Shown here: positions 1 to 64,000 of the stretch, piece by piece
Layout: each line of letters starts with the position of its first letter
Numbering within the stretch: the first letter of the stretch is position 1
IMG/VR virus record: IMGVR_UViG_3300017991_000060
Location: 53,866 to 117,865 of that record
Length of the DNA: 64,000 bases
Origin: a virus
Strand: one strand, 5' to 3'
Made by a program: the position numbers and the translations under genes
The notes under the pieces: model-generated
Seen by the model: only the letters and a program-made list of their open reading frames with translations
Database searches by the model: none
What the model was told of the DNA's origin: nothing

Positions 1-2230
1 ACACGACTTGCCCGCCGCTGTCCTGGATGGTCAAGGTGTTCTGGAGGACACCCGCGGCCAGCCGCCCGGCCATCTGCTGCGTGGAGCCAATCTGGAAGGA
101 GTCCACCACACGCACCTGGTCGCCGCTCCACACACCCTGGGGGCGGCGTTGGACGATGGGGTAGTAGTCCGTCGCGCCGTCCAACCGGCCGACGTTCCCG
201 TCGCTCCCCCCGAGGTCTTCCTCGCGCGCGAAGTACACCTCGGCCCTGGCCGTAGCGTACACGCGGCTCCCGATGGGCGGCGGGTCCGCGAACTGTAGGG
301 AGAACACCCCAGTGCTCATGTCCACCGCATTCCCGGTGGAACCAGGCGAGATGCTGTTGTCGTTGTCGCCGGTGAACGCACCTTCCCCATCGTCAACGGC
401 CTGTTGACCGCCGTCGGCGTCAGCGATGATGACGGACTGCGGGACGAGGGCCGTGCCTTCCTGTAGCACCAGGTTCCCGGAGAACAAGACGGCGAACCCA
501 TCGCCGGTGCCGATCTCCTGGGAGATGCGCGAAGCGCCCGTCACCTTGATGATCTCTGCGCTCTCGACGCCACCCGTCTCTTGGATCGCGTTGTAAAGGC
601 GGCTCACGCTCAAGTCCACGCCGGGGAGCACGAAGGCGCTGGAGAAGAACTTCTCGATGGACTGCCGAATGGCCGCCCACACCGTCTGGCGCGCCGCGCC
701 CGTCTCCAGAATCACCGAGGCGTCGATGTCCATGACGACGACCTGGCCGTCTACGACCTCCACGTTCGTGCAGATGGTGCGCTTGGAGTCAAGGTACTTC
801 TTCACGGCGTACTTGAGCGGCGTGTTCGAGGTGGTGAGGTTCCCCTCGGAGTCCCTACCCCACGTCGCGATCTCAACGGTGTTCAGCTCCGGCACCGTCT
901 GCTTCAGGTACGCCGAGGCGTGGGCGAGCGCGCCGTACACCTGGTCAAAGTAGGTAGCGGCGTGGGTGGTAAAGTCCAAACGGCGAACCGCACGGTCGCC
1001 AGATACGGCGAACTTGGGGGCGAAGTACCGGGCATGATCCACCGACTCCGGCGGATTGCCGCCGCTCCCGGTTTCTAGGTTGTAGAGGCGGACGGACGCC
1101 CGAGCGCCACTCGGGAGGAAGCCCTGGACCGTCGTGTCAATCGCCCCAATGTCCACGTTCCCGCGGACACCTCCACCGACACGGTACCGGAACACGATCT
1201 CCGAACCGGCCGGAGGAATCAGTCCAAAGATCCCGTCACCGAAGAGAACGATGGCCGTGTCGTCCTGGTCGTAGGTGAGCTGGTACCGCTTCTGCGCGCC
1301 GACGATGAGATAGTGAACGTCGATCACATCCCCGGCCGCCGGGGCCGCCCCGTCCGCGACGGTACCGAACCGGATCTTCGTGGTTCCGTCCACCTCCTGG
1401 ACCACATCGTATTCCAGGGGGGCGCCGGTCAGGCCGGACGCGAGGGGTGCCTGTCGCCACGTCACCGCGGCGGAAGAAGGTTGGCCGGATGGCTGCACGA
1501 GCAAGAGGATGCCATCCTCGTCGTCCGGGTCGATGACGGCGTGTAGAAGGCTGAGAGTGAACTCCTGGTTGTCCGTCCCGTCTCCAACGAAGGTATCCCG
1601 CCCGCGCCGGTCGCCTTCGGAGAACACGAGGGACGGCACCTCCTCCCACAGCTCAGCCGCCACCTCCACCGTCACGGAGCCCTCGATGGTGTTCGGATGC
1701 TCCAGGGGGAACTTCTGCCACTTCTCCCCGGTGCTAACGTGGCGGACTTCCTTGGTGACGCCCTCGGTAAACACGATGAGATCGTCGGTAGTGCCATCCG
1801 GCCAAACCGGAGCACCAGCCGGGATCTGCGTGTCCTCCAGGAGCTCGAACGTCAGGTCGCCCACCTGGACCTTCAGGCCGGAGCGTAGGGTGATGGCCCC
1901 ACCCTGAACCGGTACGGGCGTGCAGCGCACTGCAACAGACGCCGACGAGGCAGGCTTCATGCGGTAGCCCTGGGCGCGGCATAGGAGGACCATCGCCTCC
2001 CGCGTGTCAGCCAACGCAAGGAGCGAGTTGATCATCTTGCGGTCGTAGTAGAAAGCGTTCTGCGCGTGGAACCACGCGAGCACATCGAGGATGGCACCAG
2101 CGATGTCGGTGGCGAGAAGGGCGTTGTAGCGGCCGTCGCCAACGCGCCGACGCACAAGCTCCCTAGCCCGACGGGCGCACACGTCGAAGGTCCTGGCGGT
2201 GTAGTCGATCTCGATTGCGGTGCCCATCAT
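1..2230 (-). CDS. Baseplate wedge protein, gpJ / T4 gp6 family (C-terminus outside window)
   Basis: Two tandem ATG codons (2230 and 2227) open a frame that I translated without a stop to base 1, giving about 743 residues; the 3' end lies beyond the window. Around residues 330-357 it carries the signature of baseplate J-like proteins: FGDGIFG, then PPAG, then a Tyr-rich strand and GGGVRGNV. Such proteins form the wedge ring around the hub of contractile tails. Near the C-terminus (about residues 592-672) there is a DDGEG...VDMSTG segment resembling a module found in other virion proteins here. It directly follows the gp25-like gene, the usual order gp25 then gp6/gpJ. Confidence 0.85.
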   Translation of the reverse strand, partial: MMGTAIEIDYTARTFDVCARRARELVRRRVGDGRYNALLATDIAGAILDVLAWFHAQNAFYYDRKMINSLLALADTREAMVLLCRAQGYRMKPASSASVAVRCTPVPVQGGAITLRSGLKVQVGDLTFELLEDTQIPAGAPVWPDGTTDDLIVFTEGVTKEVRHVSTGEKWQKFPLEHPNTIEGSVTVEVAAELWEEVPSLVFSEGDRRGRDTFVGDGTDNQEFTLSLLHAVIDPDDEDGILLLVQPSGQPSSAAVTWRQAPLASGLTGAPLEYDVVQEVDGTTKIRFGTVADGAAPAAGDVIDVHYLIVGAQKRYQLTYDQDDTAIVLFGDGIFGLIPPAGSEIVFRYRVGGGVRGNVDIGAIDTTVQGFLPSGARASVRLYNLETGSGGNPPESVDHARYFAPKFAVSGDRAVRRLDFTTHAATYFDQVYGALAHASAYLKQTVPELNTVEIATWGRDSEGNLTTSNTPLKYAVKKYLDSKRTICTNVEVVDGQVVVMDIDASVILETGAARQTVWAAIRQSIEKFFSSAFVLPGVDLSVSRLYNAIQETGGVESAEIIKVTGASRISQEIGTGDGFAVLFSGNLVLQEGTALVPQSVIIADADGGQQAVDDGEGAFTGDNDNSISPGSTGNAVDMSTGVFSLQFADPPPIGSRVYATARAEVYFAREEDLGGSDGNVGRLDGATDYYPIVQRRPQGVWSGDQVRVVDSFQIGSTQQMAGRLAAGVLQNTLTIQDSGGQVV

Positions 2231-2234
2231 ACCC

Positions 2235-2723
2235 TCACAGGTTCATCTTCGGGAAGTCGGCCGCCGCATTGTACACCCTCCGCTCGGGATCACCGTACAC
2301 GGAGAAACCGACTGACACGTACACGGCGTACGGGTTCACGTCAGGGTCCCAGTCCACGTTGACGGCAACCACCTCGGCGCGAGGCTCCTGGTCCGCGAGG
2401 TCCTGGCGCGCGTAGTAACCGATCTGCTGAATGGTGATGTCGTCCAGCGGCTCGAACAGAAGGTACGGCAGCTCGCTTCCGATGTCCGGGTCGTAAGGTA
2501 TCGACCGCTTCGGCGTGGAAAGGATGTTGACGAGCGACGTAGCAATAATCGCAACGTCGTCCTGAACCGGCCCCAGGACGCTCTGGGGTGTAGCGCCGAA
2601 CGGGTACCCGGCCCCGCGGTGAAGTCCGCGCGTTTTGGCAAACACCCTACGGTCCACCTGGGGAGGCGCGAGTCGCTGCGATTCGTACCCAGTCGTCAGC
2701 TCCGGGGGGATCGGGTCTGCCAT
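2235..2723 (-). CDS. Baseplate wedge protein, gpW/gp25 family
   Basis: This 162-aa protein has the gp25-family core: SIPYDPDIGSELPYLLFEP in the middle, followed by an ITIQQIGYYARQDL helix and the strand EPRAEVVAVNV, ending in a beta-rich C-terminus. In T4 and P2-like phages this protein joins the inner baseplate to the sheath and tube. Its ATG (2723) overlaps the last base of the spike gene stop, and its TGA is followed closely by the gpJ-like gene, so the two are probably translationally coupled. The length is close to the usual 130-160 aa of the family. Confidence 0.85.
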   Translation of the reverse strand: MADPIPPELTTGYESQRLAPPQVDRRVFAKTRGLHRGAGYPFGATPQSVLGPVQDDVAIIATSLVNILSTPKRSIPYDPDIGSELPYLLFEPLDDITIQQIGYYARQDLADQEPRAEVVAVNVDWDPDVNPYAVYVSVGFSVYGDPERRVYNAAADFPKMNL

Positions 2724-3772
2724 CAGCTTGCCACCACCTCCTGAGTCACATCCGTAGAGGACGGGCTCAAATCGGCCACCGGCAACGGCCCCGCGGTCGG
2801 TGTCGGCACACCTGGACCTGGGCTGTAAAGATGCGTGTGGCCGTTGTACTTGGTCAGGAACGCCTCCGTCGCAAGGCGTTGCTTCGCCGCAGCGATGGAC
2901 CCAAGGGCTAGACTACCAGCGCCGCCAGCGGTCGCGATGATGAGCGACGCTCCGGTGAGCGTCAGAACACCGCCCACCGTCAACGTGAACGCCGTGCCTA
3001 CCAACATCGAGAACGCGAGCGCGAACGTCCAAGTGGCAGCCCCGAGGAAGTTCTTGATCGAGACGCCTCCGCCGGTGGACACGCTCGGGGCCACGCCCGT
3101 ACTCTGTAGGGTAACGCCCTGAGCGACCACGGTGGCCGCCCCTCCGGCCGTCACGTTCGCCTGGCCCGGCGTGGTGACGTTGATGGCCTGGGCCGCGGTG
3201 TCGATGACCACGGACTGCGTTGCGTCCTTCATGCGCGCCTGCTGAACGGTGTCGTCGAGCACCATCTCACGGTTGCCCGGCGTCGTGACGCGCGCCTTCT
3301 TCTCCACGTCGTCAAGGAGGAACTCGTAGCCACCCTCCGTAACGGCCAGAATCTTCTCCTCGCCAGGCTTGAAACGCATCTCGATGACGTGCCCGTTCGG
3401 AGTCCGCATAAGCCACGTCTTGGGGCCTTGCGCGTAGGAGCTCTTGAACTCGTCAGGGATCTTCGCCTGGGAGAACCACCCACCGAACCACACCGGCCGC
3501 TCGCCGTCGCCGTCGCGGAACATCACCCAGACCTCCGCGCCAATCTCCGGCACGGCGATTATGCCGGACTTGTTCCCGGTGCAGAGCGCGCCCGGCCTAG
3601 CCCACGGGAGCTGGTCGTCCTCGATCTTCTCGCCCTCGTCCTGCGCTCCGTAAACGCTCGGCACACGGATGCGGAGACGGCCCCCGGTGTCAGGGTCCTT
3701 GTCATCAACGACGACACCAGGCCATGGGCCGGTCCACGTCGCGGGCGCGTGGTCTTGCGTCGCCGCCTCCAT
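2723..3772 (-). CDS. Baseplate spike protein, VgrG/gp5-like OB-fold
   Basis: The 349-aa protein begins with an OB-type domain (about residues 16-100: WPGVVVDDKDPDTGGRLRIR, then LPWARPG, IIAVPEIGAEVWVMF and PVWFGGWF) typical of gp5 N-terminal and VgrG-like spikes. A beta-helix-like region follows, then a glycine/alanine-rich hydrophobic stretch and a tail with HTHLYSPGPGVPTPT, a pattern seen at the tip of phage spikes. Its role is to puncture the host envelope at the centre of the baseplate. I start it at ATG 3772, behind a GGAGGAG ribosome site and one base into the hub gene stop. A TTG one codon upstream is less likely. Confidence 0.85.
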   Translation of the reverse strand: MEAATQDHAPATWTGPWPGVVVDDKDPDTGGRLRIRVPSVYGAQDEGEKIEDDQLPWARPGALCTGNKSGIIAVPEIGAEVWVMFRDGDGERPVWFGGWFSQAKIPDEFKSSYAQGPKTWLMRTPNGHVIEMRFKPGEEKILAVTEGGYEFLLDDVEKKARVTTPGNREMVLDDTVQQARMKDATQSVVIDTAAQAINVTTPGQANVTAGGAATVVAQGVTLQSTGVAPSVSTGGGVSIKNFLGAATWTFALAFSMLVGTAFTLTVGGVLTLTGASLIIATAGGAGSLALGSIAAAKQRLATEAFLTKYNGHTHLYSPGPGVPTPTAGPLPVADLSPSSTDVTQEVVAS

Positions 3773-4986
3773 CAATCTATCTCCTCCGCCACCAAGGTCG
3801 TCCTCGGGCGGTTCCGGCCGCCCACGGAATGCTGGTCCGAGGTCTGCCCCCTAGACACACTCGAACCCGTCGGCTCCGCCACGCCAAAGAACGACTCACG
3901 ACGGAAGCACAAGGCCGTCGTCTTGCACCCGCCCTGAAAGCCGTTGTGCACCACTTCCAGAACCACGTAGCGGCCGAACACGCCGATGTCTTGGTCCGGC
4001 GTACTAACCCCCTGGACCTCAATCATATCGCCTGGATGCAACGTGGTGTCGCATATGCTGTCCAAGCGCAGAGAGAAGTACCTCGGACCATGCGCTCCCC
4101 ACGCCGCGCGGACGCGCTCCTCAACACCGGCCTCGGACTCAGAGGTGGTAGGAATAACGCGGAGGCCATCGTCCGGGTCGCGCGCCAAGCGGCTCCCGAG
4201 AGCTGGTTGCGAGCTGGCGGCCTGGGCTCCCATCTCGAACACGGCAGGGGAACCGGCGTCAAGATCGAACCCAACACCAGTCAAGGTCGCACCGCCGCCG
4301 CGGTCGATAGATCGGCCGTTGTACGAGAGCAACATCCGGTCCAGTCTGGAGTCTCCGATGCTCAGCCGGTACTGGCGCACCGACGACGCTCCGAGGTTCG
4401 GAGGCCCGTACCGGAGAACATCGTCGTCGAGCCAAAGGTAGGTGTCCGCACGGCCGGACTCGGCAGCCGACTCCGCCGCAAGATAGCGCGCATAGTCCCA
4501 GTCGGACTGCCGGAGCTGCCAACGGTCGCGCGTCCTAGCGGTACCAGTGATGTCGTGTTGAAGCCCGTACTCCACGGCGATGCGCCGTAAGACACTGGAG
4601 ATAGACGTTGCGGGCCACGCCCGAGTCCTGGCTCTCTGGAGCATCTCCAACCGCTTGTCACCACCGTACACCCTGGCCGACATACCATTTCCGTCGAAGC
4701 CCATCCTAGAGTTGTCGAAGTAGACCCTCCGCCATTCCTCAGGCGCGTCGTAGTTCGCGCCGCTGAGTCGGAGCCGCATGTAACGAACGGGCTCCTCGTC
4801 GCGGCCGACCAGAAAGTCCTTCCACTCCGCCCAGTTGTCAGCACTGAACTCGATCATCCAGTACCACCCGCCGCGCAACGCACTTTCGATCCAAGTGTAC
4901 GCGTTCAAGTGCTGCGTGATGTCGTCTGCCACCTCCTCGGTCTTCAGCTCGAACGATACTTGCAGGCTGGTGTCGGCTTCTGGCAT
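3772..4986 (-). CDS. Baseplate hub protein, gpD / T4 gp27-like
   Basis: The 404-aa protein sits between a LysM/gpX-like protein and the spike, where hub proteins of contractile tails are encoded. In the middle it reads SVLRRIAVEYGLQHDIT, then LRQSDWDYARYLAAE, then LWLDDDVLRYGPP. This matches the pattern of late-control gpD and VgrG gp27-like domains (a helix ending in YG, a QS-D-x-Y helix, a strand ending in PP). A later segment, LHPGDMIEVQG, resembles the final beta-barrel. It should form the trimeric hub that joins tube and spike. The TGA stop overlaps the spike start by one base. Confidence 0.75.
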   Translation of the reverse strand: MPEADTSLQVSFELKTEEVADDITQHLNAYTWIESALRGGWYWMIEFSADNWAEWKDFLVGRDEEPVRYMRLRLSGANYDAPEEWRRVYFDNSRMGFDGNGMSARVYGGDKRLEMLQRARTRAWPATSISSVLRRIAVEYGLQHDITGTARTRDRWQLRQSDWDYARYLAAESAAESGRADTYLWLDDDVLRYGPPNLGASSVRQYRLSIGDSRLDRMLLSYNGRSIDRGGGATLTGVGFDLDAGSPAVFEMGAQAASSQPALGSRLARDPDDGLRVIPTTSESEAGVEERVRAAWGAHGPRYFSLRLDSICDTTLHPGDMIEVQGVSTPDQDIGVFGRYVVLEVVHNGFQGGCKTTALCFRRESFFGVAEPTGSSVSRGQTSDQHSVGGRNRPRTTLVAEEID

Positions 4987-5334
4987 TTACGTCACCTCGC
5001 CGCGCTTCGCAGCGCGGAGCAGAGCGGCCGACACATGTACCGGCTTCGGGACCTTCAGGCGCAGACCCGGCACCACCTGTTCCAGCGGGAAGTAGATTTG
5101 GTTCGCGTTGGCGATCACCCACCAGAGGGCGTGGTTCCCCTCACCGTAAGCACGGCGCGCGAAGAGTTCGAGTTGCCCTTCCTCCCCCTCCTGGACGACG
5201 TACTCCTCCTCATCTCCGTCCATCTGGATGCTCATGTTGTCCCAGACGCCAAAGAAGCTCTTGCCGCCCTTCACGAAGAGGCGCGTGGCCTTCAAGCGCG
5301 ATGTGAACGGTAGGTCCAGCTCGAACCGTGCCAT
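4987..5334 (-). CDS. LysM-like baseplate/tail protein, gp53 or gpX type
   Basis: This 115-aa protein has a C-terminal LysM-like pattern, HALWWVIANANQI followed by FPLEQVVPGLRLKVPKP, as in P2 gpX and the LysM-like domain of T4 gp53. These proteins sit at the junction of tube and baseplate. Its N-terminal half (GGKSFFGVWDNMSIQ, then EYVVQEGEEGQLELFARRAY) is the usual lead-in to the LysM segment. ATG 5334 overlaps the stop of the preceding gene by one base; a GTG one codon earlier is possible. It is followed without a gap by the hub gene. Confidence 0.75.
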   Translation of the reverse strand: MARFELDLPFTSRLKATRLFVKGGKSFFGVWDNMSIQMDGDEEEYVVQEGEEGQLELFARRAYGEGNHALWWVIANANQIYFPLEQVVPGLRLKVPKPVHVSAALLRAAKRGEVT

Positions 5335-6218
5335 CACCGAACTCTCCCCAGGAGACGGGAAGCGGTGCGCGTGTTGATGGTGTTGAACCTCTCATTCGCG
5401 ATGCGCCGCTCCATCGCACGGGTTGACGGACCCTTCCCAATGCTACCCTGCTCGGACGCCTCCAAGCTAGCCAGGTACTTAGAGTCCGCACCGGCGTTGT
5501 TGCCGTGGTAACGGATGTATTCCCAGTTCGGCACCCTCCTGAGAAGCGGCTTCATCTGAAGCCTGACTGTGGCCCCGTAGGGACGGCCTGATATCGGGTG
5601 CCACGGCGGCTCCCACGTCACCGCGATGTTGGTGATGTACCCGCGGATGATCTTCCACGAGCCGATCACGAGGAGCACCATCGGGGGGTCACGCCGCTTC
5701 GCGTTCTGCCACCTACGCCTCATACCCCTGCTGGTTGCTGCCGTCGGGATGTTGAGCGTCCTGAACTGCTGCCATGCGTCCGGCCGCTCCAGGCGGAACC
5801 CGAGCGCCATGCACCAGTTCACCTTGCGCTCCATCGCGATGAGTGCCTCGTTCAAGGTGTAGGGCCACATGGCATTCGGGTCTGACATCCGGCCGCCATC
5901 ACCCGTCTTGATGCCAGTGCGGAACTTCAGGACGAGGTTGATGTCGCCCCAGCTCCCACCCTTGTAGTTCACATGCGTCGGTTGTGGTGCGACGTTGCCG
6001 CCGTGCTCCTGGTACGCCGCCAACGAGTAGGACTCCTCCATGTTCTCGTGGAACGGGAAGGCGTCGAACACGAGGCGCGAGTCGCCCGGCACCGGAGCGT
6101 ACTCCAGGACCAGCGCGCACATCGTCGTATTGCTCCACGTCGCGTTCGGCGCGAGGCGCGCAACGTGCGGGGATTGCCAGGGCTGAGTCTCCTCCCGTCT
6201 TGCCGCGTCGTCTACCAT
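5334..6218 (-). CDS. Putative baseplate / tail-tube terminus protein
   Basis: The 294-aa protein lies between the tape measure gene and the LysM-like gene, the position of T4 gp48/gp54-like and other baseplate-tube junction proteins. I recognise no named domain. The central part has the strands LVFDAFPFHENMEESYS and WGDINLVLKFRTG, and later MVLLVIGSWKIIRGYITNIAVTW, a beta-rich arrangement common in proteins that cap the distal tube. The C-terminal 60 residues are polar. The ATG at 6218 lies inside the tape measure stop region (7-base overlap) behind a GGAGG ribosome site, so coupling is likely. Confidence 0.55.
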   Translation of the reverse strand: MVDDAARREETQPWQSPHVARLAPNATWSNTTMCALVLEYAPVPGDSRLVFDAFPFHENMEESYSLAAYQEHGGNVAPQPTHVNYKGGSWGDINLVLKFRTGIKTGDGGRMSDPNAMWPYTLNEALIAMERKVNWCMALGFRLERPDAWQQFRTLNIPTAATSRGMRRRWQNAKRRDPPMVLLVIGSWKIIRGYITNIAVTWEPPWHPISGRPYGATVRLQMKPLLRRVPNWEYIRYHGNNAGADSKYLASLEASEQGSIGKGPSTRAMERRIANERFNTINTRTASRLLGRVR

Positions 6219-8650
6219 ACGAAGCCTCCAGCGCCCACGGCGTCGTTCAGGTCAGCGTAGCGGTCCGTCCCGCCATCCGGCTTGGGCGGCGTTGCGTCCA
6301 GGACACGAAGCGGGTTCTGGAGGACCTCCAGAATGCGGTTCGCGGTCGCTACGAGCTCGTCCACCCCCTCCAGGGACATGCGGTCCATCACCGGAGACAC
6401 GAACGTCCGCACGGCCTCCGCCGTGAGCGGGACCACGGCCTCGGGTACGCCCGCCTCCGCGATGGCCGCGGTAGTCTCATCGGTGACGACACCACCAGCC
6501 GCCAGCTCCGGGATATGGTACTCTGCGCCCCAGAGGATGTTGCTGATGGTGCCGCCCGGAATCACCGGCGGGTCCCATTCCAGGATGTCGTTCGCGAGGT
6601 CGATGACCCAGTAGTTGATGAGCCCCTTCATCGCTTCGATGGGAGCCTGTAGCGCGCTGAGGATGGTGTTGACGATGCCCTCGGCGGCCTCCCCAATACT
6701 GTCGAGGCCCAAGAAGTTGTAGATCGCCTCGCCAATGCCAGCGATCCACAGGAGGAAGTCCTGGCCCTTCCGAACGATCCAATCGAAGAACCCAGCAATC
6801 GCGTTCGGGATGATGCTCACGAAGAAGTTGATGACCCCATCCACCGCGCCGTCGATCCAGTCTATGAGCTTGTTCAGCGTCTTCACGATGAGGCCGGGGT
6901 TCGGGGAGAAGATGCTCTTGAAAGACTCCCAGATGCCAGTAAACAGCCCAATAACCATGTCGTAGGCCGATTCGAACGGCTTCACAAACGTCTCGTACAG
7001 CTTCTTCCCACCGATCTCCAGGGCCTCAAAGAACAACGTCACCTTGTCGGCCAGCCACACGATAGCCTCGATGATCGGCTTCAGGATGGGCAGCACCGCA
7101 CGCAGTAGGCCAATGGCGATCTTCAGGACGATCTTGATGAAGGGCGCGAGCGCCTTGATGATCGCCTTGTTGATCTCCGCGAACGCCTTCACCAGCGGCA
7201 TCAGGATCGGGAGGAGCTCGCCCAGGAGCCCCACCAGGTCCGGCATGATCTCCTGGATGATGTCCGCGAACACTTCCACCCGCGTTAGGAACAGGTCCAC
7301 GAAAATCTCTACGAGCTGCATCACGATGGGGAGGAGCGTCTCCACCAGGTCCATCACGATAGGGAGGATCTTCTCGACGATGGGCAATAGGGTGGCAAAC
7401 ACCTTCTGCACGAGCGGCACCATACTCCCGATGGCGTCTATGATCGGACCAAGGATTCCGCCAGCGCCCTCCAGGGCGTCCTGTAACGGATCGGCCACAA
7501 GCATCACCACCTCCTCGATCATCTCGACGAGGGGAAACATGATGCGCTCGATCACCGGGGCCATGTTGTCGAAGATCGTAGAGAGCTGCGAAGCGATGGG
7601 GGCGAACACGTTCTCCAAGACGCCGCCCATGATCTCGAACGCCGGTTGTAGCGTCCGCGTGAAGATGTCGATGAGCGGCTGAAGAAGCGTGAGGAGCGGG
7701 CCGATGGGTCCCAAGAGGAACGCCGTCAAGCCACCCTTCCCAAAGGACGCGCCCAGGCCCTTCATCAACCCAGCCCCGAACTTCGCGCCCATGAAGTTCG
7801 AGTTCTCCAGGGAGCGGGCCAAGGAATCGAAGGTGGCGCTCGCTTTCCCTACACCGGCCTTCAGAAGATCCGCCCCCTTCGTGACGGAGCTGAATCCCTT
7901 GCTGAGGATGGAGAACGCGGACTGCGCCACCTTGATGGTGTTGGGGAACTCCTCCTCCGCGATCTGCGTGATGGCCTTGCCGAAGTCCGCACCGATGTTC
8001 TTCACGGCCATGAGGTTGTGCTGTAGGGCTCCGAGCGGGCCGCCGCCCTCACGGTTGAGCCCGATCATCCCCTTCGCCGCCTCGAACACCGTGTCGCGGA
8101 AGCTCGCCATCTTGTCCGGCATGGTGCCGAGCACGGAATCGAACTTGGAGAACCCATCGAATGCGGAACCGAGGAGCGGGGTCGCCTTGATGAGATCGCG
8201 TAGGGCCTCGACCATCGCCGTGAGGTTCTCGGCCGGTTCCTCCGGTACCTCGACCTCCGGCATCTCGACTTCGCCGAGGAGGTCCTCCAATGCGGCGGCC
8301 TCCACGTCATCCTTGAAGCCGAGGGCGGCCTCCCCGAGCGACTGAAGGTGATCCATGAACGGCGTGGCGTCGGGTTCCTCGAACACCTCGTCGAGCATCC
8401 CCACGTCGTCTCCGAAGCTATCCAGATAATCCTGAACGTCGAGCATCGCCGTGGTGGTCGAGGTCGCCGCGGAGGCGGCGGCTTCCCCGGCCTGGGCCGT
8501 CACCTCCTCGACGGTCCCGGCGATGTCTCCAATGTGCTCCTGCATAACGGGTACGGCGTCATCGAGCACGGCCTGGGCGCGCTCGATGTTCGGGGTGGCG
8601 AGGTCCTCGGCGGAGAAGATGAACGCGAACTCTTGCGTGATGTCGGCCAT
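6212..8650 (-). CDS. Tail tape measure protein
   Basis: The 812-aa protein has an acidic helical N-terminus, a long central region (about residues 300-600) of repeated hydrophobic and amphipathic helices rich in Ile, Leu and Pro, and a C-terminal PELAAGGVVTDETTAAIAEA, then GVPEAVVPLT. That last motif is typical of tape measure C-termini. It sits after the sheath, tube and chaperone genes and before the baseplate genes, as expected. The protein lines the tube lumen and sets tail length. With the usual scaling of about 0.15 nm per residue the tail would be near 120 nm, an inference only. Confidence 0.9.
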   Translation of the reverse strand: MADITQEFAFIFSAEDLATPNIERAQAVLDDAVPVMQEHIGDIAGTVEEVTAQAGEAAASAATSTTTAMLDVQDYLDSFGDDVGMLDEVFEEPDATPFMDHLQSLGEAALGFKDDVEAAALEDLLGEVEMPEVEVPEEPAENLTAMVEALRDLIKATPLLGSAFDGFSKFDSVLGTMPDKMASFRDTVFEAAKGMIGLNREGGGPLGALQHNLMAVKNIGADFGKAITQIAEEEFPNTIKVAQSAFSILSKGFSSVTKGADLLKAGVGKASATFDSLARSLENSNFMGAKFGAGLMKGLGASFGKGGLTAFLLGPIGPLLTLLQPLIDIFTRTLQPAFEIMGGVLENVFAPIASQLSTIFDNMAPVIERIMFPLVEMIEEVVMLVADPLQDALEGAGGILGPIIDAIGSMVPLVQKVFATLLPIVEKILPIVMDLVETLLPIVMQLVEIFVDLFLTRVEVFADIIQEIMPDLVGLLGELLPILMPLVKAFAEINKAIIKALAPFIKIVLKIAIGLLRAVLPILKPIIEAIVWLADKVTLFFEALEIGGKKLYETFVKPFESAYDMVIGLFTGIWESFKSIFSPNPGLIVKTLNKLIDWIDGAVDGVINFFVSIIPNAIAGFFDWIVRKGQDFLLWIAGIGEAIYNFLGLDSIGEAAEGIVNTILSALQAPIEAMKGLINYWVIDLANDILEWDPPVIPGGTISNILWGAEYHIPELAAGGVVTDETTAAIAEAGVPEAVVPLTAEAVRTFVSPVMDRMSLEGVDELVATANRILEVLQNPLRVLDATPPKPDGGTDRYADLNDAVGAGGFVW

Positions 8651-8653
8651 TTC

Positions 8654-8932
8654 CTACACCCCAAGGAACCTAGAAACCAACACCTGAACAAGCCCGGCCA
8701 ACTTGCCCTTGCTGTCCTGGCCTCCGGCGATCAACTTCAACTGCTCTTGCAGGTCCCGATGGTGGCGGTACAGGAGATCCTGCCGCTGCCACTTCGTCAG
8801 GCGGCCCCACTCCTCCGGGGAGATGCCGACTTTCGAAACGAGACGCCACCTCTCTTCGTAGAGGACCTCGATTCGGGAGCGGCCGTCAGCTCCTTTTGGA
8901 ACGAGGAGGTCTACGGCGAAACATAGCCCCAT
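8654..8932 (-). CDS. Second tail assembly chaperone-like protein
   Basis: This 92-aa helical protein starts inside the preceding gp26-like gene (47-base overlap) and ends just before the tape measure. The pattern SPEEWGRLTKWQRQDLLYRHHRDL, split here as a helix with a WxRL...W.R.DLLYR core, is a common look for small proteins between tube and tape measure genes that assist tape measure folding. The chosen start is ATG 8932, with only a distant GAGG upstream. The poor ribosome site and long overlap leave open that it is made by frameshifting from the upstream gene. Confidence 0.6.
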   Translation of the reverse strand: MGLCFAVDLLVPKGADGRSRIEVLYEERWRLVSKVGISPEEWGRLTKWQRQDLLYRHHRDLQEQLKLIAGGQDSKGKLAGLVQVLVSRFLGV

Positions 8933-10073
8933 CAAGGGGCAACCTCACCTTGAACGAAGCCCCGCAAGGACACCGGAAGCGCGGCCTCGTGTCGTAGCCC
9001 CAGCTCCGCAAGCCAGTGTGGTCGCGGAAGCCGGAAAGGGTTTGCGTCGCGGAGCCCTGGACCCACCGCATCGCCTCCAGGCGGCTCACCCGCCGCCCGT
9101 TGATGGCGACGATCTGTAGCGCCAAGAGGAACGAGTGCATCGGATTCCCCTCGTCGGTGTTCGCGTCTCCGAGGCGCGCCGCGAAGTCCTCGGCCGTCTC
9201 CACGTCGGCCACCCGCGGGAGCCTCCAGGTGATGACCTCGTTGGTGATGGGGAGGGGGTCCGTCTCGAACGGTTCCTCCATCTGCGACGGGGAGAGCCTG
9301 AACTCCTCGACGCCCTTGGCGGCATCCTCCTCGCGCTCCATCTCACGGAGGATGGCCTCCACATCGGCCGCCTCCTCGTCCTCCGGGACAGGCGGCCAGT
9401 TCACGTCCTCAGCCTCCCCGGCGAAGCGGAGAACCCTACACGGGAGCTCCGCCATCGGGAACGTCACCAGGAAGGGCTTGCACTTCCCGTGCTTCGGGCG
9501 GAGGCCGATGATGTCCGAGCCGTTACAGTACGAGAGCCAGTTGAGGACCAGGGCCACCCAGTCGAAGAGGACCAGCTCCTCGTAGGGGATCGGCCCAGTG
9601 TCCACGCAGTCGCGCATGATCTTGCGGAGCATAGCGACGCTAGCCTCGGGGCTGTCCGCCGCCCCGGCCATGACGTTCTCCTGGGCTCCGCGCGTAGGCA
9701 CCATGAGGATCGTCTTGTGGTGCCCGTACTGCCCGTAGCACACGCCGCCGCTGGGGAGGTCGTAGGGCCTCGCCAGCGGGTCCCGGGCCACCGTGTTGCC
9801 GGAGGTGGCCTGGGCCGCCCCGCGGCCCTTGCCGGAGCTCTGGGGCGGCTGCATAGGGTTGGGAATGCCGAGTTCTCCCGGCGGTGCGTTGAGGGGAGCG
9901 CCCCCGAGGTGGGGAGGACCCCCGCCCGCCATTTCGGTGCCGGGCGGGGGCGTCCACAGCCCCTCACCTTCCGCTGCCTGCGATGGAGTCTGCCTGGGGG
10001 TCCGCATGGCCTTCAGGGCCTCCGCCGCGATGGGAGTCGTGCGTTCCCTGGGGGTGTCCGCCTCACCCGCCAT
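8886..10073 (-). CDS. gp26-like baseplate / tail assembly chaperone protein
   Basis: The 395-aa protein has a proline/glycine-rich N-terminal 90 residues. A core follows, beginning YDLPSGGVCYGQYG, then HHKTILMVPTRGAQENVM, a helix LRKIMRDCV, and YEELVLFDWVALVLNW, the pattern of T4 gp26-type proteins that precede the tape measure in many myoviruses. Near the C-terminus RFRCPCGASFKVRLPLD gives a zinc-ribbon-like CxC followed by PLD, also frequent in this family. Residues 190-290 are an acidic insertion absent from the minimal family. The ATG at 10073 has an AGGTGAT ribosome site. The stop overlaps the next gene by 47 bases. Confidence 0.75.
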   Translation of the reverse strand: MAGEADTPRERTTPIAAEALKAMRTPRQTPSQAAEGEGLWTPPPGTEMAGGGPPHLGGAPLNAPPGELGIPNPMQPPQSSGKGRGAAQATSGNTVARDPLARPYDLPSGGVCYGQYGHHKTILMVPTRGAQENVMAGAADSPEASVAMLRKIMRDCVDTGPIPYEELVLFDWVALVLNWLSYCNGSDIIGLRPKHGKCKPFLVTFPMAELPCRVLRFAGEAEDVNWPPVPEDEEAADVEAILREMEREEDAAKGVEEFRLSPSQMEEPFETDPLPITNEVITWRLPRVADVETAEDFAARLGDANTDEGNPMHSFLLALQIVAINGRRVSRLEAMRWVQGSATQTLSGFRDHTGLRSWGYDTRPRFRCPCGASFKVRLPLDGAMFRRRPPRSKRS

Positions 10074-10091
10074 CAATCACCTCTCTCTGGT

Positions 10092-10658
10092 CTACGCGCC
10101 CCTGGGCGCTGCTTGGTTGAAGACGCTGGACTTCGGAATGCACCGATCCACCGAAAGCGTCACCGACATCTCCATGACCTCGCCGCTACCGTAGGTCACT
10201 TGGATATCGGGGAGCTTCGTGGGCCAGATGCCCTCCAGGTCCCACTCCCGCTCGGCCGTGCCGTGCGTCTGGAACAGCACGAGCGAGCCCGTGGTCTTGA
10301 CGGCCCCCATGGGGAGCATGAGCCCGGTGCCCTCGTCGTAGACCAGGGAGAACCACCGTTGGAAGAACCCGCGGACGTTCGTGTGGGGGAAGTCGCGGAA
10401 GGTCACGCTGAGCTCTCCCAGGGCCTCGGGAGCGGTCGCGTAGTGGACGCGGCCGTTGAGGTACTCCAAGGTCGCCTTCCCAACCGCGCGGCCGGGCACC
10501 GTGAACTCCTTCAGGGCGAGGATGAACGCACCCTTCGCGCCCGGCACGAGCCGATCCACGTTGAGTTCGAGCATCCCCATGTTCTGGTGCTGGACATCCC
10601 ACGCGCCCTGGGCTTGCGCGAGGTGATCCCCAGCGTACCTGTAACCGGAAATCGGCAT
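10092..10658 (-). CDS. Tail tube protein, T4 gp19-like
   Basis: The 188-aa protein directly follows the sheath gene, the invariant sheath-then-tube order of contractile tails. The N-terminus has YRYAGDHLAQAQGAW, then NMGMLELNVD, a long ALKEFTVPGRAVGKATLEYLN segment and LGELSVTFRD, a beta-rich outline matching gp19-like tube subunits. It should stack into the inner tube through which DNA passes. It is slightly longer than T4 gp19 (163 aa). The 39 bases between it and the sheath stop hold only its AGGTAGGTAG-type ribosome site. Confidence 0.85.
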   Translation of the reverse strand: MPISGYRYAGDHLAQAQGAWDVQHQNMGMLELNVDRLVPGAKGAFILALKEFTVPGRAVGKATLEYLNGRVHYATAPEALGELSVTFRDFPHTNVRGFFQRWFSLVYDEGTGLMLPMGAVKTTGSLVLFQTHGTAEREWDLEGIWPTKLPDIQVTYGSGEVMEMSVTLSVDRCIPKSSVFNQAAPRGA

Positions 10659-10697
10659 CCTACCTACCTCCTATCTGGGGTTGGCGGAGGGCAGCGC

Positions 10698-13600
10698 CTA
10701 GCTGCCCGCCGCGAGCACCTCCGCGAAGTCCGCGCCCGTGGGCGTCAGAATCAGGTCGTAGTTGATGAACTCCGCCGCCCTCACCGGCTTGATGAAGAGC
10801 TTGGCGTTGACGGTGAGCTGATCCACATCCGTCGGGGTGGTCGTCGAAGCGTCCACGACGATGTAGGCGTCGGTCAGCCCGCGCTGCGAAATGAGCGGCT
10901 TCAAGATGTCGTTCAGGGTCGTCGCGATCTCGCGCCACAGGATGGCGTCGTTGATCTCGAACGGGAACTCCTGACTCGCGGCGTCGAGCAGGTTCATGAT
11001 GACGTTGACGGTCCACATCACGTTGATGCGGTCCGTCGCGCTCGGGGTGCGCTTCGCCGTCTGCTGTCCGTAGAGCACGAGCCCGCGGCCTTCCTTGCGG
11101 ACGATGGGGTTGCAGATGTGAACCGTCGTTCCCACAAGGCCCTGGAGGAAGTCCCGGTCCTCCCTGGAGACGCTGTAGCGAACCGCCGTGGCCGACACCC
11201 GCCCGCGCCGGAACCCGGCGATGGGGAACCACGCCTCGGGCGTGAGGGAGAGGAGCCTCGCCATCTCGCCGTCGGGCGGCTCCCAGGTGTTCTGGGCGGT
11301 GTACTGGTCGTAGTTCTCCAGCCACGGCATGATCGACGCGAGGTACGGCGTGTCGATGGCCGAGAGCGGCGGGTACGGCACGAGGACCGTGGGGCGCGCG
11401 ATCCCGCCGACGGAGGCGGAGTTGAAGTTGCCGTTGTAGAAGTCGTCGTGGTCCGAGGGTTCCGTCGCGTCGGGGATCGGGATGATGCCCATCGCCCGGC
11501 GGCCGGGGCGCTCGCAGAGCTGCTGCATCCCCTGGATCACCTGACGGTGCCACTGGCCGGGGCACATGATCCAGTTGAGTGGCACCACGTCCTCGTTGCG
11601 GAACATCTGCATTCCGGTCGTCACCTGGCCGACCTTCGTGCCCACGATGTCCGCGATGGTGAACGCGCCGCCCATGGCGAGGACCTGGGAGCTGCCCCCG
11701 AGCACGGCCGGGGTGAGCGCGCCGGTGTAGCCCGTCGCCTCGGCCCGCACGAGGTCGCTCCCGTTGAGCTCGTCGTTCACCTTCGCGATGAGCTCGTCGA
11801 GGTCGGTGGCCTGCCCGAAGGACTCCTCCGTCCCGGTGTCGAAGAGGACCCGGAGACGTAGGGTACCGGCAAGGGACGGGTCCTCATCGATCTCGGCCCG
11901 GAAGCCCTCTGCCACCGTGCTCCTCTCGTTCCCGATGTCGCCGGGGTAGCGCGCCGTCAGGTGGAGGACCACCTGGGAGGCCGCCACGAACACCGCCTCG
12001 TCGGGGAGCGGGGCCGAGGTCCACTTGATGGACGCCCCGCCGTCGCGGAAGTCGAGGGAGTTCTCGGGGTCCGTCGAGAGCGCGACGTTCTGGCTCCAGA
12101 AGTCGGCATCCGCCGAAGCCCCGAGGTCCGCGAACGTCACCTGGGGATCGCCCGCACCGGCGTTCGCCGCCTGGGCTCCCTGGAACCCGACGATGCCGTC
12201 CTCGGCGCGCCTGTAGGGCGCGTGGGAGAGCTCGCCGGTGAACACCACCTCGATGCCGTCGCCCCACCCGAGGATGTCCGCAGGGAGGTACACGGCTTCG
12301 ATGGCGAGGTTGTCCGCCACGTCGAACTGCCGGTCGCCGGACTCCACGAGATCGAGCTCGAAGGCGAAGGCTCCTATGGTGTGGTCGAGCCAACACGTCC
12401 CGTTGTAGTCGTTCGCCGCGGCCGGTGCGTCGAGGTTCATCCCGGCCGTGTCCGGCGTCGTGTCCGCGCGGAACAGCGGGCCGGTGCCGCGGAGAGCGCG
12501 GCGGGCCTTGTCCCACGGGGTGGTCGTGGACGTGACCTTGATGGTGGCCGCCGCCGTGATCGCCCCGGAGGCCGTGATCGACCAGGCCCCGGTGGTGTAG
12601 TCGATGGCACCGCCAGCCGCCGCGGCGGCCCTGGGGTCGCCTCTCGGCCGATCGAGCCAACCGCCCACACCATCGTCGTAGTAGGTTTCGGGGGAGCCGC
12701 CCACGTCCGAGATCACAAGGACCGCGGAGCCGGGGGAGATCGGGCCGATGAGGCGCTGCGCGCCGGGGTCGGTGTCGGTCGCGTTGGCGTCGCCGCCAGC
12801 ATCCGAGGGCTGCACCACCTCGTCGATGGAGGCCACCCCGTTCTCACCGGCGACCGCGCCGCCGCCCATGTCAATGACCTGGATATCGTACTCCGCCGTG
12901 AGGTCGGCTCCGGTGAGCGCCGGGAAGCTGACGCCGCCCACGGGGTCCCAGGTGGTGACGGCCCACTGGCCGGTGCGGTAGTCGATGGTCCCGGTGACGG
13001 GCACACCCGTCCCGTCCGGGCCGGTGCGCCAACCGCCGAACCCGTCGTCGTAGACCGGCGGGGGAACGGGGTCCGTGGGGTGGGTCGGGGTGAGCACCAC
13101 CGTGCCGGGAACGATCCAGCCGCCCAGGGTGGTGAGGTCGGGGTTGGCGGAGGCCGCGCCCGCTACCGCCGTGGGCACCTTGCCGATGACGTGCTCCATC
13201 GGGACGGTGATGACCACCTTGTTCGCGTTGAAGAATCCTGGGGCGAGCGAGACTTGGCTCAGGTTCCCGGCATAGGCACCTTGACCCGCGGCCGTCGTGC
13301 CGACGCTCTCCTGGGCACCGCGCACCCAAATGGCGTCGATGGAGCCGCCGCCGAAGAGGGTGGCCGCGGAGAGGAGCACTCCCCAGTTCCCCGTGCGGTA
13401 GTCGATGAACCCGACGTGCGCCCCCGCGGACGGTTCGAGGATGCCGACGCCCGCGCCACCGGGGCCGTACGAGAGGTCACCGGAGTCGGAGAGCTCGGTG
13501 TAGGTGGCCGCGCCCGTCTCGCACCGGATGGTGAAGGTGCCGGGCACCACGGCCATGCCGACGGAGCCGCGGACCTCGGCCAGCCCGGAGAGGGTCCCGT

Positions 13601-14306
13601 CGATGGTGAGGAGGTTCTCCCAGACGCGATTCGCCGCGTTGGAATCCATCTTTCCGTAGAACCGCCTGCCAGTGGCCCCGGAGGTCGAGGAGGACGCGCT
13701 GTCCGTCTTGGCGAACGCGCCGTCGTCGCCGCCGGAGAACCCTACGCGGAGGACCTCGCCGGTGATCGGGTCGAGCGTCTCCGCGGGGAAGGCCGCGCCG
13801 ATCCCGCTCGCCAGCTCGATGGTGATGCGGGTCGAGTTGTTCCGCAGCGTCGTCACCACGATCCCGTTGTCCTGTGCGAGATGAGACTCGACGAGCTGGT
13901 CCTGGAAGTACACCAGGATGTTGTAGGACTCGGTGCCGTTGTGGAGGATCGAGTACTTCAGGTCGTCGTTCGCCCAGGTACCGGGGCTCGACGCGACGAG
14001 CTTCGAGTGCGCGAGGCCATTATCCTGGAGCAGCTCCGCCTCCGCGCTCGCGAGGTTGTCACCAGCGACGCGTACGAAGCCGAGCTGGGAGCCTCCGAGG
14101 AAGTACCGGATGGCGGCGCGTTGCGCGTACATCCTGTCCTTCGGGCGGCCGTAGTAGTTGACGAAGTTGCCTTCGTCCGGGAACCAGTTCATCTCGTTCA
14201 CCGGACCTTTGGTGGCCGGGCCAACGCACCCCATGATCGCCGTGCTGATCTGGGGAGCGTAGACGGCCTGATCGAACACCCTGATATTGATGCCTGGTGC
14301 TACCAT
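10698..14306 (-). CDS. Contractile tail sheath protein, greatly enlarged
   Basis: The N-terminus (VAPGINIRVFDQAVY, STAIMGCVGPATKGPVNE) and the last 300 residues (NWIMCPGQWH, FRRGRVSATAVRYSVSRE, RDFLQGLVGTTVHICNPIV, YGQQTAKRTPSATDRINV) are typical of T4 gp18-type sheath subunits, including the conserved C-terminal domain that gives sheath contacts. At 1202 aa it is nearly twice T4 gp18 (659 aa). The excess is an insertion of about residues 250-890 that carries three copies of an IDY-x-TG beta module (near residues 254-329, 399-475 and 523-596) plus further beta-rich segments, presumably displayed on the outer tail surface. ATG 14306 follows the stop of the previous gene by three bases. Confidence 0.93.
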   Translation of the reverse strand: MVAPGINIRVFDQAVYAPQISTAIMGCVGPATKGPVNEMNWFPDEGNFVNYYGRPKDRMYAQRAAIRYFLGGSQLGFVRVAGDNLASAEAELLQDNGLAHSKLVASSPGTWANDDLKYSILHNGTESYNILVYFQDQLVESHLAQDNGIVVTTLRNNSTRITIELASGIGAAFPAETLDPITGEVLRVGFSGGDDGAFAKTDSASSSTSGATGRRFYGKMDSNAANRVWENLLTIDGTLSGLAEVRGSVGMAVVPGTFTIRCETGAATYTELSDSGDLSYGPGGAGVGILEPSAGAHVGFIDYRTGNWGVLLSAATLFGGGSIDAIWVRGAQESVGTTAAGQGAYAGNLSQVSLAPGFFNANKVVITVPMEHVIGKVPTAVAGAASANPDLTTLGGWIVPGTVVLTPTHPTDPVPPPVYDDGFGGWRTGPDGTGVPVTGTIDYRTGQWAVTTWDPVGGVSFPALTGADLTAEYDIQVIDMGGGAVAGENGVASIDEVVQPSDAGGDANATDTDPGAQRLIGPISPGSAVLVISDVGGSPETYYDDGVGGWLDRPRGDPRAAAAAGGAIDYTTGAWSITASGAITAAATIKVTSTTTPWDKARRALRGTGPLFRADTTPDTAGMNLDAPAAANDYNGTCWLDHTIGAFAFELDLVESGDRQFDVADNLAIEAVYLPADILGWGDGIEVVFTGELSHAPYRRAEDGIVGFQGAQAANAGAGDPQVTFADLGASADADFWSQNVALSTDPENSLDFRDGGASIKWTSAPLPDEAVFVAASQVVLHLTARYPGDIGNERSTVAEGFRAEIDEDPSLAGTLRLRVLFDTGTEESFGQATDLDELIAKVNDELNGSDLVRAEATGYTGALTPAVLGGSSQVLAMGGAFTIADIVGTKVGQVTTGMQMFRNEDVVPLNWIMCPGQWHRQVIQGMQQLCERPGRRAMGIIPIPDATEPSDHDDFYNGNFNSASVGGIARPTVLVPYPPLSAIDTPYLASIMPWLENYDQYTAQNTWEPPDGEMARLLSLTPEAWFPIAGFRRGRVSATAVRYSVSREDRDFLQGLVGTTVHICNPIVRKEGRGLVLYGQQTAKRTPSATDRINVMWTVNVIMNLLDAASQEFPFEINDAILWREIATTLNDILKPLISQRGLTDAYIVVDASTTTPTDVDQLTVNAKLFIKPVRAAEFINYDLILTPTGADFAEVLAAGS

Positions 14307-14309
14307 CCG

Positions 14310-15041
14310 CTAGTCCTCCGATCCGCTCACCTGTTCAGCGAGCAGCTCCGGGTTGTCCTCGTCCGTAGCATCGTACAGCGCGAACCGCACGGTGCGAACC
14401 AACCTCGCCTCCTGGGGCGGGTACGGGATATACCCTAGCACTTCCCCACTCCAGGTGCGACGTACCACCTTCTCCCCATCGCCGGGCTCCAGTTCCGAGT
14501 TGTCGTCCCAGCCCTGGTTGACCAGCGTGATGCGCGTAGGCCCGAGGACCTTCGCGTGTTCCAACACGTTGAAGGGCGGCCGGTACCATCTCGGGTTCGA
14601 CCAGTCCACCGGGAGGAACGCCTTGTCCGCGGCGAACTGGAGCTCGATCTGCCCTTCGATGTTCTGCGCGATGATCTCGCCGCCCTCCACAGACGCCCAA
14701 AGATCGGCCTGGACGGTGGATCGCATCGGGCGCGGCCACCGCATAACCTGGGCGGTGCCCTTCTGAATGTCCTTCCCCACAACGACCTGACTGGGGTTGT
14801 AGAGGTCCGGGTTGAACTTGGGCGACGGCATCCAGATGGAGATGAAAGGGGCGTGCGGCGCGCGGTCGCTGAGCTGCTGCGGGGTGCTTGGGCGGCCCTT
14901 ACCCTGGAGGCGGCGCTTCATGACCCGGTGGTACTCCTCGTGCGCGCGGTCCGGAGCGGCGAACACGACGGGGATGGAAGCGCCCGCGTGCCTCGCACGC
15001 TGGAAAAACCGCTGGAGCCCGTGGTACCAAGGAGCGTACAC
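14310..15041 (-). CDS. Putative tail terminator / sheath-stabilising protein (gp15-like position)
   Basis: The 243-aa protein lies immediately before the sheath gene, the place of T4 gp15-like tail terminators. Its N-terminus, LQRFFQRARHAGASIPVVFAA followed by PDRAHEEY (joined in the protein), has the look of gp15-type proteins, in which a basic helix precedes a P-V-x-F/Y-A-x-P strand. The strand IWMPSPKFNPDLYNP and later YIPYPPQEARLVRTVRFALY support a beta-rich fold. I start it at GTG 15041, directly after the TAG of the upstream gene. Assignment rests on position and outline, not on a diagnostic motif. Confidence 0.55.
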   Translation of the reverse strand: MYAPWYHGLQRFFQRARHAGASIPVVFAAPDRAHEEYHRVMKRRLQGKGRPSTPQQLSDRAPHAPFISIWMPSPKFNPDLYNPSQVVVGKDIQKGTAQVMRWPRPMRSTVQADLWASVEGGEIIAQNIEGQIELQFAADKAFLPVDWSNPRWYRPPFNVLEHAKVLGPTRITLVNQGWDDNSELEPGDGEKVVRRTWSGEVLGYIPYPPQEARLVRTVRFALYDATDEDNPELLAEQVSGSED

Positions 15042-15704
15042 CTACACGATACCCCTCAGCAACGCTCGGAGCGCCGCCGCCTTGATCGTCTCCCGGTGCG
15101 GGAGACCGAGCCAGTAGTCGATGATCTCGCGCGACACCGGCCGCCACGTCGGCCTTGCGGGCATCCGCGAGGTCCCAAACTCGTGCATCCGCATCAACCG
15201 ATTGAGCGAGATGGCCGTGGGTCCACGGCCGTGTTCCTCCGCGTTCGGACTCTTCGACCCGCGGTGCTGTCTGGGTTCCAAGCGCACCATGTAGTAGGGC
15301 TGGCCCTTCTCGACACCGCGGAATATCTCGATGGACCCGATGAGTTCGCCCGTCTCGATGAGCTTCCGGCCGTCCAAACCCAAGCGCGCCTTGCGCCGCA
15401 CGGTGCTCTCCGCCAGCGGTGGGTGCTCGTTCGACGAGAACGGCGCGCGGTTCACCGTGGAGATGTCTGGCCGACGTAGGCGCTCTGGCCGGTCCACCTG
15501 GTCCCTCGCCGGGGCCTGGGGCAAGGCCGCCATGAGCCGGTCGATGATGAGCTCGCGCGTCTCCTCGGCCAGCACACGGTTCTGATGCGCCGTGGCCTCC
15601 ATCGAGGACTTCACCAGGGAGACCAGGTTCGACACCTTGCGGACCTTAAACACCTTGTCTCCGACCCTGGTACGACCCACGACTCTCACACGGCCCCGCG
15701 CCAC
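15042..15704 (-). CDS. Tail completion protein, gpG / HK97 gp10-like
   Basis: This 220-aa protein has a helical N-terminus, then PPLAESTVRRKARLGLDGRK, LIETGELIGSIEIFRG and YYMVRLEPRQHRGS. Near the end comes LMRMHEFGTSRMPARPTWRP. The sequence of an L-x-x-T/S-G-x-L-x-x-S strand, a strand with V-R-L, then a HEFG...MPARP motif is typical of phage virion morphogenesis proteins of the gpG and HK97 gp10 type, which complete the neck end of the tail. The start is GTG 15704 behind GGAAGGGGG, overlapping the preceding gene by 19 bases. Confidence 0.75.
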   Translation of the reverse strand: MARGRVRVVGRTRVGDKVFKVRKVSNLVSLVKSSMEATAHQNRVLAEETRELIIDRLMAALPQAPARDQVDRPERLRRPDISTVNRAPFSSNEHPPLAESTVRRKARLGLDGRKLIETGELIGSIEIFRGVEKGQPYYMVRLEPRQHRGSKSPNAEEHGRGPTAISLNRLMRMHEFGTSRMPARPTWRPVSREIIDYWLGLPHRETIKAAALRALLRGIV

Positions 15705-16333
15705 GGCACACCCCCTTCCGGTTTGGGGGGAGCCAGGGATGGCGGCTTCGGTAGCTGGGCCATGCCTGGGTCCGTCGAGTCCTCGCGAACGGCCGCCGCG
15801 GTGCCCTTCCAGACGGCCGGGATGTCGGTCGGCCCGAGATCATCTGGCGGCCCCATCTGGAGGATGGAGTAGTAGACGCTCCTGTAACTGAACACGTCAC
15901 CGGGACGTGGGATGTAGATGTGCGTCAGGTCGGGGTCCTCCAGAGTGAACTCTTCGTCGTCCGTCTCACGAAGGAGTGCGCCGACCCGACGCGCCTCGGC
16001 CCTGCTCCACCCGAGGCTAACCAGCCCTTCAGTGCCGGTGTTGCCCTTCTTTCGACCCTTGGTTTCGGCCGTAGGATCGACGTAGAGATGGACACCGAGG
16101 GGTTCACGATAGCGTCGGGTGACGAGCGGGGTGTTCCAGTAAACCTCGTGCGGGGCTTCCCCTCCTGAACTGCCCGGTTCCGGGGCGTCTTCGGGGAGTA
16201 GGAGCGGCCAGAACCAAATGCGGGGGATGCTCCGCCGGTCGTACTTGGCCTGGGTGCGGATGAGCATCCGCTCTTGCGCCGCGTAGGGTACGGGCCAAAT
16301 GCCGCCCCTATCCGGCGAGGTCGATTTGTCCAT
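15686..16333 (-). CDS. Putative neck protein
   Basis: The 215-aa protein lies between the phospholipase-like gene and the gpG-like gene, in the neck and tail-completion block, so a role like T4 gp14 is plausible from position. The visible outline is a basic N-terminus (YAAQERMLIRTQAKYDRR), a strand pair with YREPLGVHLYVDP, an acidic EFTLEDPDLTHIYIPRPGD and a proline-rich tail ending SLAPPKPEGG. I know no domain that fits well. Its stop overlaps the next gene by 19 bases. Confidence 0.5.
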   Translation of the reverse strand: MDKSTSPDRGGIWPVPYAAQERMLIRTQAKYDRRSIPRIWFWPLLLPEDAPEPGSSGGEAPHEVYWNTPLVTRRYREPLGVHLYVDPTAETKGRKKGNTGTEGLVSLGWSRAEARRVGALLRETDDEEFTLEDPDLTHIYIPRPGDVFSYRSVYYSILQMGPPDDLGPTDIPAVWKGTAAAVREDSTDPGMAQLPKPPSLAPPKPEGGVPWRGAV

Positions 16334-16380
16334 TCCACCCTCTGCGCCAGCGGAGTCTTAGGCCCGCCGTTTCGCGTCGC

Positions 16381-16421
16381 TGGAATAGCTCGATACTACC
16401 AGTTTGCCGAGCTGCGTTCCA
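16381..16421 (-). terminator. Imperfect hairpin after the phospholipase-like gene
   Basis: Just downstream of the stop at 16423 the arms TGGAA-t-AGCTCG (16381-16392) and CGAGCT-gcg-TTCCA (16408-16421) can pair around a 15-base loop. There is no T-run after it in the minus direction, so it may be an attenuator, an RNA processing site or a mRNA end stabiliser rather than a full intrinsic terminator. It lies in the 89-base gap before the putative neck gene, one of the few gaps in the tail cluster. Confidence 0.35.
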
Positions 16422-16422
16422 G

Positions 16423-16845
16423 TCAGAGGAGGTCCTTCAGCTCACGGTCCAGGTCCTCCCTGGTCCTCGGCCTCGGCCCATAGTGGAAGGATGATTCCCC
16501 GAATGCCCGCACGGCCAGATAGTAGGTCCAGGCCATCATGCGATGCCACCAACGCGAATACCATGGGGCACGCTTCGCGTCCTCTCGGAGAGCCAGGTAA
16601 AACTGCCAGTCCGCCTTCTCGCGGTCGCGCTCCGTGTGCCCGATCCAATAGTTGAAGTCGTGGTGGTCACAGCTCGCCGTGAACATGAACTCCGGCACCG
16701 GAACCTTCCCGCCCTTCGGGCCGCAGCCGTTGCAGATGAGGTCCCGCTCAAGGGGCGCCAGATCGCGGAACCGAACGGGGGTCCCACCACCGAGTCCGTC
16801 CCCGGCGGCGTGCATCTCGCGGCGGCGCTCATCGAAGGCAGCCAT
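16423..16845 (-). CDS. Phospholipase A2-like protein in the tail cluster
   Basis: The 140-aa protein has LICNGCGPKGG (Cys38, Cys41), then PEFMFTASCDHHDFNYWIGH with Cys59, His62-Asp63 and Tyr66, then R74 and AD (78-79) leading into a long helical region, and ends with YYLAVRAFGESSFHYG. The C-x2-HD-x2-Y core followed by Gly matches the active-site helix of the phospholipase A2 fold, where His-Asp is the catalytic pair. Bacterial and phage relatives of about this size exist. No signal peptide or transmembrane segment is visible. Its place among neck and tail genes suggests a virion-carried enzyme or a structural reuse of the fold; activity is an inference. The ATG at 16845 stands five bases after the preceding stop. 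Confidence 0.65.
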   Translation of the reverse strand: MAAFDERRREMHAAGDGLGGGTPVRFRDLAPLERDLICNGCGPKGGKVPVPEFMFTASCDHHDFNYWIGHTERDREKADWQFYLALREDAKRAPWYSRWWHRMMAWTYYLAVRAFGESSFHYGPRPRTREDLDRELKDLL

Positions 16846-16850
16846 CAGTC

Positions 16851-18077
16851 CTACGCCTCCACCTCATCGATCCCGTAGATGACGATGGCCGCCCACGTCC
16901 CGGGGAACTCGATACCATCCACCAGATAGACGCGCATGTACATGAGCTGAGATGACAGGAGCGGGATGGAGGACATGTACTCGACCCGATGGATGTTGAC
17001 CTTGAGCGCCCCCATCCCACGGGGGGCAGCGCCCCCATGGGGCTCGATCTGCGGGTAGCTTCCATGCGCCCAATTGATGAGATCCCACATCGTCTTGACG
17101 TAGGTCGGGCGGCGGATGGGCTGGCCGTTCGGGGGCGCGGCGCCAGCGTAGACGTTCATCGTGATGGTATCCGCGAGCTCCACGTCGTCCGACGCTTGGA
17201 CCTCCACACGGTCGATGATGGCCTTCCGGCCCGGCGCCGGAACCACCACTACGCACGCGCACCCATCCTCCGGGACGTAGTAGTAGGTGGCCGTGATGGC
17301 GGCGCCGTCGGCCGGTGCCTGGTAGAACGTGATGGTCCCGGTCACGTAGTCGATCTCGTAATCGCCGCCGGAATCCGCGCCGAACGCACGTTCGATCTGC
17401 TCGATGCCGCCCACCTTCACGATGGGCACGAACCCGGAGAGAGGCCCAGCGAAACAGTTGGGGTCCGTGTCCGGGTCGGGGTACTTGTACCCGTCGCCCA
17501 TCGCGCGGTAGGCGCCATCCCAATTTGGGATGTCGTCCTCCTCCGAGACCTTGCCGTGGCTCAAGTCGAGGATGCGCTCGGCCGCGTTGGCGTTCGTCCC
17601 GTGGGCGAGGTCGAAGTCCGTGGTGGCACCGTCGCCGGTTCCCACGGCCTCGTCCTCGACCTTGGTGGCGTCAGACCGCCACGTCGTCTTGTCGCAGAGG
17701 TTGATGGAGAAGCCGTAGACCCGGTTATGCTCCAAGCCATCTGGCCGTCGGACATGCACGCCGGGCTTGTTCGCCACCACCACGGGCCGAGCTGCTACCG
17801 CCGAGGGTGAATCGTCGTGTGCCGCGATCAGCCCGCCCGCCGGGGCTGTCTCGTCGCCATCAAGGGTGGTCTTGTCCCCTGCCGGGAGGTCGGCCCGGAA
17901 CACGATGGTCGCCACCCCGCCCACGGTCCTGCCCGCGCCATCCCGCACGCCACCCGACACGTCCACGCGGTCCACGGCCACGGTGATCGCGGATGCGCGT
18001 ATCTCCTCCACCAATCGGGCCGCATTGACGGCACCCCCGGGGAAGTCCACGGAAACATCGTAGCTGAACGAGGCCAT
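16851..18077 (-). CDS. Virion structural protein with one IDY-TG module
   Basis: The 408-aa protein is beta-rich and has no domain I can name. Residues 214-268 contain GGDYEIDYVTGTITFYQAP followed by AITATYYYVPEDG, one copy of the module repeated in other virion proteins of this phage. The C-terminal part (AIIDRVEVQASDDVELADT, then SQLMYMRVYLVDG and TWAAIVIYGIDE) looks like a second beta-sandwich. ATG 18077 is preceded by GAGGT and overlaps the upstream TAA. Together with the three genes before it, it may form neck, collar or tail appendages. Confidence 0.5.
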   Translation of the reverse strand: MASFSYDVSVDFPGGAVNAARLVEEIRASAITVAVDRVDVSGGVRDGAGRTVGGVATIVFRADLPAGDKTTLDGDETAPAGGLIAAHDDSPSAVAARPVVVANKPGVHVRRPDGLEHNRVYGFSINLCDKTTWRSDATKVEDEAVGTGDGATTDFDLAHGTNANAAERILDLSHGKVSEEDDIPNWDGAYRAMGDGYKYPDPDTDPNCFAGPLSGFVPIVKVGGIEQIERAFGADSGGDYEIDYVTGTITFYQAPADGAAITATYYYVPEDGCACVVVVPAPGRKAIIDRVEVQASDDVELADTITMNVYAGAAPPNGQPIRRPTYVKTMWDLINWAHGSYPQIEPHGGAAPRGMGALKVNIHRVEYMSSIPLLSSQLMYMRVYLVDGIEFPGTWAAIVIYGIDEVEA

Positions 18078-18709
18078 TAGAACCTCACCACCTGGAATGT
18101 ACATGGCACGCGGCCTGTGCTCGCGAAGATGGTGACGCTACCCCCACCTGCCGAGACCACGTACTCCATACGGAACTGCGTCGGGACGGCGTTGGGCAGT
18201 TGCACGGCCGTCACGAACGAAAAGATCACCTCATCAGTGCTGTCGGGTTCCTCGTACACGGTACCCCGCGCCGCCCCGCTGACCCTGGCCCACGACCCGC
18301 TGTTGTCATGTGCGACATCGAACCCGTAGCGGCTCCCACTGCCCACCGAGTTGTCGAACGTGCCGGCGACGGATACCAGCACCCACTCCCCGGCCGAGGG
18401 TGTGAATGCCGCGAGCGTGGTGCCCGGTACGGCGACGAACGCCGTGCTCGTGGTGGTCTTGTCCCCATTAAGTAGGCGGCCCCCAAGCACTTGGCTGATC
18501 CCGCCGGTCCCCCCGACACCGACCTGCCTCCATACCGCCGCGCCCGCCGAAGCATCGGCACACCAGTACACCTGCCCGGCGGATATGTCCACCCACATAC
18601 TGCCGGGGGAGTAGCCCTGGGTCACATCGTCGGATGCCGTGGGGGCCGTCGTGGCGGCACGGTTGTCCCGCACCCGGTCCAGCGTCTTCAGCGTCGGGTC
18701 GAAGCCCAC
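18077..18709 (-). CDS. Tail-fibre-like virion protein
   Basis: The 210-aa protein starts with GTG at 18709. Residues 25-62 read ASDDVTQGYSPGSMWVDIS then GQVYWCADASAGAAVWRQV, a segment often found in phage tail fibres and receptor-binding proteins (a G-x-x-W-x-D strand followed by a C/S-A-D-A...AVW strand). The rest is a C-terminal beta-sandwich-like domain with FTPSAGEWVLVSVAGTFDN and TFQVVRF at the end. This outline resembles a C1q/TNF-like or collar-type head, but I cannot fix the family. Confidence 0.5.
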   Translation of the reverse strand: MGFDPTLKTLDRVRDNRAATTAPTASDDVTQGYSPGSMWVDISAGQVYWCADASAGAAVWRQVGVGGTGGISQVLGGRLLNGDKTTTSTAFVAVPGTTLAAFTPSAGEWVLVSVAGTFDNSVGSGSRYGFDVAHDNSGSWARVSGAARGTVYEEPDSTDEVIFSFVTAVQLPNAVPTQFRMEYVVSAGGGSVTIFASTGRVPCTFQVVRF

Positions 18710-18721
18710 GGCGACCTCCTG

Positions 18722-19825
18722 CTAGTAGGCGGACGGCATCCGGAGGTACAGCGTCTCACCGGGGAACAGGACGTGGCTGAACGCGATCTGCGTGGCGCTC
18801 ACCCAGTACGCGTCCCTGGGCGTGCCCGCACCGACACCCCTGGACTCCTGCCGGCCGTTGCGGTCGATGATGATCCGCTCGTCGTCGCGGAACTCCGCTC
18901 CGCTGGCGGGGAGAGCGATGGTTCCGTAGGACGCGGCGAGTGTGGTCCGCGCTCCGGCTGTGGTGAAGGCGCCGGTGTTGATGTTGAGAGGATCTCCCGC
19001 CGCAATGATAGCGCCCGCCGTGATGTCGAACTCTTTGAACGGCAGCCTGGGGGACGAACTGCCGGGGTCGATGATCGATGGGAGAGCGCCGCCCGAGAGG
19101 AGGGCACCACGGTTGAGCCCGTAGAAGTTCCGTTGCCTCGGGAGGCTGAAATGGTACGTGCCTGCCGGCAAGGTGGTCGCGGTGATGATATCCGTGGTCT
19201 TGTCGATGTAGACGAAGGACATCTGGAGGTTCTCGCTACCGACCCCGGCGATGGCCACCCCATCCGCCGAGCCCGAAACCACCTGGAGGAGCCCGAAAAT
19301 CTGCTCCCCGGTGGGGGTCTCGGGGTGGTCGTTTGTGCCAGCGTCGAGGATCGAACACCGGTTGAGGAGCACACCGTCACCGTCACTGGCGGTGCTCAGG
19401 CCAACGCCCAAGGTGCCGGCGACGGTGAAGTTAGCCTCGTCGGCCGCCACGTAGCCGCCGTCCTCCGTGGACGCCGGGCCTACCGCCACCGTGCCGGCAC
19501 CGCCCACCAGAAGGGTGGCGGGGATGAGCGCCCCGCTGGCCGCCGCGCCGAGGACGAAGTCCTGCGTACCAGGCAACGGGGGCATGTCAAAGGCGAGGAT
19601 CTTGTCATGGATCTGTTTCAGCCCGAAGTTGTCGAGGAGGGCATCGAACCAGTTCCCCGCCCCCGCGCCGTCATTGTGCCGCATGAGCATCGAGCGGATG
19701 GCGTTCAGGTCGAACTCCATGTGCTCGCTGCCGGCACCCGGCGTCTCCAGGCTAGCGCCCGGGGAGAAGGTGTCGTCGTAGGTCCGCGAGGACCTGAGTT
19801 GAGTCGTTTGTTCCAAAAGGCTCAT
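18722..19825 (-). CDS. Virion protein with C-terminal module shared with its neighbour
   Basis: The 367-aa protein has a polar N-terminus (AIRSMLMRHNDGAGAGNWFDA), a long beta-rich middle and a C-terminal module: LPASGAEFRDDERIIIDRNG, then RGVG, AYWVSATQIAFSHVLFPGE and LYLRMP. The neighbouring 195-aa protein ends with the same pattern, so the two share a domain and may act together as neck or fibre components. No enzyme motif is visible. Start is ATG 19825; the stop TAG is followed by the GTG-started fibre-like gene. Confidence 0.45.
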   Translation of the reverse strand: MSLLEQTTQLRSSRTYDDTFSPGASLETPGAGSEHMEFDLNAIRSMLMRHNDGAGAGNWFDALLDNFGLKQIHDKILAFDMPPLPGTQDFVLGAAASGALIPATLLVGGAGTVAVGPASTEDGGYVAADEANFTVAGTLGVGLSTASDGDGVLLNRCSILDAGTNDHPETPTGEQIFGLLQVVSGSADGVAIAGVGSENLQMSFVYIDKTTDIITATTLPAGTYHFSLPRQRNFYGLNRGALLSGGALPSIIDPGSSSPRLPFKEFDITAGAIIAAGDPLNINTGAFTTAGARTTLAASYGTIALPASGAEFRDDERIIIDRNGRQESRGVGAGTPRDAYWVSATQIAFSHVLFPGETLYLRMPSAY

Positions 19826-19834
19826 CGTTCTCTC

Positions 19835-20422
19835 CTACACCGGCGATGGGGAAGGCGGCGCGATAGGTGCCCTCACCATCACTTGGTTGCCAGCGAAGAT
19901 CGTCCGATCCAGCGCGAGCTGCACCGTCGAAACCCATTGCGCTTCCCCGAACCCTACCCCGCGCCCACGCCTCATTTCCTGCCCGTTCAGCGTCACTTCG
20001 ATGCGCCCGTCGTCCTCGAAATCGAGGCCGGACGCCGGAAGGAGGATGACAGGCTGACCGGGTGCCTGTAGAGCCGGGGTGTCTCCAATCACCGTCGCCG
20101 CTCCGCCAGCGTACGACCCGTCCTGGATGTTGATGGGCATGTTGGGCGGTACCGGAGCGCCGGAAAACGTGAGCGTCACCTCTACGAGCTGCCCACCGGC
20201 GTTCACCTTCGCCTGGAGGTCCTCGTCGAGCTCGCTCTCCGCCACCTTGGTACCGGACTCCGACGCCGGGTCGCCCGCCATGAGATCACGGTCCTTCGGG
20301 CCGATGGCGCGCGTGTTCCTGAAGGTGCGGCTGTCGAGCGTCCTCTGGGCGGCGTCGAGCGCGGCCTGGGACTCGCCGTAGGCGTCCTCGCGATCCTGCT
20401 CTCGGATCACCTTCTCCGTCAT
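19835..20422 (-). CDS. Virion protein, short relative of the following gene
   Basis: The 195-aa protein has a charged helical N-terminus (VIREQDREDAYGESQAALDA) and a beta-rich C-terminal half: LPASGLDFEDDGRIEVTLNG, RRGRGVGFGEAQWVSTVQLA, then TIFAGNQVMVRAP. The C-terminal pattern is also found in the next protein. The start ATG 20422 overlaps the TGA of the head-completion-like gene in an ATGA junction, so translation is likely coupled. Function is unknown beyond a structural role. Confidence 0.45.
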   Translation of the reverse strand: MTEKVIREQDREDAYGESQAALDAAQRTLDSRTFRNTRAIGPKDRDLMAGDPASESGTKVAESELDEDLQAKVNAGGQLVEVTLTFSGAPVPPNMPINIQDGSYAGGAATVIGDTPALQAPGQPVILLPASGLDFEDDGRIEVTLNGQEMRRGRGVGFGEAQWVSTVQLALDRTIFAGNQVMVRAPIAPPSPSPV

Positions 20423-21189
20423 CCGATGTACCCCATCGGCGGGTACGAGGTGAGCGCCGTCTGGAGCTTCTCCTCGACCTCCCGCCACTCTTCCTTCGCC
20501 TCCGTGCGTAGGTCGGCGGCGTCCGTCTGAATCTCCCCGGCCGGTCCTGGGATCGGCCCCCGACTCCCCTGGACACGGGCGAGGATCATCTTGGCCGCGG
20601 CCACACTCGCCCGACGGAAGTAGTGCTGCTGGTCGTACGTGATGTCCTGTAGGCGTCGATCACGCGAGGCGAGGACCATCGCCACGACGCTCTGCCCAGG
20701 CGCGGTGATCCAGAGCTCCCGAGTTTCCGGGTTCCAATGCCACGCGGGCCTGGTGCCGAGCATCCGCTCGTAGGTCCGCTGGCCCATGCTGAACTCGAAG
20801 TACAACCGAGGACCCTGGTACCCCCACCTGGAGATGAACACGTCGCCCGACGGCGTGGTGGCGAGGCCGGAAGTGCGCTGGTCGCGGTCCACGAAACGAA
20901 CATCAAGGATGTTCCGAACGAACCCGATGGGGTACCGCCGGTTGTCCAACCTGGCCTCGTCCGCGAAGAAGGTGATGCGGTAGCCGCCCTCCCCGGTGGG
21001 GGAGGGCACCTCGAACGGGTACCACGCCTTCATCGGCCGGTACATGTTCCAGAGATCGAGGGCGCGGGAGAGGGCAGCGTCCAGGTTGCGTTCGGAAAGG
21101 TCGGGATCCACCCCATCCCCTCCGAGGTCGCCCAGGATGATCTGCCGCCACTCGTCGCGCGTGCGATGGGTGGGGAGTGTCTCGCTCAC
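20419..21189 (-). CDS. Putative head completion / neck protein (gp13-like position)
   Basis: The 256-aa protein lies three genes after the major capsid gene, where head-completion and neck proteins are encoded. It begins with GTG (21189). The N-terminal helices (RDEWRQIILGDLGG, LDAALSRALDLWNMYRP) precede a central region with YRITFFADEARL and FVRNILDVRFVDRDQR; the C-terminal helices (YFRRASVAAAKMILARV) end in a polar tail. T4 gp13-type proteins have similar size and alternation, but no diagnostic motif is visible, so position carries most of the weight. Confidence 0.5.
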   Translation of the reverse strand: MSETLPTHRTRDEWRQIILGDLGGDGVDPDLSERNLDAALSRALDLWNMYRPMKAWYPFEVPSPTGEGGYRITFFADEARLDNRRYPIGFVRNILDVRFVDRDQRTSGLATTPSGDVFISRWGYQGPRLYFEFSMGQRTYERMLGTRPAWHWNPETRELWITAPGQSVVAMVLASRDRRLQDITYDQQHYFRRASVAAAKMILARVQGSRGPIPGPAGEIQTDAADLRTEAKEEWREVEEKLQTALTSYPPMGYIG

Positions 21190-21202
21190 GCGACCCTCCT
21201 AC

Positions 21203-21712
21203 CTACAAGCCAATCTCCTCCGAGAGCCTGGTCCGCAAGTCCTCGACGGTGCCTTCGGACTCGACGCCCAGGGCCTCGGCCAGCTTGATGAGCTCAGCCT
21301 TCCGCATGACGAAAAGCTGCCGCTTCGACGTAGGGAGATCCACCTCCCCCTCGTCCTCGGCGGGCTCCTCCTCGGCCTTGGGCGGCTCCACCGGGGGCGG
21401 GATGTCCTCGCCGCCCTTGCGGCCCACCTTCTCGGTGCTCGGGGGAAGGGGCGGAGGCGTGGTCGCCTTGGCCGCCTCGGCCGCCTTGACGGCCTCGGGG
21501 CAGTCGTCGGTGGACTGACCCTCCTCACCACGGCCGCGCGGCTTGGGGGCCGCCGGACGGCTCCCAGGCGGCTCCTCCGTCGGCACGCTGATGTAGCGGT
21601 TGGGGATGTGCTTCGACGCCTCCCGGCTGACCTTGGTGTCCTTCAGGTACGTGCGCGCCTGAGCGCCGTGACGGCCGCCGTGCGAGACGATGACGTTCTG
21701 CCGTGCCTTCAC
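21203..21712 (-). CDS. Small protein with C-terminal SAP/HeH-like domain
   Basis: The 169-aa protein starts at GTG 21712 behind a GGAGG ribosome site. The N-terminus is basic (HGGRHGAQARTYLKDTK), the middle is a Pro/Glu-rich linker with PPPLPPS and PPPVEPPKAEEEPAE, and the last 35 residues, RKAELIKLAEALGVESEGTV then EDLRTRL, form the helix-extension-helix pattern of SAP, HeH and LEM-like DNA-binding motifs. Similar small proteins follow capsid genes in other phages. A role in head maturation or in binding packaged DNA is inferred. Confidence 0.5.
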   Translation of the reverse strand: MKARQNVIVSHGGRHGAQARTYLKDTKVSREASKHIPNRYISVPTEEPPGSRPAAPKPRGRGEEGQSTDDCPEAVKAAEAAKATTPPPLPPSTEKVGRKGGEDIPPPVEPPKAEEEPAEDEGEVDLPTSKRQLFVMRKAELIKLAEALGVESEGTVEDLRTRLSEEIGL

Positions 21713-21722
21713 GCCTACCTCC

Positions 21723-22271
21723 TTAGTCGATACCCTGCGCGGCCCTCTCCAGCTCGCCCATGGCGACGGTCTTGTCCGAGATGGGCGGGGGAACCCGGCC
21801 CTCCGCCGCCCGCTTGCGCGCCTTGAGCACCCAGTCGGGAGCCCGGTCGCCCGTGCGGACCTGGCGCACCTTGTCAAGTTCGAGGAGACGGGCGAGGGGG
21901 AGATCCACCACGCGCGCCAGCCCAAGGTTGATGGGCTGGTTGATCTGCTCCACATAGTAGGCTCCCTGGCGACGGTCGCCCACGTCGATGCGGGGGTTGT
22001 CTTGCTTCACCGCGGGCACGCCCTCGGCCGCGACCATCACCGTGCGCGAGCTGGCGTTAATGATGATGTCGCCGGGGCAGCACTGGCCCTCGACCTGGGC
22101 GCAGTCCGGGATGGGCCGGATCTCGGGGAGCGGTGCCCTCGGGTCGAGCCCCATCAGCTCACGCTGTAGGGCCTCGTATTTCTTCGTGTCGAAGTCCGGG
22201 TGCCGGGGGCACTCCGGCGCGTGATCGCGCGAGTTCCAGTCGTAAACGCCCTTCTTCTTCACGTCAGCCAT
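21723..22271 (-). CDS. Hypothetical protein following the major capsid gene
   Basis: The 182-aa protein is the first gene after the capsid terminator hairpin. The N-terminus is basic and Cys/His-containing (SRDHAPECPRHPDFD), the middle has IPDCAQVEGQCCPGDIIINA, then YYVEQINQPINLGLARVVDL, and the C-terminus is helical (ARLLELDKVRQVR). I recognise no family. It may be a head decoration or head-tail joining factor, judged only by its place. It is one of five genes that end in TAA. Confidence 0.4.
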   Translation of the reverse strand: MADVKKKGVYDWNSRDHAPECPRHPDFDTKKYEALQRELMGLDPRAPLPEIRPIPDCAQVEGQCCPGDIIINASSRTVMVAAEGVPAVKQDNPRIDVGDRRQGAYYVEQINQPINLGLARVVDLPLARLLELDKVRQVRTGDRAPDWVLKARKRAAEGRVPPPISDKTVAMGELERAAQGID

Positions 22272-22346
22272 CTTTCTCCGCCTCCTATGTAGGGTTCCGA
22301 GCCTTCAGTCTAGCATACCCCCAGAGAGCGGTTCCAGTACACGGGA

Positions 22347-22370
22347 CGAGCCCGACCGAAGCCGGGCTCG
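22347..22370 (-). terminator. UUCG-capped hairpin downstream of the capsid gene
   Basis: On the minus strand the arms CGAGCCCG and CGGGCTCG pair perfectly, extended inward by a G-U and a C-G pair to a UUCG tetraloop. It lies 41 bases after the capsid stop at 22411. UUCG loops make very stable hairpins. There is no clear T-run, so it may slow polymerase or protect the abundant capsid mRNA 3' end, while allowing some read-through into the neck genes. Confidence 0.65.
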
Positions 22371-22410
22371 CACACCTACGCGATTGATCGCAACCAGCCT
22401 AGAGGCCGTC

Positions 22411-23871
22411 CTAGAGGCCCGTCACCTGGAAGGTGGCGATGTGGTCGCTGTCCACGATCTTGATGGCGTACTCCGTGAGGAGCGCGAAGTCCTTGCGGAA
22501 GGCGCGCGTGTGGATCGGAGCCTTGTAGAGATCGATGTAGTTCCCCATGACGGCCGCGGTGGAGACGAACTCCGCGCCGCGGTGCGTGAGGAGGCCCTGG
22601 TCGCGGGCGAACGTCGGGTCCGCGAACACGTCGATCCCTTGCTTCGTCAGGCGGCCGACGTACCGCGGCCCGGCCACGCCGTCGTTCGCGTACTTCTGGC
22701 CCTCGAACCCGTCCTGGTAGGCCACCGCGAAGAGGATGCTCGGGTGGATCACCATGACGTTCGGGTGGACCGTCTGGGTGGCTTCCCACACGAGGTCCTG
22801 GAGCCGCTGGATGAAGATCGCCAGCGTCTTCAGGTGGTCGCGGTAGGAGACGCCGACCGGGGCCGTGTTGTCCCAGACCAGCGCGCCGCCCGTGGCGTTG
22901 TTGTAGAGGGTGTTCACGACGTGCTTGAACTTCTCCTGGTTGATGAGCCGCGCGCCCGCCTCGATGATGGTGGGCTCCGCGTCGATCCCGAAGTCGTTCA
23001 TGAAGTCGATGACGGCCTGGTGCGACCAGGAGGCACCGAGCGCCCGCGGGAGCGCCTCAACGGTTTCCGCCCGGAGGAGGATGCCGTACTCGGGGAGCTG
23101 GAGGGCCGCCTCGATGTTGTACTGGTAGTCGCACGCCACCGCGCCCGAAGTCGCCGCCGCGAAGCGGACGCTCACCGCGCGGGTGAGGTAGTCGATGGAG
23201 TTCGTGAACCCGCCGCCGGGCGCGCCCACGTTGCCGATAAGGTTCCCGTTCCGGTCGTCGCGGATGACCTGGGTGCCGTCCGTCATGACGAAGGTGCCGG
23301 GGATGATCGGCCCGTACCCGACGTTGACGTTGTAGGTCGCGGAACCAGCCACGCCGACAACCTCGCCGGGGATGTTGTTGCTGCTGAAGTCCTGGGTGCC
23401 GCGGAACCCGGCCAGGGCATCGAACATCTTCGCGCGGTCGGGGATGTTGCCCTTCCCGCGCTCCGTCACGATGTCCAAGTAGTGGATACGGGCGCTCTTG
23501 CTGGGGAGCGGCTGCACCGAGATCACCCGGTCGATGATGTCGTCCGCCTGGGCGCTCGCGATGAGGGCGAGTCCGTTCTTGATCCAGGCCGGGATCGACG
23601 CCCGCGAAGTCTCCTCCAGCCTACCGGCGGAGAAGTCACCGAGGGTCTGCTTCAGGAAGTTCTCCATCAGCATCGCCGTGCGGACGGCCTTCATGGGGTC
23701 GATGTGCCCGGTGTGGTCCTCCAGGATCTCCATCGGGTTCATCGTCTTGGAAATGTTGTAGTCCGGGAGGCTGAACCTCCGGTACTTCTCGACCAGCGCC
23801 CGCTTGGACTGCACGAGACGTTCCTCGATGCTGCGGGCGCGCTGAATCTGCTTCCTGGTGGCGAGAGGCAT
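22411..23871 (-). CDS. Major capsid protein, T4 gp23-like with inserted module
   Basis: The 486-aa protein follows the protease and scaffold-like genes, as in T4-type head clusters. The N-terminal 45 residues are basic and end in FSLPDYNISKT. Later come ASIPAWIKNGLALIASAQ, then VEALPRALGASWSHQAVIDF, LKTLAIFIQRLQDLVWEAT and HPNVMVIHPSILFAVAYQDG, an HK97-fold gp23-like outline, ending with ALLTEYAIKIVDSDHIATFQ. Residues 189-252 (IPGTFVMTDGTQVIRDDRNG ... SIDYLTRAVSV) are an inserted IDY-type module. The protein forms the icosahedral shell. A stable hairpin follows the gene. Confidence 0.9.
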   Translation of the reverse strand: MPLATRKQIQRARSIEERLVQSKRALVEKYRRFSLPDYNISKTMNPMEILEDHTGHIDPMKAVRTAMLMENFLKQTLGDFSAGRLEETSRASIPAWIKNGLALIASAQADDIIDRVISVQPLPSKSARIHYLDIVTERGKGNIPDRAKMFDALAGFRGTQDFSSNNIPGEVVGVAGSATYNVNVGYGPIIPGTFVMTDGTQVIRDDRNGNLIGNVGAPGGGFTNSIDYLTRAVSVRFAAATSGAVACDYQYNIEAALQLPEYGILLRAETVEALPRALGASWSHQAVIDFMNDFGIDAEPTIIEAGARLINQEKFKHVVNTLYNNATGGALVWDNTAPVGVSYRDHLKTLAIFIQRLQDLVWEATQTVHPNVMVIHPSILFAVAYQDGFEGQKYANDGVAGPRYVGRLTKQGIDVFADPTFARDQGLLTHRGAEFVSTAAVMGNYIDLYKAPIHTRAFRKDFALLTEYAIKIVDSDHIATFQVTGL

Positions 23872-23904
23872 ATCCTCTTTCCTCCTTCTTTCTACGAAGC
23901 CCTA

Positions 23905-25479
23905 CTACTCGCCAAGCGACGACGCCCGCGCCTGGCTCGCCTCGCGCTGACGCATACGATGCGCCTTCGCGCGGCTGAACGTGTCGGCTTCAGCCGACTC
24001 GCTCAGGGTGTCCAGGGGCGCGCCGTCCGATTCCGTCAGCGGGCCGGTGGGCGCTCCGGGAGTGGCCGTGCTGGTCACACTGGCCTTCCTGGTCGCCGCC
24101 GTCCCGAGCGGAGCCGAACCGCTCGCCTCATGGATCGCGTGCACGAGAGCGTTGGCCTCCGCCTCCAACACCTCGACATCCTTGCACTCCGCGAGGCGGC
24201 CTTCCAGCCTACGGAGCTCGGGGTGATCCCGCATGAGCTCCTCCATCTTGTGCTGGACCGCCATCTCGGAAACCAGTCCGCGGAGGGTGGCGTTCTCCCG
24301 CTCCAGGCTCCCGATCTCGTCCTGGAAGTAGGATTCCGCCGCCTCACGCTTCCGGCGTTGCCGTGCGATCTTCCCGATGTTCCGCGGTTTGGAAAGCCGC
24401 TTTCCGGTCTTGCCGCCCTTGCCCTTCGACGCCTTGCGAAGCGCGGCGCGCTTCTTCTTCTTGCCCTTCGCAGCGATGCGCTGGCCGTCGTCACGGGCTG
24501 GGCCGATCTTCAGCCCGTACTTCCGGGCGTACTCGGCGCGGTGCTTCGCCGCCCAGGGCATGTCGAACTCCTCGGAGTCGGGGTCGAACATCTTGGCGAA
24601 CATGGACCGCATGGAGCCAGCGCCCTTCGGACCCTTCTTCTCGTCGAGGTCGTACTCGTCGTAGTCCTCGGTGAGCAGGTTCCGCGGCCCGTAGGTGACG
24701 GACTCGGCGGCGGCCTTCCGCTTGGACTTCTTCGGCTTGGTCTTGGTCATACCAAGCATCTTGGCGATGTCGCGGCGCTTGCCGGTGCGCTTCCCGGTCT
24801 TGCCGCCCTTGCCCTTCGACTGCTGGCGCTTCTTGCGCCGGAGCTCCAGGGCCTTCTTCCCGGCGGCCGGGACGCGAAGGCCGTCGCGGGCCATCTTCAC
24901 CTGGAGGCCGTACCGCCGGGCGTACTCGGCGCGGTGCTCCGCCGCCCAGGGCATGTCGAACTCCTCACTCTCGGGGTCCCACATCTTGGCGAACATGGAC
25001 CGCATGGAGCCAGCGCCCTTCGGACCCTTCTTCTCGGTGATGTAGCCGCCCGTCTCGAACACGTCCGCGAAGGCGGCCTCAGCCAGCTCCTCGGGGGCGG
25101 CGAGGGCGTACATCGCCTGGTTGAGCTGGGCGCGTACGTAGGGGTCATCCCGCGGGTCCTCGTACTCGGACTCGTACCCTTCGGTGAAATCCTCGATGTC
25201 GAGGTCCTCGTCCTCGTCGTACTCCGCGAGGAACCCGGCACGCCGAACGAGGTCGCCCTCATCGTCGTACTCTTGCATCTCGATCAGGCGGTCCTGGCCG
25301 TTGAAGATGAAGTGGACCCAGCCGCCCGTGCTCCTATTGTCGGCCCGGAACGCGTAGGCCGGTTGCAGCACACTCATTTCAAAAACCTCCTCTTCCTCCT
25401 CGTCGTCGTCCCACTCAGGGCCGCCGGGAGGGGCGTAGGCCCTTTCGGTACCGTACCAGGGATCGGCTGGGAAGCCCAT
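23905..25479 (-). CDS. Putative prohead core / scaffold protein with internal duplication
   Basis: The 524-aa protein lies between the protease and the capsid gene, the usual place of a scaffold. It alternates acidic stretches (residues 24-33, 85-112) and very basic ones (210-255, 337-378). Residues 149-241 and 280-372 are two copies of one unit: KKGPKGAGSMRSMFAKM, SEEFDMPWAA, HRAEYAR, then SKGKGGKTGKR. At 385-430 is a coiled coil (SLERENATLRGLVSEMAVQH) and the end is Ser/Thr/Ala-rich. The motif AES appears after each copy (258-260, 381-383). Scaffold function is inferred from position and composition. ATG 25479 has a GAGGTGA ribosome site. Confidence 0.6.
   Translation of the reverse strand: MGFPADPWYGTERAYAPPGGPEWDDDEEEEEVFEMSVLQPAYAFRADNRSTGGWVHFIFNGQDRLIEMQEYDDEGDLVRRAGFLAEYDEDEDLDIEDFTEGYESEYEDPRDDPYVRAQLNQAMYALAAPEELAEAAFADVFETGGYITEKKGPKGAGSMRSMFAKMWDPESEEFDMPWAAEHRAEYARRYGLQVKMARDGLRVPAAGKKALELRRKKRQQSKGKGGKTGKRTGKRRDIAKMLGMTKTKPKKSKRKAAAESVTYGPRNLLTEDYDEYDLDEKKGPKGAGSMRSMFAKMFDPDSEEFDMPWAAKHRAEYARKYGLKIGPARDDGQRIAAKGKKKKRAALRKASKGKGGKTGKRLSKPRNIGKIARQRRKREAAESYFQDEIGSLERENATLRGLVSEMAVQHKMEELMRDHPELRRLEGRLAECKDVEVLEAEANALVHAIHEASGSAPLGTAATRKASVTSTATPGAPTGPLTESDGAPLDTLSESAEADTFSRAKAHRMRQREASQARASSLGE
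24588..24643 (-). repeat. 56-bp exact direct repeat, copy 2 (as transcribed)
   Basis: This stretch is identical base for base to 24981-25036, 393 bases away, which is 131 codons, so the reading frame is kept. It encodes the KKGPKGAGSMRSMFAKM block of the scaffold-like protein. Flanking sequence is also nearly identical, showing a recent in-frame duplication. Confidence 0.9.
24981..25036 (-). repeat. 56-bp exact direct repeat, copy 1 (as transcribed)
   Basis: Partner of 24588-24643 inside the same gene. A further 27-base exact match that encodes the GKGGKTGKR block lies in each copy (near 24403 and 24793 on the plus strand). Confidence 0.9.
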
Positions 25480-25490
25480 GCCCGTTCACC

Positions 25491-27770
25491 TCACCGAATG
25501 CGACGACCGGCCGCTTCGGCATTCTGCACCCAGTCGCCCATCGTCGTGTACTCCATCTCGCCGGACTCCACATCGAGCACGATGGTGGCGCTGTACGTGT
25601 CGCCGGTGTTGATGTACTCCGCGATGATGTCGCCATGGTAGTTGTCCCACGGGTCGTCGTCATCCTCGGAGGCGCGGATCACCTCGACACCGAAGCCGCC
25701 CACCAAGTCGTTGATGCGCCACAAGATGTTGGACGCCTGCCGCGAGCTACCACCGCGGCGCATCAGGCTGATGACCTTGCGCGCGGTGCCCTCGTCCTCG
25801 ACGAAGCCGTCCCGGATCATCTCGGACGGGCTGGGAGGGCGGGTGGCCTCTGCCAAGTCGTACTCCATCTCGTAGAAGTCGGAGTCCATGTCGAGGTCGT
25901 ACTCGGAGACGCGCCCGATGGGGCCGCGGCCCCGGCCGACGCCCATCCCACGCCCGCGCCCACCGGACCTGATTCGGCGGCCTGGCGTCGGGCAGGACTC
26001 TTCCTCGTCGTCCTCGTCGTCGGCCTCTTCATCATCAACCTCGGCGTAGTAGGACTCCTCCTCCGGCTCGTCGTCTTCTTCGTCGTCTTCTTCGTCGTCT
26101 TCTTCGTCGTCGTCTTCCTCGTCCTCCTCGTCCATCATGTCATCGTAGTCGAAGAGGAGTTCAGGGTCGCCGTACTCGTCGAGCTCCACATCGTCCGGGT
26201 CGAGGTCGAGGTCGATGTCCTCCGGGTCGTTGAGTGCGGGCTCGTCCATCGGGGTCCCGCTCATCTCCGCGAGGGACACCTGGCCGACGGTCATCTGGTA
26301 CACGGGAATACCAAGGTCAGCGTTGTAGTTCTCGTCGTCGATCTCTTCGACGCCTTCTCTCACGCGAAGCCTGGCCATCTCGCTCTCCTCCATGATCTCG
26401 ACGCCAGCGGCATCGAGGACGCGCCGGATGTGATCCACGGCCTGCTTGGTGTCGCTGTAGCCGGTGTGCACCGTGACCACGCCATTCGCGTTGTCCACCC
26501 CAAGGAACCCGGCCTTGGACAGCGCGCTCGCCGCCTGGTCGGCCTCCTTGGAATTGTTGAAGTCGTCCAGGCGCACGGTAGTGCCGTCGATAATTCCGGT
26601 GTCGCGGATCATGTAAGACTCCGCTTTGCCGCCCTTCTTCTTCGGCGGCGGCACCTTCATCCTTTTCCTACGGGCCGCGGAGATGGCCGCGGCGACCGCA
26701 CGCTTCTGGGGGTACTTCTTGCCCTTCTGGGGTCCTTTGGACGGGCCGCGCTTCACCAGCTTGCCGACTTCCTTGCTGATGAACTCGCGGGCCTTCGGGG
26801 AGTAGGCGCGCTTCTTCTTCGCCTTCTTCTCGACGATGCCCATCTCCGAAAGGACCGCCTCACCCACCACACGGGCGAGGTGCGTCTCCGCGGCGTCCTT
26901 GCACGCCTGGCGCGTCCTAAGCCCACTAGCGATGAGGGTCGGCCGGAGGTTGTGGATGTGGAGGTACACGTCCCAGGTCCCATCGTTGTCGTAGGCGCGA
27001 TAGTGCCCGGCTTCGTCCGGGGTCGAGAGGATAAACTCGTTGTACCCCGTCGGCACGACGCCGCCACCAGCCATCTCGCCAGCTTCGGAGATGTCCCGCT
27101 TCAGGGCTTCCTCCGTCTCCTGGAGGGCCATGACGTGGGCCTTCGCCTCGTCTCCGCCGCACGACTCCAAAAGCGCCTGGCGGGACTCCGCGATCCTACG
27201 TGCGGCCACCTCGGAACCTGGGGTGCTCTCGTCGAGCACGCAGTCCCAGGTGACGGGCTCGAAATCCTCCTGGACGACATCGACCCCCTCCACCGTGATG
27301 GTGGAGCCGTTGCCCCTAGAGGAAAGCCCAAAGCCCGCGCGGTCCTCGATGTAGTTGCTGACGATCTTCCCGTCCGGGGTGCTCATCGTCTCGAACACGA
27401 TGTACACCTCGCCGTCCTTATCCGGCGGGCGGACCTCGGTGATGATAACCGCGCCCTTATCCATCGAGGAACGGCCAGTGCTCGGGTGCTCCAACTGACC
27501 GATGACCCTACGCCGCTTCACCTTCTCCATGAAAGAGCTGCGCGGGTGGGCGTGGCGGCCCCAGGTCGTCTCGGCCGGGTACCGCCGGTTGTTCTTGTTC
27601 TTCCCCAAGCCGCGCCCCGTGGACTCCACGAAGCAATGCTGGGCCTTCACCGGACCCACACGATACCGGCCGCGGGGGAGCTTCTTGATGATGTCGCTCG
27701 ACTCGTCGAGCCGGGTCAGGTCGATCCAGAACGTCTCTTTGAGGGCGCGGCGCTGCGCTGTGATCGTCAT
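25491..27770 (-). CDS. Prohead serine protease (T4 gp21-like) with long C-terminal extension
   Basis: Residues 1-200 contain the gp21-type protease: KNNRRYPAETTWGRHA, then RRRVIGQLEHPS with His95, a strand AVIITEVRPPDKDGEVYIVF, and AGFGLSSRGNG with Ser150/Ser151. His in E/D-HP and Ser in SSRG are the catalytic residues of this family, which cleaves scaffold and core proteins during head maturation. The family is normally about 200-230 aa; here it is 759 aa. The extension has a Lys-rich part (315-382) with YPQKRAVAAAISAARRK, an AES at 383-385, a run of Asp/Glu near 505-550 and a Gly/Arg-rich segment. It begins in an ATGA overlap with the 145-aa gene. Confidence 0.85.
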   Translation of the reverse strand: MTITAQRRALKETFWIDLTRLDESSDIIKKLPRGRYRVGPVKAQHCFVESTGRGLGKNKNNRRYPAETTWGRHAHPRSSFMEKVKRRRVIGQLEHPSTGRSSMDKGAVIITEVRPPDKDGEVYIVFETMSTPDGKIVSNYIEDRAGFGLSSRGNGSTITVEGVDVVQEDFEPVTWDCVLDESTPGSEVAARRIAESRQALLESCGGDEAKAHVMALQETEEALKRDISEAGEMAGGGVVPTGYNEFILSTPDEAGHYRAYDNDGTWDVYLHIHNLRPTLIASGLRTRQACKDAAETHLARVVGEAVLSEMGIVEKKAKKKRAYSPKAREFISKEVGKLVKRGPSKGPQKGKKYPQKRAVAAAISAARRKRMKVPPPKKKGGKAESYMIRDTGIIDGTTVRLDDFNNSKEADQAASALSKAGFLGVDNANGVVTVHTGYSDTKQAVDHIRRVLDAAGVEIMEESEMARLRVREGVEEIDDENYNADLGIPVYQMTVGQVSLAEMSGTPMDEPALNDPEDIDLDLDPDDVELDEYGDPELLFDYDDMMDEEDEEDDDEEDDEEDDEEDDEPEEESYYAEVDDEEADDEDDEEESCPTPGRRIRSGGRGRGMGVGRGRGPIGRVSEYDLDMDSDFYEMEYDLAEATRPPSPSEMIRDGFVEDEGTARKVISLMRRGGSSRQASNILWRINDLVGGFGVEVIRASEDDDDPWDNYHGDIIAEYINTGDTYSATIVLDVESGEMEYTTMGDWVQNAEAAGRRIR

Positions 27771-28204
27771 CGGAGCCTGCCCCTACCTTCCAAGTACTGC
27801 CTGAACGGAGACGACGGAATCGGCCGCTTCCGTCGCATGAACGAGAAACGCGGCACCCCAGCCGACGCCTCCTGGAGCTGACGTTGACGCCTCCCCTTCG
27901 CCACGAACCGCTGTAGTGGGGTCGGCTCGTCGATGTCCGGTATCTCCTCGATGTCGCCGGTCCTGGTGTCGAACCGGATGTGCTGCGCCGCGCTGAGGGA
28001 CTCCTTCAAGTCGCGCTCCCTCGGAAGGTGGATGAACCACGCGAGGTGCTCCTGAAGGTCCATCCGGATGAGGTAGGTTTCGGACGCCGTGAAGTCGTCG
28101 TTCGGCACCTGGAGCACCACGCGGGGGTCCGTCGGGTGATCGCGATGGAACAGGACCACCTTCGGGAGATCACCCACCTTCGGCAACGGGAGCCGCTTCG
28201 CCAT
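27767..28204 (-). CDS. Hypothetical protein upstream of the protease
   Basis: This 145-aa protein has a beta-rich N-terminal half (DLPKVVLFHRDHPTDPRVVL, then ETYLIRMDLQEHLAWFIHLP) and a basic C-terminal half (LQRFVAKGRRQRQLQE, FSFMRRKRPIP). Its stop overlaps the protease start (ATGA), so the pair is probably coupled. A prohead-associated role is possible, but I recognise no family. ATG 28204 has a GAGGT ribosome site inside the end of the preceding gene. Confidence 0.4.
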   Translation of the reverse strand: MAKRLPLPKVGDLPKVVLFHRDHPTDPRVVLQVPNDDFTASETYLIRMDLQEHLAWFIHLPRERDLKESLSAAQHIRFDTRTGDIEEIPDIDEPTPLQRFVAKGRRQRQLQEASAGVPRFSFMRRKRPIPSSPFRQYLEGRGRLR

Positions 28205-28207
28205 CAC

Positions 28208-29281
28208 CTACCTCAGCAGAGAGTCCCATTCGAGGAACACGTCAAGCGGACGGTACGAACATCCGTGCTCGTAGTTCACGGTGACGTTGCCAGCCACAGC
28301 GGCGGCGTTCAGATCGACGTGCCACGCCCCGGTCTGGTAGTCCACCTGGCCGTCGCCTCCCGCGCCGACCAGACGGCCCGCACCGTCGTCGCGAAGCACA
28401 CCGGCCCCGCCGGTGAGCGTGACGACGATGGAGCCCGGAACCAGGTTCTCGTGCCCGTTCGGCCAGAGGGGAGGCGCGGCGGCGTTCGACTCCACCACCG
28501 TCTCACCACCTACGGCCGTGAATAGGGTCGCGCCAGCCACGGCCATGCCAGCCCACCGCATCCGGAGCAGTTCGCGGTTGGCCTCGGCCACCCCACCCGG
28601 CATCGGGAGGAGGTGCGTCGCCCGGCCCTTCTGCGCCAGCGAACCGGCCTGGGCCGGGGCGAACGCGGCGTACGTCGGGACGTGCTGCGTCTCCTCGATG
28701 CTGTCTCCGCCGACCACGTTCAGGACCCGCGTGCGCGAACGGAACTGCACCCCGCCAACCGTGAAGGCCGCCGGGAGCGGTGCGCGCTCGAACAGATAGG
28801 GTTGGACGTTCACGCCGCCGTTCAGCGTCTCGCCGCCGGACAGAGGACCCTCAGCTACGAAGGCTTCCGAGGGTACCAGCGTGATGACGGCCGCCGTCAC
28901 ATCCGCGATGGTGTACACGCCAGCGTTGAGGGGGCTGGTCACGACGAGCCGCATACCGGGGGCGTAGCCGTCCGCGATGAACGAACCGGCGCTCCTGGTG
29001 ACGGTGCTCGGCGGACCGGCCGCCCAGGTCAGCGTCGGAGGCCCGGCCGCCACCACTTCGGTAGGGCTGGGAAGTCCATCGCTGGCCTCGTTGAGTTCGG
29101 TGGGCCGGTCCACACGGGCATGGACCTGAGCCCCGACCGGGATATCCTCGAACACGAGAACGCCCGGCTTACGGCGAATGACGGGCCGCTCGCCGTTCGG
29201 AAGCACCGTCGCCAAGGCGAAGGTCCCGTCCTCCCCGCCGAGGCGGAGGCGCGCGTGCCTTTCGACTCTGATGACGCTCAT
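28208..29281 (-). CDS. Virion structural protein with IDY-TG module
   Basis: The 357-aa protein is beta-rich throughout. Residues 95-140 (TRSAGSFIADGYAPGMRLVV then YTIADVTAAVITLV) form a small domain often found in phage structural proteins. Residues 279-340 (LVPGSIVVTLTGGAGVLRDD, then GDGQVDYQTGAWHVDLN, VTVNYEHG) are one copy of the module that also occurs in the sheath and capsid. It lies between the large prohead-type proteins and the protease, so it may be a head decoration or appendage protein. Confidence 0.5.
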   Translation of the reverse strand: MSVIRVERHARLRLGGEDGTFALATVLPNGERPVIRRKPGVLVFEDIPVGAQVHARVDRPTELNEASDGLPSPTEVVAAGPPTLTWAAGPPSTVTRSAGSFIADGYAPGMRLVVTSPLNAGVYTIADVTAAVITLVPSEAFVAEGPLSGGETLNGGVNVQPYLFERAPLPAAFTVGGVQFRSRTRVLNVVGGDSIEETQHVPTYAAFAPAQAGSLAQKGRATHLLPMPGGVAEANRELLRMRWAGMAVAGATLFTAVGGETVVESNAAAPPLWPNGHENLVPGSIVVTLTGGAGVLRDDGAGRLVGAGGDGQVDYQTGAWHVDLNAAAVAGNVTVNYEHGCSYRPLDVFLEWDSLLR

Positions 29282-29312
29282 CAGGTGCCTCCTTCAGTGA
29301 GGGCCTCAGCTC

Positions 29313-30347
29313 CTACAGCCGGGGGTCGTTCGTGTACCCACCGGCGGGGAAGCCGCTGTACACCTCGTCCACCCGGAAGGGGTCCTCGCCGTGGTAGAAC
29401 CACTTGCAGACGAGCGCGGTCTGGGTGGCGCTCCGAGCCTCGCCCACGAGGGCCATCCGCGTGTCGGCCACGAAGCCCGCGCCGAGGGCCGCGTTGAAGA
29501 GCTCGGGGAGCGCGCCCATCGGGTCCATGAGCTTGCACCCGCCGCCCTTCGACACGAGCGAGGCGAAGGGGTTGAAGGTGTAGGCCGCGACGAAGTTGCC
29601 CGCGAGGGGGCCACCCGAGGAACCCGTCACCGTGACGATGCCGGTGGCGTAGTCGATGGAGCCCTGGACGGCTTCGTTGCCGGCCGTCGTCTCCACGATG
29701 TTCCCCTTGCCATCATCTGCGAAGGTGAGCGCGCCCGCGTTCGTGTTGAACGTGAGGGAGCCGGGGTTCACCCGCCCGAACCCGAGCTGGAACGTCTCGG
29801 GGAAGGCACCGGCGCACGCGATAGTCGTGGCCTGGGCCGGGCTCACGAAGTCGGTGAAGTCGGTGAAGTCGTAGGTCATCATCACGGGCTCGGTCGCCGC
29901 GCCGCCCCAAGTGAAGTCCACGAGGCCGTTCACGTAGTCGATGGAGCCGCGGACGTTCGCGGGGATGCCGTCGTCGTGGAGCACGCCGTTGCCATCATCC
30001 ACGATGTCGGCCAACGCGCCGCCCTCGACGATGCGGACGGTGCCCGCCACCACGGACCGCCACTGAAGCTTCCCGACGTAGCGGTTGCCGCCGACCGCGA
30101 AGGCCGTCAGCCACTCGTTCGTGCGGGTCTTCTGCGACTCGCCGTGACGAAGACGGAGGAGAGCGCATTCCTCGCCCACGTTGTGCGCGTGCACCGCGCT
30201 GACGTAGGAACGAACTCCGTTGGTGGGAACTGCCGGGGCGGCCTGAAGCACCTGCATGTTGCCCTGGGGCGGCACGCCCGTACGGTGCTCATCGTACCGA
30301 TCCCGGTGCTCGACGTACTGAATGCCGTTGAACACGTAGTTCGACAT
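29313..30347 (-). CDS. Virion structural protein with two IDY-TG modules
   Basis: The 344-aa protein carries two tandem module copies: residues 100-161 (AGTVRIVEGG, DDGNGVLHDDG, RGSIDYVNGLVDFTWGG) and 194-259 (NPGSLTFNTNAGALTFADDG, VQGSIDYATGIVTVTGSSGG). The N-terminal 95 residues and the C-terminal 80 (GALPELFNAALGAGFVADTR, TQTALVCKWFYHGEDPF) flank them. No enzyme motif is seen. The same module in the capsid and sheath suggests a surface protein of the particle. Confidence 0.5.
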   Translation of the reverse strand: MSNYVFNGIQYVEHRDRYDEHRTGVPPQGNMQVLQAAPAVPTNGVRSYVSAVHAHNVGEECALLRLRHGESQKTRTNEWLTAFAVGGNRYVGKLQWRSVVAGTVRIVEGGALADIVDDGNGVLHDDGIPANVRGSIDYVNGLVDFTWGGAATEPVMMTYDFTDFTDFVSPAQATTIACAGAFPETFQLGFGRVNPGSLTFNTNAGALTFADDGKGNIVETTAGNEAVQGSIDYATGIVTVTGSSGGPLAGNFVAAYTFNPFASLVSKGGGCKLMDPMGALPELFNAALGAGFVADTRMALVGEARSATQTALVCKWFYHGEDPFRVDEVYSGFPAGGYTNDPRL

Positions 30348-30360
30348 GGATCATTTCCTC

Positions 30361-30693
30361 CTACGCAAGCCCCAGGTCGCCTGGGGCACCGTTGATCTGC
30401 CGTGTCACCGAAACCGACACGTTGACGTTCCCGCCAGCGTGCAGAGCGATGAGCCGCCGGGTCGTAACCACGATCTGCCCGTTGCTCTGACCCGGATTCA
30501 CCGTCGCCGTCGTACCGGCGATGTCCGACCAGTTCACGCCATCGTCGGATTCCTGATAGACGATGGCCGCGGAGGCCACGCCGTCCAGGTTCTCCACCGT
30601 GACGTAGGGAGGGAGGTCGCCGTTGTTCTGGAACTCCACGACACGCGCCGCGATGGCAGGTGCGAGGTAAACAGCTCGTTTCGTGCTCTCCAC
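30361..30693 (-). CDS. Small beta-rich virion-like protein
   Basis: The 110-aa protein begins with GTG (30693). It reads as one beta-sandwich: VVEFQNNGDLPPYVTVENLD, AAIVYQESDDGVNWSDIAGT, IVVTTRRLIALHAGGNVNVS. The motif Y-x-E-S-D-D-G-x-N-W-x-D is common in small phage structural proteins that decorate capsids or fibres. It is followed by the two-module virion protein gene, with which it may be made. Confidence 0.45.
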   Translation of the reverse strand: MESTKRAVYLAPAIAARVVEFQNNGDLPPYVTVENLDGVASAAIVYQESDDGVNWSDIAGTTATVNPGQSNGQIVVTTRRLIALHAGGNVNVSVSVTRQINGAPGDLGLA

Positions 30694-30728
30694 GACTCAC
30701 TCCTTCCCCAAAACCCTACCAGAATCTA

Positions 30729-33560
30729 TCAAACGGTTCCAGCGGATGCCACGGACATCATCCGCTCCAGGTGCTCGGCAAGCACCCTGTGCCGAAGCTC
30801 TCCGAATTGCCGAAGGGCCTTGACTGCCTCCATGACAGTATCCTCGCGGACGCTGACCGATCCGTAGGCGTCCAGGGCCTCCACGAGCCGCGCCGGGATG
30901 TCCCTCGGATGCGCGCTCACGGAACGGAGGAGATCCCGGTCGCCGTCGGGCATCTCCAGGGAGAACACCTTGCTCCGAGCCATGCTCTCGGTGAGCCGGA
31001 GCATCTCGTGCACCTCCGCGACCTCGCGCGACGTGAGCCCAATGTCGGAGGTCTTCAACCGGATGTCCTCAGCCACCGTGATGTAGTTCTCGCCGCCGAG
31101 GATGCGGCCGGGGATATCGGTGCCGGCGAGGCGGCCGACCGCGGCGCGGACGGACTCCGAAGCGGCCGGTGGCGTCTCCGCGGGGGGCGGCGTCTCGGGC
31201 TTCTGCTCACCGGCCGGTACCTGGTTGCCGGGGTTGTCCGTAGGCGGGGCGGCCTCGGCCTCTCCGTTCTCGCCCTCCATGCCCTGGTGCTCCTCGCCAC
31301 CCTTGCCGCCGTTCTCGCCCTTGAACTGGTCGTTCGCCTTGTCGAGTGCCTCGGCGGCTGCCTTCACGTCATCGTTGAACCCGGCGACCTGGCCGCGGAG
31401 CTTCGTCACGGCCTTCGCGGCCTTCTTCGCCCCTACCGACTGGAGGAGCGATTCGAGGCGGACGAGCGAGTCCGTGGTGAGAGCGAAGGACGCCTGGCGG
31501 AGCTGCTTCAGCGCGGCGGCGGCATCCGCGAAGCCCTTGGCCGCCGCTTCACCCTCGGCCTCCTGGCCCACGTCAAGCTGCTCGGCCAACTCCGCCAAAC
31601 CACCCTGGATCCCCAGCTCTTGCTCGTGGTCCCTGGCGTATTGGACAGAGAGCCAGACGCGGAGCTCCTTCGGGAACATATCTCGGACGCTGCCGCCGAA
31701 CTCCTTCGCGTACTTCCTGGCTCCGGCGTCGATGAGGTACTGCCAGAGCTTCGGGGCCTTGGTCGGGTCGTAGCGGCCGGACTTCATCTTGCGGGCGATG
31801 TTCTGCTCGATGGACCGGCGCTGCCGGTACAGCTCGCGGTCGTTGTCGATGTAGAGCTCCAACTCCCGCGCGGCCGTCTCGTCCACGGCCTCGGACAGAG
31901 AGCCACCCTTCTCCAGATGGGCGATCATCTTCTTCACGATCTCGTCGGTGCGCTTCTTCGGGAGCTGCGCGAACCGGAGGAACTGATCCATCGAGATCCC
32001 GAGCGGCTCCAGCATCCCGGTGGAGAGCTGGCCGGTGGCCTTCAGCTTCGCCAGCGCGTCGGCCTTGGTCATCTTCTTCCTACGACCCTCGGCCATCGTC
32101 TTGCGCCGGTTGATCTCCTTCTGGATGGTGGCGAGGTCATCCAAGTACCATGCCTCGGCGGTGGGGTCGTGCCCCTGCATCGCCTTGGCGGCCTCATGGG
32201 CATCCCCCAGGGCGAAGTGGAGCTGGTCCATCGACATCTGGGCGTACTGCTGCTCCTTCTTGCGGAACGGGTAAGCCCCCTTCGTGCTAGCCCCCCCGAG
32301 CACTTCGTCGAGGGACACCTCACCGCGGAGAAGGCGCGCGGCCACAGACTCCTTCTTTGGCGCGGGTGCGGCGGGGGCGGCCGGAGCGGGCGGGGCCGGG
32401 GGCTTCTCCTCCTCCTCCCCCTCCTCGGGCTTCTCCTCGGGGGTAGGCGGGGCCTCGGGCTCCTTCGGCTCCTCGGGTCCCTCCTCTTCGGGTTCCTCCT
32501 CGGGCTTCTCGGGTTCCTCCTCGGGCTTGCGCTCCTCGGGCTTCCCGCCGGTGGTGCCCTGCTCCACCTGGGTAGCGAGGTTGTGGAGGAGCTTCGCGAG
32601 GGCTTGCTTCAGGACCGGCTCGGGTACCGTCGTGCCGTCGCTCAGCTTCACCTCGCCGTGCGTGGTGCCGCCCTCTTCGCCCTTCGGGACCTCGGTGGGC
32701 TCCTCGCGCTCCTTCGAGGGCTCGCTCTTGCTGGCGGCCGGGCTACCCGGCTGATCCTCGGGGCGCTCGTTCGAGACTCCGCGCTCCGCCTCCGCGCCGC
32801 CCTCGGCACCGGCCTCGGCCTCCCCTCCGGGGCGGACAGCATCATCCTGCTCCTGGAGCCCGAGACGACGCGCCGCCCAGGCCGGGATCATGTTCTGCTC
32901 GTGGAGGGCAGCCACCAAGTCGGCATCGACGCCGCCGATGCGCTTCCGCGGCACGGCGAGGCGCGCGATGCGGCCGGTGAACGACTCCTCGGGACCGGCG
33001 GTGCCCAGTACCCCTTCGTGAAGGCCCCTACGGGAGCGCATCACGAGGGCCTCTGCGATCCGATCCCACGCGATTCCGGCACGGCGCATGTCCTGGGGGA
33101 GCGCCGTGTCGATCCAGGCAAAGGCTTCCATGAGCGGATTCTCGGCCTTCACCCCATTGCAGATGTCCGCAAGATCGTCCAGGCCGACGTACTCGCCGCC
33201 GTGCGGTGCGGTGAACGACTCGCGGACCGCTTCGCCGTGCACGTTCACCACGTTCTCCGCGAACATCTCCCGGCCCTCGGCGGGAACGTGGTCATAGAAC
33301 CGCTTGGCGTCCGCCGCGGAGTCGAAGATGTAGGTTTCCCCGAGCGGGGAAAGCGGCTCGAACGTCCCGGCGGCCTGGAGGACCGCGAACAGCTCGTCAT
33401 CCTCCAGGGATTCCAGGGTGTCGATGACGGCCCGGCCACGCGGGCTAGCCTCCAACGCCGTACGGACGCTATCCCAGCACCAGAGCGTAGAGGGAGAAAC
33501 CTCCTCGGTGCTCTCCGCGAGCGCGCAGAACGTCTTGATGGCGAGTTCCAAACCCTTCAT
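30729..33560 (-). CDS. Very large putative prohead-core or internal head protein
   Basis: The 943-aa protein has a helical N-terminal region (residues 1-230), a long low-complexity Glu/Pro/Ala linker (about 235-420, with PEEEPEEEGPEEPKEPE and PAPPAPAAPAAPAP), a helical and basic middle, a second Pro/Gly/Glu-rich linker and a helical C-terminus. The motif KKESVAAR directly follows the first linker and ASESVRAA the second. That layout suggests a chain of units that can be cut by the prohead protease encoded downstream. I know no homologous family; internal head or scaffold function is inferred from composition and place. Confidence 0.45.
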   Translation of the reverse strand: MKGLELAIKTFCALAESTEEVSPSTLWCWDSVRTALEASPRGRAVIDTLESLEDDELFAVLQAAGTFEPLSPLGETYIFDSAADAKRFYDHVPAEGREMFAENVVNVHGEAVRESFTAPHGGEYVGLDDLADICNGVKAENPLMEAFAWIDTALPQDMRRAGIAWDRIAEALVMRSRRGLHEGVLGTAGPEESFTGRIARLAVPRKRIGGVDADLVAALHEQNMIPAWAARRLGLQEQDDAVRPGGEAEAGAEGGAEAERGVSNERPEDQPGSPAASKSEPSKEREEPTEVPKGEEGGTTHGEVKLSDGTTVPEPVLKQALAKLLHNLATQVEQGTTGGKPEERKPEEEPEKPEEEPEEEGPEEPKEPEAPPTPEEKPEEGEEEEKPPAPPAPAAPAAPAPKKESVAARLLRGEVSLDEVLGGASTKGAYPFRKKEQQYAQMSMDQLHFALGDAHEAAKAMQGHDPTAEAWYLDDLATIQKEINRRKTMAEGRRKKMTKADALAKLKATGQLSTGMLEPLGISMDQFLRFAQLPKKRTDEIVKKMIAHLEKGGSLSEAVDETAARELELYIDNDRELYRQRRSIEQNIARKMKSGRYDPTKAPKLWQYLIDAGARKYAKEFGGSVRDMFPKELRVWLSVQYARDHEQELGIQGGLAELAEQLDVGQEAEGEAAAKGFADAAAALKQLRQASFALTTDSLVRLESLLQSVGAKKAAKAVTKLRGQVAGFNDDVKAAAEALDKANDQFKGENGGKGGEEHQGMEGENGEAEAAPPTDNPGNQVPAGEQKPETPPPAETPPAASESVRAAVGRLAGTDIPGRILGGENYITVAEDIRLKTSDIGLTSREVAEVHEMLRLTESMARSKVFSLEMPDGDRDLLRSVSAHPRDIPARLVEALDAYGSVSVREDTVMEAVKALRQFGELRHRVLAEHLERMMSVASAGTV

Positions 33561-33572
33561 GGTTCCCTCTCT

Positions 33573-36377
33573 CTACAGTACCTCGTACACGCCCCTGTTC
33601 GGGGTCGCTCGGGCCAGCCGAGTCTCGATCATACCTCGCGCCGCGTCGGCGCTGTCAGCACGAACGAGAAACAAGGTGCCCTCGTCGCGCCCGGCTGCTT
33701 CGGTGAGGCTCTCCAAGAGCGCAGGGGAACCCCCTACGACGCCCCGGAACGTGGGCAACCGCTCCTCCGGGGAGGACCACATCATCACGCACTCGCCCAC
33801 CGACTTCACCGACTTCACCAACTTCTCCACGTCCAGCGTGGTGGCGATCTGATCCACCGAAGTGATGGCGGGCTTCACCATCGTCTGCGGGGCGGGCGCG
33901 CCTGGCACCGGGTCCGGGGTGACGGACCACACCTCGGGATTCGGCGCGAGAGCGCCCCCTTCGCCCTGGCTGTAGGGCGCGAAAATCACCCACCAGTCCG
34001 CGGACGGGTCCGCGGGGTTCCCCACGAGCTGGGCGTTCGGGTTCGCCTGGCCCACCGCAGCCATCACCTCATCGAGCTCCGGCCGCGTGAGGGACGGATC
34101 AATGAAGAGGTAGATGGCTCCATCATCGCTGAACTCCACATCCTGTAACACGTCCACCGAGTCGATAGCGATGAGCTTGCGGAGGATGTCATCGAAGGCG
34201 TCATCCATCGTACGGATGTCCGAGGACTCCGTGAGATCGTCCGGCTTGACCTCCGGGAACTGCGACGGCCTGTAGCGCATCTTCAGGAACTTCTTGGGCT
34301 CTCCCCAGTTGATGAAGGACCGACCGTTCCAGTGCCAGACCTTCCCGTTGTAGAGCCACAGCGAGGCGCGCTGATTCATGGTATCGCGGCTGAGGCGCGT
34401 GCCCTTGTCCCAAATGTCGTCAGCACTCGCCTCCGTCATTGGCCCCCGGTTATAACGGCCAAGGTCGCTATGCATCTTCCGACCCTCCCTAGAGCGGTGC
34501 CACTCCTTCGCCTTCGCGATCCGCTGGGCTTGGCCGCGCTTCGCGTTCCGTTGGTTCTGGAGGGACATTTCGATGTCCTTCCTGGGCTTCCGCTTCTTCC
34601 TCTTGCGAATCTCGAACCTGTACGACCCATGGGCACGCGTTGGGCCGTCGCCCGGCTCCGGGGGTCGGTCGAGGACCTTCCGCCTACTACGCTCGGTCAA
34701 GACTGGCTCCGGCTTGTCCTTCACCCGATGGAACGGGGGCTTCGCCACCTTGGAAGTACGGAACTGGACGATGTTGATCCCGCCGGAGTACTTGTGCTCG
34801 CCGCCCATGCGGAGCTTCTTCTGGCGGTGCCCGGTGATGTGTAGCATCTGGCCGCGCTGCCACGCTGGCTTATCGTTCTTCGCGAAGTCCGGGTTGTCCG
34901 GCGCGGACCAGTCAATATGCATCTCGACGGTGTAGGGCTCCCCAAGCATCTTCGTCGAGAAGTTATCCGACACCATCAGCTTGTCCAAAGCCTTCACATC
35001 GCGCGCCCTCGCGGCGTCGATGATGCCTTGCTCTACGCCCTTGTCCTTCGGCTTCATGAACAAGGTCTTGGCGACCTCCGTCCGGTTGAAGTAGGCGCGC
35101 ACGGCGCGCTCCGCCCTGGCGTCCGCCAGCTCCTTCGTGAGCCTCCCGGCCTTGAACCGCTCCGCGATGTTCCTGAACGCCTTGTAGATTTCCCTGGACG
35201 CCAGAAGGAACCTGGCCGTGTTCACCTTCAGATTCACGTCCTCGTCGTGGAGGAGGCGCATCCACGGCGTCCCATCCTGAACGGGCCGGATGTCCCACAC
35301 AGCGCCCTCAACGCCGGTCACGCCGGACTCCTCGAACTTCATCCCGAGGGTCATGCACGCCAACTTAAACGCCGTCTCGTACGCCTTGCCGCGGCGGCCG
35401 GTGTCCGTCGTCTTCGCTTCACCGAGGGGTCGCCACATGATCCCGGTGTTCTGGTCGTAGGTCCCAATCTCGACCTCGACGCCATGCCGCTCTCCAATGG
35501 CGCGGAGCTTCTCCTGGGCCGGGGTGTGAACGGGTACGACGAGGCCGGTATTGCCGCACGGGAGCGGCGTTCCCTGAATGAGCGCACCCTTCAAAGCGTA
35601 CTCATTCACCCACGAACGGAGGTCCTCCATGAACGCCTCGGGGGCGTCCGGCCCTACGCGCCCTTGAACCGTGCCAGCCGAAGTCTCGGTGAGCACCGGC
35701 ACCCTGAAGTCGTCGGCCATCATCTGGATCTGCTCACGCTCACGGGCTCCGCTGTACTCGACCGTAACCAAGGGCTCATCGTCGTCCATGTAGTAGGGGA
35801 AATCCGTGCGGTCGAGGACCTCCGCGAAGTCCTCCGCGCTCCCCCACTCGGGGAACTTGAGCGTGACGGTTCCAGTGCGCTCATCGAGATCGGCCCAGCC
35901 GTCACGATCCCATCCGCCGTCCTCAACGAGATCGGCCCGCGGGTCAAACCCAAGGGCGCCCTCCGGCGCGTCGGACCAAGTGAATCGGAGGCCATCTCCA
36001 TCCTCCTCGAACAGAAGGACTGGCTCGTAGGGGCTCTCAACGCGGAAGTACGTACCGCCGCGCTCCTCCAAGAACATCCGGAAGGCGGACATGCCGCCAG
36101 GGAACACCTCCTCGACCGCCGCCATCGGGATCACGCCGCCCTGGGCGACATCAAGTAGAGCCTGAATGCGCGGGATGCGTGACTCGCACACCGACCCTCG
36201 GGAGGTTTCGCCACGCACGTCCTTCAACCTGCCCCCGCATCCAGGGCACTTGGCCGGGTACCGGCCGCCGTACTTCGGGATGCCACGACCGCACTTCTGA
36301 CAGAGCTTAACGGGCGACTTCCCCCTCATCATCGCGTTCGCCATACCCGCGGTGACGGTGACTCGGTTCCTGGACAT
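33573..36377 (-). CDS. Large multi-segment protein with N-terminal zinc ribbon
   Basis: The 934-aa protein starts at ATG 36377 with a basic leader and a four-Cys zinc ribbon: LCQKCGRGIPKYGG then AKCPGCGGRLKD. Further on is CESRIPRIQALLDVAQGGV, an acidic beta-rich part, a mixed region (LIQGTPLPCGNTGLVVPVH), a basic helical part (RKRKKRKPRKDI, QRNAKRGQAQRIAKAKEWH), a W-rich segment (ASLWLYNGKVWHWNGRSF) and a final globular domain (TLFLVRADSADAARGMIETR). ES or EAS motifs mark several boundaries. I recognise no known enzyme. It may be processed by the protease and packed in the head. Confidence 0.4.
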   Translation of the reverse strand: MSRNRVTVTAGMANAMMRGKSPVKLCQKCGRGIPKYGGRYPAKCPGCGGRLKDVRGETSRGSVCESRIPRIQALLDVAQGGVIPMAAVEEVFPGGMSAFRMFLEERGGTYFRVESPYEPVLLFEEDGDGLRFTWSDAPEGALGFDPRADLVEDGGWDRDGWADLDERTGTVTLKFPEWGSAEDFAEVLDRTDFPYYMDDDEPLVTVEYSGAREREQIQMMADDFRVPVLTETSAGTVQGRVGPDAPEAFMEDLRSWVNEYALKGALIQGTPLPCGNTGLVVPVHTPAQEKLRAIGERHGVEVEIGTYDQNTGIMWRPLGEAKTTDTGRRGKAYETAFKLACMTLGMKFEESGVTGVEGAVWDIRPVQDGTPWMRLLHDEDVNLKVNTARFLLASREIYKAFRNIAERFKAGRLTKELADARAERAVRAYFNRTEVAKTLFMKPKDKGVEQGIIDAARARDVKALDKLMVSDNFSTKMLGEPYTVEMHIDWSAPDNPDFAKNDKPAWQRGQMLHITGHRQKKLRMGGEHKYSGGINIVQFRTSKVAKPPFHRVKDKPEPVLTERSRRKVLDRPPEPGDGPTRAHGSYRFEIRKRKKRKPRKDIEMSLQNQRNAKRGQAQRIAKAKEWHRSREGRKMHSDLGRYNRGPMTEASADDIWDKGTRLSRDTMNQRASLWLYNGKVWHWNGRSFINWGEPKKFLKMRYRPSQFPEVKPDDLTESSDIRTMDDAFDDILRKLIAIDSVDVLQDVEFSDDGAIYLFIDPSLTRPELDEVMAAVGQANPNAQLVGNPADPSADWWVIFAPYSQGEGGALAPNPEVWSVTPDPVPGAPAPQTMVKPAITSVDQIATTLDVEKLVKSVKSVGECVMMWSSPEERLPTFRGVVGGSPALLESLTEAAGRDEGTLFLVRADSADAARGMIETRLARATPNRGVYEVL

Positions 36378-36379
36378 CC

Positions 36380-37297
36380 CTACACCACCTCTTCGATCTC
36401 GCCTCCCCAGGGGGTGAGCGCCATGTCGAGCCAACGGATGCGCTCCGAGAGGCACATGTACGCCGCCTCGTTGCACGGGATCTCCGCCGTCACGATGCGG
36501 TCGTCACGGGTCATCCCTACGACCGCTCCGGCCTCCTGGGCACGCTCGACCAACCCGGCCCACGCCGACTCCGAGATCGAGCTCTCAACAGAGAAGGTCG
36601 CGGTACGCCGGTGGTCGCCTGGGGGGCCGAGGATGGGGATCGGCGCGAACTCATCGATGACCTCGCGGGGGAACGCCACGCCGACCTCGGCGCGGACCTG
36701 ACCGTCGCCTACCGACTCCGCCGTCACCCGGACCAAGCCTGTGGTGGCGGAGAGGGCGTCTCGGAGGTACCGCTTCGTGCGCTCGGGATCATCTCCGTCG
36801 CCCTCGACCACCGCGCGGAGGAACGGGAGAGGCCGTCCGAAGGCGTCCATCACGTTCGGACGCGGCCAAGCGTTGTAGGAGGACCTGGGATTGCCGAGGC
36901 CGGACGCGCGCTCGGCCAGATGAATGAGCGAATGGAAGCCGCTCGCCACCGACTCAGTGATGGACATCTTCCCGTCGCTCGGGAGGTCCGGCCGCGCCGC
37001 TTCCGCCTCACTCACCTGGAGCGCAGCGCGTTCGGCCAGCGGGTCACGCTCGTACCCGCGGCGGCGGAGGGCTCCCTCGATGGAGGCCGTCACGCGAGCC
37101 GGGTGAGAACGTAGGGTCCACCTGGTCACGCCATCGCCCTCGATGGTGCCCTCGGCCAGACGGTCCAGGACCGTCAACGCGGCGTCGAGGGCCTCTTCCT
37201 CGATGCCATGGTCGATGGTCACGATCTCGTCGGGTCCGGTGCAGGCAACCGCAAGAGCACCATAGGCCGGGCCGCGGAAAAGTGTGGCGTCTCCCAT
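36380..37297 (-). CDS. Hypothetical protein preceding the large head-region proteins
   Basis: The 305-aa protein has an N-terminal half with VARVT-like strands (RWTLRSHPARVTASIEGALR) and a boundary motif MSITESVASGFHSLIHLAER at residues 111-130. The C-terminal half, of mixed alpha/beta outline, includes RVTAESVGDGQVRAEVGVAF and AGLVERAQEAGAVVGMTRDD. The DNA for RSHPARVT (residues 63-70) is repeated in the 40-aa gene upstream. Function is unknown; the TES motif links it to the protease substrates proposed for this cluster. Confidence 0.4.
   Translation of the reverse strand: MGDATLFRGPAYGALAVACTGPDEIVTIDHGIEEEALDAALTVLDRLAEGTIEGDGVTRWTLRSHPARVTASIEGALRRRGYERDPLAERAALQVSEAEAARPDLPSDGKMSITESVASGFHSLIHLAERASGLGNPRSSYNAWPRPNVMDAFGRPLPFLRAVVEGDGDDPERTKRYLRDALSATTGLVRVTAESVGDGQVRAEVGVAFPREVIDEFAPIPILGPPGDHRRTATFSVESSISESAWAGLVERAQEAGAVVGMTRDDRIVTAEIPCNEAAYMCLSERIRWLDMALTPWGGEIEEVV
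37089..37116 (-). repeat. 28-bp near-exact direct repeat, copy in the 305-aa gene
   Basis: Twenty-seven of 28 bases match 37443-37470, 354 bases away. Both copies are read in a frame that gives L-R-S-H-P-A-R-V-T. The spacing of 354 is a multiple of three. Confidence 0.85.
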
Positions 37298-37378
37298 GTC
37301 GGACTCCTTGTAAGGCGGTCGCCGGTAACGGACCGTAGGAGGCGGAGTCCAGGGTTCGCCACCGGACGACCATGTCCT

Positions 37379-37501
37379 TCAGCTCGGCACCGTATCTCCG
37401 CCGAGCTCTTCGCGGGCCAGTATACCGAACCGGCCCAGCGGCGTCACGCGAGCCGGGTGGGAACGTAGGGCACAGGCCACGTCTTCGATGTTCTTCGCCA
37501 T
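37379..37501 (-). CDS. 40-aa protein, possible duplicated remnant
   Basis: ATG 37501 opens a 40-codon frame ending in TGA: it starts MAKNIEDVACALRSHPARVT and ends AREELGGDTVPS. The RSHPARVT block is identical to residues 63-70 of the following 305-aa protein and is encoded by a nearly identical 28-base DNA repeat. A weak GAGGGG ribosome site lies somewhat far upstream. It may be a real small gene or the trace of a partial duplication of its neighbour. The 81 bases that follow up to the 305-aa gene hold nothing clear. Confidence 0.4.
   Translation of the reverse strand: MAKNIEDVACALRSHPARVTPLGRFGILAREELGGDTVPS
37443..37470 (-). repeat. 28-bp near-exact direct repeat, copy in the 40-aa gene
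   Basis: Partner of 37089-37116, with one mismatch (G for A on the plus strand). Confidence 0.85.
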
Positions 37502-37515
37502 TATGCGTCGTCCCC

Positions 37516-38721
37516 TCAATCGATGGTGTATGCCAAGTACGCGTGGGCGTTACTCAGATTATCGTGGTGGACGGTGAGGTAGTCCCCCTTCGAGCAATCC
37601 TCATCCGCGCTGCTCGTGCCGTAGGTCTTCGAGCTGCTGCCGGTAGGGTTCACCGTCTTGTAGACGGTGGCATTGCGCTCGAACTTGATGTACGGGCTTG
37701 AGGAGGTGTTCGCCCCCCACCCTACGTATTCCACGTTTCCGGCGAAGGGGAGGTAGAGCTTCGTCTGGTAGTCGCGGGACGTTCGGCCAGGGTCGAGGAC
37801 CGTGAAGAAAGGTCTCATCCAATAGGGATCTGGGTCTTCGATAGCCCCGCCAAAGATGAGAATGACCGTCTTGTCGCTGCCAGAAGGCTTGACATCGAGC
37901 CAGAACTGCGTCTCCGAGTCCCCGCTCGTCCCTTGCTCCGCTCCGATGATCCCGATGATGTCCCCGATAGCCACGCTGATGTTCTCGTTTTCGAGGTTGA
38001 GGGAGTTGATGTTCTCCTGCACCTCGAACTTCACTTGCTCCACATCGTTCTTGCGAACGCTGATGTAGTCCAAGTCCCCAGGAGTCTCTGTGATCCACGA
38101 CACCCTGTGGAGCGTGCCTGGCTTCGTAATGACGGCTGCGTGTTCATGGTTCGAGTTGCTACGCCCTATGTAATTGGGCGGGCCGCACACGCACGCATAG
38201 AGACTGGTGTTCGTCACACGCTGCGCGAACTGGTACTGGTTGGCCGAATCGTCCGCCGTCTCAACCCAGAGCACGACGGCGGTGTAGTCGCCACTCAACA
38301 TACGGATCGACACCAGGTCACCCCACGAAACGGGGATCTCCAGATCGTCTTCGTAGTCAGGCGTCTGCGCCGAGTAGCTGATCTGGCGGGCGATGCGCTT
38401 CGTGACGTTGCGTATCTCGATGGACCCCGCCGAGTTGTTCAGGTAGTACGACGCCGCCTTGATTGTCCCGGGCCTCGTCACGTACTGGAAGCGGCGATCC
38501 CCCGTACCGTAATAAACGTGGTAGGAGCCGGGCTGAATGTAGCGGCCCGGAACGGACTCGCTATTGTACCAGCAGGCGAAGTTCATGGTGTAGTAGCCGA
38601 CGACGGATGTCCTCCCAGCATCTCCGGGCTCCCACCTACTGTTCGACTGGCTCCACTTGGGAACCTGACCATCTGTGGCGCCGCTCTGCGCCAGCTGCGA
38701 GAGCCTAGTGTCCCCAGCCAC
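37516..38721 (-). CDS. Virion-associated protein, probable tail fibre or appendage
   Basis: The 401-aa protein begins with GTG (38721) and the sequence RLSQLAQSGATDGQVPKWSQ then RWEPGDAG. The motif A-x-D-G-Q-V-x-x-W-x-x-x-x-x-x-W is usual at the start of phage fibre and appendage proteins. The remainder is rich in Tyr, Ser and Asn with two similar beta-sandwich halves: YIQPGSYHVYYGTGDRRFQ with YVTRPGTIKAASYYLN, and later HAAVITKPGTLHRVSWITE. This repeated x-x-x-P-G-T-x-x-x-x-S-x-x-x pattern points to two related domains. Probable role: surface fibre. Confidence 0.5.
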   Translation of the reverse strand: MAGDTRLSQLAQSGATDGQVPKWSQSNSRWEPGDAGRTSVVGYYTMNFACWYNSESVPGRYIQPGSYHVYYGTGDRRFQYVTRPGTIKAASYYLNNSAGSIEIRNVTKRIARQISYSAQTPDYEDDLEIPVSWGDLVSIRMLSGDYTAVVLWVETADDSANQYQFAQRVTNTSLYACVCGPPNYIGRSNSNHEHAAVITKPGTLHRVSWITETPGDLDYISVRKNDVEQVKFEVQENINSLNLENENISVAIGDIIGIIGAEQGTSGDSETQFWLDVKPSGSDKTVILIFGGAIEDPDPYWMRPFFTVLDPGRTSRDYQTKLYLPFAGNVEYVGWGANTSSSPYIKFERNATVYKTVNPTGSSSKTYGTSSADEDCSKGDYLTVHHDNLSNAHAYLAYTID

Positions 38722-38730
38722 ATAAGCCTC

Positions 38731-39252
38731 CTAGTCCGGTGCCGCCACCTGCTGCCACACGTTCACGATGAGCGGTGTGCATGTTGGGTCAGGCGTATCC
38801 AGATCGCACTTGCCGCAGAGGCAGTGCCCCGCCGGATGAGCTGCCAACGTACAAGAGAACATCCCCTGCGGGTACAGATGCTCCTGTGGGATAACGAACC
38901 CGAAACGGCCAGACTTCCCGTCGGCACACTCCAACGGGCGGGAGATCAGACACCCAGGCTCGCCCCTCGGCTTGCCGTTCCGAGCACGGTAGCGAAGTGT
39001 GAAGGAAAAGCAGACATCGGCTCCGTCCGCCTCGAAGTCAACGCCTACGATGTACGCCTTCATCTTCATCCGCGTAACGGGGATGGGGGCATACGCCACC
39101 GGCTTCTTGCCTTGGTAGCGCACCCCCTCGACCACCCCATCTTCACCGATGGACCACTCGCCCCCCGAGACGGGGAGTAGCGGTTCCGTGGGGTAGTCCG
39201 GCACCCCACGGAACTGCTCGGCCCTCGGCATCGCGGCAACTTGCCGCTCCAC
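38731..39252 (-). CDS. Hypothetical virion-region protein
   Basis: This 173-aa protein is read from GTG 39252 behind GGGGGTGA; an ATG seven codons later lacks a good ribosome site. It is beta-rich in the middle (TRMKMKAYIVGVDFEADGAD, CFSFTLRYRARNG) and has a C-terminal Cys-containing segment, HCLCGKCDLDTPDPTC, that could bind a metal. It lies among fibre-like genes. No family recognised. Confidence 0.4.
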   Translation of the reverse strand: MERQVAAMPRAEQFRGVPDYPTEPLLPVSGGEWSIGEDGVVEGVRYQGKKPVAYAPIPVTRMKMKAYIVGVDFEADGADVCFSFTLRYRARNGKPRGEPGCLISRPLECADGKSGRFGFVIPQEHLYPQGMFSCTLAAHPAGHCLCGKCDLDTPDPTCTPLIVNVWQQVAAPD

Positions 39253-39267
39253 TGCTCACCCCCAAGC

Positions 39268-40704
39268 TTAGACCAGATAGTCGAAGTCCACCCGATCGGC
39301 GGTGATGAGGTTGAACCACGTCGCGCCGTTCCAGTACAGCGTGTCGCCGGACTGGATCGCGGTGTGCGCCCGTGCGGTACTCCCACCATCGCCAGAGAAG
39401 TAACACGCCTTCGACTTCACCCCATCGCCCAGCGGGTACTGGATGCCGTTCACCTTCACCTGGACGTAGTGCCCCTTGGCGGGGGTGGCGGCCATCGTGA
39501 GGCCGGTCGTCGAGTCATCACCGGCCGTCGCGGCTGGCGTCTGATCCTTGTTCGATGACGTGGGCTTCGGGAACGTGACCTCGTGCGAGTGGTCGGCCCG
39601 CGCGAGCCCGGCTGCGGAACCCTCCGCATTGGTGGAGGTCTTGTCGAGAGCGGTGCTCGGCGCCGCCGTAGTGATGGCGTGGGCGTGATCTGCGCGGGCG
39701 AGACCTGCCGCGCTCCCCTCGGCATTTGTGGTATCGCCGTCGAGTGCCGTCGAGGGAGCGGCAGTGTCGATGCCGTGCGCGTGATCGGCTCGGGAGAAGC
39801 TCGTACTGGAGCCTTCCGCGTTCGTCGTGTCACCGTCGAGGTTCGTCGAGGGAGCGGCGGCGACGATGGCGTGGGTGTGATCGGCGCGGGCCGCGTCCGT
39901 ACTCACACCCTCGGAGGCCGTGGCATCCGGCTCGATGGTGGACGGAGTTCCGCCGAGATCGAAGGTGCCGAAAGAGGCGAACGTGAGGCTCGTCCCGCTA
40001 GCACCGCCGATGGTGATGGGATCGTTGGTGGTCAGAAGGAAGAGAGTGTCACCGTTCTCGGTGCCTTCCTCGACCGGCGAGAAAGCGCCTGCCGTGACCT
40101 CGTCGTCCTCGTCGAAGTCGTCGGCCCGGTCGAGCGTGAGGGCCGTACCCGAGATGCCTGCGACGTAGATGCCGTTGGCGTCCCCACCGAGGCCGGAACC
40201 ATCGCCTTCGTTCTTGATGAGCACCCGGTCCCCATCCGCGATAGCCACGCCATCGATGGCGAAGGTATCGGACACGGCGAGCGTAGCCGTGATCTGCCCG
40301 CGGCTGCTGGATCCACCGGTGTTGTTGTAAGAAGGCGAGCCGCTGATGTCCGTGTTGTTGTCGAGGATTTCCGTCGTCGCGGCCCGACAGCTCTCCTTCG
40401 GGTCCAGACCGGCAGAGACCGCCTGGAGCTGCCCGTAGGTCGCGGCATCGGAGGTCGCGCTCCCATCCGCGAGTCCGGTGATCTTCTGGGAGCCCATCGC
40501 GAGCGCGCCCGTCATCGTGACCGAACCGTCACGCTGCACGAACTCGCCGCCTTGTTTGAGGCGATCCGTATCGATGGCACCAGCGGCGAACTTGGCGTTC
40601 ACCGTGGCCTCATCGAAGAAGTTGGAAGCGATCTTCGCGCGGCTCTCGGCATCCGCTGCGAAGGCATTGTCCGCGAGCTGTGCCGCCCGCATCATCCCAG
40701 CCAT
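39268..40704 (-). CDS. Tail-fibre-like protein with RADHxH repeats
   Basis: The 478-aa protein starts at ATG 40704, six bases after GGAGG. The N-terminal part has MTGALAMGSQKITGLADGSA then SDAATYGQLQA, the classic opening of phage fibre shafts. Residues 260-378 hold four repeats of about 32 residues ending in RADHTH, RADHAH, RADHAH and RADHSH, each with A-P-S-T, then D-x-T-x-x-N-A-E-G-S. DHxH shaft repeats are known to chelate metal ions in trimeric phage fibres. The C-terminal 60 residues (GDTLYWNGATWFNL) look like a tip or attachment domain. Role: receptor-binding or head fibre. Confidence 0.65.
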   Translation of the reverse strand: MAGMMRAAQLADNAFAADAESRAKIASNFFDEATVNAKFAAGAIDTDRLKQGGEFVQRDGSVTMTGALAMGSQKITGLADGSATSDAATYGQLQAVSAGLDPKESCRAATTEILDNNTDISGSPSYNNTGGSSSRGQITATLAVSDTFAIDGVAIADGDRVLIKNEGDGSGLGGDANGIYVAGISGTALTLDRADDFDEDDEVTAGAFSPVEEGTENGDTLFLLTTNDPITIGGASGTSLTFASFGTFDLGGTPSTIEPDATASEGVSTDAARADHTHAIVAAAPSTNLDGDTTNAEGSSTSFSRADHAHGIDTAAPSTALDGDTTNAEGSAAGLARADHAHAITTAAPSTALDKTSTNAEGSAAGLARADHSHEVTFPKPTSSNKDQTPAATAGDDSTTGLTMAATPAKGHYVQVKVNGIQYPLGDGVKSKACYFSGDGGSTARAHTAIQSGDTLYWNGATWFNLITADRVDFDYLV

Positions 40705-40722
40705 AAGTCCCTCCGTCGCCAA

Positions 40723-41433
40723 CTAGGGCGAGTAAAAGTAGGTGACCCTCACCCGATCATTCGGTGCCTGCAAACTGTAAGGACTAGCCCATGTCAAGGT
40801 CTGGCCCACGATGTTGTAGTGGAGTCCGTACGTTGCGCCTACACCATTCACCTGCATCTCAACGAGAGACGGGTCGCTGGGTACCTTCGACAGCACGAAC
40901 ACGGTCTGACCCGTGGTGGGCGTGAACAGATCCACCCAAGGCAAAATGGCGGCCCCAACCACCAAGTCGTCCACACGCTCCCAAAGAGCAAGGTGCTGAT
41001 CGAGGAGCCGGTTGAAGTCCGCGGCCTGCCACAACCGCGGATCGTCGTCGTCCTCCCAAGGCGTGCCCTCCTCGAACGCGGGCCACTGATAATCCAGGCC
41101 GATGCTCGTCGGCGGAGGCGCATAGAAAAGGGCCTGATCTTGGACCCACCAACGATGCACACCGTGGTCCGTCGCGCCCGGCTTCTGAATGAGGACGGTG
41201 TGAAACTGGTTGGCGCGCGAAGCGAGGCCGAGCTCGGTGGGCGTCGTGTACCTCACCTCGTCGTCTTGCCAGGAGAGAACCGTGGCCGCGAAGGGGCCGC
41301 CGAGGCTCCCAAGGGGATCGAAGAGGACGCTCCCAAGGTTCACGCCGAACCCAACGCCCTCCACCGTAACATCGATGCCAGCGCCGCCGCCGCGGGGGGT
41401 AACGTTCTCGATCCGAACGGCAGTCAGGACCAT
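40723..41433 (-). CDS. Virion-associated protein with IPT/TIG-like N-terminus
   Basis: The 236-aa protein opens with RIENVTPRGGGAGIDVTVEG, then VGFGVNLGSVLFDP, ATVLSWQDDEVRYTTP, the pattern of IPT/TIG immunoglobulin-like domains (P-x-x-G-G, then G-x-x-F, then a W-x-D strand). Residues 130-170 are acidic and helical; the last 70 (TPTTGQTVFVLSKVPSDPSL, VRVTYFYSP) form another beta unit of the kind seen at fibre ends. It lies directly before the RADHxH fibre gene and probably assembles with it. Confidence 0.5.
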   Translation of the reverse strand: MVLTAVRIENVTPRGGGAGIDVTVEGVGFGVNLGSVLFDPLGSLGGPFAATVLSWQDDEVRYTTPTELGLASRANQFHTVLIQKPGATDHGVHRWWVQDQALFYAPPPTSIGLDYQWPAFEEGTPWEDDDDPRLWQAADFNRLLDQHLALWERVDDLVVGAAILPWVDLFTPTTGQTVFVLSKVPSDPSLVEMQVNGVGATYGLHYNIVGQTLTWASPYSLQAPNDRVRVTYFYSP

Positions 41434-41436
41434 GAC

Positions 41437-42531
41437 CTACCTCTCCCGCGCGTTCCTTATACCGGCCAAATCTACGGCGACGGTAACGAACGCCTGATTC
41501 TCGATGGGGTCGATGGCGCGGACAGTATTCCCTTCGTCGAAGGTGTACCGCTGCCCCATGTACTCCACCTCCACATCCCGAGCGGCTCTGTAGGTCCTCG
41601 CGCTGACTCGGACGAAATGGCCCTTGGATACCAAGTCTCGCAACGGCAAGCGTAACATCGGGAGGGGAGGGCTTTCCAGCTCCTCGTTGTGAGGCGTGTA
41701 TTGCGGAGGCGGCCCGAGACGCTCCAGGTCACGAAGACTCTGGATCTGCACTCCCGCGATGAGCGGCATCGACTCGACGGCCGCGCCGCGCTTGTTGTAA
41801 GCGCGTACGATAATGATCGGCTCGTTACGCTCGCTCAACGCCACCGGCACATCGAGGTACGCCTGGACGCCGGAGAGCCACGCCTCCATGCGGGTGCCGC
41901 GGAAGCGCACCCTGACCTCGGCCAGCTCACCGACCCGCCAGATGTCCTCCGGTCGCGTGCCGGGGTCGAAGGAGGCCGCCGCCACAACGGACGGGGCGGC
42001 CCCAGCGGCCTGGACGGCCTCGAACGCAACGGGGAGCGTCCACCCACCAGCGAGCGTCCACTCGGCGCGGGCGCGCGCCCCTACGTAGATCGAGGCGTCC
42101 TCCGAGGACCTAAACCCGGCGAGGACCTCCAGGGTGAACAAGTCACAGATCGGGTTGTATGCCTCGGTGGGCGGGACAAATGAAACGGCGACCTCGGCGT
42201 TCCGACCTTGGACGACGCCAGTAGGGAAGGCGGCGACACCATGCTCCTCGAACGGGGTACCGGTCGCCGGGAGACGGGTGTACCGCCACCAGCCCAAGCC
42301 GTCGGCAACGCGAAAGAAGTTCGGAGGCAACGGCTCGGGGGTGCTCGTGACGTTACCGGCCCCATCGTCGGTGAAGATGAAGTAGGCCCACTGTCCGGGG
42401 AGTGGGCCGTCCGCCTCGTCGGTGAAATCGAAGGTGACTGGAAGGCCGCTTCCGATATCGGACACCGGCGGCTCCAACGGCTCCACTAGCTCGCCACCGA
42501 ACGGGCGACCGTGCCCAATTCCGTAGGTCAT
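41437..42531 (-). CDS. Hypothetical virion-region protein, lectin-like outline
   Basis: The 364-aa protein is read from ATG 42531 behind AGCGGAG. Residues 25-230 alternate strands such as PVTFDFTDEADGPLPGQWAY, WWRYTRLPA, AEVAVSFVPPTEAYNPICDL and EVRVRFRGTRMEAWLSGVQA, like the concanavalin-like domains of fibre proteins. The C-terminal part has FVRVSARTYRAARDVEVEY. I do not recognise a specific family. It is the first gene after the helicase terminators and starts the fibre-like block. Confidence 0.4.
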   Translation of the reverse strand: MTYGIGHGRPFGGELVEPLEPPVSDIGSGLPVTFDFTDEADGPLPGQWAYFIFTDDGAGNVTSTPEPLPPNFFRVADGLGWWRYTRLPATGTPFEEHGVAAFPTGVVQGRNAEVAVSFVPPTEAYNPICDLFTLEVLAGFRSSEDASIYVGARARAEWTLAGGWTLPVAFEAVQAAGAAPSVVAAASFDPGTRPEDIWRVGELAEVRVRFRGTRMEAWLSGVQAYLDVPVALSERNEPIIIVRAYNKRGAAVESMPLIAGVQIQSLRDLERLGPPPQYTPHNEELESPPLPMLRLPLRDLVSKGHFVRVSARTYRAARDVEVEYMGQRYTFDEGNTVRAIDPIENQAFVTVAVDLAGIRNARER

Positions 42532-42582
42532 CGCGCGCTCCGCTTCCCCATTCCCTGAACACCATGTTACCAGGTACAGGAA

Positions 42583-42605
42583 GTGGGGGGCCAGAGGCCC
42601 CCCAC
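42583..42605 (-). terminator. Perfect 10-bp hairpin after the helicase gene
   Basis: GTGGGGGGCC and GGCCCCCCAC pair completely around a 3-base loop. It stands 42 bases past the helicase stop in the direction of transcription. No strong T-run follows, but the GC-rich stem should block or pause polymerase and separates the helicase from the fibre-like genes. Confidence 0.65.
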
Positions 42606-42617
42606 AAAGCGAGCGAT

Positions 42618-42637
42618 GGTCGGGCGAGCAACCGACC
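42618..42637 (-). terminator. Second hairpin after the helicase gene
   Basis: A 6-bp stem (GGTCGG with CCGACC) encloses an 8-base loop, ten bases past the helicase stop and just upstream of the stronger hairpin. The pair of hairpins may act as a tandem terminator. Confidence 0.45.
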
Positions 42638-42646
42638 ACCTACAGC

Positions 42647-44722
42647 CTAAAACTCAGCCGCCGCCTTCGCCACTGGATCTTCGCCGTCCGAATCGGAGTC
42701 TTCGGCTGGAAGCAGCCCAGCCTCCCCGACGAACTGCGACGGGCCGACGGCTTGGCCGTGCGATGAGAGCTCGGCCCAGGAGATGTGGCATCGGTCCTTC
42801 GCCCTTGTCTGGGCCACGTAAAAGAGGCGGCGCTCCTCCTCAAGCGGCGCATTCGAAAGGGGGAGGACCCCAGGAGAAGCGGCGATCACGTACACGAGCG
42901 GCCACTCCAAGCCCTTCGCCTTGTGGATCGAGGAGAACGTGACGCGAGGGATGCGGTCCCGGTCGCCGTTGAAGTCCTCAATGGCCGTAGACGCCATCCC
43001 CTTCGCGTACTCGACGAGGACGTTCGGGTCCGCGAGCGTCGAAGCGCAATGGATGAGCGCGGCGCACGCCTCGTCCACGTCCGTCATGTCGTCGTCCTGG
43101 GCTCCCTCCTCGCGGAAGTGCTTGCGGACGCCGAGGTCCTCGAACACGTAGTCCAGGGCCGCGTGGATTCCCTTCGCGCCACCGAGGTCCAGGCGACCGC
43201 GCACCTTCTCGATGGCACGGATCGCGCGGCGCACCCCGCTCGACCACCGACCGAGCTCCCCGAAGTCACGGTTTTCCTTCGTGACCGAGAGCGTAGGATT
43301 CGCGTTGAAGAACCGACGGCCTAGGTACCGAGTCGGTGCGTTCGCGCACGCCTTCCAAGAGTCCTCGTCGTCCGGGTCCAGGCACGCGCCGATGTACCCG
43401 ATGGCCGCCTTGATCTCACCGCGCCGGAAGAATGAGGACCCGGCGATCCTGTAGGGAAGCCCGGCCTTGATAGCCTCGATCTCCAGCGGGCCGGAGCAAG
43501 CGTTGATGCGGTACAACACCGCGATGTCGTCCGGGTCGATGCCATCTCGGATGTCGGTGAGGACCGAGCCCACCACCTCGGACGCCTCGTGCTCTGGGTC
43601 GCCGTAGCCTACGCCGGAGATCATGCCCTCACGGCCGGTGCCGCACACGAGGTCCGGCGTCATGCGATCATCTGCATGGCCCAGGAGCGAGTTCGCCGCG
43701 TCGATGATGACCTGGCCGGAGCGGAAGTTCCGCGAGAGCGGGTAGACCTGGGCGTCCGGGTGCCGCTCCAGGAAGGTCCGCATGAGCTCGGGCTGGGCTC
43801 CGCGGAACCCGAAGATGGATTGCATGTCATCGCCCACAGCCATGACGTGCCGCCACGGCCCAGCAAGGAACTCGCACGCGGGCCAGTTCACCGGCGCGTT
43901 GTCCTGGACCTCATCCACGAGCACGTAGGGGAACCGACCGTACCAAGGCTTCACCCACTCCTCACACCGGAGGACGGCACGACCCACGAGCGCCACCATA
44001 TCGTCGAACGTCACCCATCGGACCTCGGCGTCCTGGTCGAACCCGGCGGACTCAGGGGCGGCGCACGCCCTCTCCAGAGCGTCGTAGCATCGAGCCACCA
44101 CCTCGGCGTTGAAATCGTCGAGCGGGAGGCGCTTCCGGTGCATCGCCCACTCGGCGAATTGGGGGTACACCTTGTCCTCAACGGTCGAGGTCCAAGACCC
44201 GTCCTTGACCACCTCGCCGGAACCCCTACTGCGGTCCACCTCGTCGGGCCATATCATGTGCGCCTTCGCCATCCCGATTTCACGGAGCACGTCGCGCCGG
44301 TGGGGGAGGGACCGCCTCGCCCTGGGGCCGAGCTCTCGCTCGATGGCGACCAGTTCCTCCCGGATCACCCGCGCAATCTGCCACGCCTTCGGCACCACGG
44401 CCCCCCGCTTCGTCGGGGCGTGCCGGATGATCTCGTAAGCAACACTGTGGAGAGTCCTGTACTGGACACCGGCCGGGACGCCGAGGAGGGCGGCACGCTG
44501 GCGCATATCAGCGGCCCCGCGACGTGAAAACGTCATCATCAGGATGGTTCGCGGGTCCGCTCCGTACTCGATCAGGGTCCGGATGCGGAGAAGTAGGGTG
44601 GTCGTCTTGCCGGACCCGGCACCAGCCAAGACGAGGGCCGGTCCACTGGGGTGCATGACGATTGCTTGCTGCTCCTCCGTCGCCTGGACGGCGCAACCGC
44701 GCTGTGGATCGTACGGATTCAT
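42647..44722 (-). CDS. UvrD/Rep-type superfamily 1 DNA helicase
   Basis: The 691-aa protein has the full set of SF1A motifs: Q-motif region ATEEQQAIV, Walker A AGAGSGKTTTLL (residues 33-44), motif Ia MMTFSRRGAADMRQRA, motif II YVLVDEVQDNAPVN, motif III AVGDDMQSIFGFRGA, motif IV YPLSRNFRSG, motif V TFSSIHKAKGLEWPLVYVI and motif VI LFYVAQTRAKDR. It should unwind DNA 3' to 5' in phage replication, recombination or repair. ATG 44722 has an AGGAG site. It lies among virion genes, divergent from a plus-strand gene and closed by two hairpins, so it is likely its own transcription unit. Confidence 0.95.
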   Translation of the reverse strand: MNPYDPQRGCAVQATEEQQAIVMHPSGPALVLAGAGSGKTTTLLLRIRTLIEYGADPRTILMMTFSRRGAADMRQRAALLGVPAGVQYRTLHSVAYEIIRHAPTKRGAVVPKAWQIARVIREELVAIERELGPRARRSLPHRRDVLREIGMAKAHMIWPDEVDRSRGSGEVVKDGSWTSTVEDKVYPQFAEWAMHRKRLPLDDFNAEVVARCYDALERACAAPESAGFDQDAEVRWVTFDDMVALVGRAVLRCEEWVKPWYGRFPYVLVDEVQDNAPVNWPACEFLAGPWRHVMAVGDDMQSIFGFRGAQPELMRTFLERHPDAQVYPLSRNFRSGQVIIDAANSLLGHADDRMTPDLVCGTGREGMISGVGYGDPEHEASEVVGSVLTDIRDGIDPDDIAVLYRINACSGPLEIEAIKAGLPYRIAGSSFFRRGEIKAAIGYIGACLDPDDEDSWKACANAPTRYLGRRFFNANPTLSVTKENRDFGELGRWSSGVRRAIRAIEKVRGRLDLGGAKGIHAALDYVFEDLGVRKHFREEGAQDDDMTDVDEACAALIHCASTLADPNVLVEYAKGMASTAIEDFNGDRDRIPRVTFSSIHKAKGLEWPLVYVIAASPGVLPLSNAPLEEERRLFYVAQTRAKDRCHISWAELSSHGQAVGPSQFVGEAGLLPAEDSDSDGEDPVAKAAAEF

Positions 44723-44789
44723 CCTGGTAAACTCCTACTGCCTAGACAACGACCGAAACAGAACGGTGCGAACCGAAGGAGACAAACTC

Positions 44790-45167
44790 ATGGGTGGAAC
44801 CATCACGAACCAGTCCGACGTTGGCCGCAAGTGGCCGACCACCGCGCTCGCCCCTCGGGTCCTCACCGAGCTGGAAGGCGCGTTCATGGAGAAGATCACG
44901 GGTCCGGCCGCACTCGCCGCGGTCGAGCTGAGCCACCCCGTGGAGCAGCTCATGCACATCTTCTCCTACGTCACGGCAACGGGTGCCTGGAGCGCCGTCA
45001 CCCCAAATCCGGTCGAGGGCACGAACTTCTCCGTCACCCCCTCGAACGCCAACGGCAAGGGCGAGCTTACCGAACTCAACGGCGACAACTACGCGGCCGA
45101 GACGTGGTTCGTCCTGTACCGGCGTCCCGAGGCCGAGGGCACCATCGGCGGCCAACACGCCGTCTAG
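44790..45167 (+). CDS. Plus-strand orphan, 125 aa, unknown
   Basis: One of only two plus-strand genes. ATG 44790 stands behind a good GAAGGAG site; the 125-aa product starts MGGTITNQSDVGRKWPTTAL, has a helix LAAVELSHPVEQLMHIFSYV and a beta-rich C-terminal half (TNFSVTPSNANGKGELTELN, ETWFVLYRRPE). It is divergent from the helicase across 67 bases that must hold both promoters, and its TAG overlaps the TAG of the facing membrane protein gene in the palindrome CTAG. I recognise no family. Its opposite strand suggests expression at a different time from the virion genes. Confidence 0.65.
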   Translation: MGGTITNQSDVGRKWPTTALAPRVLTELEGAFMEKITGPAALAAVELSHPVEQLMHIFSYVTATGAWSAVTPNPVEGTNFSVTPSNANGKGELTELNGDNYAAETWFVLYRRPEAEGTIGGQHAV

Positions 45168-45400
45168 TACCCCGCCGCCCACCGGAACCACCTGACGGCC
45201 AGCCCGATGACTAGGCCGATCAAGGGGATTCCCACGCACACGAGAAAGAACGTCACGATGGAGAGCGCCAGCTTCGCGCGGGCGACCTCCTCGTGACGCT
45301 CCGCCGCGTACCTCTTCTCGTACTCGGCCCGCACGGCCGCCTCGACCCGCTGCTTCGCGAGCTCCTCAGCCGGGGTCAGCTTCTCGTCCTTGCCTGGCAC
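45164..45400 (-). CDS. Small membrane protein
   Basis: The 78-aa protein begins with GTG (45400) after GGGAGGG. Residues 5-42 are charged and helical (TPAEELAKQRVEAAVRAEYE). Residues 44-70 form a strongly hydrophobic segment, LALSIVTFFLVCVGIPLIGL then VIGLAVRW, with positive residues after it. A single-pass or hairpin topology is possible. It could be a lysis factor such as a holin or a membrane anchor, but no lysis gene is nearby to support that. Confidence 0.55.
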   Translation of the reverse strand: MPGKDEKLTPAEELAKQRVEAAVRAEYEKRYAAERHEEVARAKLALSIVTFFLVCVGIPLIGLVIGLAVRWFRWAAGY

Positions 45401-45403
45401 CTA

Positions 45404-46432
45404 CTACCCTCCCGCGGGCGGCGTCGTCTCGGGTGCCGGGGTCCCGCGCATAAGGTGGGCGAGCCCGGCGGCCTGAAGCGCGCCGTCCACGCTCCCGTAC
45501 TTGGCGAAGTCATGGGGGAGGTTCAGCGACCAGAGGACCGCGCAAATCTGGCCATCGTACATACCGAGCATCTTGTCCTGGGCGGCGATCTTCCCCTGGA
45601 GGTCCGCTACCTGCGCCTTGACGCCCTGCTGGCCCTGAAGAACCTTGAGCTGCGCGATCATCGCGTCGAGCGTAGCGCGGATCTCGTGGGCCTTCTCCTC
45701 CTTGCGGAAAGCGGCCCCCAGGCGCTCGTCCCAGGTACGGTCGGTGTGCCCGGCCGGTGCGGTGCTGGCCGCCGGGGCGTCGATGACGTTCGCGGCCTTG
45801 CCGCTCGGGGCGGCCCCCAGGAGCTTGTTCGCCACGGTGATGACGGAATCCTTCGGGAGCCTGCCCTTGTCCTTCAGGTCGCCGTTGAGGAGGGCCTTGC
45901 GAGCGTCGCCTACCGTCTTGCACCCGCACTTCTCCGCGCCCTTCAGCTCCTTCTTCTCCAGGCCGAGGACAGAGATGGGATAATCGTCGAAGGACCCGAG
46001 GGGGGCATCACCGGCATCGTCCACAGTGGTAGGCACGCCGGCCGCGGCGAGGCCCTCGATCTCCTTGTCCTTCTTCGCGAGGTCGCTGCGGAGCGCCTCG
46101 ATGGTGGCCTCCAGCTCCGCGATGGTCCTAGCGTCGGACCCATCCGGGGCGGCGGCGCGGGCCTTCCTCAGCTCCTCTTTGAGCTTCTCGACTTCAACGT
46201 TGGCGGCCGGAGCTGCCTGGGCCTTGGCGAGCGCCTCGCGCGCCTCGTCACGCTCACGGAGGAGCTGCTCAGCGCGTGCGTTCGCGGCCGTCATCGCCCC
46301 CTCGGCGTAGGCGATGTCCTCGGGGTCGTCCTGGGGCTCCGCCGGCTCCGCACCGTCCGGGCTGAGGAAGATGATGGTCGCCGTCATTCCGGCGGCCTGG
46401 GCCGCCTTGATCGCTTCCTTGATGTGCGTCAC
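45404..46432 (-). CDS. Coiled-coil protein with an RNAP alpha-CTD-like segment
   Basis: The 342-aa protein is translated from GTG 46432, in a GTGA overlap with the upstream gene. Residues 45-133 form a long Ala/Glu/Arg coiled coil (RAEQLLRERDEAREALAKAQ). Residues 150-206 read YPISVLGLEKKELKGAEKCG, then TVGDARKALLNGDL and VITVANKLLG. This resembles the helix-hairpin-helix fold of the RNA polymerase alpha C-terminal domain, in which L-x-L-S/E...T-V-G-D-L is typical. Residues 235-310 form another helical bundle. It might bind DNA or host polymerase; that is an inference from outline. Confidence 0.4.
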   Translation of the reverse strand: MTHIKEAIKAAQAAGMTATIIFLSPDGAEPAEPQDDPEDIAYAEGAMTAANARAEQLLRERDEAREALAKAQAAPAANVEVEKLKEELRKARAAAPDGSDARTIAELEATIEALRSDLAKKDKEIEGLAAAGVPTTVDDAGDAPLGSFDDYPISVLGLEKKELKGAEKCGCKTVGDARKALLNGDLKDKGRLPKDSVITVANKLLGAAPSGKAANVIDAPAASTAPAGHTDRTWDERLGAAFRKEEKAHEIRATLDAMIAQLKVLQGQQGVKAQVADLQGKIAAQDKMLGMYDGQICAVLWSLNLPHDFAKYGSVDGALQAAGLAHLMRGTPAPETTPPAGG

Positions 46433-46920
46433 TTGCTCGCTCCCTTCGCTTTGAGTAAACGTCGCGCGACCTCATCGGCCGCACGCTTCGCCGCTTCCTT
46501 CGTCTCCTCGATGATCTGTGCGTGCTGTTCTCGCGCCGCCTTCGTCCTGGCGCGTTCGACCCGGAACGTAGACGGGTGCTCGACCTTCACGGCTTGGAAG
46601 ATGTCGATCTTGGCCTTCTTCGCGCCGTCCACGAAGGCGGCCGTGGGCTTGAACTCTCGTGCGAGCTCCACCGGTGGGATGAGTTCCGCCAGCTTCTCGG
46701 GGTCCGTCACACTGAAGGACCTACGTGAGCCGAACACAACGTTCCCTTGCTCCACGATGAGCTTGTCCTGGTTGTCCTCGGAGAGCATCAGCTCCAGGCG
46801 GGCACGATCCTCCTCGATGAGAGTCTCCAGGGCCTTGGCTCGTGACTTCAGGATGCATATTCGGGAGAGGAGGAGCTCCTTCTCCGCGGCGCGCTGGGTA
46901 GACGTAGCGGTGGTTTCCAA
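46429..46920 (-). CDS. Conserved-looking coiled-coil phage protein, unknown function
   Basis: The 163-aa protein uses TTG 46920 as start, supported by GGAGG seven bases upstream. It consists of an N-terminal coiled coil (ELLLSRICILKSRAKALETL), a small core (GNVVFGSRRSFSVTDPEKLA, then FKPTAAFVDGAKKAKIDIF) and a basic C-terminal helix (EETKEAAKRAADEVARRLL). Proteins with this core, a beta hairpin then S-V-T-D-P-E-x-L-A, occur in many phages near recombination genes; their role is unknown to me. It is coupled to the next gene by the GTGA overlap. Confidence 0.45.
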   Translation of the reverse strand: METTATSTQRAAEKELLLSRICILKSRAKALETLIEEDRARLELMLSEDNQDKLIVEQGNVVFGSRRSFSVTDPEKLAELIPPVELAREFKPTAAFVDGAKKAKIDIFQAVKVEHPSTFRVERARTKAAREQHAQIIEETKEAAKRAADEVARRLLKAKGASK

Positions 46921-46959
46921 GGTGTCGCCTCCTACGGTCCGTCACAACCTCGTGTGATT

Positions 46960-47253
46960 TTACTCTGCCGCCACGCGTTTGTCAACGGGGCGGGGGAAGG
47001 TGGCGTAGATGTCGCCATCCCCCTCGAACGGTGTACGTTCGAGAAGACGAGTCAGAGCGGTTTCTAGCACGACCCTGTGCGCGCCCTCGGATCGAAGGTC
47101 GCGGAGAGCCCGGCACGCGCCCCTGGTGGTCTGCGCGGAGCCTACGCGCTCCTCCAGCGTCTCCAGGAACGCCCGGTTGAACTCCTCGACGAACGCATCG
47201 TGCGTGTACTTCAGCCCGGCCACTTCGACGAGCTCCACCCTCGCCTCATCCAC
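46960..47253 (-). CDS. Hypothetical helical protein
   Basis: The 97-aa protein is read from GTG 47253, seven bases after GGAGG and overlapping the end of the RusA gene by eight bases. It is mainly helical (DAFVEEFNRAFLETLEERVG, HRVVLETALTRLLERTPFEG). No family is apparent. After its TAA, a 39-base gap holds a small TCACA/TGTGA inverted repeat and the GGAGG of the next gene. Confidence 0.45.
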   Translation of the reverse strand: MDEARVELVEVAGLKYTHDAFVEEFNRAFLETLEERVGSAQTTRGACRALRDLRSEGAHRVVLETALTRLLERTPFEGDGDIYATFPRPVDKRVAAE

Positions 47254-47761
47254 GCCATTCCTCCACGACCACCTCAATCCGCGGAGCGCCACCGACCTCG
47301 TGGTACCACTTGCTCGTGTGCTTCTCGACGATCTGGGAGTCGTTCACGTAGGCAATTCCCTGAATGGCGTCCTCGACGGCCTTCTCCACGTTGCCGAGGT
47401 CCACCACCTTCTTCGGGCACGGGACGCGGCCGGTGTGCTTGCGCCACGCCTTGAGATCCTTCGCGAGCGTCTTGGGGCGGGGGAGGTAAATGGCCATCCG
47501 AAACGTCACCGGCCCCTGGATCGGGTCGCCGCACGCCTGGGAAGCGAACAAGGCGACGCGGGACTGATAGGTCCTCGTACGCGCTGGCTTCACGCCTCGG
47601 GTGAACTTCCGGCCGTCCTTCGTCTCGCCGCGGAACACGTCCGGGGCCTTCCACGGCCTCGGCGGACCGGGCACGACGAACACGTAGCGGATCGGCGGGG
47701 GCTCCCCACCGTTCGGGCCGCTGAAATCGAGCATGGCGTCACGGATAAGGTCCGGCGTCAC
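47246..47761 (-). CDS. rusA: RusA-family Holliday junction resolvase
   Basis: The 171-aa protein starts at GTG 47761 in a GTGA overlap. It has YVFVVPGPPRPWKAPDVFRG, then VTFRMAIYLPRPKT, KHTGRVPCPKKVVDLGNVEK, AVEDAIQGIAYVNDSQIVEK and HEVGGAPRIEVVVEE. The order (substrate strands with YLPRPKT, then K-x-x-D-x-x-N-x-x-K, D-A-I-x-G, N/D-D-S-Q-I-V) is that of RusA endonucleases, whose acidic residues bind metal and cut four-way junctions. The first acidic motif reads VDLGN rather than the usual PDxDN, so one metal ligand may differ. It likely resolves branched DNA before packaging. Confidence 0.85.
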   Translation of the reverse strand: MTPDLIRDAMLDFSGPNGGEPPPIRYVFVVPGPPRPWKAPDVFRGETKDGRKFTRGVKPARTRTYQSRVALFASQACGDPIQGPVTFRMAIYLPRPKTLAKDLKAWRKHTGRVPCPKKVVDLGNVEKAVEDAIQGIAYVNDSQIVEKHTSKWYHEVGGAPRIEVVVEEWRG

Positions 47762-49548
47762 ACATCCTCCCCGACCATCGCCGCGATGACCTGGGCAGAT
47801 TCCGTCATCACCCCGGCCTCCGACAGCGCATCCCACAACTCCTCCATCGCCCCGCGGATCAGGTTCGAGAAGTGGAGCGCATCCGCCCTACCGCGCACCC
47901 CGAGCACGGTGAGTTCGAGGGCCGCCACCAGGCGGTCCAGGAGGTCCTCGATGTACCCCTTGCGGAGCGGCCGTTGACGCACGGCCTGGGCAAGCATCTT
48001 CGCGATGTAGTAGAGGTCGATGGTCCTGAAGGCGGACGCCTCGGGGGCGAAGCCCTCCAGGATGGCCCCGGCCGGGACACCAGAGAGGTACGCCTCAACG
48101 AACCCGCCGTGTCCGGCGGCCCCACCAAGTTCGCGGTCGGCCGTGAGCCACCGCACCGCCCAGACGGCCCAATCGTCGTCCTCATCACCGTCAACGAAGG
48201 CGATGGAGTTCACCTCGTCGCCACTCTCCTGGGCCACCTTGTCCATGATGTCGGATTCGTCAGCTTCGTACTTCGTGAGGACGTAGATGTCCACGTCGTC
48301 ATCGTGAAGCTCCTCGAAATCGCCGCGCCCCCAAAGTGCGGCGGCGCGGCGCGGGAACGTCTTGCGAATCTTCTTAGTGATCTTGAACCGGCGCACCTCG
48401 GTGATACCAAGCTTCCGGCGGCGTCCCTCCGTGAGCCCGTGGCGGCGGCGTGCAGCGCGGGAGCGCGTGCGCTCATCCGCAAGCGGCGGCATCACGCTCG
48501 CGGGCGGAATCGTAGGGTTCTTCGGCATCCGCCTCCCCTTGAATGGATTCTGGGCCTGGGGGCGTTGCCTCGCCAGGCGCTTCGCGAGGGACCGCGCTCG
48601 GCGCTTCCGGCCCAGTCCGTGGTCGGCCTCTTTGATGCGCTTCAGGGACTCGACCATCATCTTCCGCTTCGGTAGGTCCTGGGCGCGCTTCTGAACGTCG
48701 ATGGGGTGCGCCACCCGCATGACGATGCGATGGCGGCAGTTCGTGAGGCAGCTCGTGGACCCATCACGCGGCACGGCCGGGATGTTCTCCTTCGTGAAGG
48801 GGCTCCGCTCCATCATGTAGATGCACCCAGGACAGATGCGGCCCTCTTGCTTCGGGTCCTGGTCCGGCGGCTTCGGACCCATCCAGTACAAGAGGGTCTG
48901 AGGGGGGAGCGCAACGATCCGCGCGCTCTCGTACATGAAGCGGAGCGCCTTGATGTAGTTGTCGAACCGCTGCCACACCCGGTCGCGCGCCTTCTCGTTC
49001 TCCTCCAGCACGCCGCTCCGCTTCTGTCGGCGCACCTCGTCCATGAAAAGCTGCCAGTACGAGAGCTCCTCTCGGACCGCGGACCGGAACCATCGCTCCT
49101 CCTCGGCCAGCGTCTCGGGGGCCGGCGTGAACCGCTCCACCCCGGACGCCTTCCGGCCGATGTCGCGCATCTTGGAGTAGGCGATCATCCAGTGCGCCGC
49201 GGATTCCTCCTGGAGCTTGCGGAATGAGACGGTCCCCCGGAGGTACCCGCGGAGGAGGCTCCCAATGTCGCGGCGCGCTTCGCTCACCGCGGGCTTCATC
49301 TCGCGCATGGCGTTGACGCCCGCTTGCTTCACATGGTACCGGACGTTCGCACGGACCTGGTGTCGTAGGCGTCGGTCACGCTCGCCCACGTCTCCGCCGA
49401 GCTGCGCGGTGCCCACAGCCTTCCCTTCGGTGAGCGATTCGAGGATCTCCGCAGCCGGGGCGTCGAGCCCGGCGAAGGGGTCGGTCGTCTCCCCGAGGGG
49501 GAGGCCGGGGTCATTCTCCACGAAGAGGAAAGCGTCCATGTCGTCCAT
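47758..49548 (-). CDS. MuF-like minor head protein with long C-terminal extension
   Basis: The 596-aa protein lies directly after the portal and a tiny zinc-ribbon gene, the MuF position. Residues 55-215 are helical. Residues 236-279 (GRICPGCIYMMERSPF, then IPAVPRDGSTSCLTNCRHRI) give Cys239, Cys242, Cys267 and Cys271; this C-x2-C...G-x-T-x-C-L-x-N-C pattern is typical of the C-terminal end of MuF/gp7-type head morphogenesis proteins. The remaining 300 residues are an extra: a basic linker (290-385), an acidic beta-rich part (DDDVDIYVLTKYEADESDI) and a helical end. Its stop overlaps the RusA start. Confidence 0.7.
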   Translation of the reverse strand: MDDMDAFLFVENDPGLPLGETTDPFAGLDAPAAEILESLTEGKAVGTAQLGGDVGERDRRLRHQVRANVRYHVKQAGVNAMREMKPAVSEARRDIGSLLRGYLRGTVSFRKLQEESAAHWMIAYSKMRDIGRKASGVERFTPAPETLAEEERWFRSAVREELSYWQLFMDEVRRQKRSGVLEENEKARDRVWQRFDNYIKALRFMYESARIVALPPQTLLYWMGPKPPDQDPKQEGRICPGCIYMMERSPFTKENIPAVPRDGSTSCLTNCRHRIVMRVAHPIDVQKRAQDLPKRKMMVESLKRIKEADHGLGRKRRARSLAKRLARQRPQAQNPFKGRRMPKNPTIPPASVMPPLADERTRSRAARRRHGLTEGRRRKLGITEVRRFKITKKIRKTFPRRAAALWGRGDFEELHDDDVDIYVLTKYEADESDIMDKVAQESGDEVNSIAFVDGDEDDDWAVWAVRWLTADRELGGAAGHGGFVEAYLSGVPAGAILEGFAPEASAFRTIDLYYIAKMLAQAVRQRPLRKGYIEDLLDRLVAALELTVLGVRGRADALHFSNLIRGAMEELWDALSEAGVMTESAQVIAAMVGEDV

Positions 49549-49551
49549 CGC

Positions 49552-49725
49552 TCAGTCCAGTAGGAGCCGCCGCCCGCACGTCGGGCACGGCTTGCCCTCG
49601 GGAACCTTGCGCCCGCACCGGCACTCCCAGTGCACCACCACCTCCACCTGTCCGGGGTGCTTCGTGCTCGTCGGCTCGTCCGACGGGATCGGCTTGTAGT
49701 GGTAGCTGCGGTCGCTCGGGATCAT
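49552..49725 (-). CDS. 57-aa zinc-ribbon protein after the portal
   Basis: ATG 49725 follows the portal TGA by one base and is served by GGTGGAG. The product ends in WECRCGRKVPEGKPCPTCGR, a compact zinc ribbon (CxC...CxxC), followed by LLLD. An in-frame ATG at 49758 would lie within the portal gene and is less likely. It may help head assembly or be a small regulator; nothing further can be said. Confidence 0.55.
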   Translation of the reverse strand: MIPSDRSYHYKPIPSDEPTSTKHPGQVEVVVHWECRCGRKVPEGKPCPTCGRRLLLD

Positions 49726-49726
49726 C

Positions 49727-51559
49727 TCACTCCACCAGAGGGAGCCCGGAGAGAGCACTGATGATCTTCACCCGCGACATCGCGCTCTCCCGATGGTGCT
49801 CCGCCTTGCTCTCCGCCATGAAGCGGTCCGCCTCCTTGAAGTGTAGGCGAAGGCCGTCCTCCAGATGGTCGCTGACGTGCTCCGCGGAGCCCACGCTCCC
49901 CTCGCACACGCCGTTGCCCTTCGGAGTGAGCGACTCGCGCGCATCCTCCGTCACCTGGGAGACGGTCATCGCGTCCTTACTACCTTTGGAGAGGGCGCTC
50001 TCGACGACGGGCCAGAGATCGGCCAGCCCCTCGTCGCACTCCTGGATCAGTTCACCCGGCAGCTCCTTCACGGAATCCCATGGCCCCATCCCACCACCAC
50101 CCGCTTCGTCAGAAGCGCCCTGGAACACCTTCTTGATGAAGTCCCTGGAGAACCCGCCGTAGCGTTCCAGGCAGAAGGGAGTCCAGACGGCCATGTTCAA
50201 CTTCGCGTCCATCCCAAAGCGCACCGAACGCTCCAAGCGGTCCGTTTTCAATTGGATGACCTCGTTCCGCTCGATCTCCTCCAAGGGGGAGACGGTCGCC
50301 ATGTTCACGGTGAAGGCATTCTCGGAACGGTAGGGATTCAGGCCGCGGAAGGCCAGGTCGATCATCAGCATCCGCGCGACTTCCACGAGAAAGTGCTCCT
50401 GGAGGAGCGCGGCGCGGCGCGCGAACGGTGCCCACTGTCGGGCGAGGGACTGGCCGGGCGCGTACTGCCCGACCTCCCCGCGGCCCAGGTATCCCAAGGG
50501 GAACCCCATCCCCGCCGCGAGGCGTGCGAGGAAGTGGTCGAGGTCGCGCAATAGGTCGTTCTGGTTCGTGGCCGGGAAGTTCTCGATGCTCGTCTGGTTG
50601 TTCGTGCCGCGGGGGAGGACCACATCGCGCGCCACGTCCGGCATCGCACCGAAGGACTCGAACCCAGTGTTCTCTGGAGTGAAGTACCACTCCCGGTACA
50701 TGCGCCGTTCGTAGTCGTGGATCATCATCCACGCCTCGTCGTGCGTCAAGCCGGTGGTGTCCATCAGCACCATCAGGCGGTCCGGCCGCCGGAGCAACCG
50801 CTGGATCACCACCTGGTCCTCCATAAGCTGGAGCTGCCGCCAGGTGATCCTAGAGCCCCAAAGGTAAGAAGCGTCGGCCCCGTACGGGATCGTCATGTCG
50901 CGGGACGGAAGGCGGAAGTGAAGCACCCGATAGTGGGGCACCGCGCTGTCCGCCTCGCGGGAGGGCTTGCCCATCTCGTCAGCGGGAGCGAAGCCGATCA
51001 AGCGGCCGATGTCGTCCTCGATCCGCGCCGCCACCCAGGGTTCGTAAGGGCGGAGGGCAATGACGCCCTTCCCCCGAGCACCCGCAGCGTGGAGGAACAC
51101 GTCGCCGTCACGCGCCATGCCCCGGAGGATCGGGTAGGCTTTCCGCTCCATCTCCAAGCGGTCGAGGGTGTCCGAGAGGATGCGGGCGATGTCGCTGTTC
51201 TTCGCCTCAACCCACAGGACCCGCTTGCGCTCGGGGTCCTTCTGGCTCGCGTTCTTCCCGTACTCGTCGAGGACCGCGGACACGAGGGAGTCCGTGTCCA
51301 TCTCGCGGAAGTTCCAGTACAGCTCGATCCGGCTCTCCTCAGTGGCGAACACCCCGAGGGCGCGGTAGAACTGCTGAGACCTCGCCTCCCGGCGGAGGGG
51401 GTCAGAGCTGTCGTGCCCGCGGGAGGAGCCGTAGAACTGGGGGCGGCGTGACACGCGCCGGTCGGGGAGTCGGTCGAGCTGAGAGATGCGGGCGAGGGTC
51501 TGCCACGGGTGCTTGACCATCTCCCACAGCGTCGGCACGTCTCGGATTCGATCCGACAT
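49727..51559 (-). CDS. Portal protein
   Basis: The 610-aa protein lies downstream of the terminase. It has the portal outline: an N-terminal variable region, a wing (LSDTLDRLEMERKAYPILRG, MARDGDVFLHAAG, VIALRPYEPWVAAR), a long stem helix region (WRQLQLMEDQVVIQRLLRRP, EAWMMIHDYERRM), and a clip and crown part with NFPATNQNDLLRDLDHFLAR, GMGFPLGYLGRGEVGQYAP and LARQWAPFARRAALLQEHFL. The S-I-E-N-x-P-x-T-N-Q-N-D-x-x-x-D segment followed by GxPxxYLG is characteristic of T4 gp20-like portals. It forms the dodecameric packaging vertex and binds TerL. The C-terminal 90 residues are helical and polar. Confidence 0.9.
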   Translation of the reverse strand: MSDRIRDVPTLWEMVKHPWQTLARISQLDRLPDRRVSRRPQFYGSSRGHDSSDPLRREARSQQFYRALGVFATEESRIELYWNFREMDTDSLVSAVLDEYGKNASQKDPERKRVLWVEAKNSDIARILSDTLDRLEMERKAYPILRGMARDGDVFLHAAGARGKGVIALRPYEPWVAARIEDDIGRLIGFAPADEMGKPSREADSAVPHYRVLHFRLPSRDMTIPYGADASYLWGSRITWRQLQLMEDQVVIQRLLRRPDRLMVLMDTTGLTHDEAWMMIHDYERRMYREWYFTPENTGFESFGAMPDVARDVVLPRGTNNQTSIENFPATNQNDLLRDLDHFLARLAAGMGFPLGYLGRGEVGQYAPGQSLARQWAPFARRAALLQEHFLVEVARMLMIDLAFRGLNPYRSENAFTVNMATVSPLEEIERNEVIQLKTDRLERSVRFGMDAKLNMAVWTPFCLERYGGFSRDFIKKVFQGASDEAGGGGMGPWDSVKELPGELIQECDEGLADLWPVVESALSKGSKDAMTVSQVTEDARESLTPKGNGVCEGSVGSAEHVSDHLEDGLRLHFKEADRFMAESKAEHHRESAMSRVKIISALSGLPLVE

Positions 51560-51563
51560 GGAC

Positions 51564-52169
51564 CTACCCTTCCAGGGCGATGAACTTCAGCTCTCCCTCA
51601 CCTTGGCGACGGACCGCCTCCATCCACGACTTCGGCGGGGCGGCATGATGCCACCCCTCGAACATGAAGGTACCAGGTGCCCCGCGGAAACGCGAGTAGG
51701 CGATCCCAACCTTGTTCGGGTGGAACTCGGTGAACCTCATCTGGATCTCGCCCTGGCCGTCCACGAGCTCCACGGGTCCACCCGGCCACGAGAAGATGAC
51801 GGCCTCCTGGTCGAACTCGCCGCACCACCGAATGGCGAGGTCGCGTAGGTCCTGAACGTCGTCGCCTCCGCCGAGGCCGTGGCGCGGCGGCCGGGTGGCA
51901 GGAATGAACAGCGCGGGCTCCTCGGCGGGCGGCTGGCCCTCCTCAGCCCAAACGCCGACGAGCGGCACGAAGCCGTACCCGGCCGCGCGAACCTTCCGCT
52001 TGAGGTCCTGGAACGCGGCGCGGTTCCCCTGGGGCGTCCGCTCGTGGCGCTCCGAGGACACGATGGCGAAGCCGGTGTCGTTCCACTGACGCCAGACGCG
52101 GGAGAGGCTCGCCTCGTCGAGACGACGCCCAGCCAACGGTATGCTGAACGTCTCGTAGGAGAACCCCAT
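51564..52169 (-). CDS. Hypothetical protein of a phage-type DUF3293-like outline
   Basis: The 201-aa protein has FAIVSSERHERTPQGNRAAF, then LKRKVRAAGYGFVPLVGVWA and EEPALFIPA. The order (a strand with I-V-S, N-R-A, a helix ending in A-A-G-Y-G, a strand with G-x-W, then E-x-x-x-F-I-P) is like the DUF3293-type proteins found in phages and bacteria, whose function is unknown. The C-terminal half (FDQEAVIFSWPGGPVELVDG, RFTEFHPNKVGIAYSRF) is a further beta unit. It sits four bases upstream of the portal gene. Confidence 0.45.
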   Translation of the reverse strand: MGFSYETFSIPLAGRRLDEASLSRVWRQWNDTGFAIVSSERHERTPQGNRAAFQDLKRKVRAAGYGFVPLVGVWAEEGQPPAEEPALFIPATRPPRHGLGGGDDVQDLRDLAIRWCGEFDQEAVIFSWPGGPVELVDGQGEIQMRFTEFHPNKVGIAYSRFRGAPGTFMFEGWHHAAPPKSWMEAVRRQGEGELKFIALEG

Positions 52170-52171
52170 GC

Positions 52172-52567
52172 CTAGCCTCCGATAGCGATAATGGTCACGA
52201 CGGCCTTCGGCGCGGCGGTCGCCACACCGGCGAAGTCGATCTGGTCGATGTCTGGCTCGCCGCCCGCTTGCATGAAGGACCCGCCGGAGCGGAGGGTGCG
52301 CTCGAACGTCGCGGTGTCGGTGTCGCGCACGCGGATCTTCACGGGTAGGTCCGTCACCACCAGGACGAAGTTCTGGGTCCCGAGGTCGCGGATGTCCACG
52401 GCCTTCCCGCCTCCGAACACGTCGCCGGGCTCGATCTCCACCGTGGTGATGAACGGCTGGCGCTGCCCGTTGGCAATGTAGTTGAAGGGGAAGGGCGACA
52501 TCGAAGGGATGTTCGCGTCCTGGGCCGTGAGCTGCACCTGGGCACTCACCACGAGGTTCAGGGACAT
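52172..52567 (-). CDS. Beta-rich hypothetical protein between terminase and portal
   Basis: The 131-aa protein (ATG 52567 behind GGAGG) is almost wholly beta: LNLVVSAQVQLTAQDANIPS, QRQPFITTVEIEPGDVFGGG, NFVLVVTDLPVKIRVRDTDT, AAPKAVVTIIAIGG. That looks like a small jelly-roll or barrel, as in decoration or fibre-tip proteins. No family is recognised. Its start lies within the last ten bases of the preceding gene. Confidence 0.45.
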   Translation of the reverse strand: MSLNLVVSAQVQLTAQDANIPSMSPFPFNYIANGQRQPFITTVEIEPGDVFGGGKAVDIRDLGTQNFVLVVTDLPVKIRVRDTDTATFERTLRSGGSFMQAGGEPDIDQIDFAGVATAAPKAVVTIIAIGG

Positions 52568-52824
52568 GGCGTCCTCCTACGCCGCGACTCCGCGGCGACG
52601 GTGTACGTGGCCCTGGGCGCGCTCACGCGCCGCGGGCACGGGTTGATGGCTTGGCCCACGGCCAGCCGGTGTTGATCTCCGAGGAGCTCTACAAAACGGG
52701 CGCGCTTCACCGTCCGGTCGTCGGAGTCGTCGGAGGAGAGGTCGGCAAGGTCCCAGGCGATCCCCTTCAAAACGTGTTGCCAGGGTTCGCGCTCCTCGAC
52801 CAAGAGGTGGTAGGTGAATCTCAT
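52558..52824 (-). CDS. Small hypothetical protein coupled to TerL
   Basis: The 88-aa protein begins in an ATGA overlap with the terminase stop: MRFTYHLLVEEREPWQHVLK, followed by GIAWDLADLSSDD. The last 25 residues are Arg/Pro-rich and may be unstructured. The tight coupling suggests co-expression with TerL, but it lacks the helix-turn-helix expected of a small terminase subunit. Confidence 0.45.
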   Translation of the reverse strand: MRFTYHLLVEEREPWQHVLKGIAWDLADLSSDDSDDRTVKRARFVELLGDQHRLAVGQAINPCPRRVSAPRATYTVAAESRRRRTPCP

Positions 52825-54911
52825 CGGCGCGCCCTCTCCAAGTACGGGTCGAACCGTTGGCGGAGCTGGTCGCGCGGTCGCGCTCCGGGCTGGGGGTCCA
52901 TCGGGGCCGTCTTGTCGGTGAGGCATCGGAACACCGCGCCCGCTACCGCGTCGGCCACGTCCTTCGACCCCTTCGACCCGTCGGGGTTGCGGTCCCGATG
53001 GTCGATCTTGTCCCGCTTCACGTCGTGCTCCAGTCCTGCAAGCTCCTGATACAGTATCACACGGGCTAGTGCCGCTTCCACAGCTTCCGGCCGCGCCACA
53101 CGCACGAGCTCGGCGGCCGATCCCACCATGAGCCCTCTCGGCCACGGCGCGACGACCCGGTGCTCGTTCATCGCCTGACGAGTATCCTTGTAGGGCTGGC
53201 TCGTCTTGTCCGTGGACTGGTTCTCGGCATGGAACCCGGCGTCACGCATCCGCTGGAGGAAGTCGAAGCTCATGTACTGGTCGGCCGTGACCGACGCGAT
53301 GTGGTAGCCGATCCGCCGGAGCCAGTCGATGAACACGCGAATGCGCCGATAGTCGATGGGCTGGCGGAACGGGCCGCCGATGATCCCGAGATAGAAGTCC
53401 ACCTCCACCGTCTTCACGACTTCACCCTCACCTACACGCGCCGAGTCGTTGGCGAGGTCCTCGGCGGACCTCTCCACCACCTCGTGGCCGCTCGGGTGCA
53501 CCATCGCGATTCCCGTGCGGTCGCCCCCTTGGGAGAGGTCGAGGTGAACGTACCTGGGGGCGTGCGGGTGACGGATCGGCCGGAGGCGGCCCATCTCGAT
53601 GCGGGTCACGAGGTCATGCTCGAATGCATCCTGGAGCTGGGCGCTCTGCCCCTCGTAGACGGGGAGCTCCTGGGCCGTGAACGGGAACACCAGCTCGGGG
53701 TCGAACACGTCGCGGAGCACCTCGCGCCGGGGGAAGAAGGGGTTGAACCCACCGGTGGGCACGTCGTCGATCACGCGAAGGGACTCATAGAGGTCGTCCT
53801 TGTGAGCGCGGAAGTGGAGCACCGGGACGTGAAGGATGAGCGACGGGTCGAGTCCACCTTCCGTCTCGGGAGCCACCGGCTCGATGTAGTAGCCCCCGTC
53901 CATGCGTCGCTCGACGTGATCGAGGACCCGCGCGTCGGTCGTTTCGCTCCCGGTGTACACGCGGAAGGTCGGGTCGCCGGGCTGAAATCCGCGGTTACGT
54001 TCGCGGTGATACCCCTTCGTGTTGATGGACCACCGCGGCCCCCGGACGATGTAGACCCCGCGGCTCCCCTTCTTGTCTTTGATCCGTTGCTCCAGGAAAT
54101 CGGAGGAGGTCCTCGTCTGGGAGACATAAATGCCAATTCCGGGGATGTCGCCCCCCTCCTCGATGAACCGCGACTCCATCCGGCGGGAGACCTCCGCCAC
54201 CATGTCGTGCGCCTTGTTCTCGGTCTTTTCGCCCATGTGGTAATAGTTCAACTCGTCCGCAGAGCACGCGAAGAGGTTCCGGCCAAGGGCGTGCATCTTC
54301 GTGGAGCCGGTGATGACCTGGATGCACTTCTGGGGCCAGTGGATGTACTCGCGGCCCATGGGAAGTCGCGGGTACAGATCGCGGAAGAAGGGCGACTGGT
54401 CGAGGAGCACGTCGCGCAGCTCGTAGAAGCCGACCTGTTTGATGAGCGTCTTGGTCACGGCGTACAGCCCGAAGAACAACATCGCCCGCGGGTTGAACCC
54501 ATAGAAAACATTCGGCTGGCGGAGACAGAAGAGACGGCAGAGCTTGAAAGCAAGCACCATCATCGCGAAGGTCGTTTTCCCGAGGCCCTGGGCTCCGGTG
54601 AGGACGAGCTCGTGGACGCCGGAGTGAGGGTCGCACACCCTGATGAAGTGGGGCCGCCAGTTTGGGTACAGCTCCTCCTTGTAGTGCCCCAGGTAATCCA
54701 TCGAGTCGAGGAACACCTCGGGGGTCGGGGGGATGCGCTCATAGTCGAAGGCGTACAGCGCCTCTAGGGCGGCCTTATCCCGCTTGACGAGCACCTCCTC
54801 TGCTTGGGAGAGAAAGAACCGGCGGGCGGCGGGGGAGAGGTTCATGTAGCGTTCGAGCGAACCTTCCCCAATGTTCGAGAGCACCTGGCGGAACATGGAA
54901 TCATCAGACAC
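52821..54911 (-). CDS. terL: Terminase large subunit
   Basis: The 696-aa protein starts at GTG 54911 with GAGGAGG ideally placed. The ATPase domain has Walker A LTGAQGLGKTTFAMM (Gly106-Thr113) and the acidic pair in NLFACSADELNYYH (Asp219-Glu220), followed by a motif III-like GIGIYVSQTRTSSDFLEQ. The nuclease half has YVHLDLSQGGDRTGIAMVH (first Asp), SVTADQYMSFDFLQRM and KDVADAVAGAVFR, the three acidic positions of the RNase H-like nuclease. It pumps DNA into the prohead and cuts the concatemer. No small subunit gene is recognisable beside it. The gene opens the leftward late block. Confidence 0.9.
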   Translation of the reverse strand: MSDDSMFRQVLSNIGEGSLERYMNLSPAARRFFLSQAEEVLVKRDKAALEALYAFDYERIPPTPEVFLDSMDYLGHYKEELYPNWRPHFIRVCDPHSGVHELVLTGAQGLGKTTFAMMVLAFKLCRLFCLRQPNVFYGFNPRAMLFFGLYAVTKTLIKQVGFYELRDVLLDQSPFFRDLYPRLPMGREYIHWPQKCIQVITGSTKMHALGRNLFACSADELNYYHMGEKTENKAHDMVAEVSRRMESRFIEEGGDIPGIGIYVSQTRTSSDFLEQRIKDKKGSRGVYIVRGPRWSINTKGYHRERNRGFQPGDPTFRVYTGSETTDARVLDHVERRMDGGYYIEPVAPETEGGLDPSLILHVPVLHFRAHKDDLYESLRVIDDVPTGGFNPFFPRREVLRDVFDPELVFPFTAQELPVYEGQSAQLQDAFEHDLVTRIEMGRLRPIRHPHAPRYVHLDLSQGGDRTGIAMVHPSGHEVVERSAEDLANDSARVGEGEVVKTVEVDFYLGIIGGPFRQPIDYRRIRVFIDWLRRIGYHIASVTADQYMSFDFLQRMRDAGFHAENQSTDKTSQPYKDTRQAMNEHRVVAPWPRGLMVGSAAELVRVARPEAVEAALARVILYQELAGLEHDVKRDKIDHRDRNPDGSKGSKDVADAVAGAVFRCLTDKTAPMDPQPGARPRDQLRQRFDPYLERARR

Positions 54912-55055
54912 CGGCCACCTCCTCGACCCCCAGGATACCCGAGGAATACCCTAGAAGAAAAGGAGTCCATCAGGAGGTCCTCTCCCCCCTATCTGTCATC
55001 GTGGATGGGTTTGGACATAAATGCTTCTCAATATTGCACATCTAGCACTGGGCAG

Positions 55056-55082
55056 ACCCTACAGGTTGAACACGCGACAATG
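55056..55082 (+). repeat. Imperfect direct repeat in the intergenic region, copy 1
   Basis: ACCCTA-x-AG-x-TTGA-x-CACGC-x-ACA is shared with 55096-55121, exactly 40 bases away. The pair brackets the predicted -10 element, so the repeats could be operators that control the HNH gene. This 219-base interval is visibly AT-richer than its surroundings and must also hold the promoter of the terminase operon, which I cannot place. Confidence 0.6.
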
Positions 55083-55095
55083 CGTGTGCTAAGAT
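55066..55095 (+). promoter_or_regulatory. Candidate sigma70-type promoter for the HNH gene
   Basis: TTGAAC (55066-55071) and TAAGAT (55090-55095) are separated by 18 bases and lie 36 bases upstream of the ATG at 55131. Both hexamers are close to the bacterial consensus. In a GC-rich genome such a match is noteworthy but not proof. Confidence 0.5.
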
Positions 55096-55121
55096 ACCCT
55101 AAAGATTGAGCACGCAACATG
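55096..55121 (+). repeat. Imperfect direct repeat in the intergenic region, copy 2
   Basis: Second copy of the element at 55056; it would lie in the transcribed leader just before the HNH gene ribosome site. Confidence 0.6.
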
Positions 55122-55130
55122 GGAGGGCCG

Positions 55131-55589
55131 ATGGCACGTAAGCGGTGGAAACACTCCAGCCACAAGTACCGGGCGGAGTACATGGCGTGGGCCAACATGC
55201 ACCGCCGGTGCTACGGCGGCCATCCGGTGGACTGGCAGTACCGCGCGCGGGGGATCGCTGTCTGCGCGCGGTGGGCCTCGTTCGACGCCTTCATGGATGA
55301 CCTTGGACCGCGGCCGACGAAGGGGCACACACTGGAACGGATCGACAACGAGGGCGACTACGCCCCCGAGAACTGCCGCTGGGCCACCTGGGGGGCGCAG
55401 CACAACAACAAGCGCGGCGTCGTGAAAGTCACGCTGGACGGGGAGACGCTCTCGCTCGCCCAGTGGGCGCGGCGCATCGGGATGAAGCCCGGAACCCTCC
55501 GGTGGCGGGTGTCGCGGGCGAGGGCCAACGGTGGCTCGGCAGAGGACGCCGTGCGGAAGGCCGTCGAAGACGCCGGGGGCGTGTTGTAG
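55131..55589 (+). CDS. HNH-type homing-endonuclease-like protein
   Basis: One of two plus-strand genes, 152 aa. I choose ATG 55131 because GGGAGG lies just before it; ATG 55119 would place that site inside the gene. The N-terminal 100 residues read YMAWANMHRRCYGG, ARGIAVCARWASFDAFMDDL, GPRPTKGHTLERIDNEGDYA, PENCRWATWGAQHNNKRG. This pattern (M-x-x-R-C, G-I-x-V-C-x-x-W, L-x-R-I-D-N-x-G-x-Y, N-C-R-W-A-T) is common in phage HNH-like selfish endonucleases. A C-terminal helix-turn-helix follows (LSLAQWARRIGMKPGTLRWR). It may cut DNA and home. It stands alone, with its own promoter candidate and facing terminators. Confidence 0.75.
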   Translation: MARKRWKHSSHKYRAEYMAWANMHRRCYGGHPVDWQYRARGIAVCARWASFDAFMDDLGPRPTKGHTLERIDNEGDYAPENCRWATWGAQHNNKRGVVKVTLDGETLSLAQWARRIGMKPGTLRWRVSRARANGGSAEDAVRKAVEDAGGVL

Positions 55590-55595
55590 GCGCGT

Positions 55596-55602
55596 CGGTC
55601 AG
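55596..55602 (+). repeat. CGGTCAG element after the HNH stop
   Basis: Seven bases after the HNH TAG stands CGGTCAGG followed by CGGCC, the same words as at the junctions of the accessory operon on the other strand. Confidence 0.5.
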
Positions 55603-55627
55603 GCGGCCGGGCCGCGGTCCAAATGCG

Positions 55628-55668
55628 AAAAAAGCGTGGCCGCACCGCCTTGCGTTGACGGTGCGGCC
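55628..55668 (-). terminator. Intrinsic terminator of the accessory operon
   Basis: Read on the minus strand, GGCCGCACCG and CGGTGCGGCC form a perfect 10-bp stem with an 11-base loop, followed four bases later by six T residues (A-run at 55628-55633). It lies 90 bases past the last accessory gene (stop at 55759) and is the clearest intrinsic terminator in the window. Confidence 0.9.
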
Positions 55669-55713
55669 TGGTATGGTGGTGAGAGTCGCTCCTGGCGATG
55701 CTGGATCATGCGC

Positions 55714-55737
55714 GGCCCGCGCCCCCGAACGCGGGCC
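55714..55737 (+). terminator. Hairpin between the convergent HNH and accessory genes
   Basis: GGCCCGCG and CGCGGGCC pair over 8 bp around an 8-base loop. There is no T-run on either strand. It may help to end HNH transcription coming from the left or pause the accessory transcript. The rest of the 169-base convergent interval holds no gene that I can support. Confidence 0.45.
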
Positions 55738-55758
55738 GTCGCTCTGTACAGGGCGCAT

Positions 55759-56028
55759 CTACGTGCGCCCGCTTGCACGAAACCCATCCACGATGGTCTC
55801 GATCCTGAACGCCCAGCCCCGGCCGTTCAGGATGCGGAGGGCGAGCTCCTTCGGACGCCGCGCGAGGTCCGGTCGCACGTCGTGTTTGGCGATCTCGACA
55901 TCCTCCTCCCCAGCGCGGCGGAACTTCGCGGCCATCTTCCGCGCGTCCTTCAAGGAGGTGTACCAACGGGAGCGGTCGTTCGTCTCGTCGGAGGGATCGA
56001 GGCCGGGGTCTACCTGGTAGAAGTGCAT
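55759..56028 (-). CDS. Hypothetical protein, last gene of the accessory operon
   Basis: The 89-aa protein begins MHFYQVDPGLDPSDETNDRS and contains RWYTSLKDARKMAAKFRRAG, then ALRILNGRGWAFRIETIVDG. A short beta strand, a basic helix and a beta hairpin are suggested, like small phage proteins of unknown role. Its ATG overlaps the stop of the zinc-finger gene by one base. The main operon terminator follows it. Confidence 0.5.
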   Translation of the reverse strand: MHFYQVDPGLDPSDETNDRSRWYTSLKDARKMAAKFRRAGEEDVEIAKHDVRPDLARRPKELALRILNGRGWAFRIETIVDGFRASGRT

Positions 56029-56504
56029 CACACCCCCACCTTCCCCGCGCCTTCGCACGTCGGGCACCGGACCTCCCCGGCCCCGCGGCACTCGTGACAG
56101 ATCGCCCCGTCGTGGCCGCCCTCGCCGCTCCCGGAGCACGAGGTACACATCACCGCGCCGGTGCCGCCGCAATCATCGCAGTCAGTCTCCGGCAAGTACT
56201 CGTCGTCCGCTCCGCACTTGCACCCGGTCCGCATCCCGCAGCGGTAGCACTTCTTCTGGAAGAGCTTCGCGCCCATGAGCGGTCCGAACACCCAAGCGGC
56301 CGGGAGGCGGTCGGAGCGCCCCAGGGCAAAGATGCACGAGAGGACCCCGGCGATGAAGTCCGCCTCGCTCTTGAGGCTTCCGGCGTCGGCCCGCTGATTC
56401 CCGGCCGCCTCGGCGTACTCGAAGATGGCCTCGCACTGGGCCTCGGTGAGCGGCTCTACACCTTCGCGGGCGAGCATCTCCCGCGCGAGTCTGTCCAGGT
56501 CCAT
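56028..56504 (-). CDS. DnaJ-type zinc-finger protein without J domain
   Basis: The 158-aa protein has a helical N-terminus (residues 1-80), then CYRCGMRTGCKC (Cys86, 89, 95, 97) and four CxxCxGxG units: CDDCGGTG (109-116), CTSCSGSG (120-127), CHECRGAG (136-143) and CPTCEGAG (147-154). Four such units are the zinc-binding domain of DnaJ/Hsp40. The J domain with HPD is absent, so it cannot stimulate DnaK in the usual way. It may bind unfolded proteins or an unknown partner during infection. It overlaps both neighbours by one base. Confidence 0.75.
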   Translation of the reverse strand: MDLDRLAREMLAREGVEPLTEAQCEAIFEYAEAAGNQRADAGSLKSEADFIAGVLSCIFALGRSDRLPAAWVFGPLMGAKLFQKKCYRCGMRTGCKCGADDEYLPETDCDDCGGTGAVMCTSCSGSGEGGHDGAICHECRGAGEVRCPTCEGAGKVGV

Positions 56505-56821
56505 CAGTCGCTCCCTTCCGCGGCCGTCGCCGCCCTCTCGGCCTCGCACTCGGCGCACAGCTTGTCGCCGGGGAGCACGTACTCCCCGCAGTCGTCGCAC
56601 CGATGGCAGAACCCCCGGTGCGTGTAGTCGCACTTCTCGCAGTACTCCTCGCGGACGAAGGTGATCTCCTCCAGGGCGGCGAGGGCCTCCCTCCGCGCGT
56701 CGTCGAGCTCCCGCGCGTCCTCGGCGCGCGAGGCTCGGTCCAGGATGTCGGCGGCCTTGATGAGCGCCTCCACCGTGTCGTCCACGTCGAACCACTGGCC
56801 CAGGTGATATGCTCCGGCCAC
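56504..56821 (-). CDS. Small protein with C-terminal zinc ribbon
   Basis: The 105-aa protein starts at GTG 56821, eight bases after GGAGG. It has an N-terminal helical part (VEALIKAADILDRASRAEDA) and a Cys-rich end with YCEKCDYTHRGFCHRCDDCG then LCAECEAERAA, giving three CxxC pairs and one further Cys pair partner. It belongs to the run of zinc-binding small proteins in this operon. No family recognised. Confidence 0.55.
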   Translation of the reverse strand: MAGAYHLGQWFDVDDTVEALIKAADILDRASRAEDARELDDARREALAALEEITFVREEYCEKCDYTHRGFCHRCDDCGEYVLPGDKLCAECEAERAATAAEGSD

Positions 56822-56822
56822 G

Positions 56823-57026
56823 CTACACCTCCTCCCCGGCCGCCAGTCGGCGGTACCGCTTCTCCGTTCCCTGGTCATCCCAGCCGGTGCTCTGGCCAGG
56901 CACGATCACGAGGTACCCGTACGCGGCGCGCACCTCGACTCCGAACCCGTCCTCATCGGCCGCCGCCCGCACGGCGCGGGCAGCGGCGGAATCGACCGGG
57001 CGCACGATGAAGAATCGCTCGCTCAT
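56823..57026 (-). CDS. 67-aa hypothetical protein
   Basis: The product starts MSERFFIVRPVDSAAARAVR and has VEVRAAYGYLVIVPGQS, a small alpha/beta outline. The ribosome site AGGAGCGGGCGATG follows the operon's usual wording. No function can be suggested. Confidence 0.5.
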   Translation of the reverse strand: MSERFFIVRPVDSAAARAVRAAADEDGFGVEVRAAYGYLVIVPGQSTGWDDQGTEKRYRRLAAGEEV

Positions 57027-57039
57027 CGCCCGCTCCTTC

Positions 57040-57222
57040 CTACTCCCCCAACGTGTCGAATATCGGGGTTCCGTCCTTGCGTTCGCCGTGGGGGTTGTCG
57101 CACACGGGGTCCTCCCACCCCTCCTCCGAGGCGAAGATGGGCTCGGCGTCCTCGTGCGGTTTGCACTCCGCGCAGTACGCCGCCCCGTCGTGCGTCCAGC
57201 CCACGATCTCCCATGCCTTCAC
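57040..57222 (-). CDS. 60-aa hypothetical protein with CxxC
   Basis: Read from GTG 57222. It starts VKAWEIVGWTHDGAAYCAEC, continues with HEDAEPIFASEEGWEDPVCD and ends FDTLGE. Three Cys residues (CAEC and a later C) could bind zinc with His. Similar short proteins are frequent in phages of GC-rich hosts. Confidence 0.5.
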   Translation of the reverse strand: MKAWEIVGWTHDGAAYCAECKPHEDAEPIFASEEGWEDPVCDNPHGERKDGTPIFDTLGE

Positions 57223-57236
57223 TTGTCCGCTCCTCT

Positions 57237-57243
57237 CTGACCG
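57237..57243 (-). repeat. CGGTCAG start-associated element
   Basis: Between the stop at 57250 and the GTG start at 57222. Read on the minus strand the junction is TAG-GCCCGC-CGGTCAG-AGAGGAGCGGA, then the start codon, so the element links the stop of one gene to the ribosome site of the next. Confidence 0.6.
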
Positions 57244-57249
57244 GCGGGC

Positions 57250-57546
57250 CTACAGCACCCGCAAACCCAGCTTCTTCGCCTTGCGCTTCGCCTCCCGCCT
57301 CCGGCACGCGAGGGCGGCCTGGTACACGTCGTCGTACGAGCCGACGCTTCGGAGCGTCTCCTCGATGCGCTTGATGGTGGCCTTCGTCTGTTCGACCCGT
57401 TCCGTCATGCCGCGCTTGGCGAACCGTTCGCGGCGGTCGGCCAGCCGACAGAGACGCGCGGCAGTGCGGGCGCACTGGGCTTTGCTCCACCGCTTATCCA
57501 ATGGCTTCGTGTTCACTGGCTTCCTGGGCCTCTTCCGCTTGCTCAT
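57250..57546 (-). CDS. Basic hypothetical protein
   Basis: The 98-aa protein is strongly basic: KRKRPRKPVNTKPLDKRWSK, ARLCRLADRRERFAKRGMTE, then AACRRREAKRKAKKLGL-like ending. Its ATG overlaps the upstream TGA (ATGA). The charge suggests nucleic-acid binding, possibly as a helical hairpin (residues 20-90). No family recognised. Confidence 0.5.
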   Translation of the reverse strand: MSKRKRPRKPVNTKPLDKRWSKAQCARTAARLCRLADRRERFAKRGMTERVEQTKATIKRIEETLRSVGSYDDVYQAALACRRREAKRKAKKLGLRVL

Positions 57547-57890
57547 CGCTCGCTCGTTCCTTCCTGGTGGGCGCGAGGCCCCCCTCCGGGGGATTGAGAC
57601 CTGATGATCCCGTCCTTGATCGCGCCCTCCACGATGGTCTGGCGCTCCTCCTCGGTGAGCTCCCCCCACCAGTGGGGGGCCTTGTCATCGTTGTCGGGGC
57701 TCCGGCGGCCGTCGGGGTACTCGACGGTCCCGTTGGAACCGTCGCCCCCGAGGGGAGTCGGGTTTTTCGCTTCGCTCAAGGCGCGCCAGAGCTTGCGGTA
57801 GAGGTCATTCCCCACGCCTGGGATGCACTCGGCCACCTCGTCGGCGGTCCAGTACTCCAGCTCGGCGGGGCACTTGGTGGGTTCGCGCAT
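57543..57890 (-). CDS. Hypothetical protein with a short helical core
   Basis: The 115-aa protein has ELEYWTADEVAECIPGVGND then LYRKLWRALSEAK at its start, a Gly/Asp-rich loop (residues 46-70), and WWGELTEEERQTIVEGAIKD. The last helix resembles the E-E-x-x-x-I-x-E-x-x-x-x-x-x-x-I segment of small phage proteins. No function is suggested. Confidence 0.45.
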   Translation of the reverse strand: MREPTKCPAELEYWTADEVAECIPGVGNDLYRKLWRALSEAKNPTPLGGDGSNGTVEYPDGRRSPDNDDKAPHWWGELTEEERQTIVEGAIKDGIIRSQSPGGGPRAHQEGTSER

Positions 57891-57908
57891 CGTCTCTCTC
57901 CTTCCTTC

Positions 57909-57915
57909 CTGACCG
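57909..57915 (-). repeat. CGGTCAG start-associated element
   Basis: Junction between the 351-aa gene stop (57922) and the ATG at 57890. The minus strand reads TAG-GCCGCT-CGGTCAG-GAAGGAAGGAGA before the start. Confidence 0.65.
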
Positions 57916-57921
57916 AGCGGC

Positions 57922-58977
57922 CTACGAGGCCACCCGTGCTTCTGCCACCACCGCGGGGAGCGGCGGCAGCTCGATCTCCTCACGCCAGCCCGGCCGGAAC
58001 ACATCGAGGAACCCTTCCAAGAGGGACCGGCGCGGGTACAACTTGATGGAATACCTGGAGTCCGGCCCTACCTCGACCAGCCCCTCCTCGTCTGTCTCCG
58101 CGGCCTTGGGGTCCTTCCAGACCTCCAAGAGATTCCGGCCGATGATCGCGCGCTGGGGCCGCTTCCAAGCGCGGGCGTTCTTCTTCGTGGGGCGGAGGTA
58201 CTCCCTCTTCAGGAACCGCGACAGCGCGCGGCCCAACTTCGTGGTGGCGGTGTCATGCGTGGACACCTCGACCAGCCCGAACCCGATCAGCGGGTTGTAG
58301 TCTTTCCGGTGCTTGTCCACTGTCTTTGGCTTCGGTGAGTACGCCTCGTTCGCCATACGGAGAAGGAGGGTGCGCGACGCTTGGGGGAGCCGGAAGCGGA
58401 TGGCGTCGAGCTCCTCATCTGAGATGAGGTCGCCACGCACCGCCTCGACCTCGGCCTCGGCCTTGGCGAGCGCCTCTTCCGCGCGGGCGAGGGCGGCCGG
58501 GAGGTCGGAGAGCTTCTGGAGGGCGACGGCGTGAGCCTTCGCCGCCGCCACCGGCGAGTGGAACCCGCGCTCGGTGATCTGGAAGAGGTGAACGTACGGC
58601 TTGAGCGCGGGGCGGCCGTATACGACGTGCCGCAAGCGGCTCGCGGCTTCGCGGAACGCGCGCTTCGCCTCGCCGTACTCCACGAGGACCTTCTGCGCGT
58701 GCGGCGTGGGATCGCCCCACCCCTTGAGGGAGCGGCATCGGTTCTTCGCCTTCTCAGCCGCCCGGAGGGCCGTGCGCGCCTTCCGGTACTCCTGGTCGTA
58801 CTGGAGGAAGAATGGCTCGTCGAGGGCCGCCTGGAGGTCCCTACCGGCCTTGGCTGCGGCTTCCAGCGAGCCGTGCGTTCGGATGGCGAGGTCGAGTTCG
58901 GAGCGGATGTTCGCAACCGTCTGTCTTCGCCACTGTGCACCTTGCTCGGCGTGTTTGAGGTCCTCTTTCGTTTGCAT
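57922..58977 (-). CDS. Coiled-coil protein with a winged-helix-like segment
   Basis: The 351-aa protein is helical in residues 1-195, including a coiled coil (LARAEEALAKAEAEVEAVRG). From about 200 it has ASRTLLLRMANEAYSPKPKT, then YNPLIGFGLVEVSTHDTATT and KLGRALSRFLKREYL. The order helix, helix, G-L-V strand, T-x-L-G helix is that of winged-helix domains such as MarR. The end (RSLLEGFLDVFRPGWREEIE) is an extra. It may be a DNA-binding regulator of the phage or host, an inference from outline only. Confidence 0.4.
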   Translation of the reverse strand: MQTKEDLKHAEQGAQWRRQTVANIRSELDLAIRTHGSLEAAAKAGRDLQAALDEPFFLQYDQEYRKARTALRAAEKAKNRCRSLKGWGDPTPHAQKVLVEYGEAKRAFREAASRLRHVVYGRPALKPYVHLFQITERGFHSPVAAAKAHAVALQKLSDLPAALARAEEALAKAEAEVEAVRGDLISDEELDAIRFRLPQASRTLLLRMANEAYSPKPKTVDKHRKDYNPLIGFGLVEVSTHDTATTKLGRALSRFLKREYLRPTKKNARAWKRPQRAIIGRNLLEVWKDPKAAETDEEGLVEVGPDSRYSIKLYPRRSLLEGFLDVFRPGWREEIELPPLPAVVAEARVAS

Positions 58978-58995
58978 CGCAGCCTCCCTGGTCTT

Positions 58996-59118
58996 TCATG
59001 TCCGGCCGTTGAGGTCCTCCCTGGTGAGCGAGCTCTCCGCGAGGAGGTCCCCCTCGACCTCGTGTTCGTTGAGGACCTCCTCGTCCCCCCTACCGCAGAT
59101 GTGGCATTTCCTCGGCAT
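58996..59118 (-). CDS. 40-aa protein with CxxC
   Basis: The frame starts MPRKCHICGRGDEEVLNEHE and ends LTREDLNGRT, with GGAGGG upstream of ATG 59118 and a TGA stop. CHIC followed by an acidic region and a His suggests a partial zinc knuckle. It fits exactly between its neighbours, which supports it as a real small gene. Confidence 0.5.
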   Translation of the reverse strand: MPRKCHICGRGDEEVLNEHEVEGDLLAESSLTREDLNGRT

Positions 59119-59132
59119 AGCACGCCCTCCTT

Positions 59133-60278
59133 TCATGCCCCCCGGATGGGGTGGCAAAACTCCGGCCCGTGGTCCTCATCGACAGAGGCGACGAGCGCCT
59201 CCCAGTGCTCCGGCTCCGGCTCGGTGCGGTCGGTCCAGTCGGGCGCGCGGAGCGCCTTCTTCGCGCGCTTGAGAGCGGCGGCCGTCGCGGTGTCCTCGGC
59301 TTTCTCGGCTTCCTCGATCTCCTTGCGAAGCCGGGCCACCTTGTTCGCGTATTTCCCCCAGTCATCAGGAAGGAGCCCGGCGCGTACGGCGAGCCCCTTC
59401 CAGTCCGTCGGGAGGAGCCCCTCCGCTACCAAGCGCGCGCGCCAGCTCCAATTGCGGGGCTTGGTGTCCTCGGGTCCCTTGTCAGCCTTCGTCCGGGTGA
59501 GCCCCAGGCCATTGCATTTGCTCAGGCCGTGCTTGCCCGTCTCGGCGCGGTACTCGATGACCGCGGCGAGGAGGGCGAGGTCGGGGTGCCGCCGCGCGAG
59601 GTCAAACACTTCCTCGGGGCGCGCGGCCGGGCAGAAAAAGCACGCCGACTTCGGGCAGCACCGGGCAGAGATGCTACGCTCGAACTCGTCGCCCATCTCC
59701 TTGCGGATGATCGCGATGAGGTCGGGCCGCTCCAGGCCCCAAACGGACTGGAGGGGGTACCAGAACTCCCAACGGTTCTCGCCTTTCCCCTCGGCTTGCC
59801 GCTTCTCCTCCCGCTTCGCCCAGGCACCGAACCGCTTGCGGTCCGCGGGGGAGTTGTCGTACCCGATGGCGCGGATGACCCTACGTCCCTCGCGGAGCGC
59901 ACGCTTCGCTGGCTTCCAGGCGAGCACGTCCGCGTCGAGCGGGCCATGCTTCCACTTGATGGAGCACGAGGACGGCCCAAAGGAGAGGCCGGGGAGGGTG
60001 TCGTTCGCGAGGCAGTTCCCGTGCAGCGTCGTGTACGGCGCGCGTTTCGGCTCGTAACGAACGACCGTCACGCCAGGGAACCCCACGTCCTTGCACCAGC
60101 GGTGCATGATCCCGACGGTGACGTACGTGTCCGGCGACTCGCTCCCCACGTCCGCGAAGATGATCCGGTCGGGGCGGATGCCCTCCCGGTGGAGGAGGAC
60201 GAGCATCGCGGTTGAGTCCACGCCCGCCCCGTACGAGACGACCAGCGGTCCGTCGCACGGCAAAAGGTCCCTACCCAT
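59133..60278 (-). CDS. PAPS-reductase-family PP-loop ATPase
   Basis: The 381-aa protein starts at ATG 60278, eight bases inside the upstream gene. Its N-terminus LVVSYGAGVDSTAMLVLLHR has the PP-loop S-x-G-x-D-S, followed by PDRIIFADVGSESPDTYVTV, YTTLHGNCLANDTLPGLSFG and SSCSIKWKHGP. Around residue 215 is ISARCCPKSACFFCPAARPE, a four-Cys cluster that may hold zinc or Fe-S. The enzymes of this family use ATP to activate sulfate or nucleotide substrates. Phage members are common and their substrate is usually unknown. The C-terminal 110 residues are an Ala/Lys/Glu-rich extra. Confidence 0.75.
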   Translation of the reverse strand: MGRDLLPCDGPLVVSYGAGVDSTAMLVLLHREGIRPDRIIFADVGSESPDTYVTVGIMHRWCKDVGFPGVTVVRYEPKRAPYTTLHGNCLANDTLPGLSFGPSSCSIKWKHGPLDADVLAWKPAKRALREGRRVIRAIGYDNSPADRKRFGAWAKREEKRQAEGKGENRWEFWYPLQSVWGLERPDLIAIIRKEMGDEFERSISARCCPKSACFFCPAARPEEVFDLARRHPDLALLAAVIEYRAETGKHGLSKCNGLGLTRTKADKGPEDTKPRNWSWRARLVAEGLLPTDWKGLAVRAGLLPDDWGKYANKVARLRKEIEEAEKAEDTATAAALKRAKKALRAPDWTDRTEPEPEHWEALVASVDEDHGPEFCHPIRGA

Positions 60279-60522
60279 CGCTCTCCTCCTCGGCGCGGAC
60301 CAGGCCCGCGCACAGTTGGCAACGCCCATCGTCGTCGAGGTCGTCGGCGGTCCCGCACTCGCGGCAGTACCCATCGTACGCGCCGGGCGCTTGGCACTCG
60401 CCCTCCCCGTCGCACCCGGCCGCCTCGCACTCGTGGCAGAACGCCGGGACGGTCCAGTCGTCAGAGATGGCGATCTCCATGCAATCCCGGCACCGGCAGT
60501 TCGTGTACCCGCTCTGGGCCAT
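60271..60522 (-). CDS. Cys-rich zinc-ribbon protein
   Basis: The 83-aa protein reads MAQSGYTNCRCRDCMEIAIS, then FCHECEAAGCDGEGECQAPG, YCRECGTADDLDDDGRCQLC. It has at least ten Cys residues in CxC, CxxC pairs, enough for two zinc ribbons. ATG 60522 follows GGAAGGAGCGCGAGGG. Its TAG overlaps the start of the PP-loop gene by eight bases, so the two are probably coupled. Confidence 0.65.
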   Translation of the reverse strand: MAQSGYTNCRCRDCMEIAISDDWTVPAFCHECEAAGCDGEGECQAPGAYDGYCRECGTADDLDDDGRCQLCAGLVRAEEESDG

Positions 60523-60537
60523 CCCTCGCGCTCCTTC

Positions 60538-60544
60538 CTGACCG
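60538..60544 (-). repeat. CGGTCAG start-associated element
   Basis: Junction between the 55-aa gene stop (60551) and ATG 60522. The minus strand reads TAG-GCGCGC-CGGTCAG-GAAGGAGCGCGAGGG before ATG. Confidence 0.65.
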
Positions 60545-60550
60545 GCGCGC

Positions 60551-60718
60551 CTACACGCGCCGGAGCTCTGACCAGCGACCCTCGATGATGAGAGGGTCGC
60601 GGGAGGTGTTGATCGAGGCGGCGTACTCGGCCGCCGCCTCGCGGGTGGGGAACACCCGTTGCGCTCCCGGCGGGAGCTCGTCGTACGGCACGAACGGGCA
60701 CCCTCTCCACGTCTCCAT
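60551..60718 (-). CDS. 55-aa hypothetical protein
   Basis: ATG 60718 behind AGAGGAGGAAAG opens a 55-codon frame: METWRGCPFVPYDELPPGAQ, then RVFPTREAAAEYAASINTSR and DPLIIEGRWSELRRV. The outline is a short strand, a helix and a final strand, like many small phage proteins. No function can be suggested. Confidence 0.55.
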   Translation of the reverse strand: METWRGCPFVPYDELPPGAQRVFPTREAAAEYAASINTSRDPLIIEGRWSELRRV

Positions 60719-60742
60719 GCTTTCCTCCTCTCCCTACGGGTT

Positions 60743-60749
60743 CGGTCAG
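60743..60749 (+). repeat. CGGTCAG element, opposite orientation
   Basis: Here the heptamer stands on the plus strand (CTGACCG on the transcribed side), directly beside an 18-base perfect palindrome (60748-60765) of GGCCGCC/GGCGGCC that covers the TAG of the 185-aa gene. Confidence 0.6.
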
Positions 60750-60763
60750 GCCGCCGCGGCGGC

Positions 60764-61321
60764 CTAGTCCTCCTCCGCGTCGCAGTTCGGGCAGAGCCCA
60801 CAGTCGAGCTCTTCCCCGCACTCCTCGCACTCGCCGCAGTCCGGGCACTCCCCGTCGTCGTCGAGCTCCGCCCCGCAGACTTCGCAGACGCCGCACTCGT
60901 CGTCGTACTCGCACGCGCCCGAGGCTTCGAGCTCGGCCCACCGCTTCTCCGCCTCGCGCTCCTCGGCTTCCAGGCGGACGATGAGCGTCGTCAGCGGCTC
61001 GCCCTCGGGGAGCGCGGCGCACGGTCCCTCCAGGACCACGTAGACGTATCCCCCCGGCGAGTACGGACGCCTCCACCGGAGGGTCCACCCGGTGAGCGCA
61101 TCCCATCCCTCGTCGATGCACCGGCGGATGGCTTCGCCCACGCGCCGGAGCGCCTCCTTCCGCGTCTCGACGCTGGGCGGGGTGCCCTTCTCGCTCACCC
61201 GGCCGGGCACGCAACCGGGGAGCCCCTCCTCGACCTCGGACGCGATGAGTCGCGCGCCCCAGGCATCCTCGACCGTCGGCTCCAGCCCGAACCAGTGCTC
61301 CGTCACGTTCTCGCTACCCAT
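60764..61321 (-). CDS. Acidic protein with C-terminal Cys cluster
   Basis: The 185-aa protein has an alpha/beta N-terminal domain (DAWGARLIASEVEEG, RRVGEAIRRCIDEGWDALTG, YVYVVLEGPCAALPEGEPLT) and from residue 135 an Asp/Glu/Cys-rich tail: CEYDDECGVCEVCGAELDDD, then CPDCGECEECGEELDC and CPNC. About 14 Cys in the tail could bind several zinc ions. A long leader with two hairpins precedes it. Confidence 0.55.
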   Translation of the reverse strand: MGSENVTEHWFGLEPTVEDAWGARLIASEVEEGLPGCVPGRVSEKGTPPSVETRKEALRRVGEAIRRCIDEGWDALTGWTLRWRRPYSPGGYVYVVLEGPCAALPEGEPLTTLIVRLEAEEREAEKRWAELEASGACEYDDECGVCEVCGAELDDDGECPDCGECEECGEELDCGLCPNCDAEED

Positions 61322-61359
61322 CGCTCACCTCCTGGTGGTTTCTCGCTTGCCCTCGTCAG

Positions 61360-61397
61360 GGCCGGTTCCACCGGCCGACGCGGGGGCGCATCCCCGC
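61360..61397 (-). promoter_or_regulatory. Two adjacent hairpins in the leader of the 185-aa gene
   Basis: GGCCGG-TTCCA-CCGGCC (61360-61376) and GCGGGG-6 bases-CCCCGC (61380-61397) lie in the 88-base gap between the 99-aa gene stop and the start at 61321. They could pause polymerase or mask the ribosome site. No T-run is present. Confidence 0.4.
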
Positions 61398-61409
61398 GTT
61401 TCGGGCTGG

Positions 61410-61709
61410 CTACAGCCTCCCGCCGCTCGCGTGCTTCGCGGCGACGACCATCTCGTACGTCGCGCGGAGGGCGGGTGTCTCCGCGTCGCTCAGGTTCGCG
61501 AGGACCTCGACCACGAGGCCGCGGATCGCCGCGCGGTACCGCTCCCCCAGGGCTTCCTCGACCCGTTGCACGTCGTCGAGGGAAAGCGTGTACTCCTCGC
61601 CGCACTCCGGGCACGTCTCCCGCTCGTAATCGACGAGGACCGCGAGGCCATCCAGCGTCGCCCCGCACTCGTGCGCCTCGCCGCACCGCTCACACGTCAC
61701 GCTCACCAT
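61410..61709 (-). CDS. Zinc-ribbon protein, 99 aa
   Basis: ATG 61709 behind GGAAGGAGCGAGCG opens MVSVTCERCGEAHECGATLD, then YERETCPECGEEYTLSLDDV and a helical C-terminus (RYRAAIRGLVVEVLANLSD). CxxC, a lone Cys and a second CxxC give a zinc ribbon with a helical tail. A role as adaptor or regulator is possible. Confidence 0.6.
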   Translation of the reverse strand: MVSVTCERCGEAHECGATLDGLAVLVDYERETCPECGEEYTLSLDDVQRVEEALGERYRAAIRGLVVEVLANLSDAETPALRATYEMVVAAKHASGGRL

Positions 61710-61722
61710 CGCTCGCTCCTTC

Positions 61723-61729
61723 CTGACCG
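61723..61729 (-). repeat. CGGTCAG start-associated element
   Basis: The clearest copy: on the minus strand TAG-GCCGCC-CGGTCAG-GAAGGAGCGAGCG, then ATG 61709. The stop is that of the 95-aa gene (61736). Confidence 0.7.
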
Positions 61730-61735
61730 GGCGGC

Positions 61736-62023
61736 CTACAGCGGCTTCCAGCCCCCGCCCGTGTGGTACTCGATGTCCGTGCATCCCCAGCCGCCGCGCC
61801 CCCAGTCGTCCAGGGGCTCGAACCCGGAGGCGCGCCCGTCGAGGTCCACGAAGAACCCCTCCCCGTAGACCTCCCCGTCCGCGTCCTTCAGGCGGAACCG
61901 CTCCGCGTCCGGGTGTGTTGCGATGTCCTCACCGGCGAGGGTCGCCCCCCGCGGCCCGACCAGTCCGACCCGTTGGTCCGACTCGATGTAGTCTCGGGTG
62001 ATGACCCAGGCGTACTTGCTCAT
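61736..62023 (-). CDS. Conserved-looking phage protein, 95 aa
   Basis: The product starts MSKYAWVITRDYIESDQRVG and continues LVGPRGATLAGEDIA, HPDAERFRLKDADGEVYGEG, then EPLDDWGRGGWGCTDIEYHT. The outline (a Y-x-W-V-I-T-x-D strand, G-P-R/G, F-R/K-x-x-D-D-D/A-G-x-x-Y-Y/G-x-G, then G-x-T-x-I-x-Y) is frequent in small phage proteins of GC-rich hosts, with unknown role. It begins in an ATGA overlap with the upstream gene. Confidence 0.6.
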   Translation of the reverse strand: MSKYAWVITRDYIESDQRVGLVGPRGATLAGEDIATHPDAERFRLKDADGEVYGEGFFVDLDGRASGFEPLDDWGRGGWGCTDIEYHTGGGWKPL

Positions 62024-62268
62024 TCTTCCCTCCCCTCGTGGTCGATGCGGTGGCTCCAGCGGCGCTCGTGCTTGTTGAGGTACTCCAAGGTCTCCGGGGC
62101 GCAGGACCCCGGACCGTCGAAGAGACGCCGCACTTCCTCCTCGTGGTCCTCGTCGAGCTTGAAGCAGTAGAAGTTCCCCCGGATGGGTCGGCCGATGGAG
62201 ATGATCCCGGCCCCTTGGCAGACCACATAGATGAAGCCGGGGTGCGTCTGCGGGTTGAGCGATTGCAT
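62020..62268 (-). CDS. 82-aa hypothetical protein
   Basis: The product reads MQSLNPQTHPGFIYVVCQGA, GIISIGRPIRGNFYCFKLDE, then EVRRLFDGPGSCAPETLEYL. It is probably a small alpha/beta protein. ATG 62268 has GAAGG upstream. It is coupled to the following 95-aa gene. Confidence 0.5.
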   Translation of the reverse strand: MQSLNPQTHPGFIYVVCQGAGIISIGRPIRGNFYCFKLDEDHEEEVRRLFDGPGSCAPETLEYLNKHERRWSHRIDHEGREE

Positions 62269-62290
62269 GTCCTTCCCTCCTCTACAGGTT

Positions 62291-62297
62291 CGGTCAG
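62291..62297 (+). repeat. CGGTCAG element, opposite orientation
   Basis: Between the TAG of the second PP-loop gene (62308) and ATG 62268, in the same orientation as the copy at 60743; on the transcribed strand it is followed by AACCTGTAGAGGAGGGAAGG. Confidence 0.6.
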
Positions 62298-62307
62298 GGC
62301 CGGGCGG

Positions 62308-63477
62308 CTAGCTCGGCCCCGCGTTCTCTCCGAAGGCTCCGGCCGGGAGCTTCCACGCCCCCTCCGGTACGATGATCCGTCCGCGGTACTGCTCGCGCCC
62401 CGCGGCGGCGGCGATCCGTTCGGCCGCGCCACCGAGGCACGCCTGGTACACCTCGCCCCGGTCGGCGCGCTCCCTGAGCGTCTCCGAACGGTGGAGGGTG
62501 CCCTTGAACCGCTTGCCCTTGCACTTCGGGCAGCGGTCCGTCCCGGAGGCGAAGCCCGCCCCGCACTTCTTGCACCGCGTGCTCCAGTGGTCTACGAACG
62601 TGTCCTCCAGGGTGGCGATTGCCTGGAAGCGGTCGGGGTAAATGTGGCGGAGGCTCGCCCACTGATTCGGGGAGCCGAAGATGCAAGCGGCACACGAGAG
62701 GCGGCCCCAGCCCAGGCGGTACGCGGCATGGGGGGCGACGCGCCACCGCTCGATGATCGCCCACACCTCGGCCTCGGCCCAGGCGTGCACCGGACGCCAG
62801 CGGTCGATGTGCCTACGCACCCGCTTCCCGTTGCGCGAGTCGGCCCGGTCGGGCTCGAACACCTTGTACTTCGCCCGGTTCGAGCTCTCCTCGGCGCGCT
62901 CCCCGGTGACGGTGAGCGTCCGGCCCCGCTGGAACCGGGGGTCCTTGATGAGTGCCTTGTCCGCGGCGTCGATCTTCAGGAGGGCGGAGCACCACCGGGC
63001 GCGGAGGTCGGCCGACACCTGGGGGAAGCAGAAGCGGGTCCCGACCTTCGCCCGCTCGCCACCGTGGCGGAGCACCTGGACCTTGCCGCCTACCACTTGC
63101 TCCCAAGCGTACCCGGCCGACTTCGCATCCCGCTTCAGGAGCTCCCGCTCGAACCCGCCCTGCTTCCACTGGAAGAGGACCCGCACTCCGAAGGCGTCGC
63201 CCAGGGCTCGGACGTACGACGGGACATCGAGCCAGTCGAAGAGGGCGCTACCTTCTCTCCCGTCGATGCAGTGGTGCCACAGCTCGATCTTCTCCCGAGG
63301 CACGCCCAGCTCCAGGAGGTACAGGAAGCACGCCAGCGAGTCCTTCCCGCCGGACGTGCAGACGACCACCCGGTCGTACGTCCGGGGGTCGCACGGGAGC
63401 GCCGCGACGTTGTGCTGGGGGGCGCTCGTCGGCGCGGCGAACTTCGGCGCGCAAGGCGCGCAGCTCGGAACCTTCAT
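62308..63477 (-). CDS. Second PP-loop ATPase, PAPS-reductase / DndC-like
   Basis: The 389-aa protein starts at ATG 63477. RVVVCTSGGKDSLACFLYLL (from residue 35) has the PP-loop S-G-G-x-D-S. Further on are IELWHHCIDGREGSALFDWL, FCFPQVSADLRARWCSALLK, TVTGERAEESSNRAKYKVF, WRPVHAWAEAEVWAIIER and LGWGRLSCAACIFGSPNQW. The order C...L-K-I, G-x-R-x-x-E-S-x-x-R, W-x-x-x-x-V-W, R-x-S-C-x-x-C-I is that of PAPS reductases and DndC-like proteins. A zinc ribbon at the C-terminus (CKKCGAGFASGTDRCPKCKG) is additional. Substrate unknown. Confidence 0.8.
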   Translation of the reverse strand: MKVPSCAPCAPKFAAPTSAPQHNVAALPCDPRTYDRVVVCTSGGKDSLACFLYLLELGVPREKIELWHHCIDGREGSALFDWLDVPSYVRALGDAFGVRVLFQWKQGGFERELLKRDAKSAGYAWEQVVGGKVQVLRHGGERAKVGTRFCFPQVSADLRARWCSALLKIDAADKALIKDPRFQRGRTLTVTGERAEESSNRAKYKVFEPDRADSRNGKRVRRHIDRWRPVHAWAEAEVWAIIERWRVAPHAAYRLGWGRLSCAACIFGSPNQWASLRHIYPDRFQAIATLEDTFVDHWSTRCKKCGAGFASGTDRCPKCKGKRFKGTLHRSETLRERADRGEVYQACLGGAAERIAAAAGREQYRGRIIVPEGAWKLPAGAFGENAGPS

Positions 63478-63490
63478 CGTCCTCTCCTCT

Positions 63491-63497
63491 CTGACCG
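63491..63497 (-). repeat. CGGTCAG start-associated element
   Basis: Between the stop at 63504 and the PP-loop gene ATG at 63477: TAG-GGCCGC-CGGTCAG-AGAGGAGAGGACG before the start on the minus strand. Confidence 0.65.
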
Positions 63498-63503
63498 GCG
63501 GCC

Positions 63504-63956
63504 CTACAGCGAAGCGAGCCGCCGGTGGATGTTCTCGTTGTGGACCTTGACGGCCTCGTCGCACTTCTCCAGGAGCTCCGCGGCCTTGCACCCGTACCGC
63601 TCGTGCAGCGGCGTGTACCCGGACGTGAGCCGCCCGTGCGCGGTCCGCCCCCCGTAATCCTCCTCCGACCTCCGGATGGCCGCCGCGAAGCCCGCGCCCG
63701 CCACCGTGGCGAGGAGGCACCCGTGCGACAGCCCGTAGAGCTCGGCCGCCGGGCTGTCCGGGCTGTTGAACCCGTCCCGGAAGCACTGCACCAGGAGGGC
63801 CTTCGCGGCGTGAATGCTCCCCCGGTCGCCGCGCTCGATGCGGAGCGCCTCGCTCCAGAGGCGCGGCCCGGTGTGGTCGTGGCACGAGAAGGCGTACTCG
63901 ACGGCCTGGTACGCCCGGTTGATGATCTCGCGTTCCTTCCTCGTGTACTCGCTCAT
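63504..63956 (-). CDS. Hypothetical helical protein
   Basis: The 150-aa protein starts MSEYTRKEREIINRAYQAVE and is mostly helical (SIHAAKALLVQCFRDGFNSP, LLATVAGAGFAAAIRRSEED), ending in KAAELLEKCDEAVKVHNENI. The helices are amphipathic. ATG 63956 has GAGGAGCGAGCG. No family recognised. Confidence 0.5.
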   Translation of the reverse strand: MSEYTRKEREIINRAYQAVEYAFSCHDHTGPRLWSEALRIERGDRGSIHAAKALLVQCFRDGFNSPDSPAAELYGLSHGCLLATVAGAGFAAAIRRSEEDYGGRTAHGRLTSGYTPLHERYGCKAAELLEKCDEAVKVHNENIHRRLASL

Positions 63957-63978
63957 CGCTCGCTCCTCTCTACGTGAT

Positions 63979-63985
63979 CGGTCAG
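63979..63985 (+). repeat. CGGTCAG element, opposite orientation
   Basis: Last visible copy, upstream of ATG 63956. The gene it would follow lies beyond the right edge of the window. Confidence 0.55.
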
Positions 63986-64000
63986 GCCGCCCCGGAGGGC

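Follow-up and report, generated by a model that had tools for sequence, protein, structure and literature searches.

A putative capsid insertion domain repeated in sheath, baseplate and head-cluster proteins of a group of uncultured myoviruses

Why would one phage carry the same small beta module on its head, tail and baseplate? The question is raised by a stretch of 64,000 bases (hereafter the window; bases 53866-117865 of the 117,865-base IMG/VR record IMGVR_UViG_3300017991_000060; G+C 66%). A sequence-only reading of it had seen nine copies of one pattern in six virion proteins and called the module mobile. Here, we find the repeat to be real and relate it to the insertion (I-) domain of the major capsid protein. 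We think it probable that a capsid I-domain spread through the putative virion proteins of this group of phages, where its copies would serve a docking or stabilising role.

Read on the minus strand, the left part of the window holds structural genes of the myovirus type. They encode gpI-like, baseplate-J and further baseplate proteins, the tape measure, tail tube, sheath, adaptor, a gp23-type capsid protein, the prohead protease and the portal. The genes that matter most here are as follows.

2..2230, minus strand: Baseplate_J/gp6-like baseplate wedge protein (Baseplate_J 8.3e-7; phrog_219 8.7e-31)
10698..14306, minus strand: tail sheath protein, 1202 aa (phrog_23 tail sheath, 3e-48, in two stretches)
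22411..23871, minus strand: gp23-type HK97-fold major capsid protein, 486 aa (Pfam Gp23, 6.9e-18)
28208..29281, minus strand: 357-aa head-cluster protein, function not assigned, with a C-terminal module that is kept in orthologues
29313..30347, minus strand: 344-aa head-cluster protein, function not assigned, with two modules, both kept in orthologues

A profile search of the PDB with the capsid protein matched both T4 gp23 and P1 gp23. In the sheath, an insert of about 600 aa separates conserved N- and C-terminal parts. The whole baseplate-J open reading frame (1090 aa) extends past the window's left edge, beyond which the next gene encodes the gpI-like protein.

Other genes of the window are recorded here in their own right. 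At 16423-16845 (minus strand), within the structural cluster, lies a gene for a 140-aa protein with a CDHHDFNY motif that matches prokaryotic phospholipase A2 (PF09056, E 6.5e-8, above the cut-off), which is unusual for a phage virion region. The 484-aa protein at 39268-40722 (minus strand) matches head decoration and tail fibre PHROGs, with a YadA stalk match below the cut-off, and is possibly a trimeric fibre. Similar C-terminal stretches (NGQE-RG-G...WVS--Q-A), noticed by eye in the adjoining proteins at 18722-19825 and 19835-20488 (both minus strand), suggest that these neighbours carry paralogous domains. Between the capsid and protease genes, a 524-aa protein (23905-25479, minus strand; no PHROG match) contains an internal repeat twice, KKGPKGAGSMRSMFAKMxDPxSEEFDMPWAAxHRAEYARxYGL.

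Is the repeat real? In a leave-one-out search, a profile built from the other core copies was run against all 1639 six-frame open reading frames of the 117,865-bp record; it recovered eight of the nine segments with E-values from 2.7e-3 to 4.9e-10 (14.5-36 bits), against a best score of 9.3 bits among 1400 residue-shuffled virion proteins. A pattern scan and alignment placed the segments at the residues first proposed. The ninth, in what had been called the 408-aa protein (417 aa here), was rejected as a module: at 17277..17369 (minus strand) it is a half motif (11.6 bits, E 0.021) with neither the P-G-T strand nor DDGxG, and Pfam DUF2460 (E 1.5e-9; 38.0 bits against a cut-off of 30.4) covers the same residues. 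That half motif in a DUF2460-like protein does illustrate that a hairpin alone can recur, as would be expected if the pattern were a chance or convergent IDY-x-TG beta-hairpin in unrelated domains. For the other eight segments a chance match is ruled out by profiles and shuffles, and with full-length reciprocal profiles, strand order and the match to P1 described below also speaking against it, we regard this explanation as extremely improbable.

The repeated unit is a beta domain of about 85 residues with the pattern t-x-y-x-G-x-L...P[VI]-x-P-G-[TS]-V...DDGxGxL.G...G-x-[IV]-[DN]-Y-x-T-G...V-x-x-x-Y, starting about 20 residues upstream of the P-G-T strand. Three copies had been overlooked (a second in baseplate-J, one in the gpI-like protein and a degenerate fourth in the sheath), so that the total comes to ten clear copies in six proteins (capsid, sheath, 344-aa, 357-aa, baseplate-J and gpI-like) plus the degenerate one. 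Their positions in the window are listed below, with leave-one-out (LOO) E-values where these apply.

1..46, minus strand: start of baseplate-J module 2, which continues outside the window (record 53726-53911; L003:13723-13914)
239..448, minus strand: baseplate-J module 1, residues about 595-665 (LOO E 1.8e-3; own slot clade on the tree)
11952..12269, minus strand: degenerate sheath module 4, residues about 680-785 (alignment with the sheath of a distant relative, L051; strand order)
12276..12419, minus strand: possible sheath half module (GTCWLDHTIG...AVYLP), residues about 630-677, suggested by eye and by DSSP order
12519..12740, minus strand: sheath module 3, residues about 523-596 (LOO E 8.5e-8 for 524-596; strand order in the model)
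12879..13115, minus strand: sheath module 2, residues about 398-476 (LOO E 3e-7 for 399-455; strand order in the model)
13320..13550, minus strand: sheath module 1, residues about 253-330 (LOO E 1.3e-4 for 254-326; strand order in the model)
23113..23379, minus strand: capsid module, residues about 165-253, core 189-253 (LOO E 8.6e-6)
28259..28444, minus strand: 357-aa protein module, residues 280-341 (LOO E 4.9e-10)
29571..29771, minus strand: 344-aa protein module 2, residues 193-259 (LOO E 2.4e-8)
29862..30053, minus strand: 344-aa protein module 1, residues 99-162 (LOO E 2.7e-3)

Profiles built without them found baseplate-J module 2 (E 4.7e-7) and the full copy in the gpI-like protein (E 5.1e-7); 344-aa module 1 reached E 1.1e-20 with a wider profile that includes module 1 itself. 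The window's own sheath module 4 gave no significant profile match; it aligns with a clear fourth module (residues 506-566, 38 bits) in the sheath of L051, which is shorter and 32% identical.

In capsid proteins, the I-domain is regarded as a feature of the HK97 fold. On the strength of profile homology, the repeated module can be identified as the I-domain of P1/T4-type HK97-fold major capsid proteins, an identity that the sequence-only reading had not recognised. Built from non-capsid copies alone, a profile found this segment in 13 of the 16 capsid proteins tested (E 6e-20 to 4e-4). One row of one alignment (A9) carried a single wrong letter in the N-terminal flank (EY to EW); the search of the 16 capsid proteins, based on unaltered rows, leads to the same conclusion. 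In 14 complete cultured-phage genomes, the same profile found one site (E 1.2e-6 or lower) in 12, including P1, and never a second copy; wherever checked, the site was the capsid protein. Conversely, a capsid-only profile recovered eight non-capsid copies, spread over five further proteins encoded in the phage's own genome, sheath module 1 being the sole non-capsid copy it missed there, and direct comparison of the capsid and non-capsid profiles gave a probability of 99.5 (E 2.3e-22). Against the PDB, the capsid-module profile matched P1 gp23 at residues 226-301 (E 2.7e-5), and the best match of the non-capsid profile was again P1 gp23 (residues 227-298, E 0.0017); a first, shorter module profile gave nothing significant there, and only the extended domain reached P1. 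In alignments with gp23-type capsid proteins and P1 gp23, the window's capsid copy sits before the spine-helix segment of the HK97 fold.

The recurring module has no Pfam model of its own. Pfam Ig-like families (Big, I-set, FN3) gave no module match, apart from one Big_8 match (E 2) in L051. As to DDGxG being a calcium loop, troponin C matches in the PDB had E-values above 1 and were dismissed as chance. In PHROGs, several stretches of phrog_6128, a 1200-aa family with no function assigned and listed as unknown, match the module, which suggests that multi-copy proteins exist elsewhere too. The I-domain name can now be given to the recurring module, phrog_6128 included.

Structure prediction is consistent with this identity. 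For the sheath insert (residues 205-800), an AlphaFold2 model from 25 sequences reached pLDDT 88.6 and pTM 0.88; the model of the capsid protein is poor as a whole (pLDDT 54), with the beta domain of the module at pLDDT 73-87. Strand order agrees between the modelled capsid segment and the sheath units and, together with profile homology, suggests a fold common to the copies. The earlier proposal that proteins of head, tail and baseplate have one domain in common is supported by the reciprocal profile tests and the matching strand order. In Foldseek searches, the sheath model had no PDB match below E 0.001; in BFVD its matches were the tail sheath of an uncultured phage (E 3e-4) and, as a weak one, the capsid protein ctDOT22 (E 0.06 despite a probability of 0.98). 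Because the capsid model is poor overall, its own Foldseek result serves as weak support.

How did the copies come to be where they are? Scans of IMG/VR yielded 12 capsid relatives and 31 sheath relatives, and modules occupy orthologous positions across about 30 related contigs. Nearly all contigs covering a given slot carry it (three in the sheath, one in the capsid, two in the 344-aa protein, one in the 357-aa protein, one to three in baseplate-J and one in the gpI-like protein), while four sheath matches, among the most distant ones, had no module match. Over whole records, a profile (A3) gave 11 matches in the phage's own record, one of them the rejected half motif, and 12 in a relative of 143 kb; since A3 contains the own copies, E-values for these are not independent. 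Another related contig, L070 (G019), has a module at residues 478-544 of a 623-aa protein (open reading frame from 3134, minus strand) that has no clear homologue among the window's proteins. Searching phages by tblastn with the 344-aa protein and the L051 sheath modules gave no usable match, and a profile search of genome contigs with the capsid alignment found no relative.

In an unrooted tree of 73 modules (95 columns), the 13 slot labels need 15 changes, close to the minimum of 12 and far from a mean of 52 after shuffling. The two 344-aa copies pair as sisters, and so do sheath modules 2 and 3, a pattern that suggests tandem duplication within both proteins. The word mobile does not apply in a present-day sense, for copies group by slot rather than by phage, stand in orthologous positions and share DNA stretches of at most about 20 bases. 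Since identity among the copies within the genome is only 13-36% and little DNA is shared, and since grouping is slot-wise and positions are orthologous, the spread appears ancient; the copies were, on this sequence evidence, inherited vertically and diverged in place. The capsid protein is the most parsimonious source over the genomes sampled, the tree being unrooted, because the capsid is the sole site in the cultured genomes tested.

The same data bear on another history, in which the module is a widely exchanged general phage domain, imported repeatedly from other phages, with the capsid protein just one recipient. Such traffic would accommodate phrog_6128, where one family is matched by several copies, and an unrooted tree that does not nest the non-capsid copies within the group's own capsid clade. 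It sits poorly with slots common to the whole group and with cultured genomes that carry their sole copy in the capsid protein, and we consider it unlikely. Under the preferred reading, an ancestor of these uncultured myoviruses would have had I-domain copies inserted in or appended to its sheath, baseplate-J, gpI-like and two head-cluster proteins, along with tandem duplication within the sheath and the 344-aa protein, and each copy would then have diverged in its own slot.

What might the copies do? In P1, the I-domain is rich in beta-sheet, protrudes outward and touches the P-domain of the adjacent capsomere (PMC12810830). By analogy with P1, and from their inserted or appended positions, a docking or stabilising role is the most likely one: each copy may face outward, presumably in the sheath and baseplate as well, and touch neighbouring subunits, with shell docking or stabilisation as the result. 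Particle stabilisation, one of two functions floated in the sequence-only reading, fits the P1 report (PMC12810830). The other, adhesion, would make the shared job of these homologous modules a weak binding to host or environmental glycans, as with Ig-like phage domains. Such an aid to adhesion has been discussed for extra beta domains of sheaths and for the Ig-like domains that five classes of virion protein carry (PMC9230969, PMC9022992, PMC7602432), and every copy here lies in an insert or an appended region. Against this, the residues common to all copies (G, D, Y, T-G, P) belong to turns and core, the loops differ from copy to copy in length and sequence, leaving no common ligand site visible, and no carbohydrate-binding module family is matched; we therefore find adhesion doubtful as the common function. 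Less probable still, in our estimate, is that the I-domain is a standard surface tile, displayed by the proteins on the outside of head, tail and baseplate, through which one partner can coat or lock the whole particle, be it a decoration protein, a polymer of the host or the environment, or the neighbouring tiles themselves by pairing of edge strands.

Homologues of the I-domain in the sheath, two baseplate and two head-cluster proteins tie the evolution of head and tail together by way of one domain, and provide a testable example of a capsid part reused over a virion. Both I-domains and Ig-like domains in multiple virion proteins are already known; a limited literature search found no report of sheath or baseplate proteins with a homologue of the capsid I-domain.

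Among known systems, Ig-like domains are a single fold class that phages carry on proteins of the head, tail tube, fibre and baseplate (Fraser et al. 2006, as cited in PMC9022992 and PMC7602432). These belong to several sequence families (Big_1, Big_2, I-set, FN3), whereas the window's phage uses one family, that of the capsid I-domain. Type 3 multi-domain tail sheaths, like the sheath here, consist of a core with extra beta domains in an insert; the extra beta-sandwich domains of type 3 sheaths are called Ig-like in the survey that describes them (PMC9230969), whereas those of the window's sheath are homologous to the capsid I-domain. The capsid proteins of the T4-like phages Mel-JY01 and immuto had no match at the I-domain position. 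A module at the same capsid position, with no second copy detected in the genome, is found in Listeria phage LIS04, Bacillus SP-15, Pseudomonas QdP_Psa3, Xanthomonas phiXF1, Rhizobium TM39, Yersinia YerA41, Cobetia Carin-5, Thermus phiLo, Escherichia EP_H11 and Streptococcus GXN1, and the wider profile found a single copy in 11 cultured phages as against 11 or 12 in the own record and the 143-kb relative. Closest to hand is the I-domain of P1 gp23 (PDB 9ukm, 9vl4; PMC12810830), which is homologous over the module, to capsid and non-capsid copies alike, and has the same location in the capsid protein; P1 has one detected copy per genome, the window's phage about ten copies in six proteins. Most related phages carry this small beta-rich domain once, as a knob on the major capsid protein, whereas in the window's group it is present at least ten times, and the whole particle seems to be built with its copies.

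Follow-up and report, generated by a model that had tools for sequence, protein, structure and literature searches.

A CGGTCAG repeat marks candidate RNA junction elements, alongside a predicted type II hammerhead ribozyme, in a phage accessory operon

Results

We analyzed a window of 64,000 nucleotides, positions 53,866 to 117,865 of the IMG/VR virus record IMGVR_UViG_3300017991_000060. On its minus strand, 18 small genes form an accessory operon (55759..64000) that is open at the contig end and includes two PAPS-reductase-like and several zinc-ribbon-like genes. An intrinsic terminator (55638..55668, minus strand) lies 3′ of the last gene, and we infer that the operon is transcribed as one mRNA. 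Each of the eight gaps that measure 26 nt or more contains one of the structures described below (F elements, R elements or a ribozyme), while none of the nine tighter junctions does. The heptamer CGGTCAG, in either orientation, is present at 7 of the 17 inner junctions and at the start of the first gene. Since the stop-to-start gaps at the heptamer junctions are 26, 39, 26, 45, 28, 31 and 27 nt, the reading frames differ and no fusion is implied. We rejected stop-codon readthrough or bypass on this ground and because TAG is the commonest stop of the phage (66 of 139 gene ends), which speaks against recoding. A hairpin followed by a T run, as in intrinsic terminators, was found at none of the F, R or hammerhead junctions. 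Hairpin energy averaged −12.1 at the ends of nine operon genes (the last one and the eight followed by gaps of 26 nt or more) versus −3.9 at 45 other ends with gaps of at least 20 nt (p = 3e-5).

A first-pass annotation had placed the heptamer at 55596, 57237, 57909, 60538, 60743, 61723, 62291, 63491 and 63979, and all nine coordinates and strands were correct. At 57237, 57909, 60538, 61723 and 63491, the transcribed minus strand reads TAG, six GC-rich bases, CGGTCAG, ribosome site and start codon, as described, except that one of the starts given as ATG is GTG. The copies at 60743, 62291 and 63979 do stand in the opposite orientation; the upstream stop of the last is out of view because the site is at the contig end. 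The copy at 55596 indeed lies 3′ of the stop of a plus-strand HNH gene.

The heptamer is not enriched in the window as a whole (15 matches; 18.1 ± 4.0 expected). Across the 117,865-base record, 11 of 17 copies fall in intergenic calls, which make up 6.9% of the DNA (hypergeometric log10 p = −9.2), and CGGTCAG is the top 7-mer for this intergenic bias. One of the 11, at window position 20054, sits in a gap spanned by an open frame; with that copy set aside, 10 of 17 remain, a safer count for which log10 p = −7.8, or about 1e-4 once corrected for 8192 words. The tenth of these (G000:7996), which lies in the other half of the record, outside the stretch seen in the first pass, is not at the start junction of any called gene. 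The shorter word GGTCAG is intergenic in 17 of 60 cases, 11 of which are accounted for by the full heptamer. The word is not equally frequent inside genes, and the proposal of a start-associated repeat was borne out by this strong intergenic bias and by the placement between stop and ribosome site. The heptamer is part of larger junction elements.

Where CGGTCAG itself is read on the transcribed strand, it follows a hairpin formed around the stop of the upstream gene (F elements; five sites, all on the minus strand). At 57237..57269 (−13.5 kcal/mol, shuffle p = 0.013), the hairpin spans the end of gene 57250-57546, the stop and the next six bases, and is followed by CGGTCAG (57237-57243) and the ribosome site; the best fold puts the stop in the stem, and forcing it into the loop gives −9.7. 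The hairpin at 57909..57936 (−17.4 kcal/mol, p = 0.01; CGGTCAG at 57909-57915) spans the end of gene 57922-58977 with its stop and, because it contains two G-U pairs, suits RNA better than DNA. The other three hold the stop in the loop. At 60538..60563 (−18.3 kcal/mol, p = 0.003; CGGTCAG at 60538-60544), the stem CCGGCGCG/CGCGCCGG is followed by UCAG and the ribosome site. At 63491..63526 (−21.2 kcal/mol, p = 0.003; CGGTCAG at 63491-63497), the stem is ACCGGCGGC/GCCGCCGGU. The weakest of the five, at 61723..61761 (−11.8 kcal/mol, p = 0.06; CGGTCAG at 61723-61729), has the stem CGGGCGG/CCGCCCG and a 20-nt loop.

The F copies are alike over 25-32 bases; the 3′ side of the hairpin is common to all, and the 5′ arms do not align. 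Although p values for single sites are modest (0.003 to 0.06), pairing of the five with their own arms summed to −63.6 kcal/mol, compared with −21.8 ± 7.8 for random gene ends (0 of 1000 as good) and −31.1 ± 7.4 for shuffled ends (0 of 500). Against synonymous recoding, the values were −70.7 and −36.5 ± 8.5 (0 of 500). When arms were swapped among the five sites, the true arrangement ranked 2nd of 120, not 1st. None of seven genic heptamers had a hairpin below −4.2, while all seven sites with an F reading reached −8.3 or lower (p = 3e-4). Hairpins with a 5′ arm inside coding sequence support the earlier suggestion of a site that acts at the RNA level.

R elements, at three junctions, carry the reverse complement of the heptamer, which lies directly 3′ of a hairpin in two. 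At 60743..60764 (minus strand; −11.0 kcal/mol, p = 0.02), which aligns with the other R copies, the hairpin comes right after the stop and is followed by CUGACCGAACCCGUAG and the ribosome site of gene 60551-60718. At 62291..62319 (minus strand; −10.1 kcal/mol, p = 0.04), it lies across the stop of gene 62308-63477 and precedes CUGACCGAACCUGUAG and the ribosome site of gene 62020-62268. The third copy (63979..64000, minus strand), which also aligns with the others, is cut by the contig end; GGCGGCCUGACCGAUCACGUAG precedes the ribosome site of gene 63504-63956, and the cut-off sequence folds at −1.3 (p = 0.81), so that the R hairpins rest on two full sites out of three in the operon. The copy 3′ of the HNH stop (55596..55615) is R-like when read on the minus strand, with a hairpin and then CTGACCG (R reading, −7.9, p = 0.02; F reading, −8.7, p = 0.096).

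The sole long gap without a heptamer, 88 nt between genes 61410-61709 and 60764-61321, contains what seems to be a complete, self-cutting type II hammerhead ribozyme (61349..61406, minus strand), as judged from an Rfam match, a descriptor and the fold. It matches the full RF02276 model at 30.4 bits (E = 0.0011), below the curated cut-off of 37, and in this score it differs from catalogued type II hammerheads (PMC3088659), which it resembles in its full secondary structure and core. It was the only strict descriptor match, and 6 Mb of simulated sequence gave none. The minimum-energy and centroid folds are both the hammerhead, with stems of 4 (II), 8 (III) and 7 (I) pairs; stems I and III are closed and stem II is open, the type II layout. 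The core is intact: for GAAA, NUH and CUGANGA it has GAAA, GUC and CUGACGA. Cleavage is predicted between stems III and I, directly 3′ of the C of GUC. By eye, GGUGG in loop I is complementary to CCACC in the tail, which in the minimum-energy fold also pairs with the ribosome site; a pseudoknot between loop I and the 3′ tail is common, though not universal, in type II hammerheads. We found no close copy of the ribozyme elsewhere in the record or in the relatives L005 and L006. Known type II hammerheads occur in phage and prophage contexts, including clusters between genes on polycistronic RNA (PMC3088659).

We also considered whether R elements are degenerate hammerheads and rejected this, as the core fails: R has CUGACCGA, and neither a strict nor a relaxed scan (allowing CUGA-N1-2-GA) found a core in any R copy. 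A still looser scan gave one dubious arrangement each in R1 and R2 and none in R3. R2 and the ribozyme have CCGGCCCTGAC in common (shuffle p = 0.043).

Queries with g2, g11 and the terminase found L005 and L006 as the only relatives, and the terminase search of genome contigs had no match. The same words had been expected in related phages. In L005, the sole relative spanning the region, the element end GTCAGAAGGAG does precede a PAPS-like gene, but the word is absent 3′ of the homologue of 57922-58977. L005 repeats the design with a variant word, GGCCGG-UAG-CCGGCC-AGAAAGGAG (−11.1 kcal/mol, p = 0.035), at a single one of the 13 stops tested there. Between the homologues of 57922-58977 and 56028-56504, it has an entirely different set of genes. 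This comparison is with one short relative and is not a true covariation alignment. Relatives of the g9 PAPS-like gene occur at 32 loci, 31 of them not L005, which were compared by heptamer counts alone. Two GGTCAG copies in L003 and L004 look R-like, without the full heptamer. In viral contigs, we found no match to the exact F pattern and, leaving out the record itself, none to the exact R pattern. Four F-pattern matches in genome contigs, all within long open frames, were taken as chance. A looser tail pattern matched L038 (the same contig as L005), L006 and L039; we took the last, a contig of 53% GC without a terminase, as chance.

The elements resemble some known systems. RiboJ-type insulators of synthetic biology place a hammerhead and a hairpin upstream of a ribosome site; in contrast, the elements here are natural, lie between cistrons and are putative insulators. 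REP sequences combine a palindrome with GTAG outside the hairpin foot and a RAYT-type mobilisation gene. The F hairpins depart from this layout in that their loop, not the foot, holds GTAG. The first-pass comparison with start-associated sequences (SAS) of cluster K mycobacteriophages held for position only. SAS and extended SAS (ESAS) are repeats confined to non-structural genes, just 5′ of starts; SAS is a 13-bp ribosome site, GGGATAGGAGCCC, and some copies have an extra inverted repeat directly upstream (PMC3203893). Here too, the repeat lies within a few bases of the starts of a subset of non-structural genes. However, it precedes the ribosome site, overlaps the end of the upstream gene and has two orientations. 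The SAS consensus had three matches with at most two mismatches in the window (2.5 expected), none in the operon, and 17-bp imperfect inverted repeats of shared sequence, as in ESAS, were not found upstream. The authors saw little support for ESAS mRNA hairpins (PMC3203893), whereas coding ends here are tuned to pair. In Microbacterium cluster EF, ESAS is centred on GTAGAG (PMC7302621); R elements have GTAGAG or GTAGGG just 5′ of the ribosome site, a likeness of one short word. The EF SAS consensus given there, GGGAAAGGACCCC, is absent from the window (two matches with two mismatches; 3.4 expected). Most likely, the junction elements work like cluster K SAS/ESAS but are not SAS/ESAS. We found no report of phage junction repeats with a stop in the loop in the literature searched, whose coverage excludes most subscription journals.

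Discussion

The reading we favor, at a probability of roughly 55%, is that mRNA-level junction elements punctuate the polycistronic phage mRNA as intercistronic insulators or processing sites, the heptamer being their visible tip. Tightly spaced or overlapping genes would have nothing between them, while each new gene block would be preceded, from stop to ribosome site, by one of three structures: a hairpin formed around the stop codon that ends in (CGG)UCAG beside the ribosome site (F), a hairpin followed by CUGACCGAWC..GUAG and the ribosome site (R), or a self-cleaving hammerhead. A stable local hairpin would tie up the GC-rich coding end, which could then no longer pair with the ribosome site downstream. 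It may also weaken ribosome carry-over beyond the stop, so that each block would be started independently; a review reports that structure directly 3′ of a stop reduces translational coupling (PMC12548453). The hammerhead would cut the mRNA, leaving a 3′ end shielded by stem III and a downstream mRNA starting with the stem I hairpin. We infer insulation, and a reason for keeping the heptamer, from these positions and structures.

That the heptamer is instead a DNA site for a phage protein, an operator or roadblock working in either orientation, with hairpins incidental in GC-rich DNA, is credible but unlikely. The same seven letters do occur in both orientations relative to genes, and the copies at 55596 and G000:7996 lie outside operon start junctions. 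Inverted repeats that recur in the intergenic DNA of cluster O and EG phages have been proposed to bind proteins (PMC4351075, PMC7302621). Yet the word is short and not palindromic, genic copies have no hairpins, and even the synonymous codon choice in the coding-end arms favors pairing with the intergenic arm, which an operator would not need. We think it improbable that the repeat is a recombination or cassette junction at which genes are exchanged. R and F are reverse complements, and the pairs 63979/63491, 62291/61723 and 60743/60538, each enclosing one or two genes, would then be the ends of mobile units; the wholly different gene content of L005 also fits. But we saw no target duplication, and two more F sites stand without an R partner. 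Were 3 R and 5 F sites ordered at random, an F would follow every R in about 18% of cases (10 of 56 orders, hand count). At the 57922 3′ junction, the element is simply absent from L005.

We give very little chance to a pure translation-start signal in which, as with SAS, a conserved sequence would extend the ribosome site upstream. F elements pass directly into GGAAGGAGCG with little change, but the same ribosome site occurs without the heptamer at many genes of the phage and of L005, SAS consensi are absent, and R copies are reversed and nine or more bases upstream. A chance repeat in GC-rich spacers would account for the window-wide count at expectation; the intergenic rank of the word, at about 1e-4 after correction over all words, and the long likeness of the F copies make it highly improbable.

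Because hairpins alone leave the exact reverse complementarity of R and F unexplained, a DNA-level or RNA-RNA role is pointed to. Perhaps CCUGACCG of each R base-pairs with the CGGUCAG(G) in the F that follows, which would loop the block mRNA (63504-63956; 61736-62268; 60551-60718) and tune its translation as one unit. Alternatively, R and F might be junction RNAs of an undescribed class, processed by themselves or by an enzyme, alongside a true hammerhead; we give this pair of ideas little chance.

Phage accessory operons often swap small genes, which raises the question of how a newcomer escapes being mis-translated by way of the genes around it. A ribozyme in one gap, together with a repeated element in which the coding end of the upstream gene folds about the stop codon, would be a natural insulator set, testable with reporters. 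Such elements would also give a physical reading of the long-unexplained start-associated repeats of other phages.

A biased heptamer marks most of the longer gaps of an accessory operon

The window (G000:C1:53866-117865) is the right end of a 117,865-base IMG/VR record of a tailed phage, which encodes a terminase, portal, major head protein, tail sheath and tape measure. Our own codon-usage gene calls, which are heuristic, gave 143 genes and 6.9% intergenic DNA, with missed genes possible in five gaps >300 bases.

All nine positions that the first-pass annotation gave for CGGTCAG, in either orientation, were correct. The heptamer is not enriched in the window (15 observed, 18.1 expected). Eleven of the 17 copies in the whole record lie within called gaps; we adopted a count of 10, because window 20054 is inside an open frame dropped by the gene caller. 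Counting coding against intergenic copies across the record (10/17 in gaps) bore out a preference for gene junctions, with the strongest intergenic bias of all 7-mers (log10 p -9.2 with 11 copies, -7.8 with 10). Nine of the 10 intergenic copies fall within 55.6-64.0 kb. Around the tenth, G000:7996, are a second HNH-like gene and a MucR/Ros-like zinc-finger gene (G000:7028-9027, minus strand; both assigned by eye), and TTGTAG..CGTCGGTCAGGCGGC is common to this copy and site 55596. Across the record, two other words are repeated in gaps near promoter-like stretches (for example window 55060-55100 and G000:7831): ATACCC/GGGTAT (11/24 intergenic) and AACCTGTAG.

The operon comprises 18 minus-strand genes, two of them PAPS-reductase-like; it reaches from the contig end as far as 55759 and has a terminator beyond its last gene (55668-55638). 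Nine of its 17 inner junctions are tightly spaced (-40 to +18) and none of these carries an element. The other eight, with gaps of 26 to 88 bases, hold five F elements (heptamer forward), two R elements (heptamer reversed) and one hammerhead, and at the contig end a third R copy lies 5′ of the first gene. The elements thus mark the starts of closely packed gene blocks. An HNH gene (55119-55589, plus strand) is inserted between the terminase gene and the operon terminator.

F elements are predicted stop-codon hairpins

The similarity of the five F elements (57237, 57909, 60538, 61723 and 63491, minus strand) extends over 25 to 32 bases, starting at the last codon and taking in the ribosome site. 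Their 5′ flanks are unlike one another, but every flank pairs with the 3′ arm at its own site. Constraining the stop codon to the loop gave hairpins that summed to -63.6 kcal/mol, compared to -21.8 ± 7.8 when gene ends were drawn at random from this phage (0/1000 as low) and -31.1 ± 7.4 for shuffled own ends (0/500). When the final eight codons were recoded synonymously, the sum was -36.5 ± 8.5, against an actual -70.7 (0/500; loop limit 22). These tests were not blind, since the structure was first noticed by eye in these very sites; recoding and random gene ends are the fairest controls. When arms were swapped among the five sites, the true arrangement ranked second of 120, because the 3′ arms resemble each other. 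With the stop position free, the five hairpins ranged from -11.8 to -21.2 (p 0.003 to 0.06), the stem taking in the stop codon at 57237. All seven remaining heptamer copies (six genic, plus the doubtful 20054) stayed at -4.2 or above. Hairpins at nine operon gene ends averaged -12.1, versus -3.9 at 45 ends outside the operon with gaps of at least 20 (p 3e-5). A stop-in-loop hairpin without the heptamer (56041-56067, minus strand; -13.3 kcal/mol) ends the last operon gene.

R elements share a longer sequence

The R copies (60743, 62291 and 63979) have CUGACCGAWCNYGUAGRG in common, 5′ of the ribosome site. In two copies a hairpin immediately precedes this shared sequence (p 0.02 and 0.04); the contig end truncates the third. 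An R-like hairpin occurs on the reverse strand at 55596 (p 0.02), while G000:7996 has no R-type hairpin. Comparison with genic heptamer copies gave only p 0.046.

One gap contains a probable hammerhead ribozyme

The 88-nt gap between genes 61410-61709 and 60764-61321 lacks the heptamer and instead contains a complete predicted hammerhead of type II, made up of stem II GCCC/GGGC, GAAA, stem III CGCGGGG/CCCCGCG, UC, stem I GGCCGGU/ACCGGCC and CUGACGA. The hammerhead is also the minimum-energy fold of the gap (-41.0 kcal/mol, z -2.3). Its Rfam match scored 30.4 bits (E 0.0011; 0.0053 in a larger search), below the curated 37, and the rest of the record had no further Rfam match. A strict descriptor found this gap as the sole match in the record and the relative's contigs (L005 and L006), with no hit across 6 Mb of simulated sequence. 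PMC3088659 describes type II hammerheads as common in bacteria; examples lie close to prophages and in gaps of phages (PaP3, Bcep176), and those clustered on polycistronic RNA show in vitro cleavage. The predicted structure is probably a new member of this known family. 3′ of it (61322-61345, minus strand), CCACC can pair with either the loop I GGUGG or the next gene's ribosome site, a possible switch.

A relative may retain the design in part

The only relatives found, L005 (8.4 kb) and L006 (4.3 kb), are two contigs of one phage whose terminase is 81% identical. The element was expected at homologous junctions. L005 starts with GTCAGAAGGAGCGAGTGATG, 5′ of the homologue of gene 59133-60278, which would fit a conserved F element with two of seven letters beyond the contig end, but the element is absent 3′ of the 57922-58977 homologue. 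Among the 13 stops tested in L005, one is built on the hairpin design (GGCCGG-UAG-CCGGCC-AGAAAGGAG, p 0.035), with CGGCCAG replacing CGGTCAG; as one case in 13 tests, it is only suggestive of the same design.

The HNH gene at 55119-55589 is missing from both contigs, though its two sides otherwise align. A promoter-like TTGACA, 16 bases, TATACT lies within the accessory region (L005:1497-1530), and the window operon has no promoter of this kind. A strong UUCG-loop hairpin between stop and ribosome site (L005:4394-4440) represents a third junction style.

Interpretation

The first-pass annotation likened the repeat to cluster K start-associated sequences. Position is similar to the SAS/ESAS of cluster K (PMC3203893) and Microbacterium cluster EF (PMC7302621), but their consensus is absent and the present repeat is upstream of the ribosome site. 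We rejected membership; the resemblance is at most one of working.

The heptamer may instead be a DNA site, as its two orientations and the one copy outside the operon would suggest; the main fact that an RNA-junction explanation leaves uncovered is the presence in R of the F word, exactly reverse-complemented. The evidence favours action at the RNA level, because coding ends are tuned to spacer pairing, G-U pairs occur, a sister gap holds a ribozyme and the elements are strictly tied to long gaps. A review (PMC12548453) reports that structure just 3′ of a stop lowers coupling. Acting as RNA, the junction elements would likely leave the gene blocks insulated or processed.
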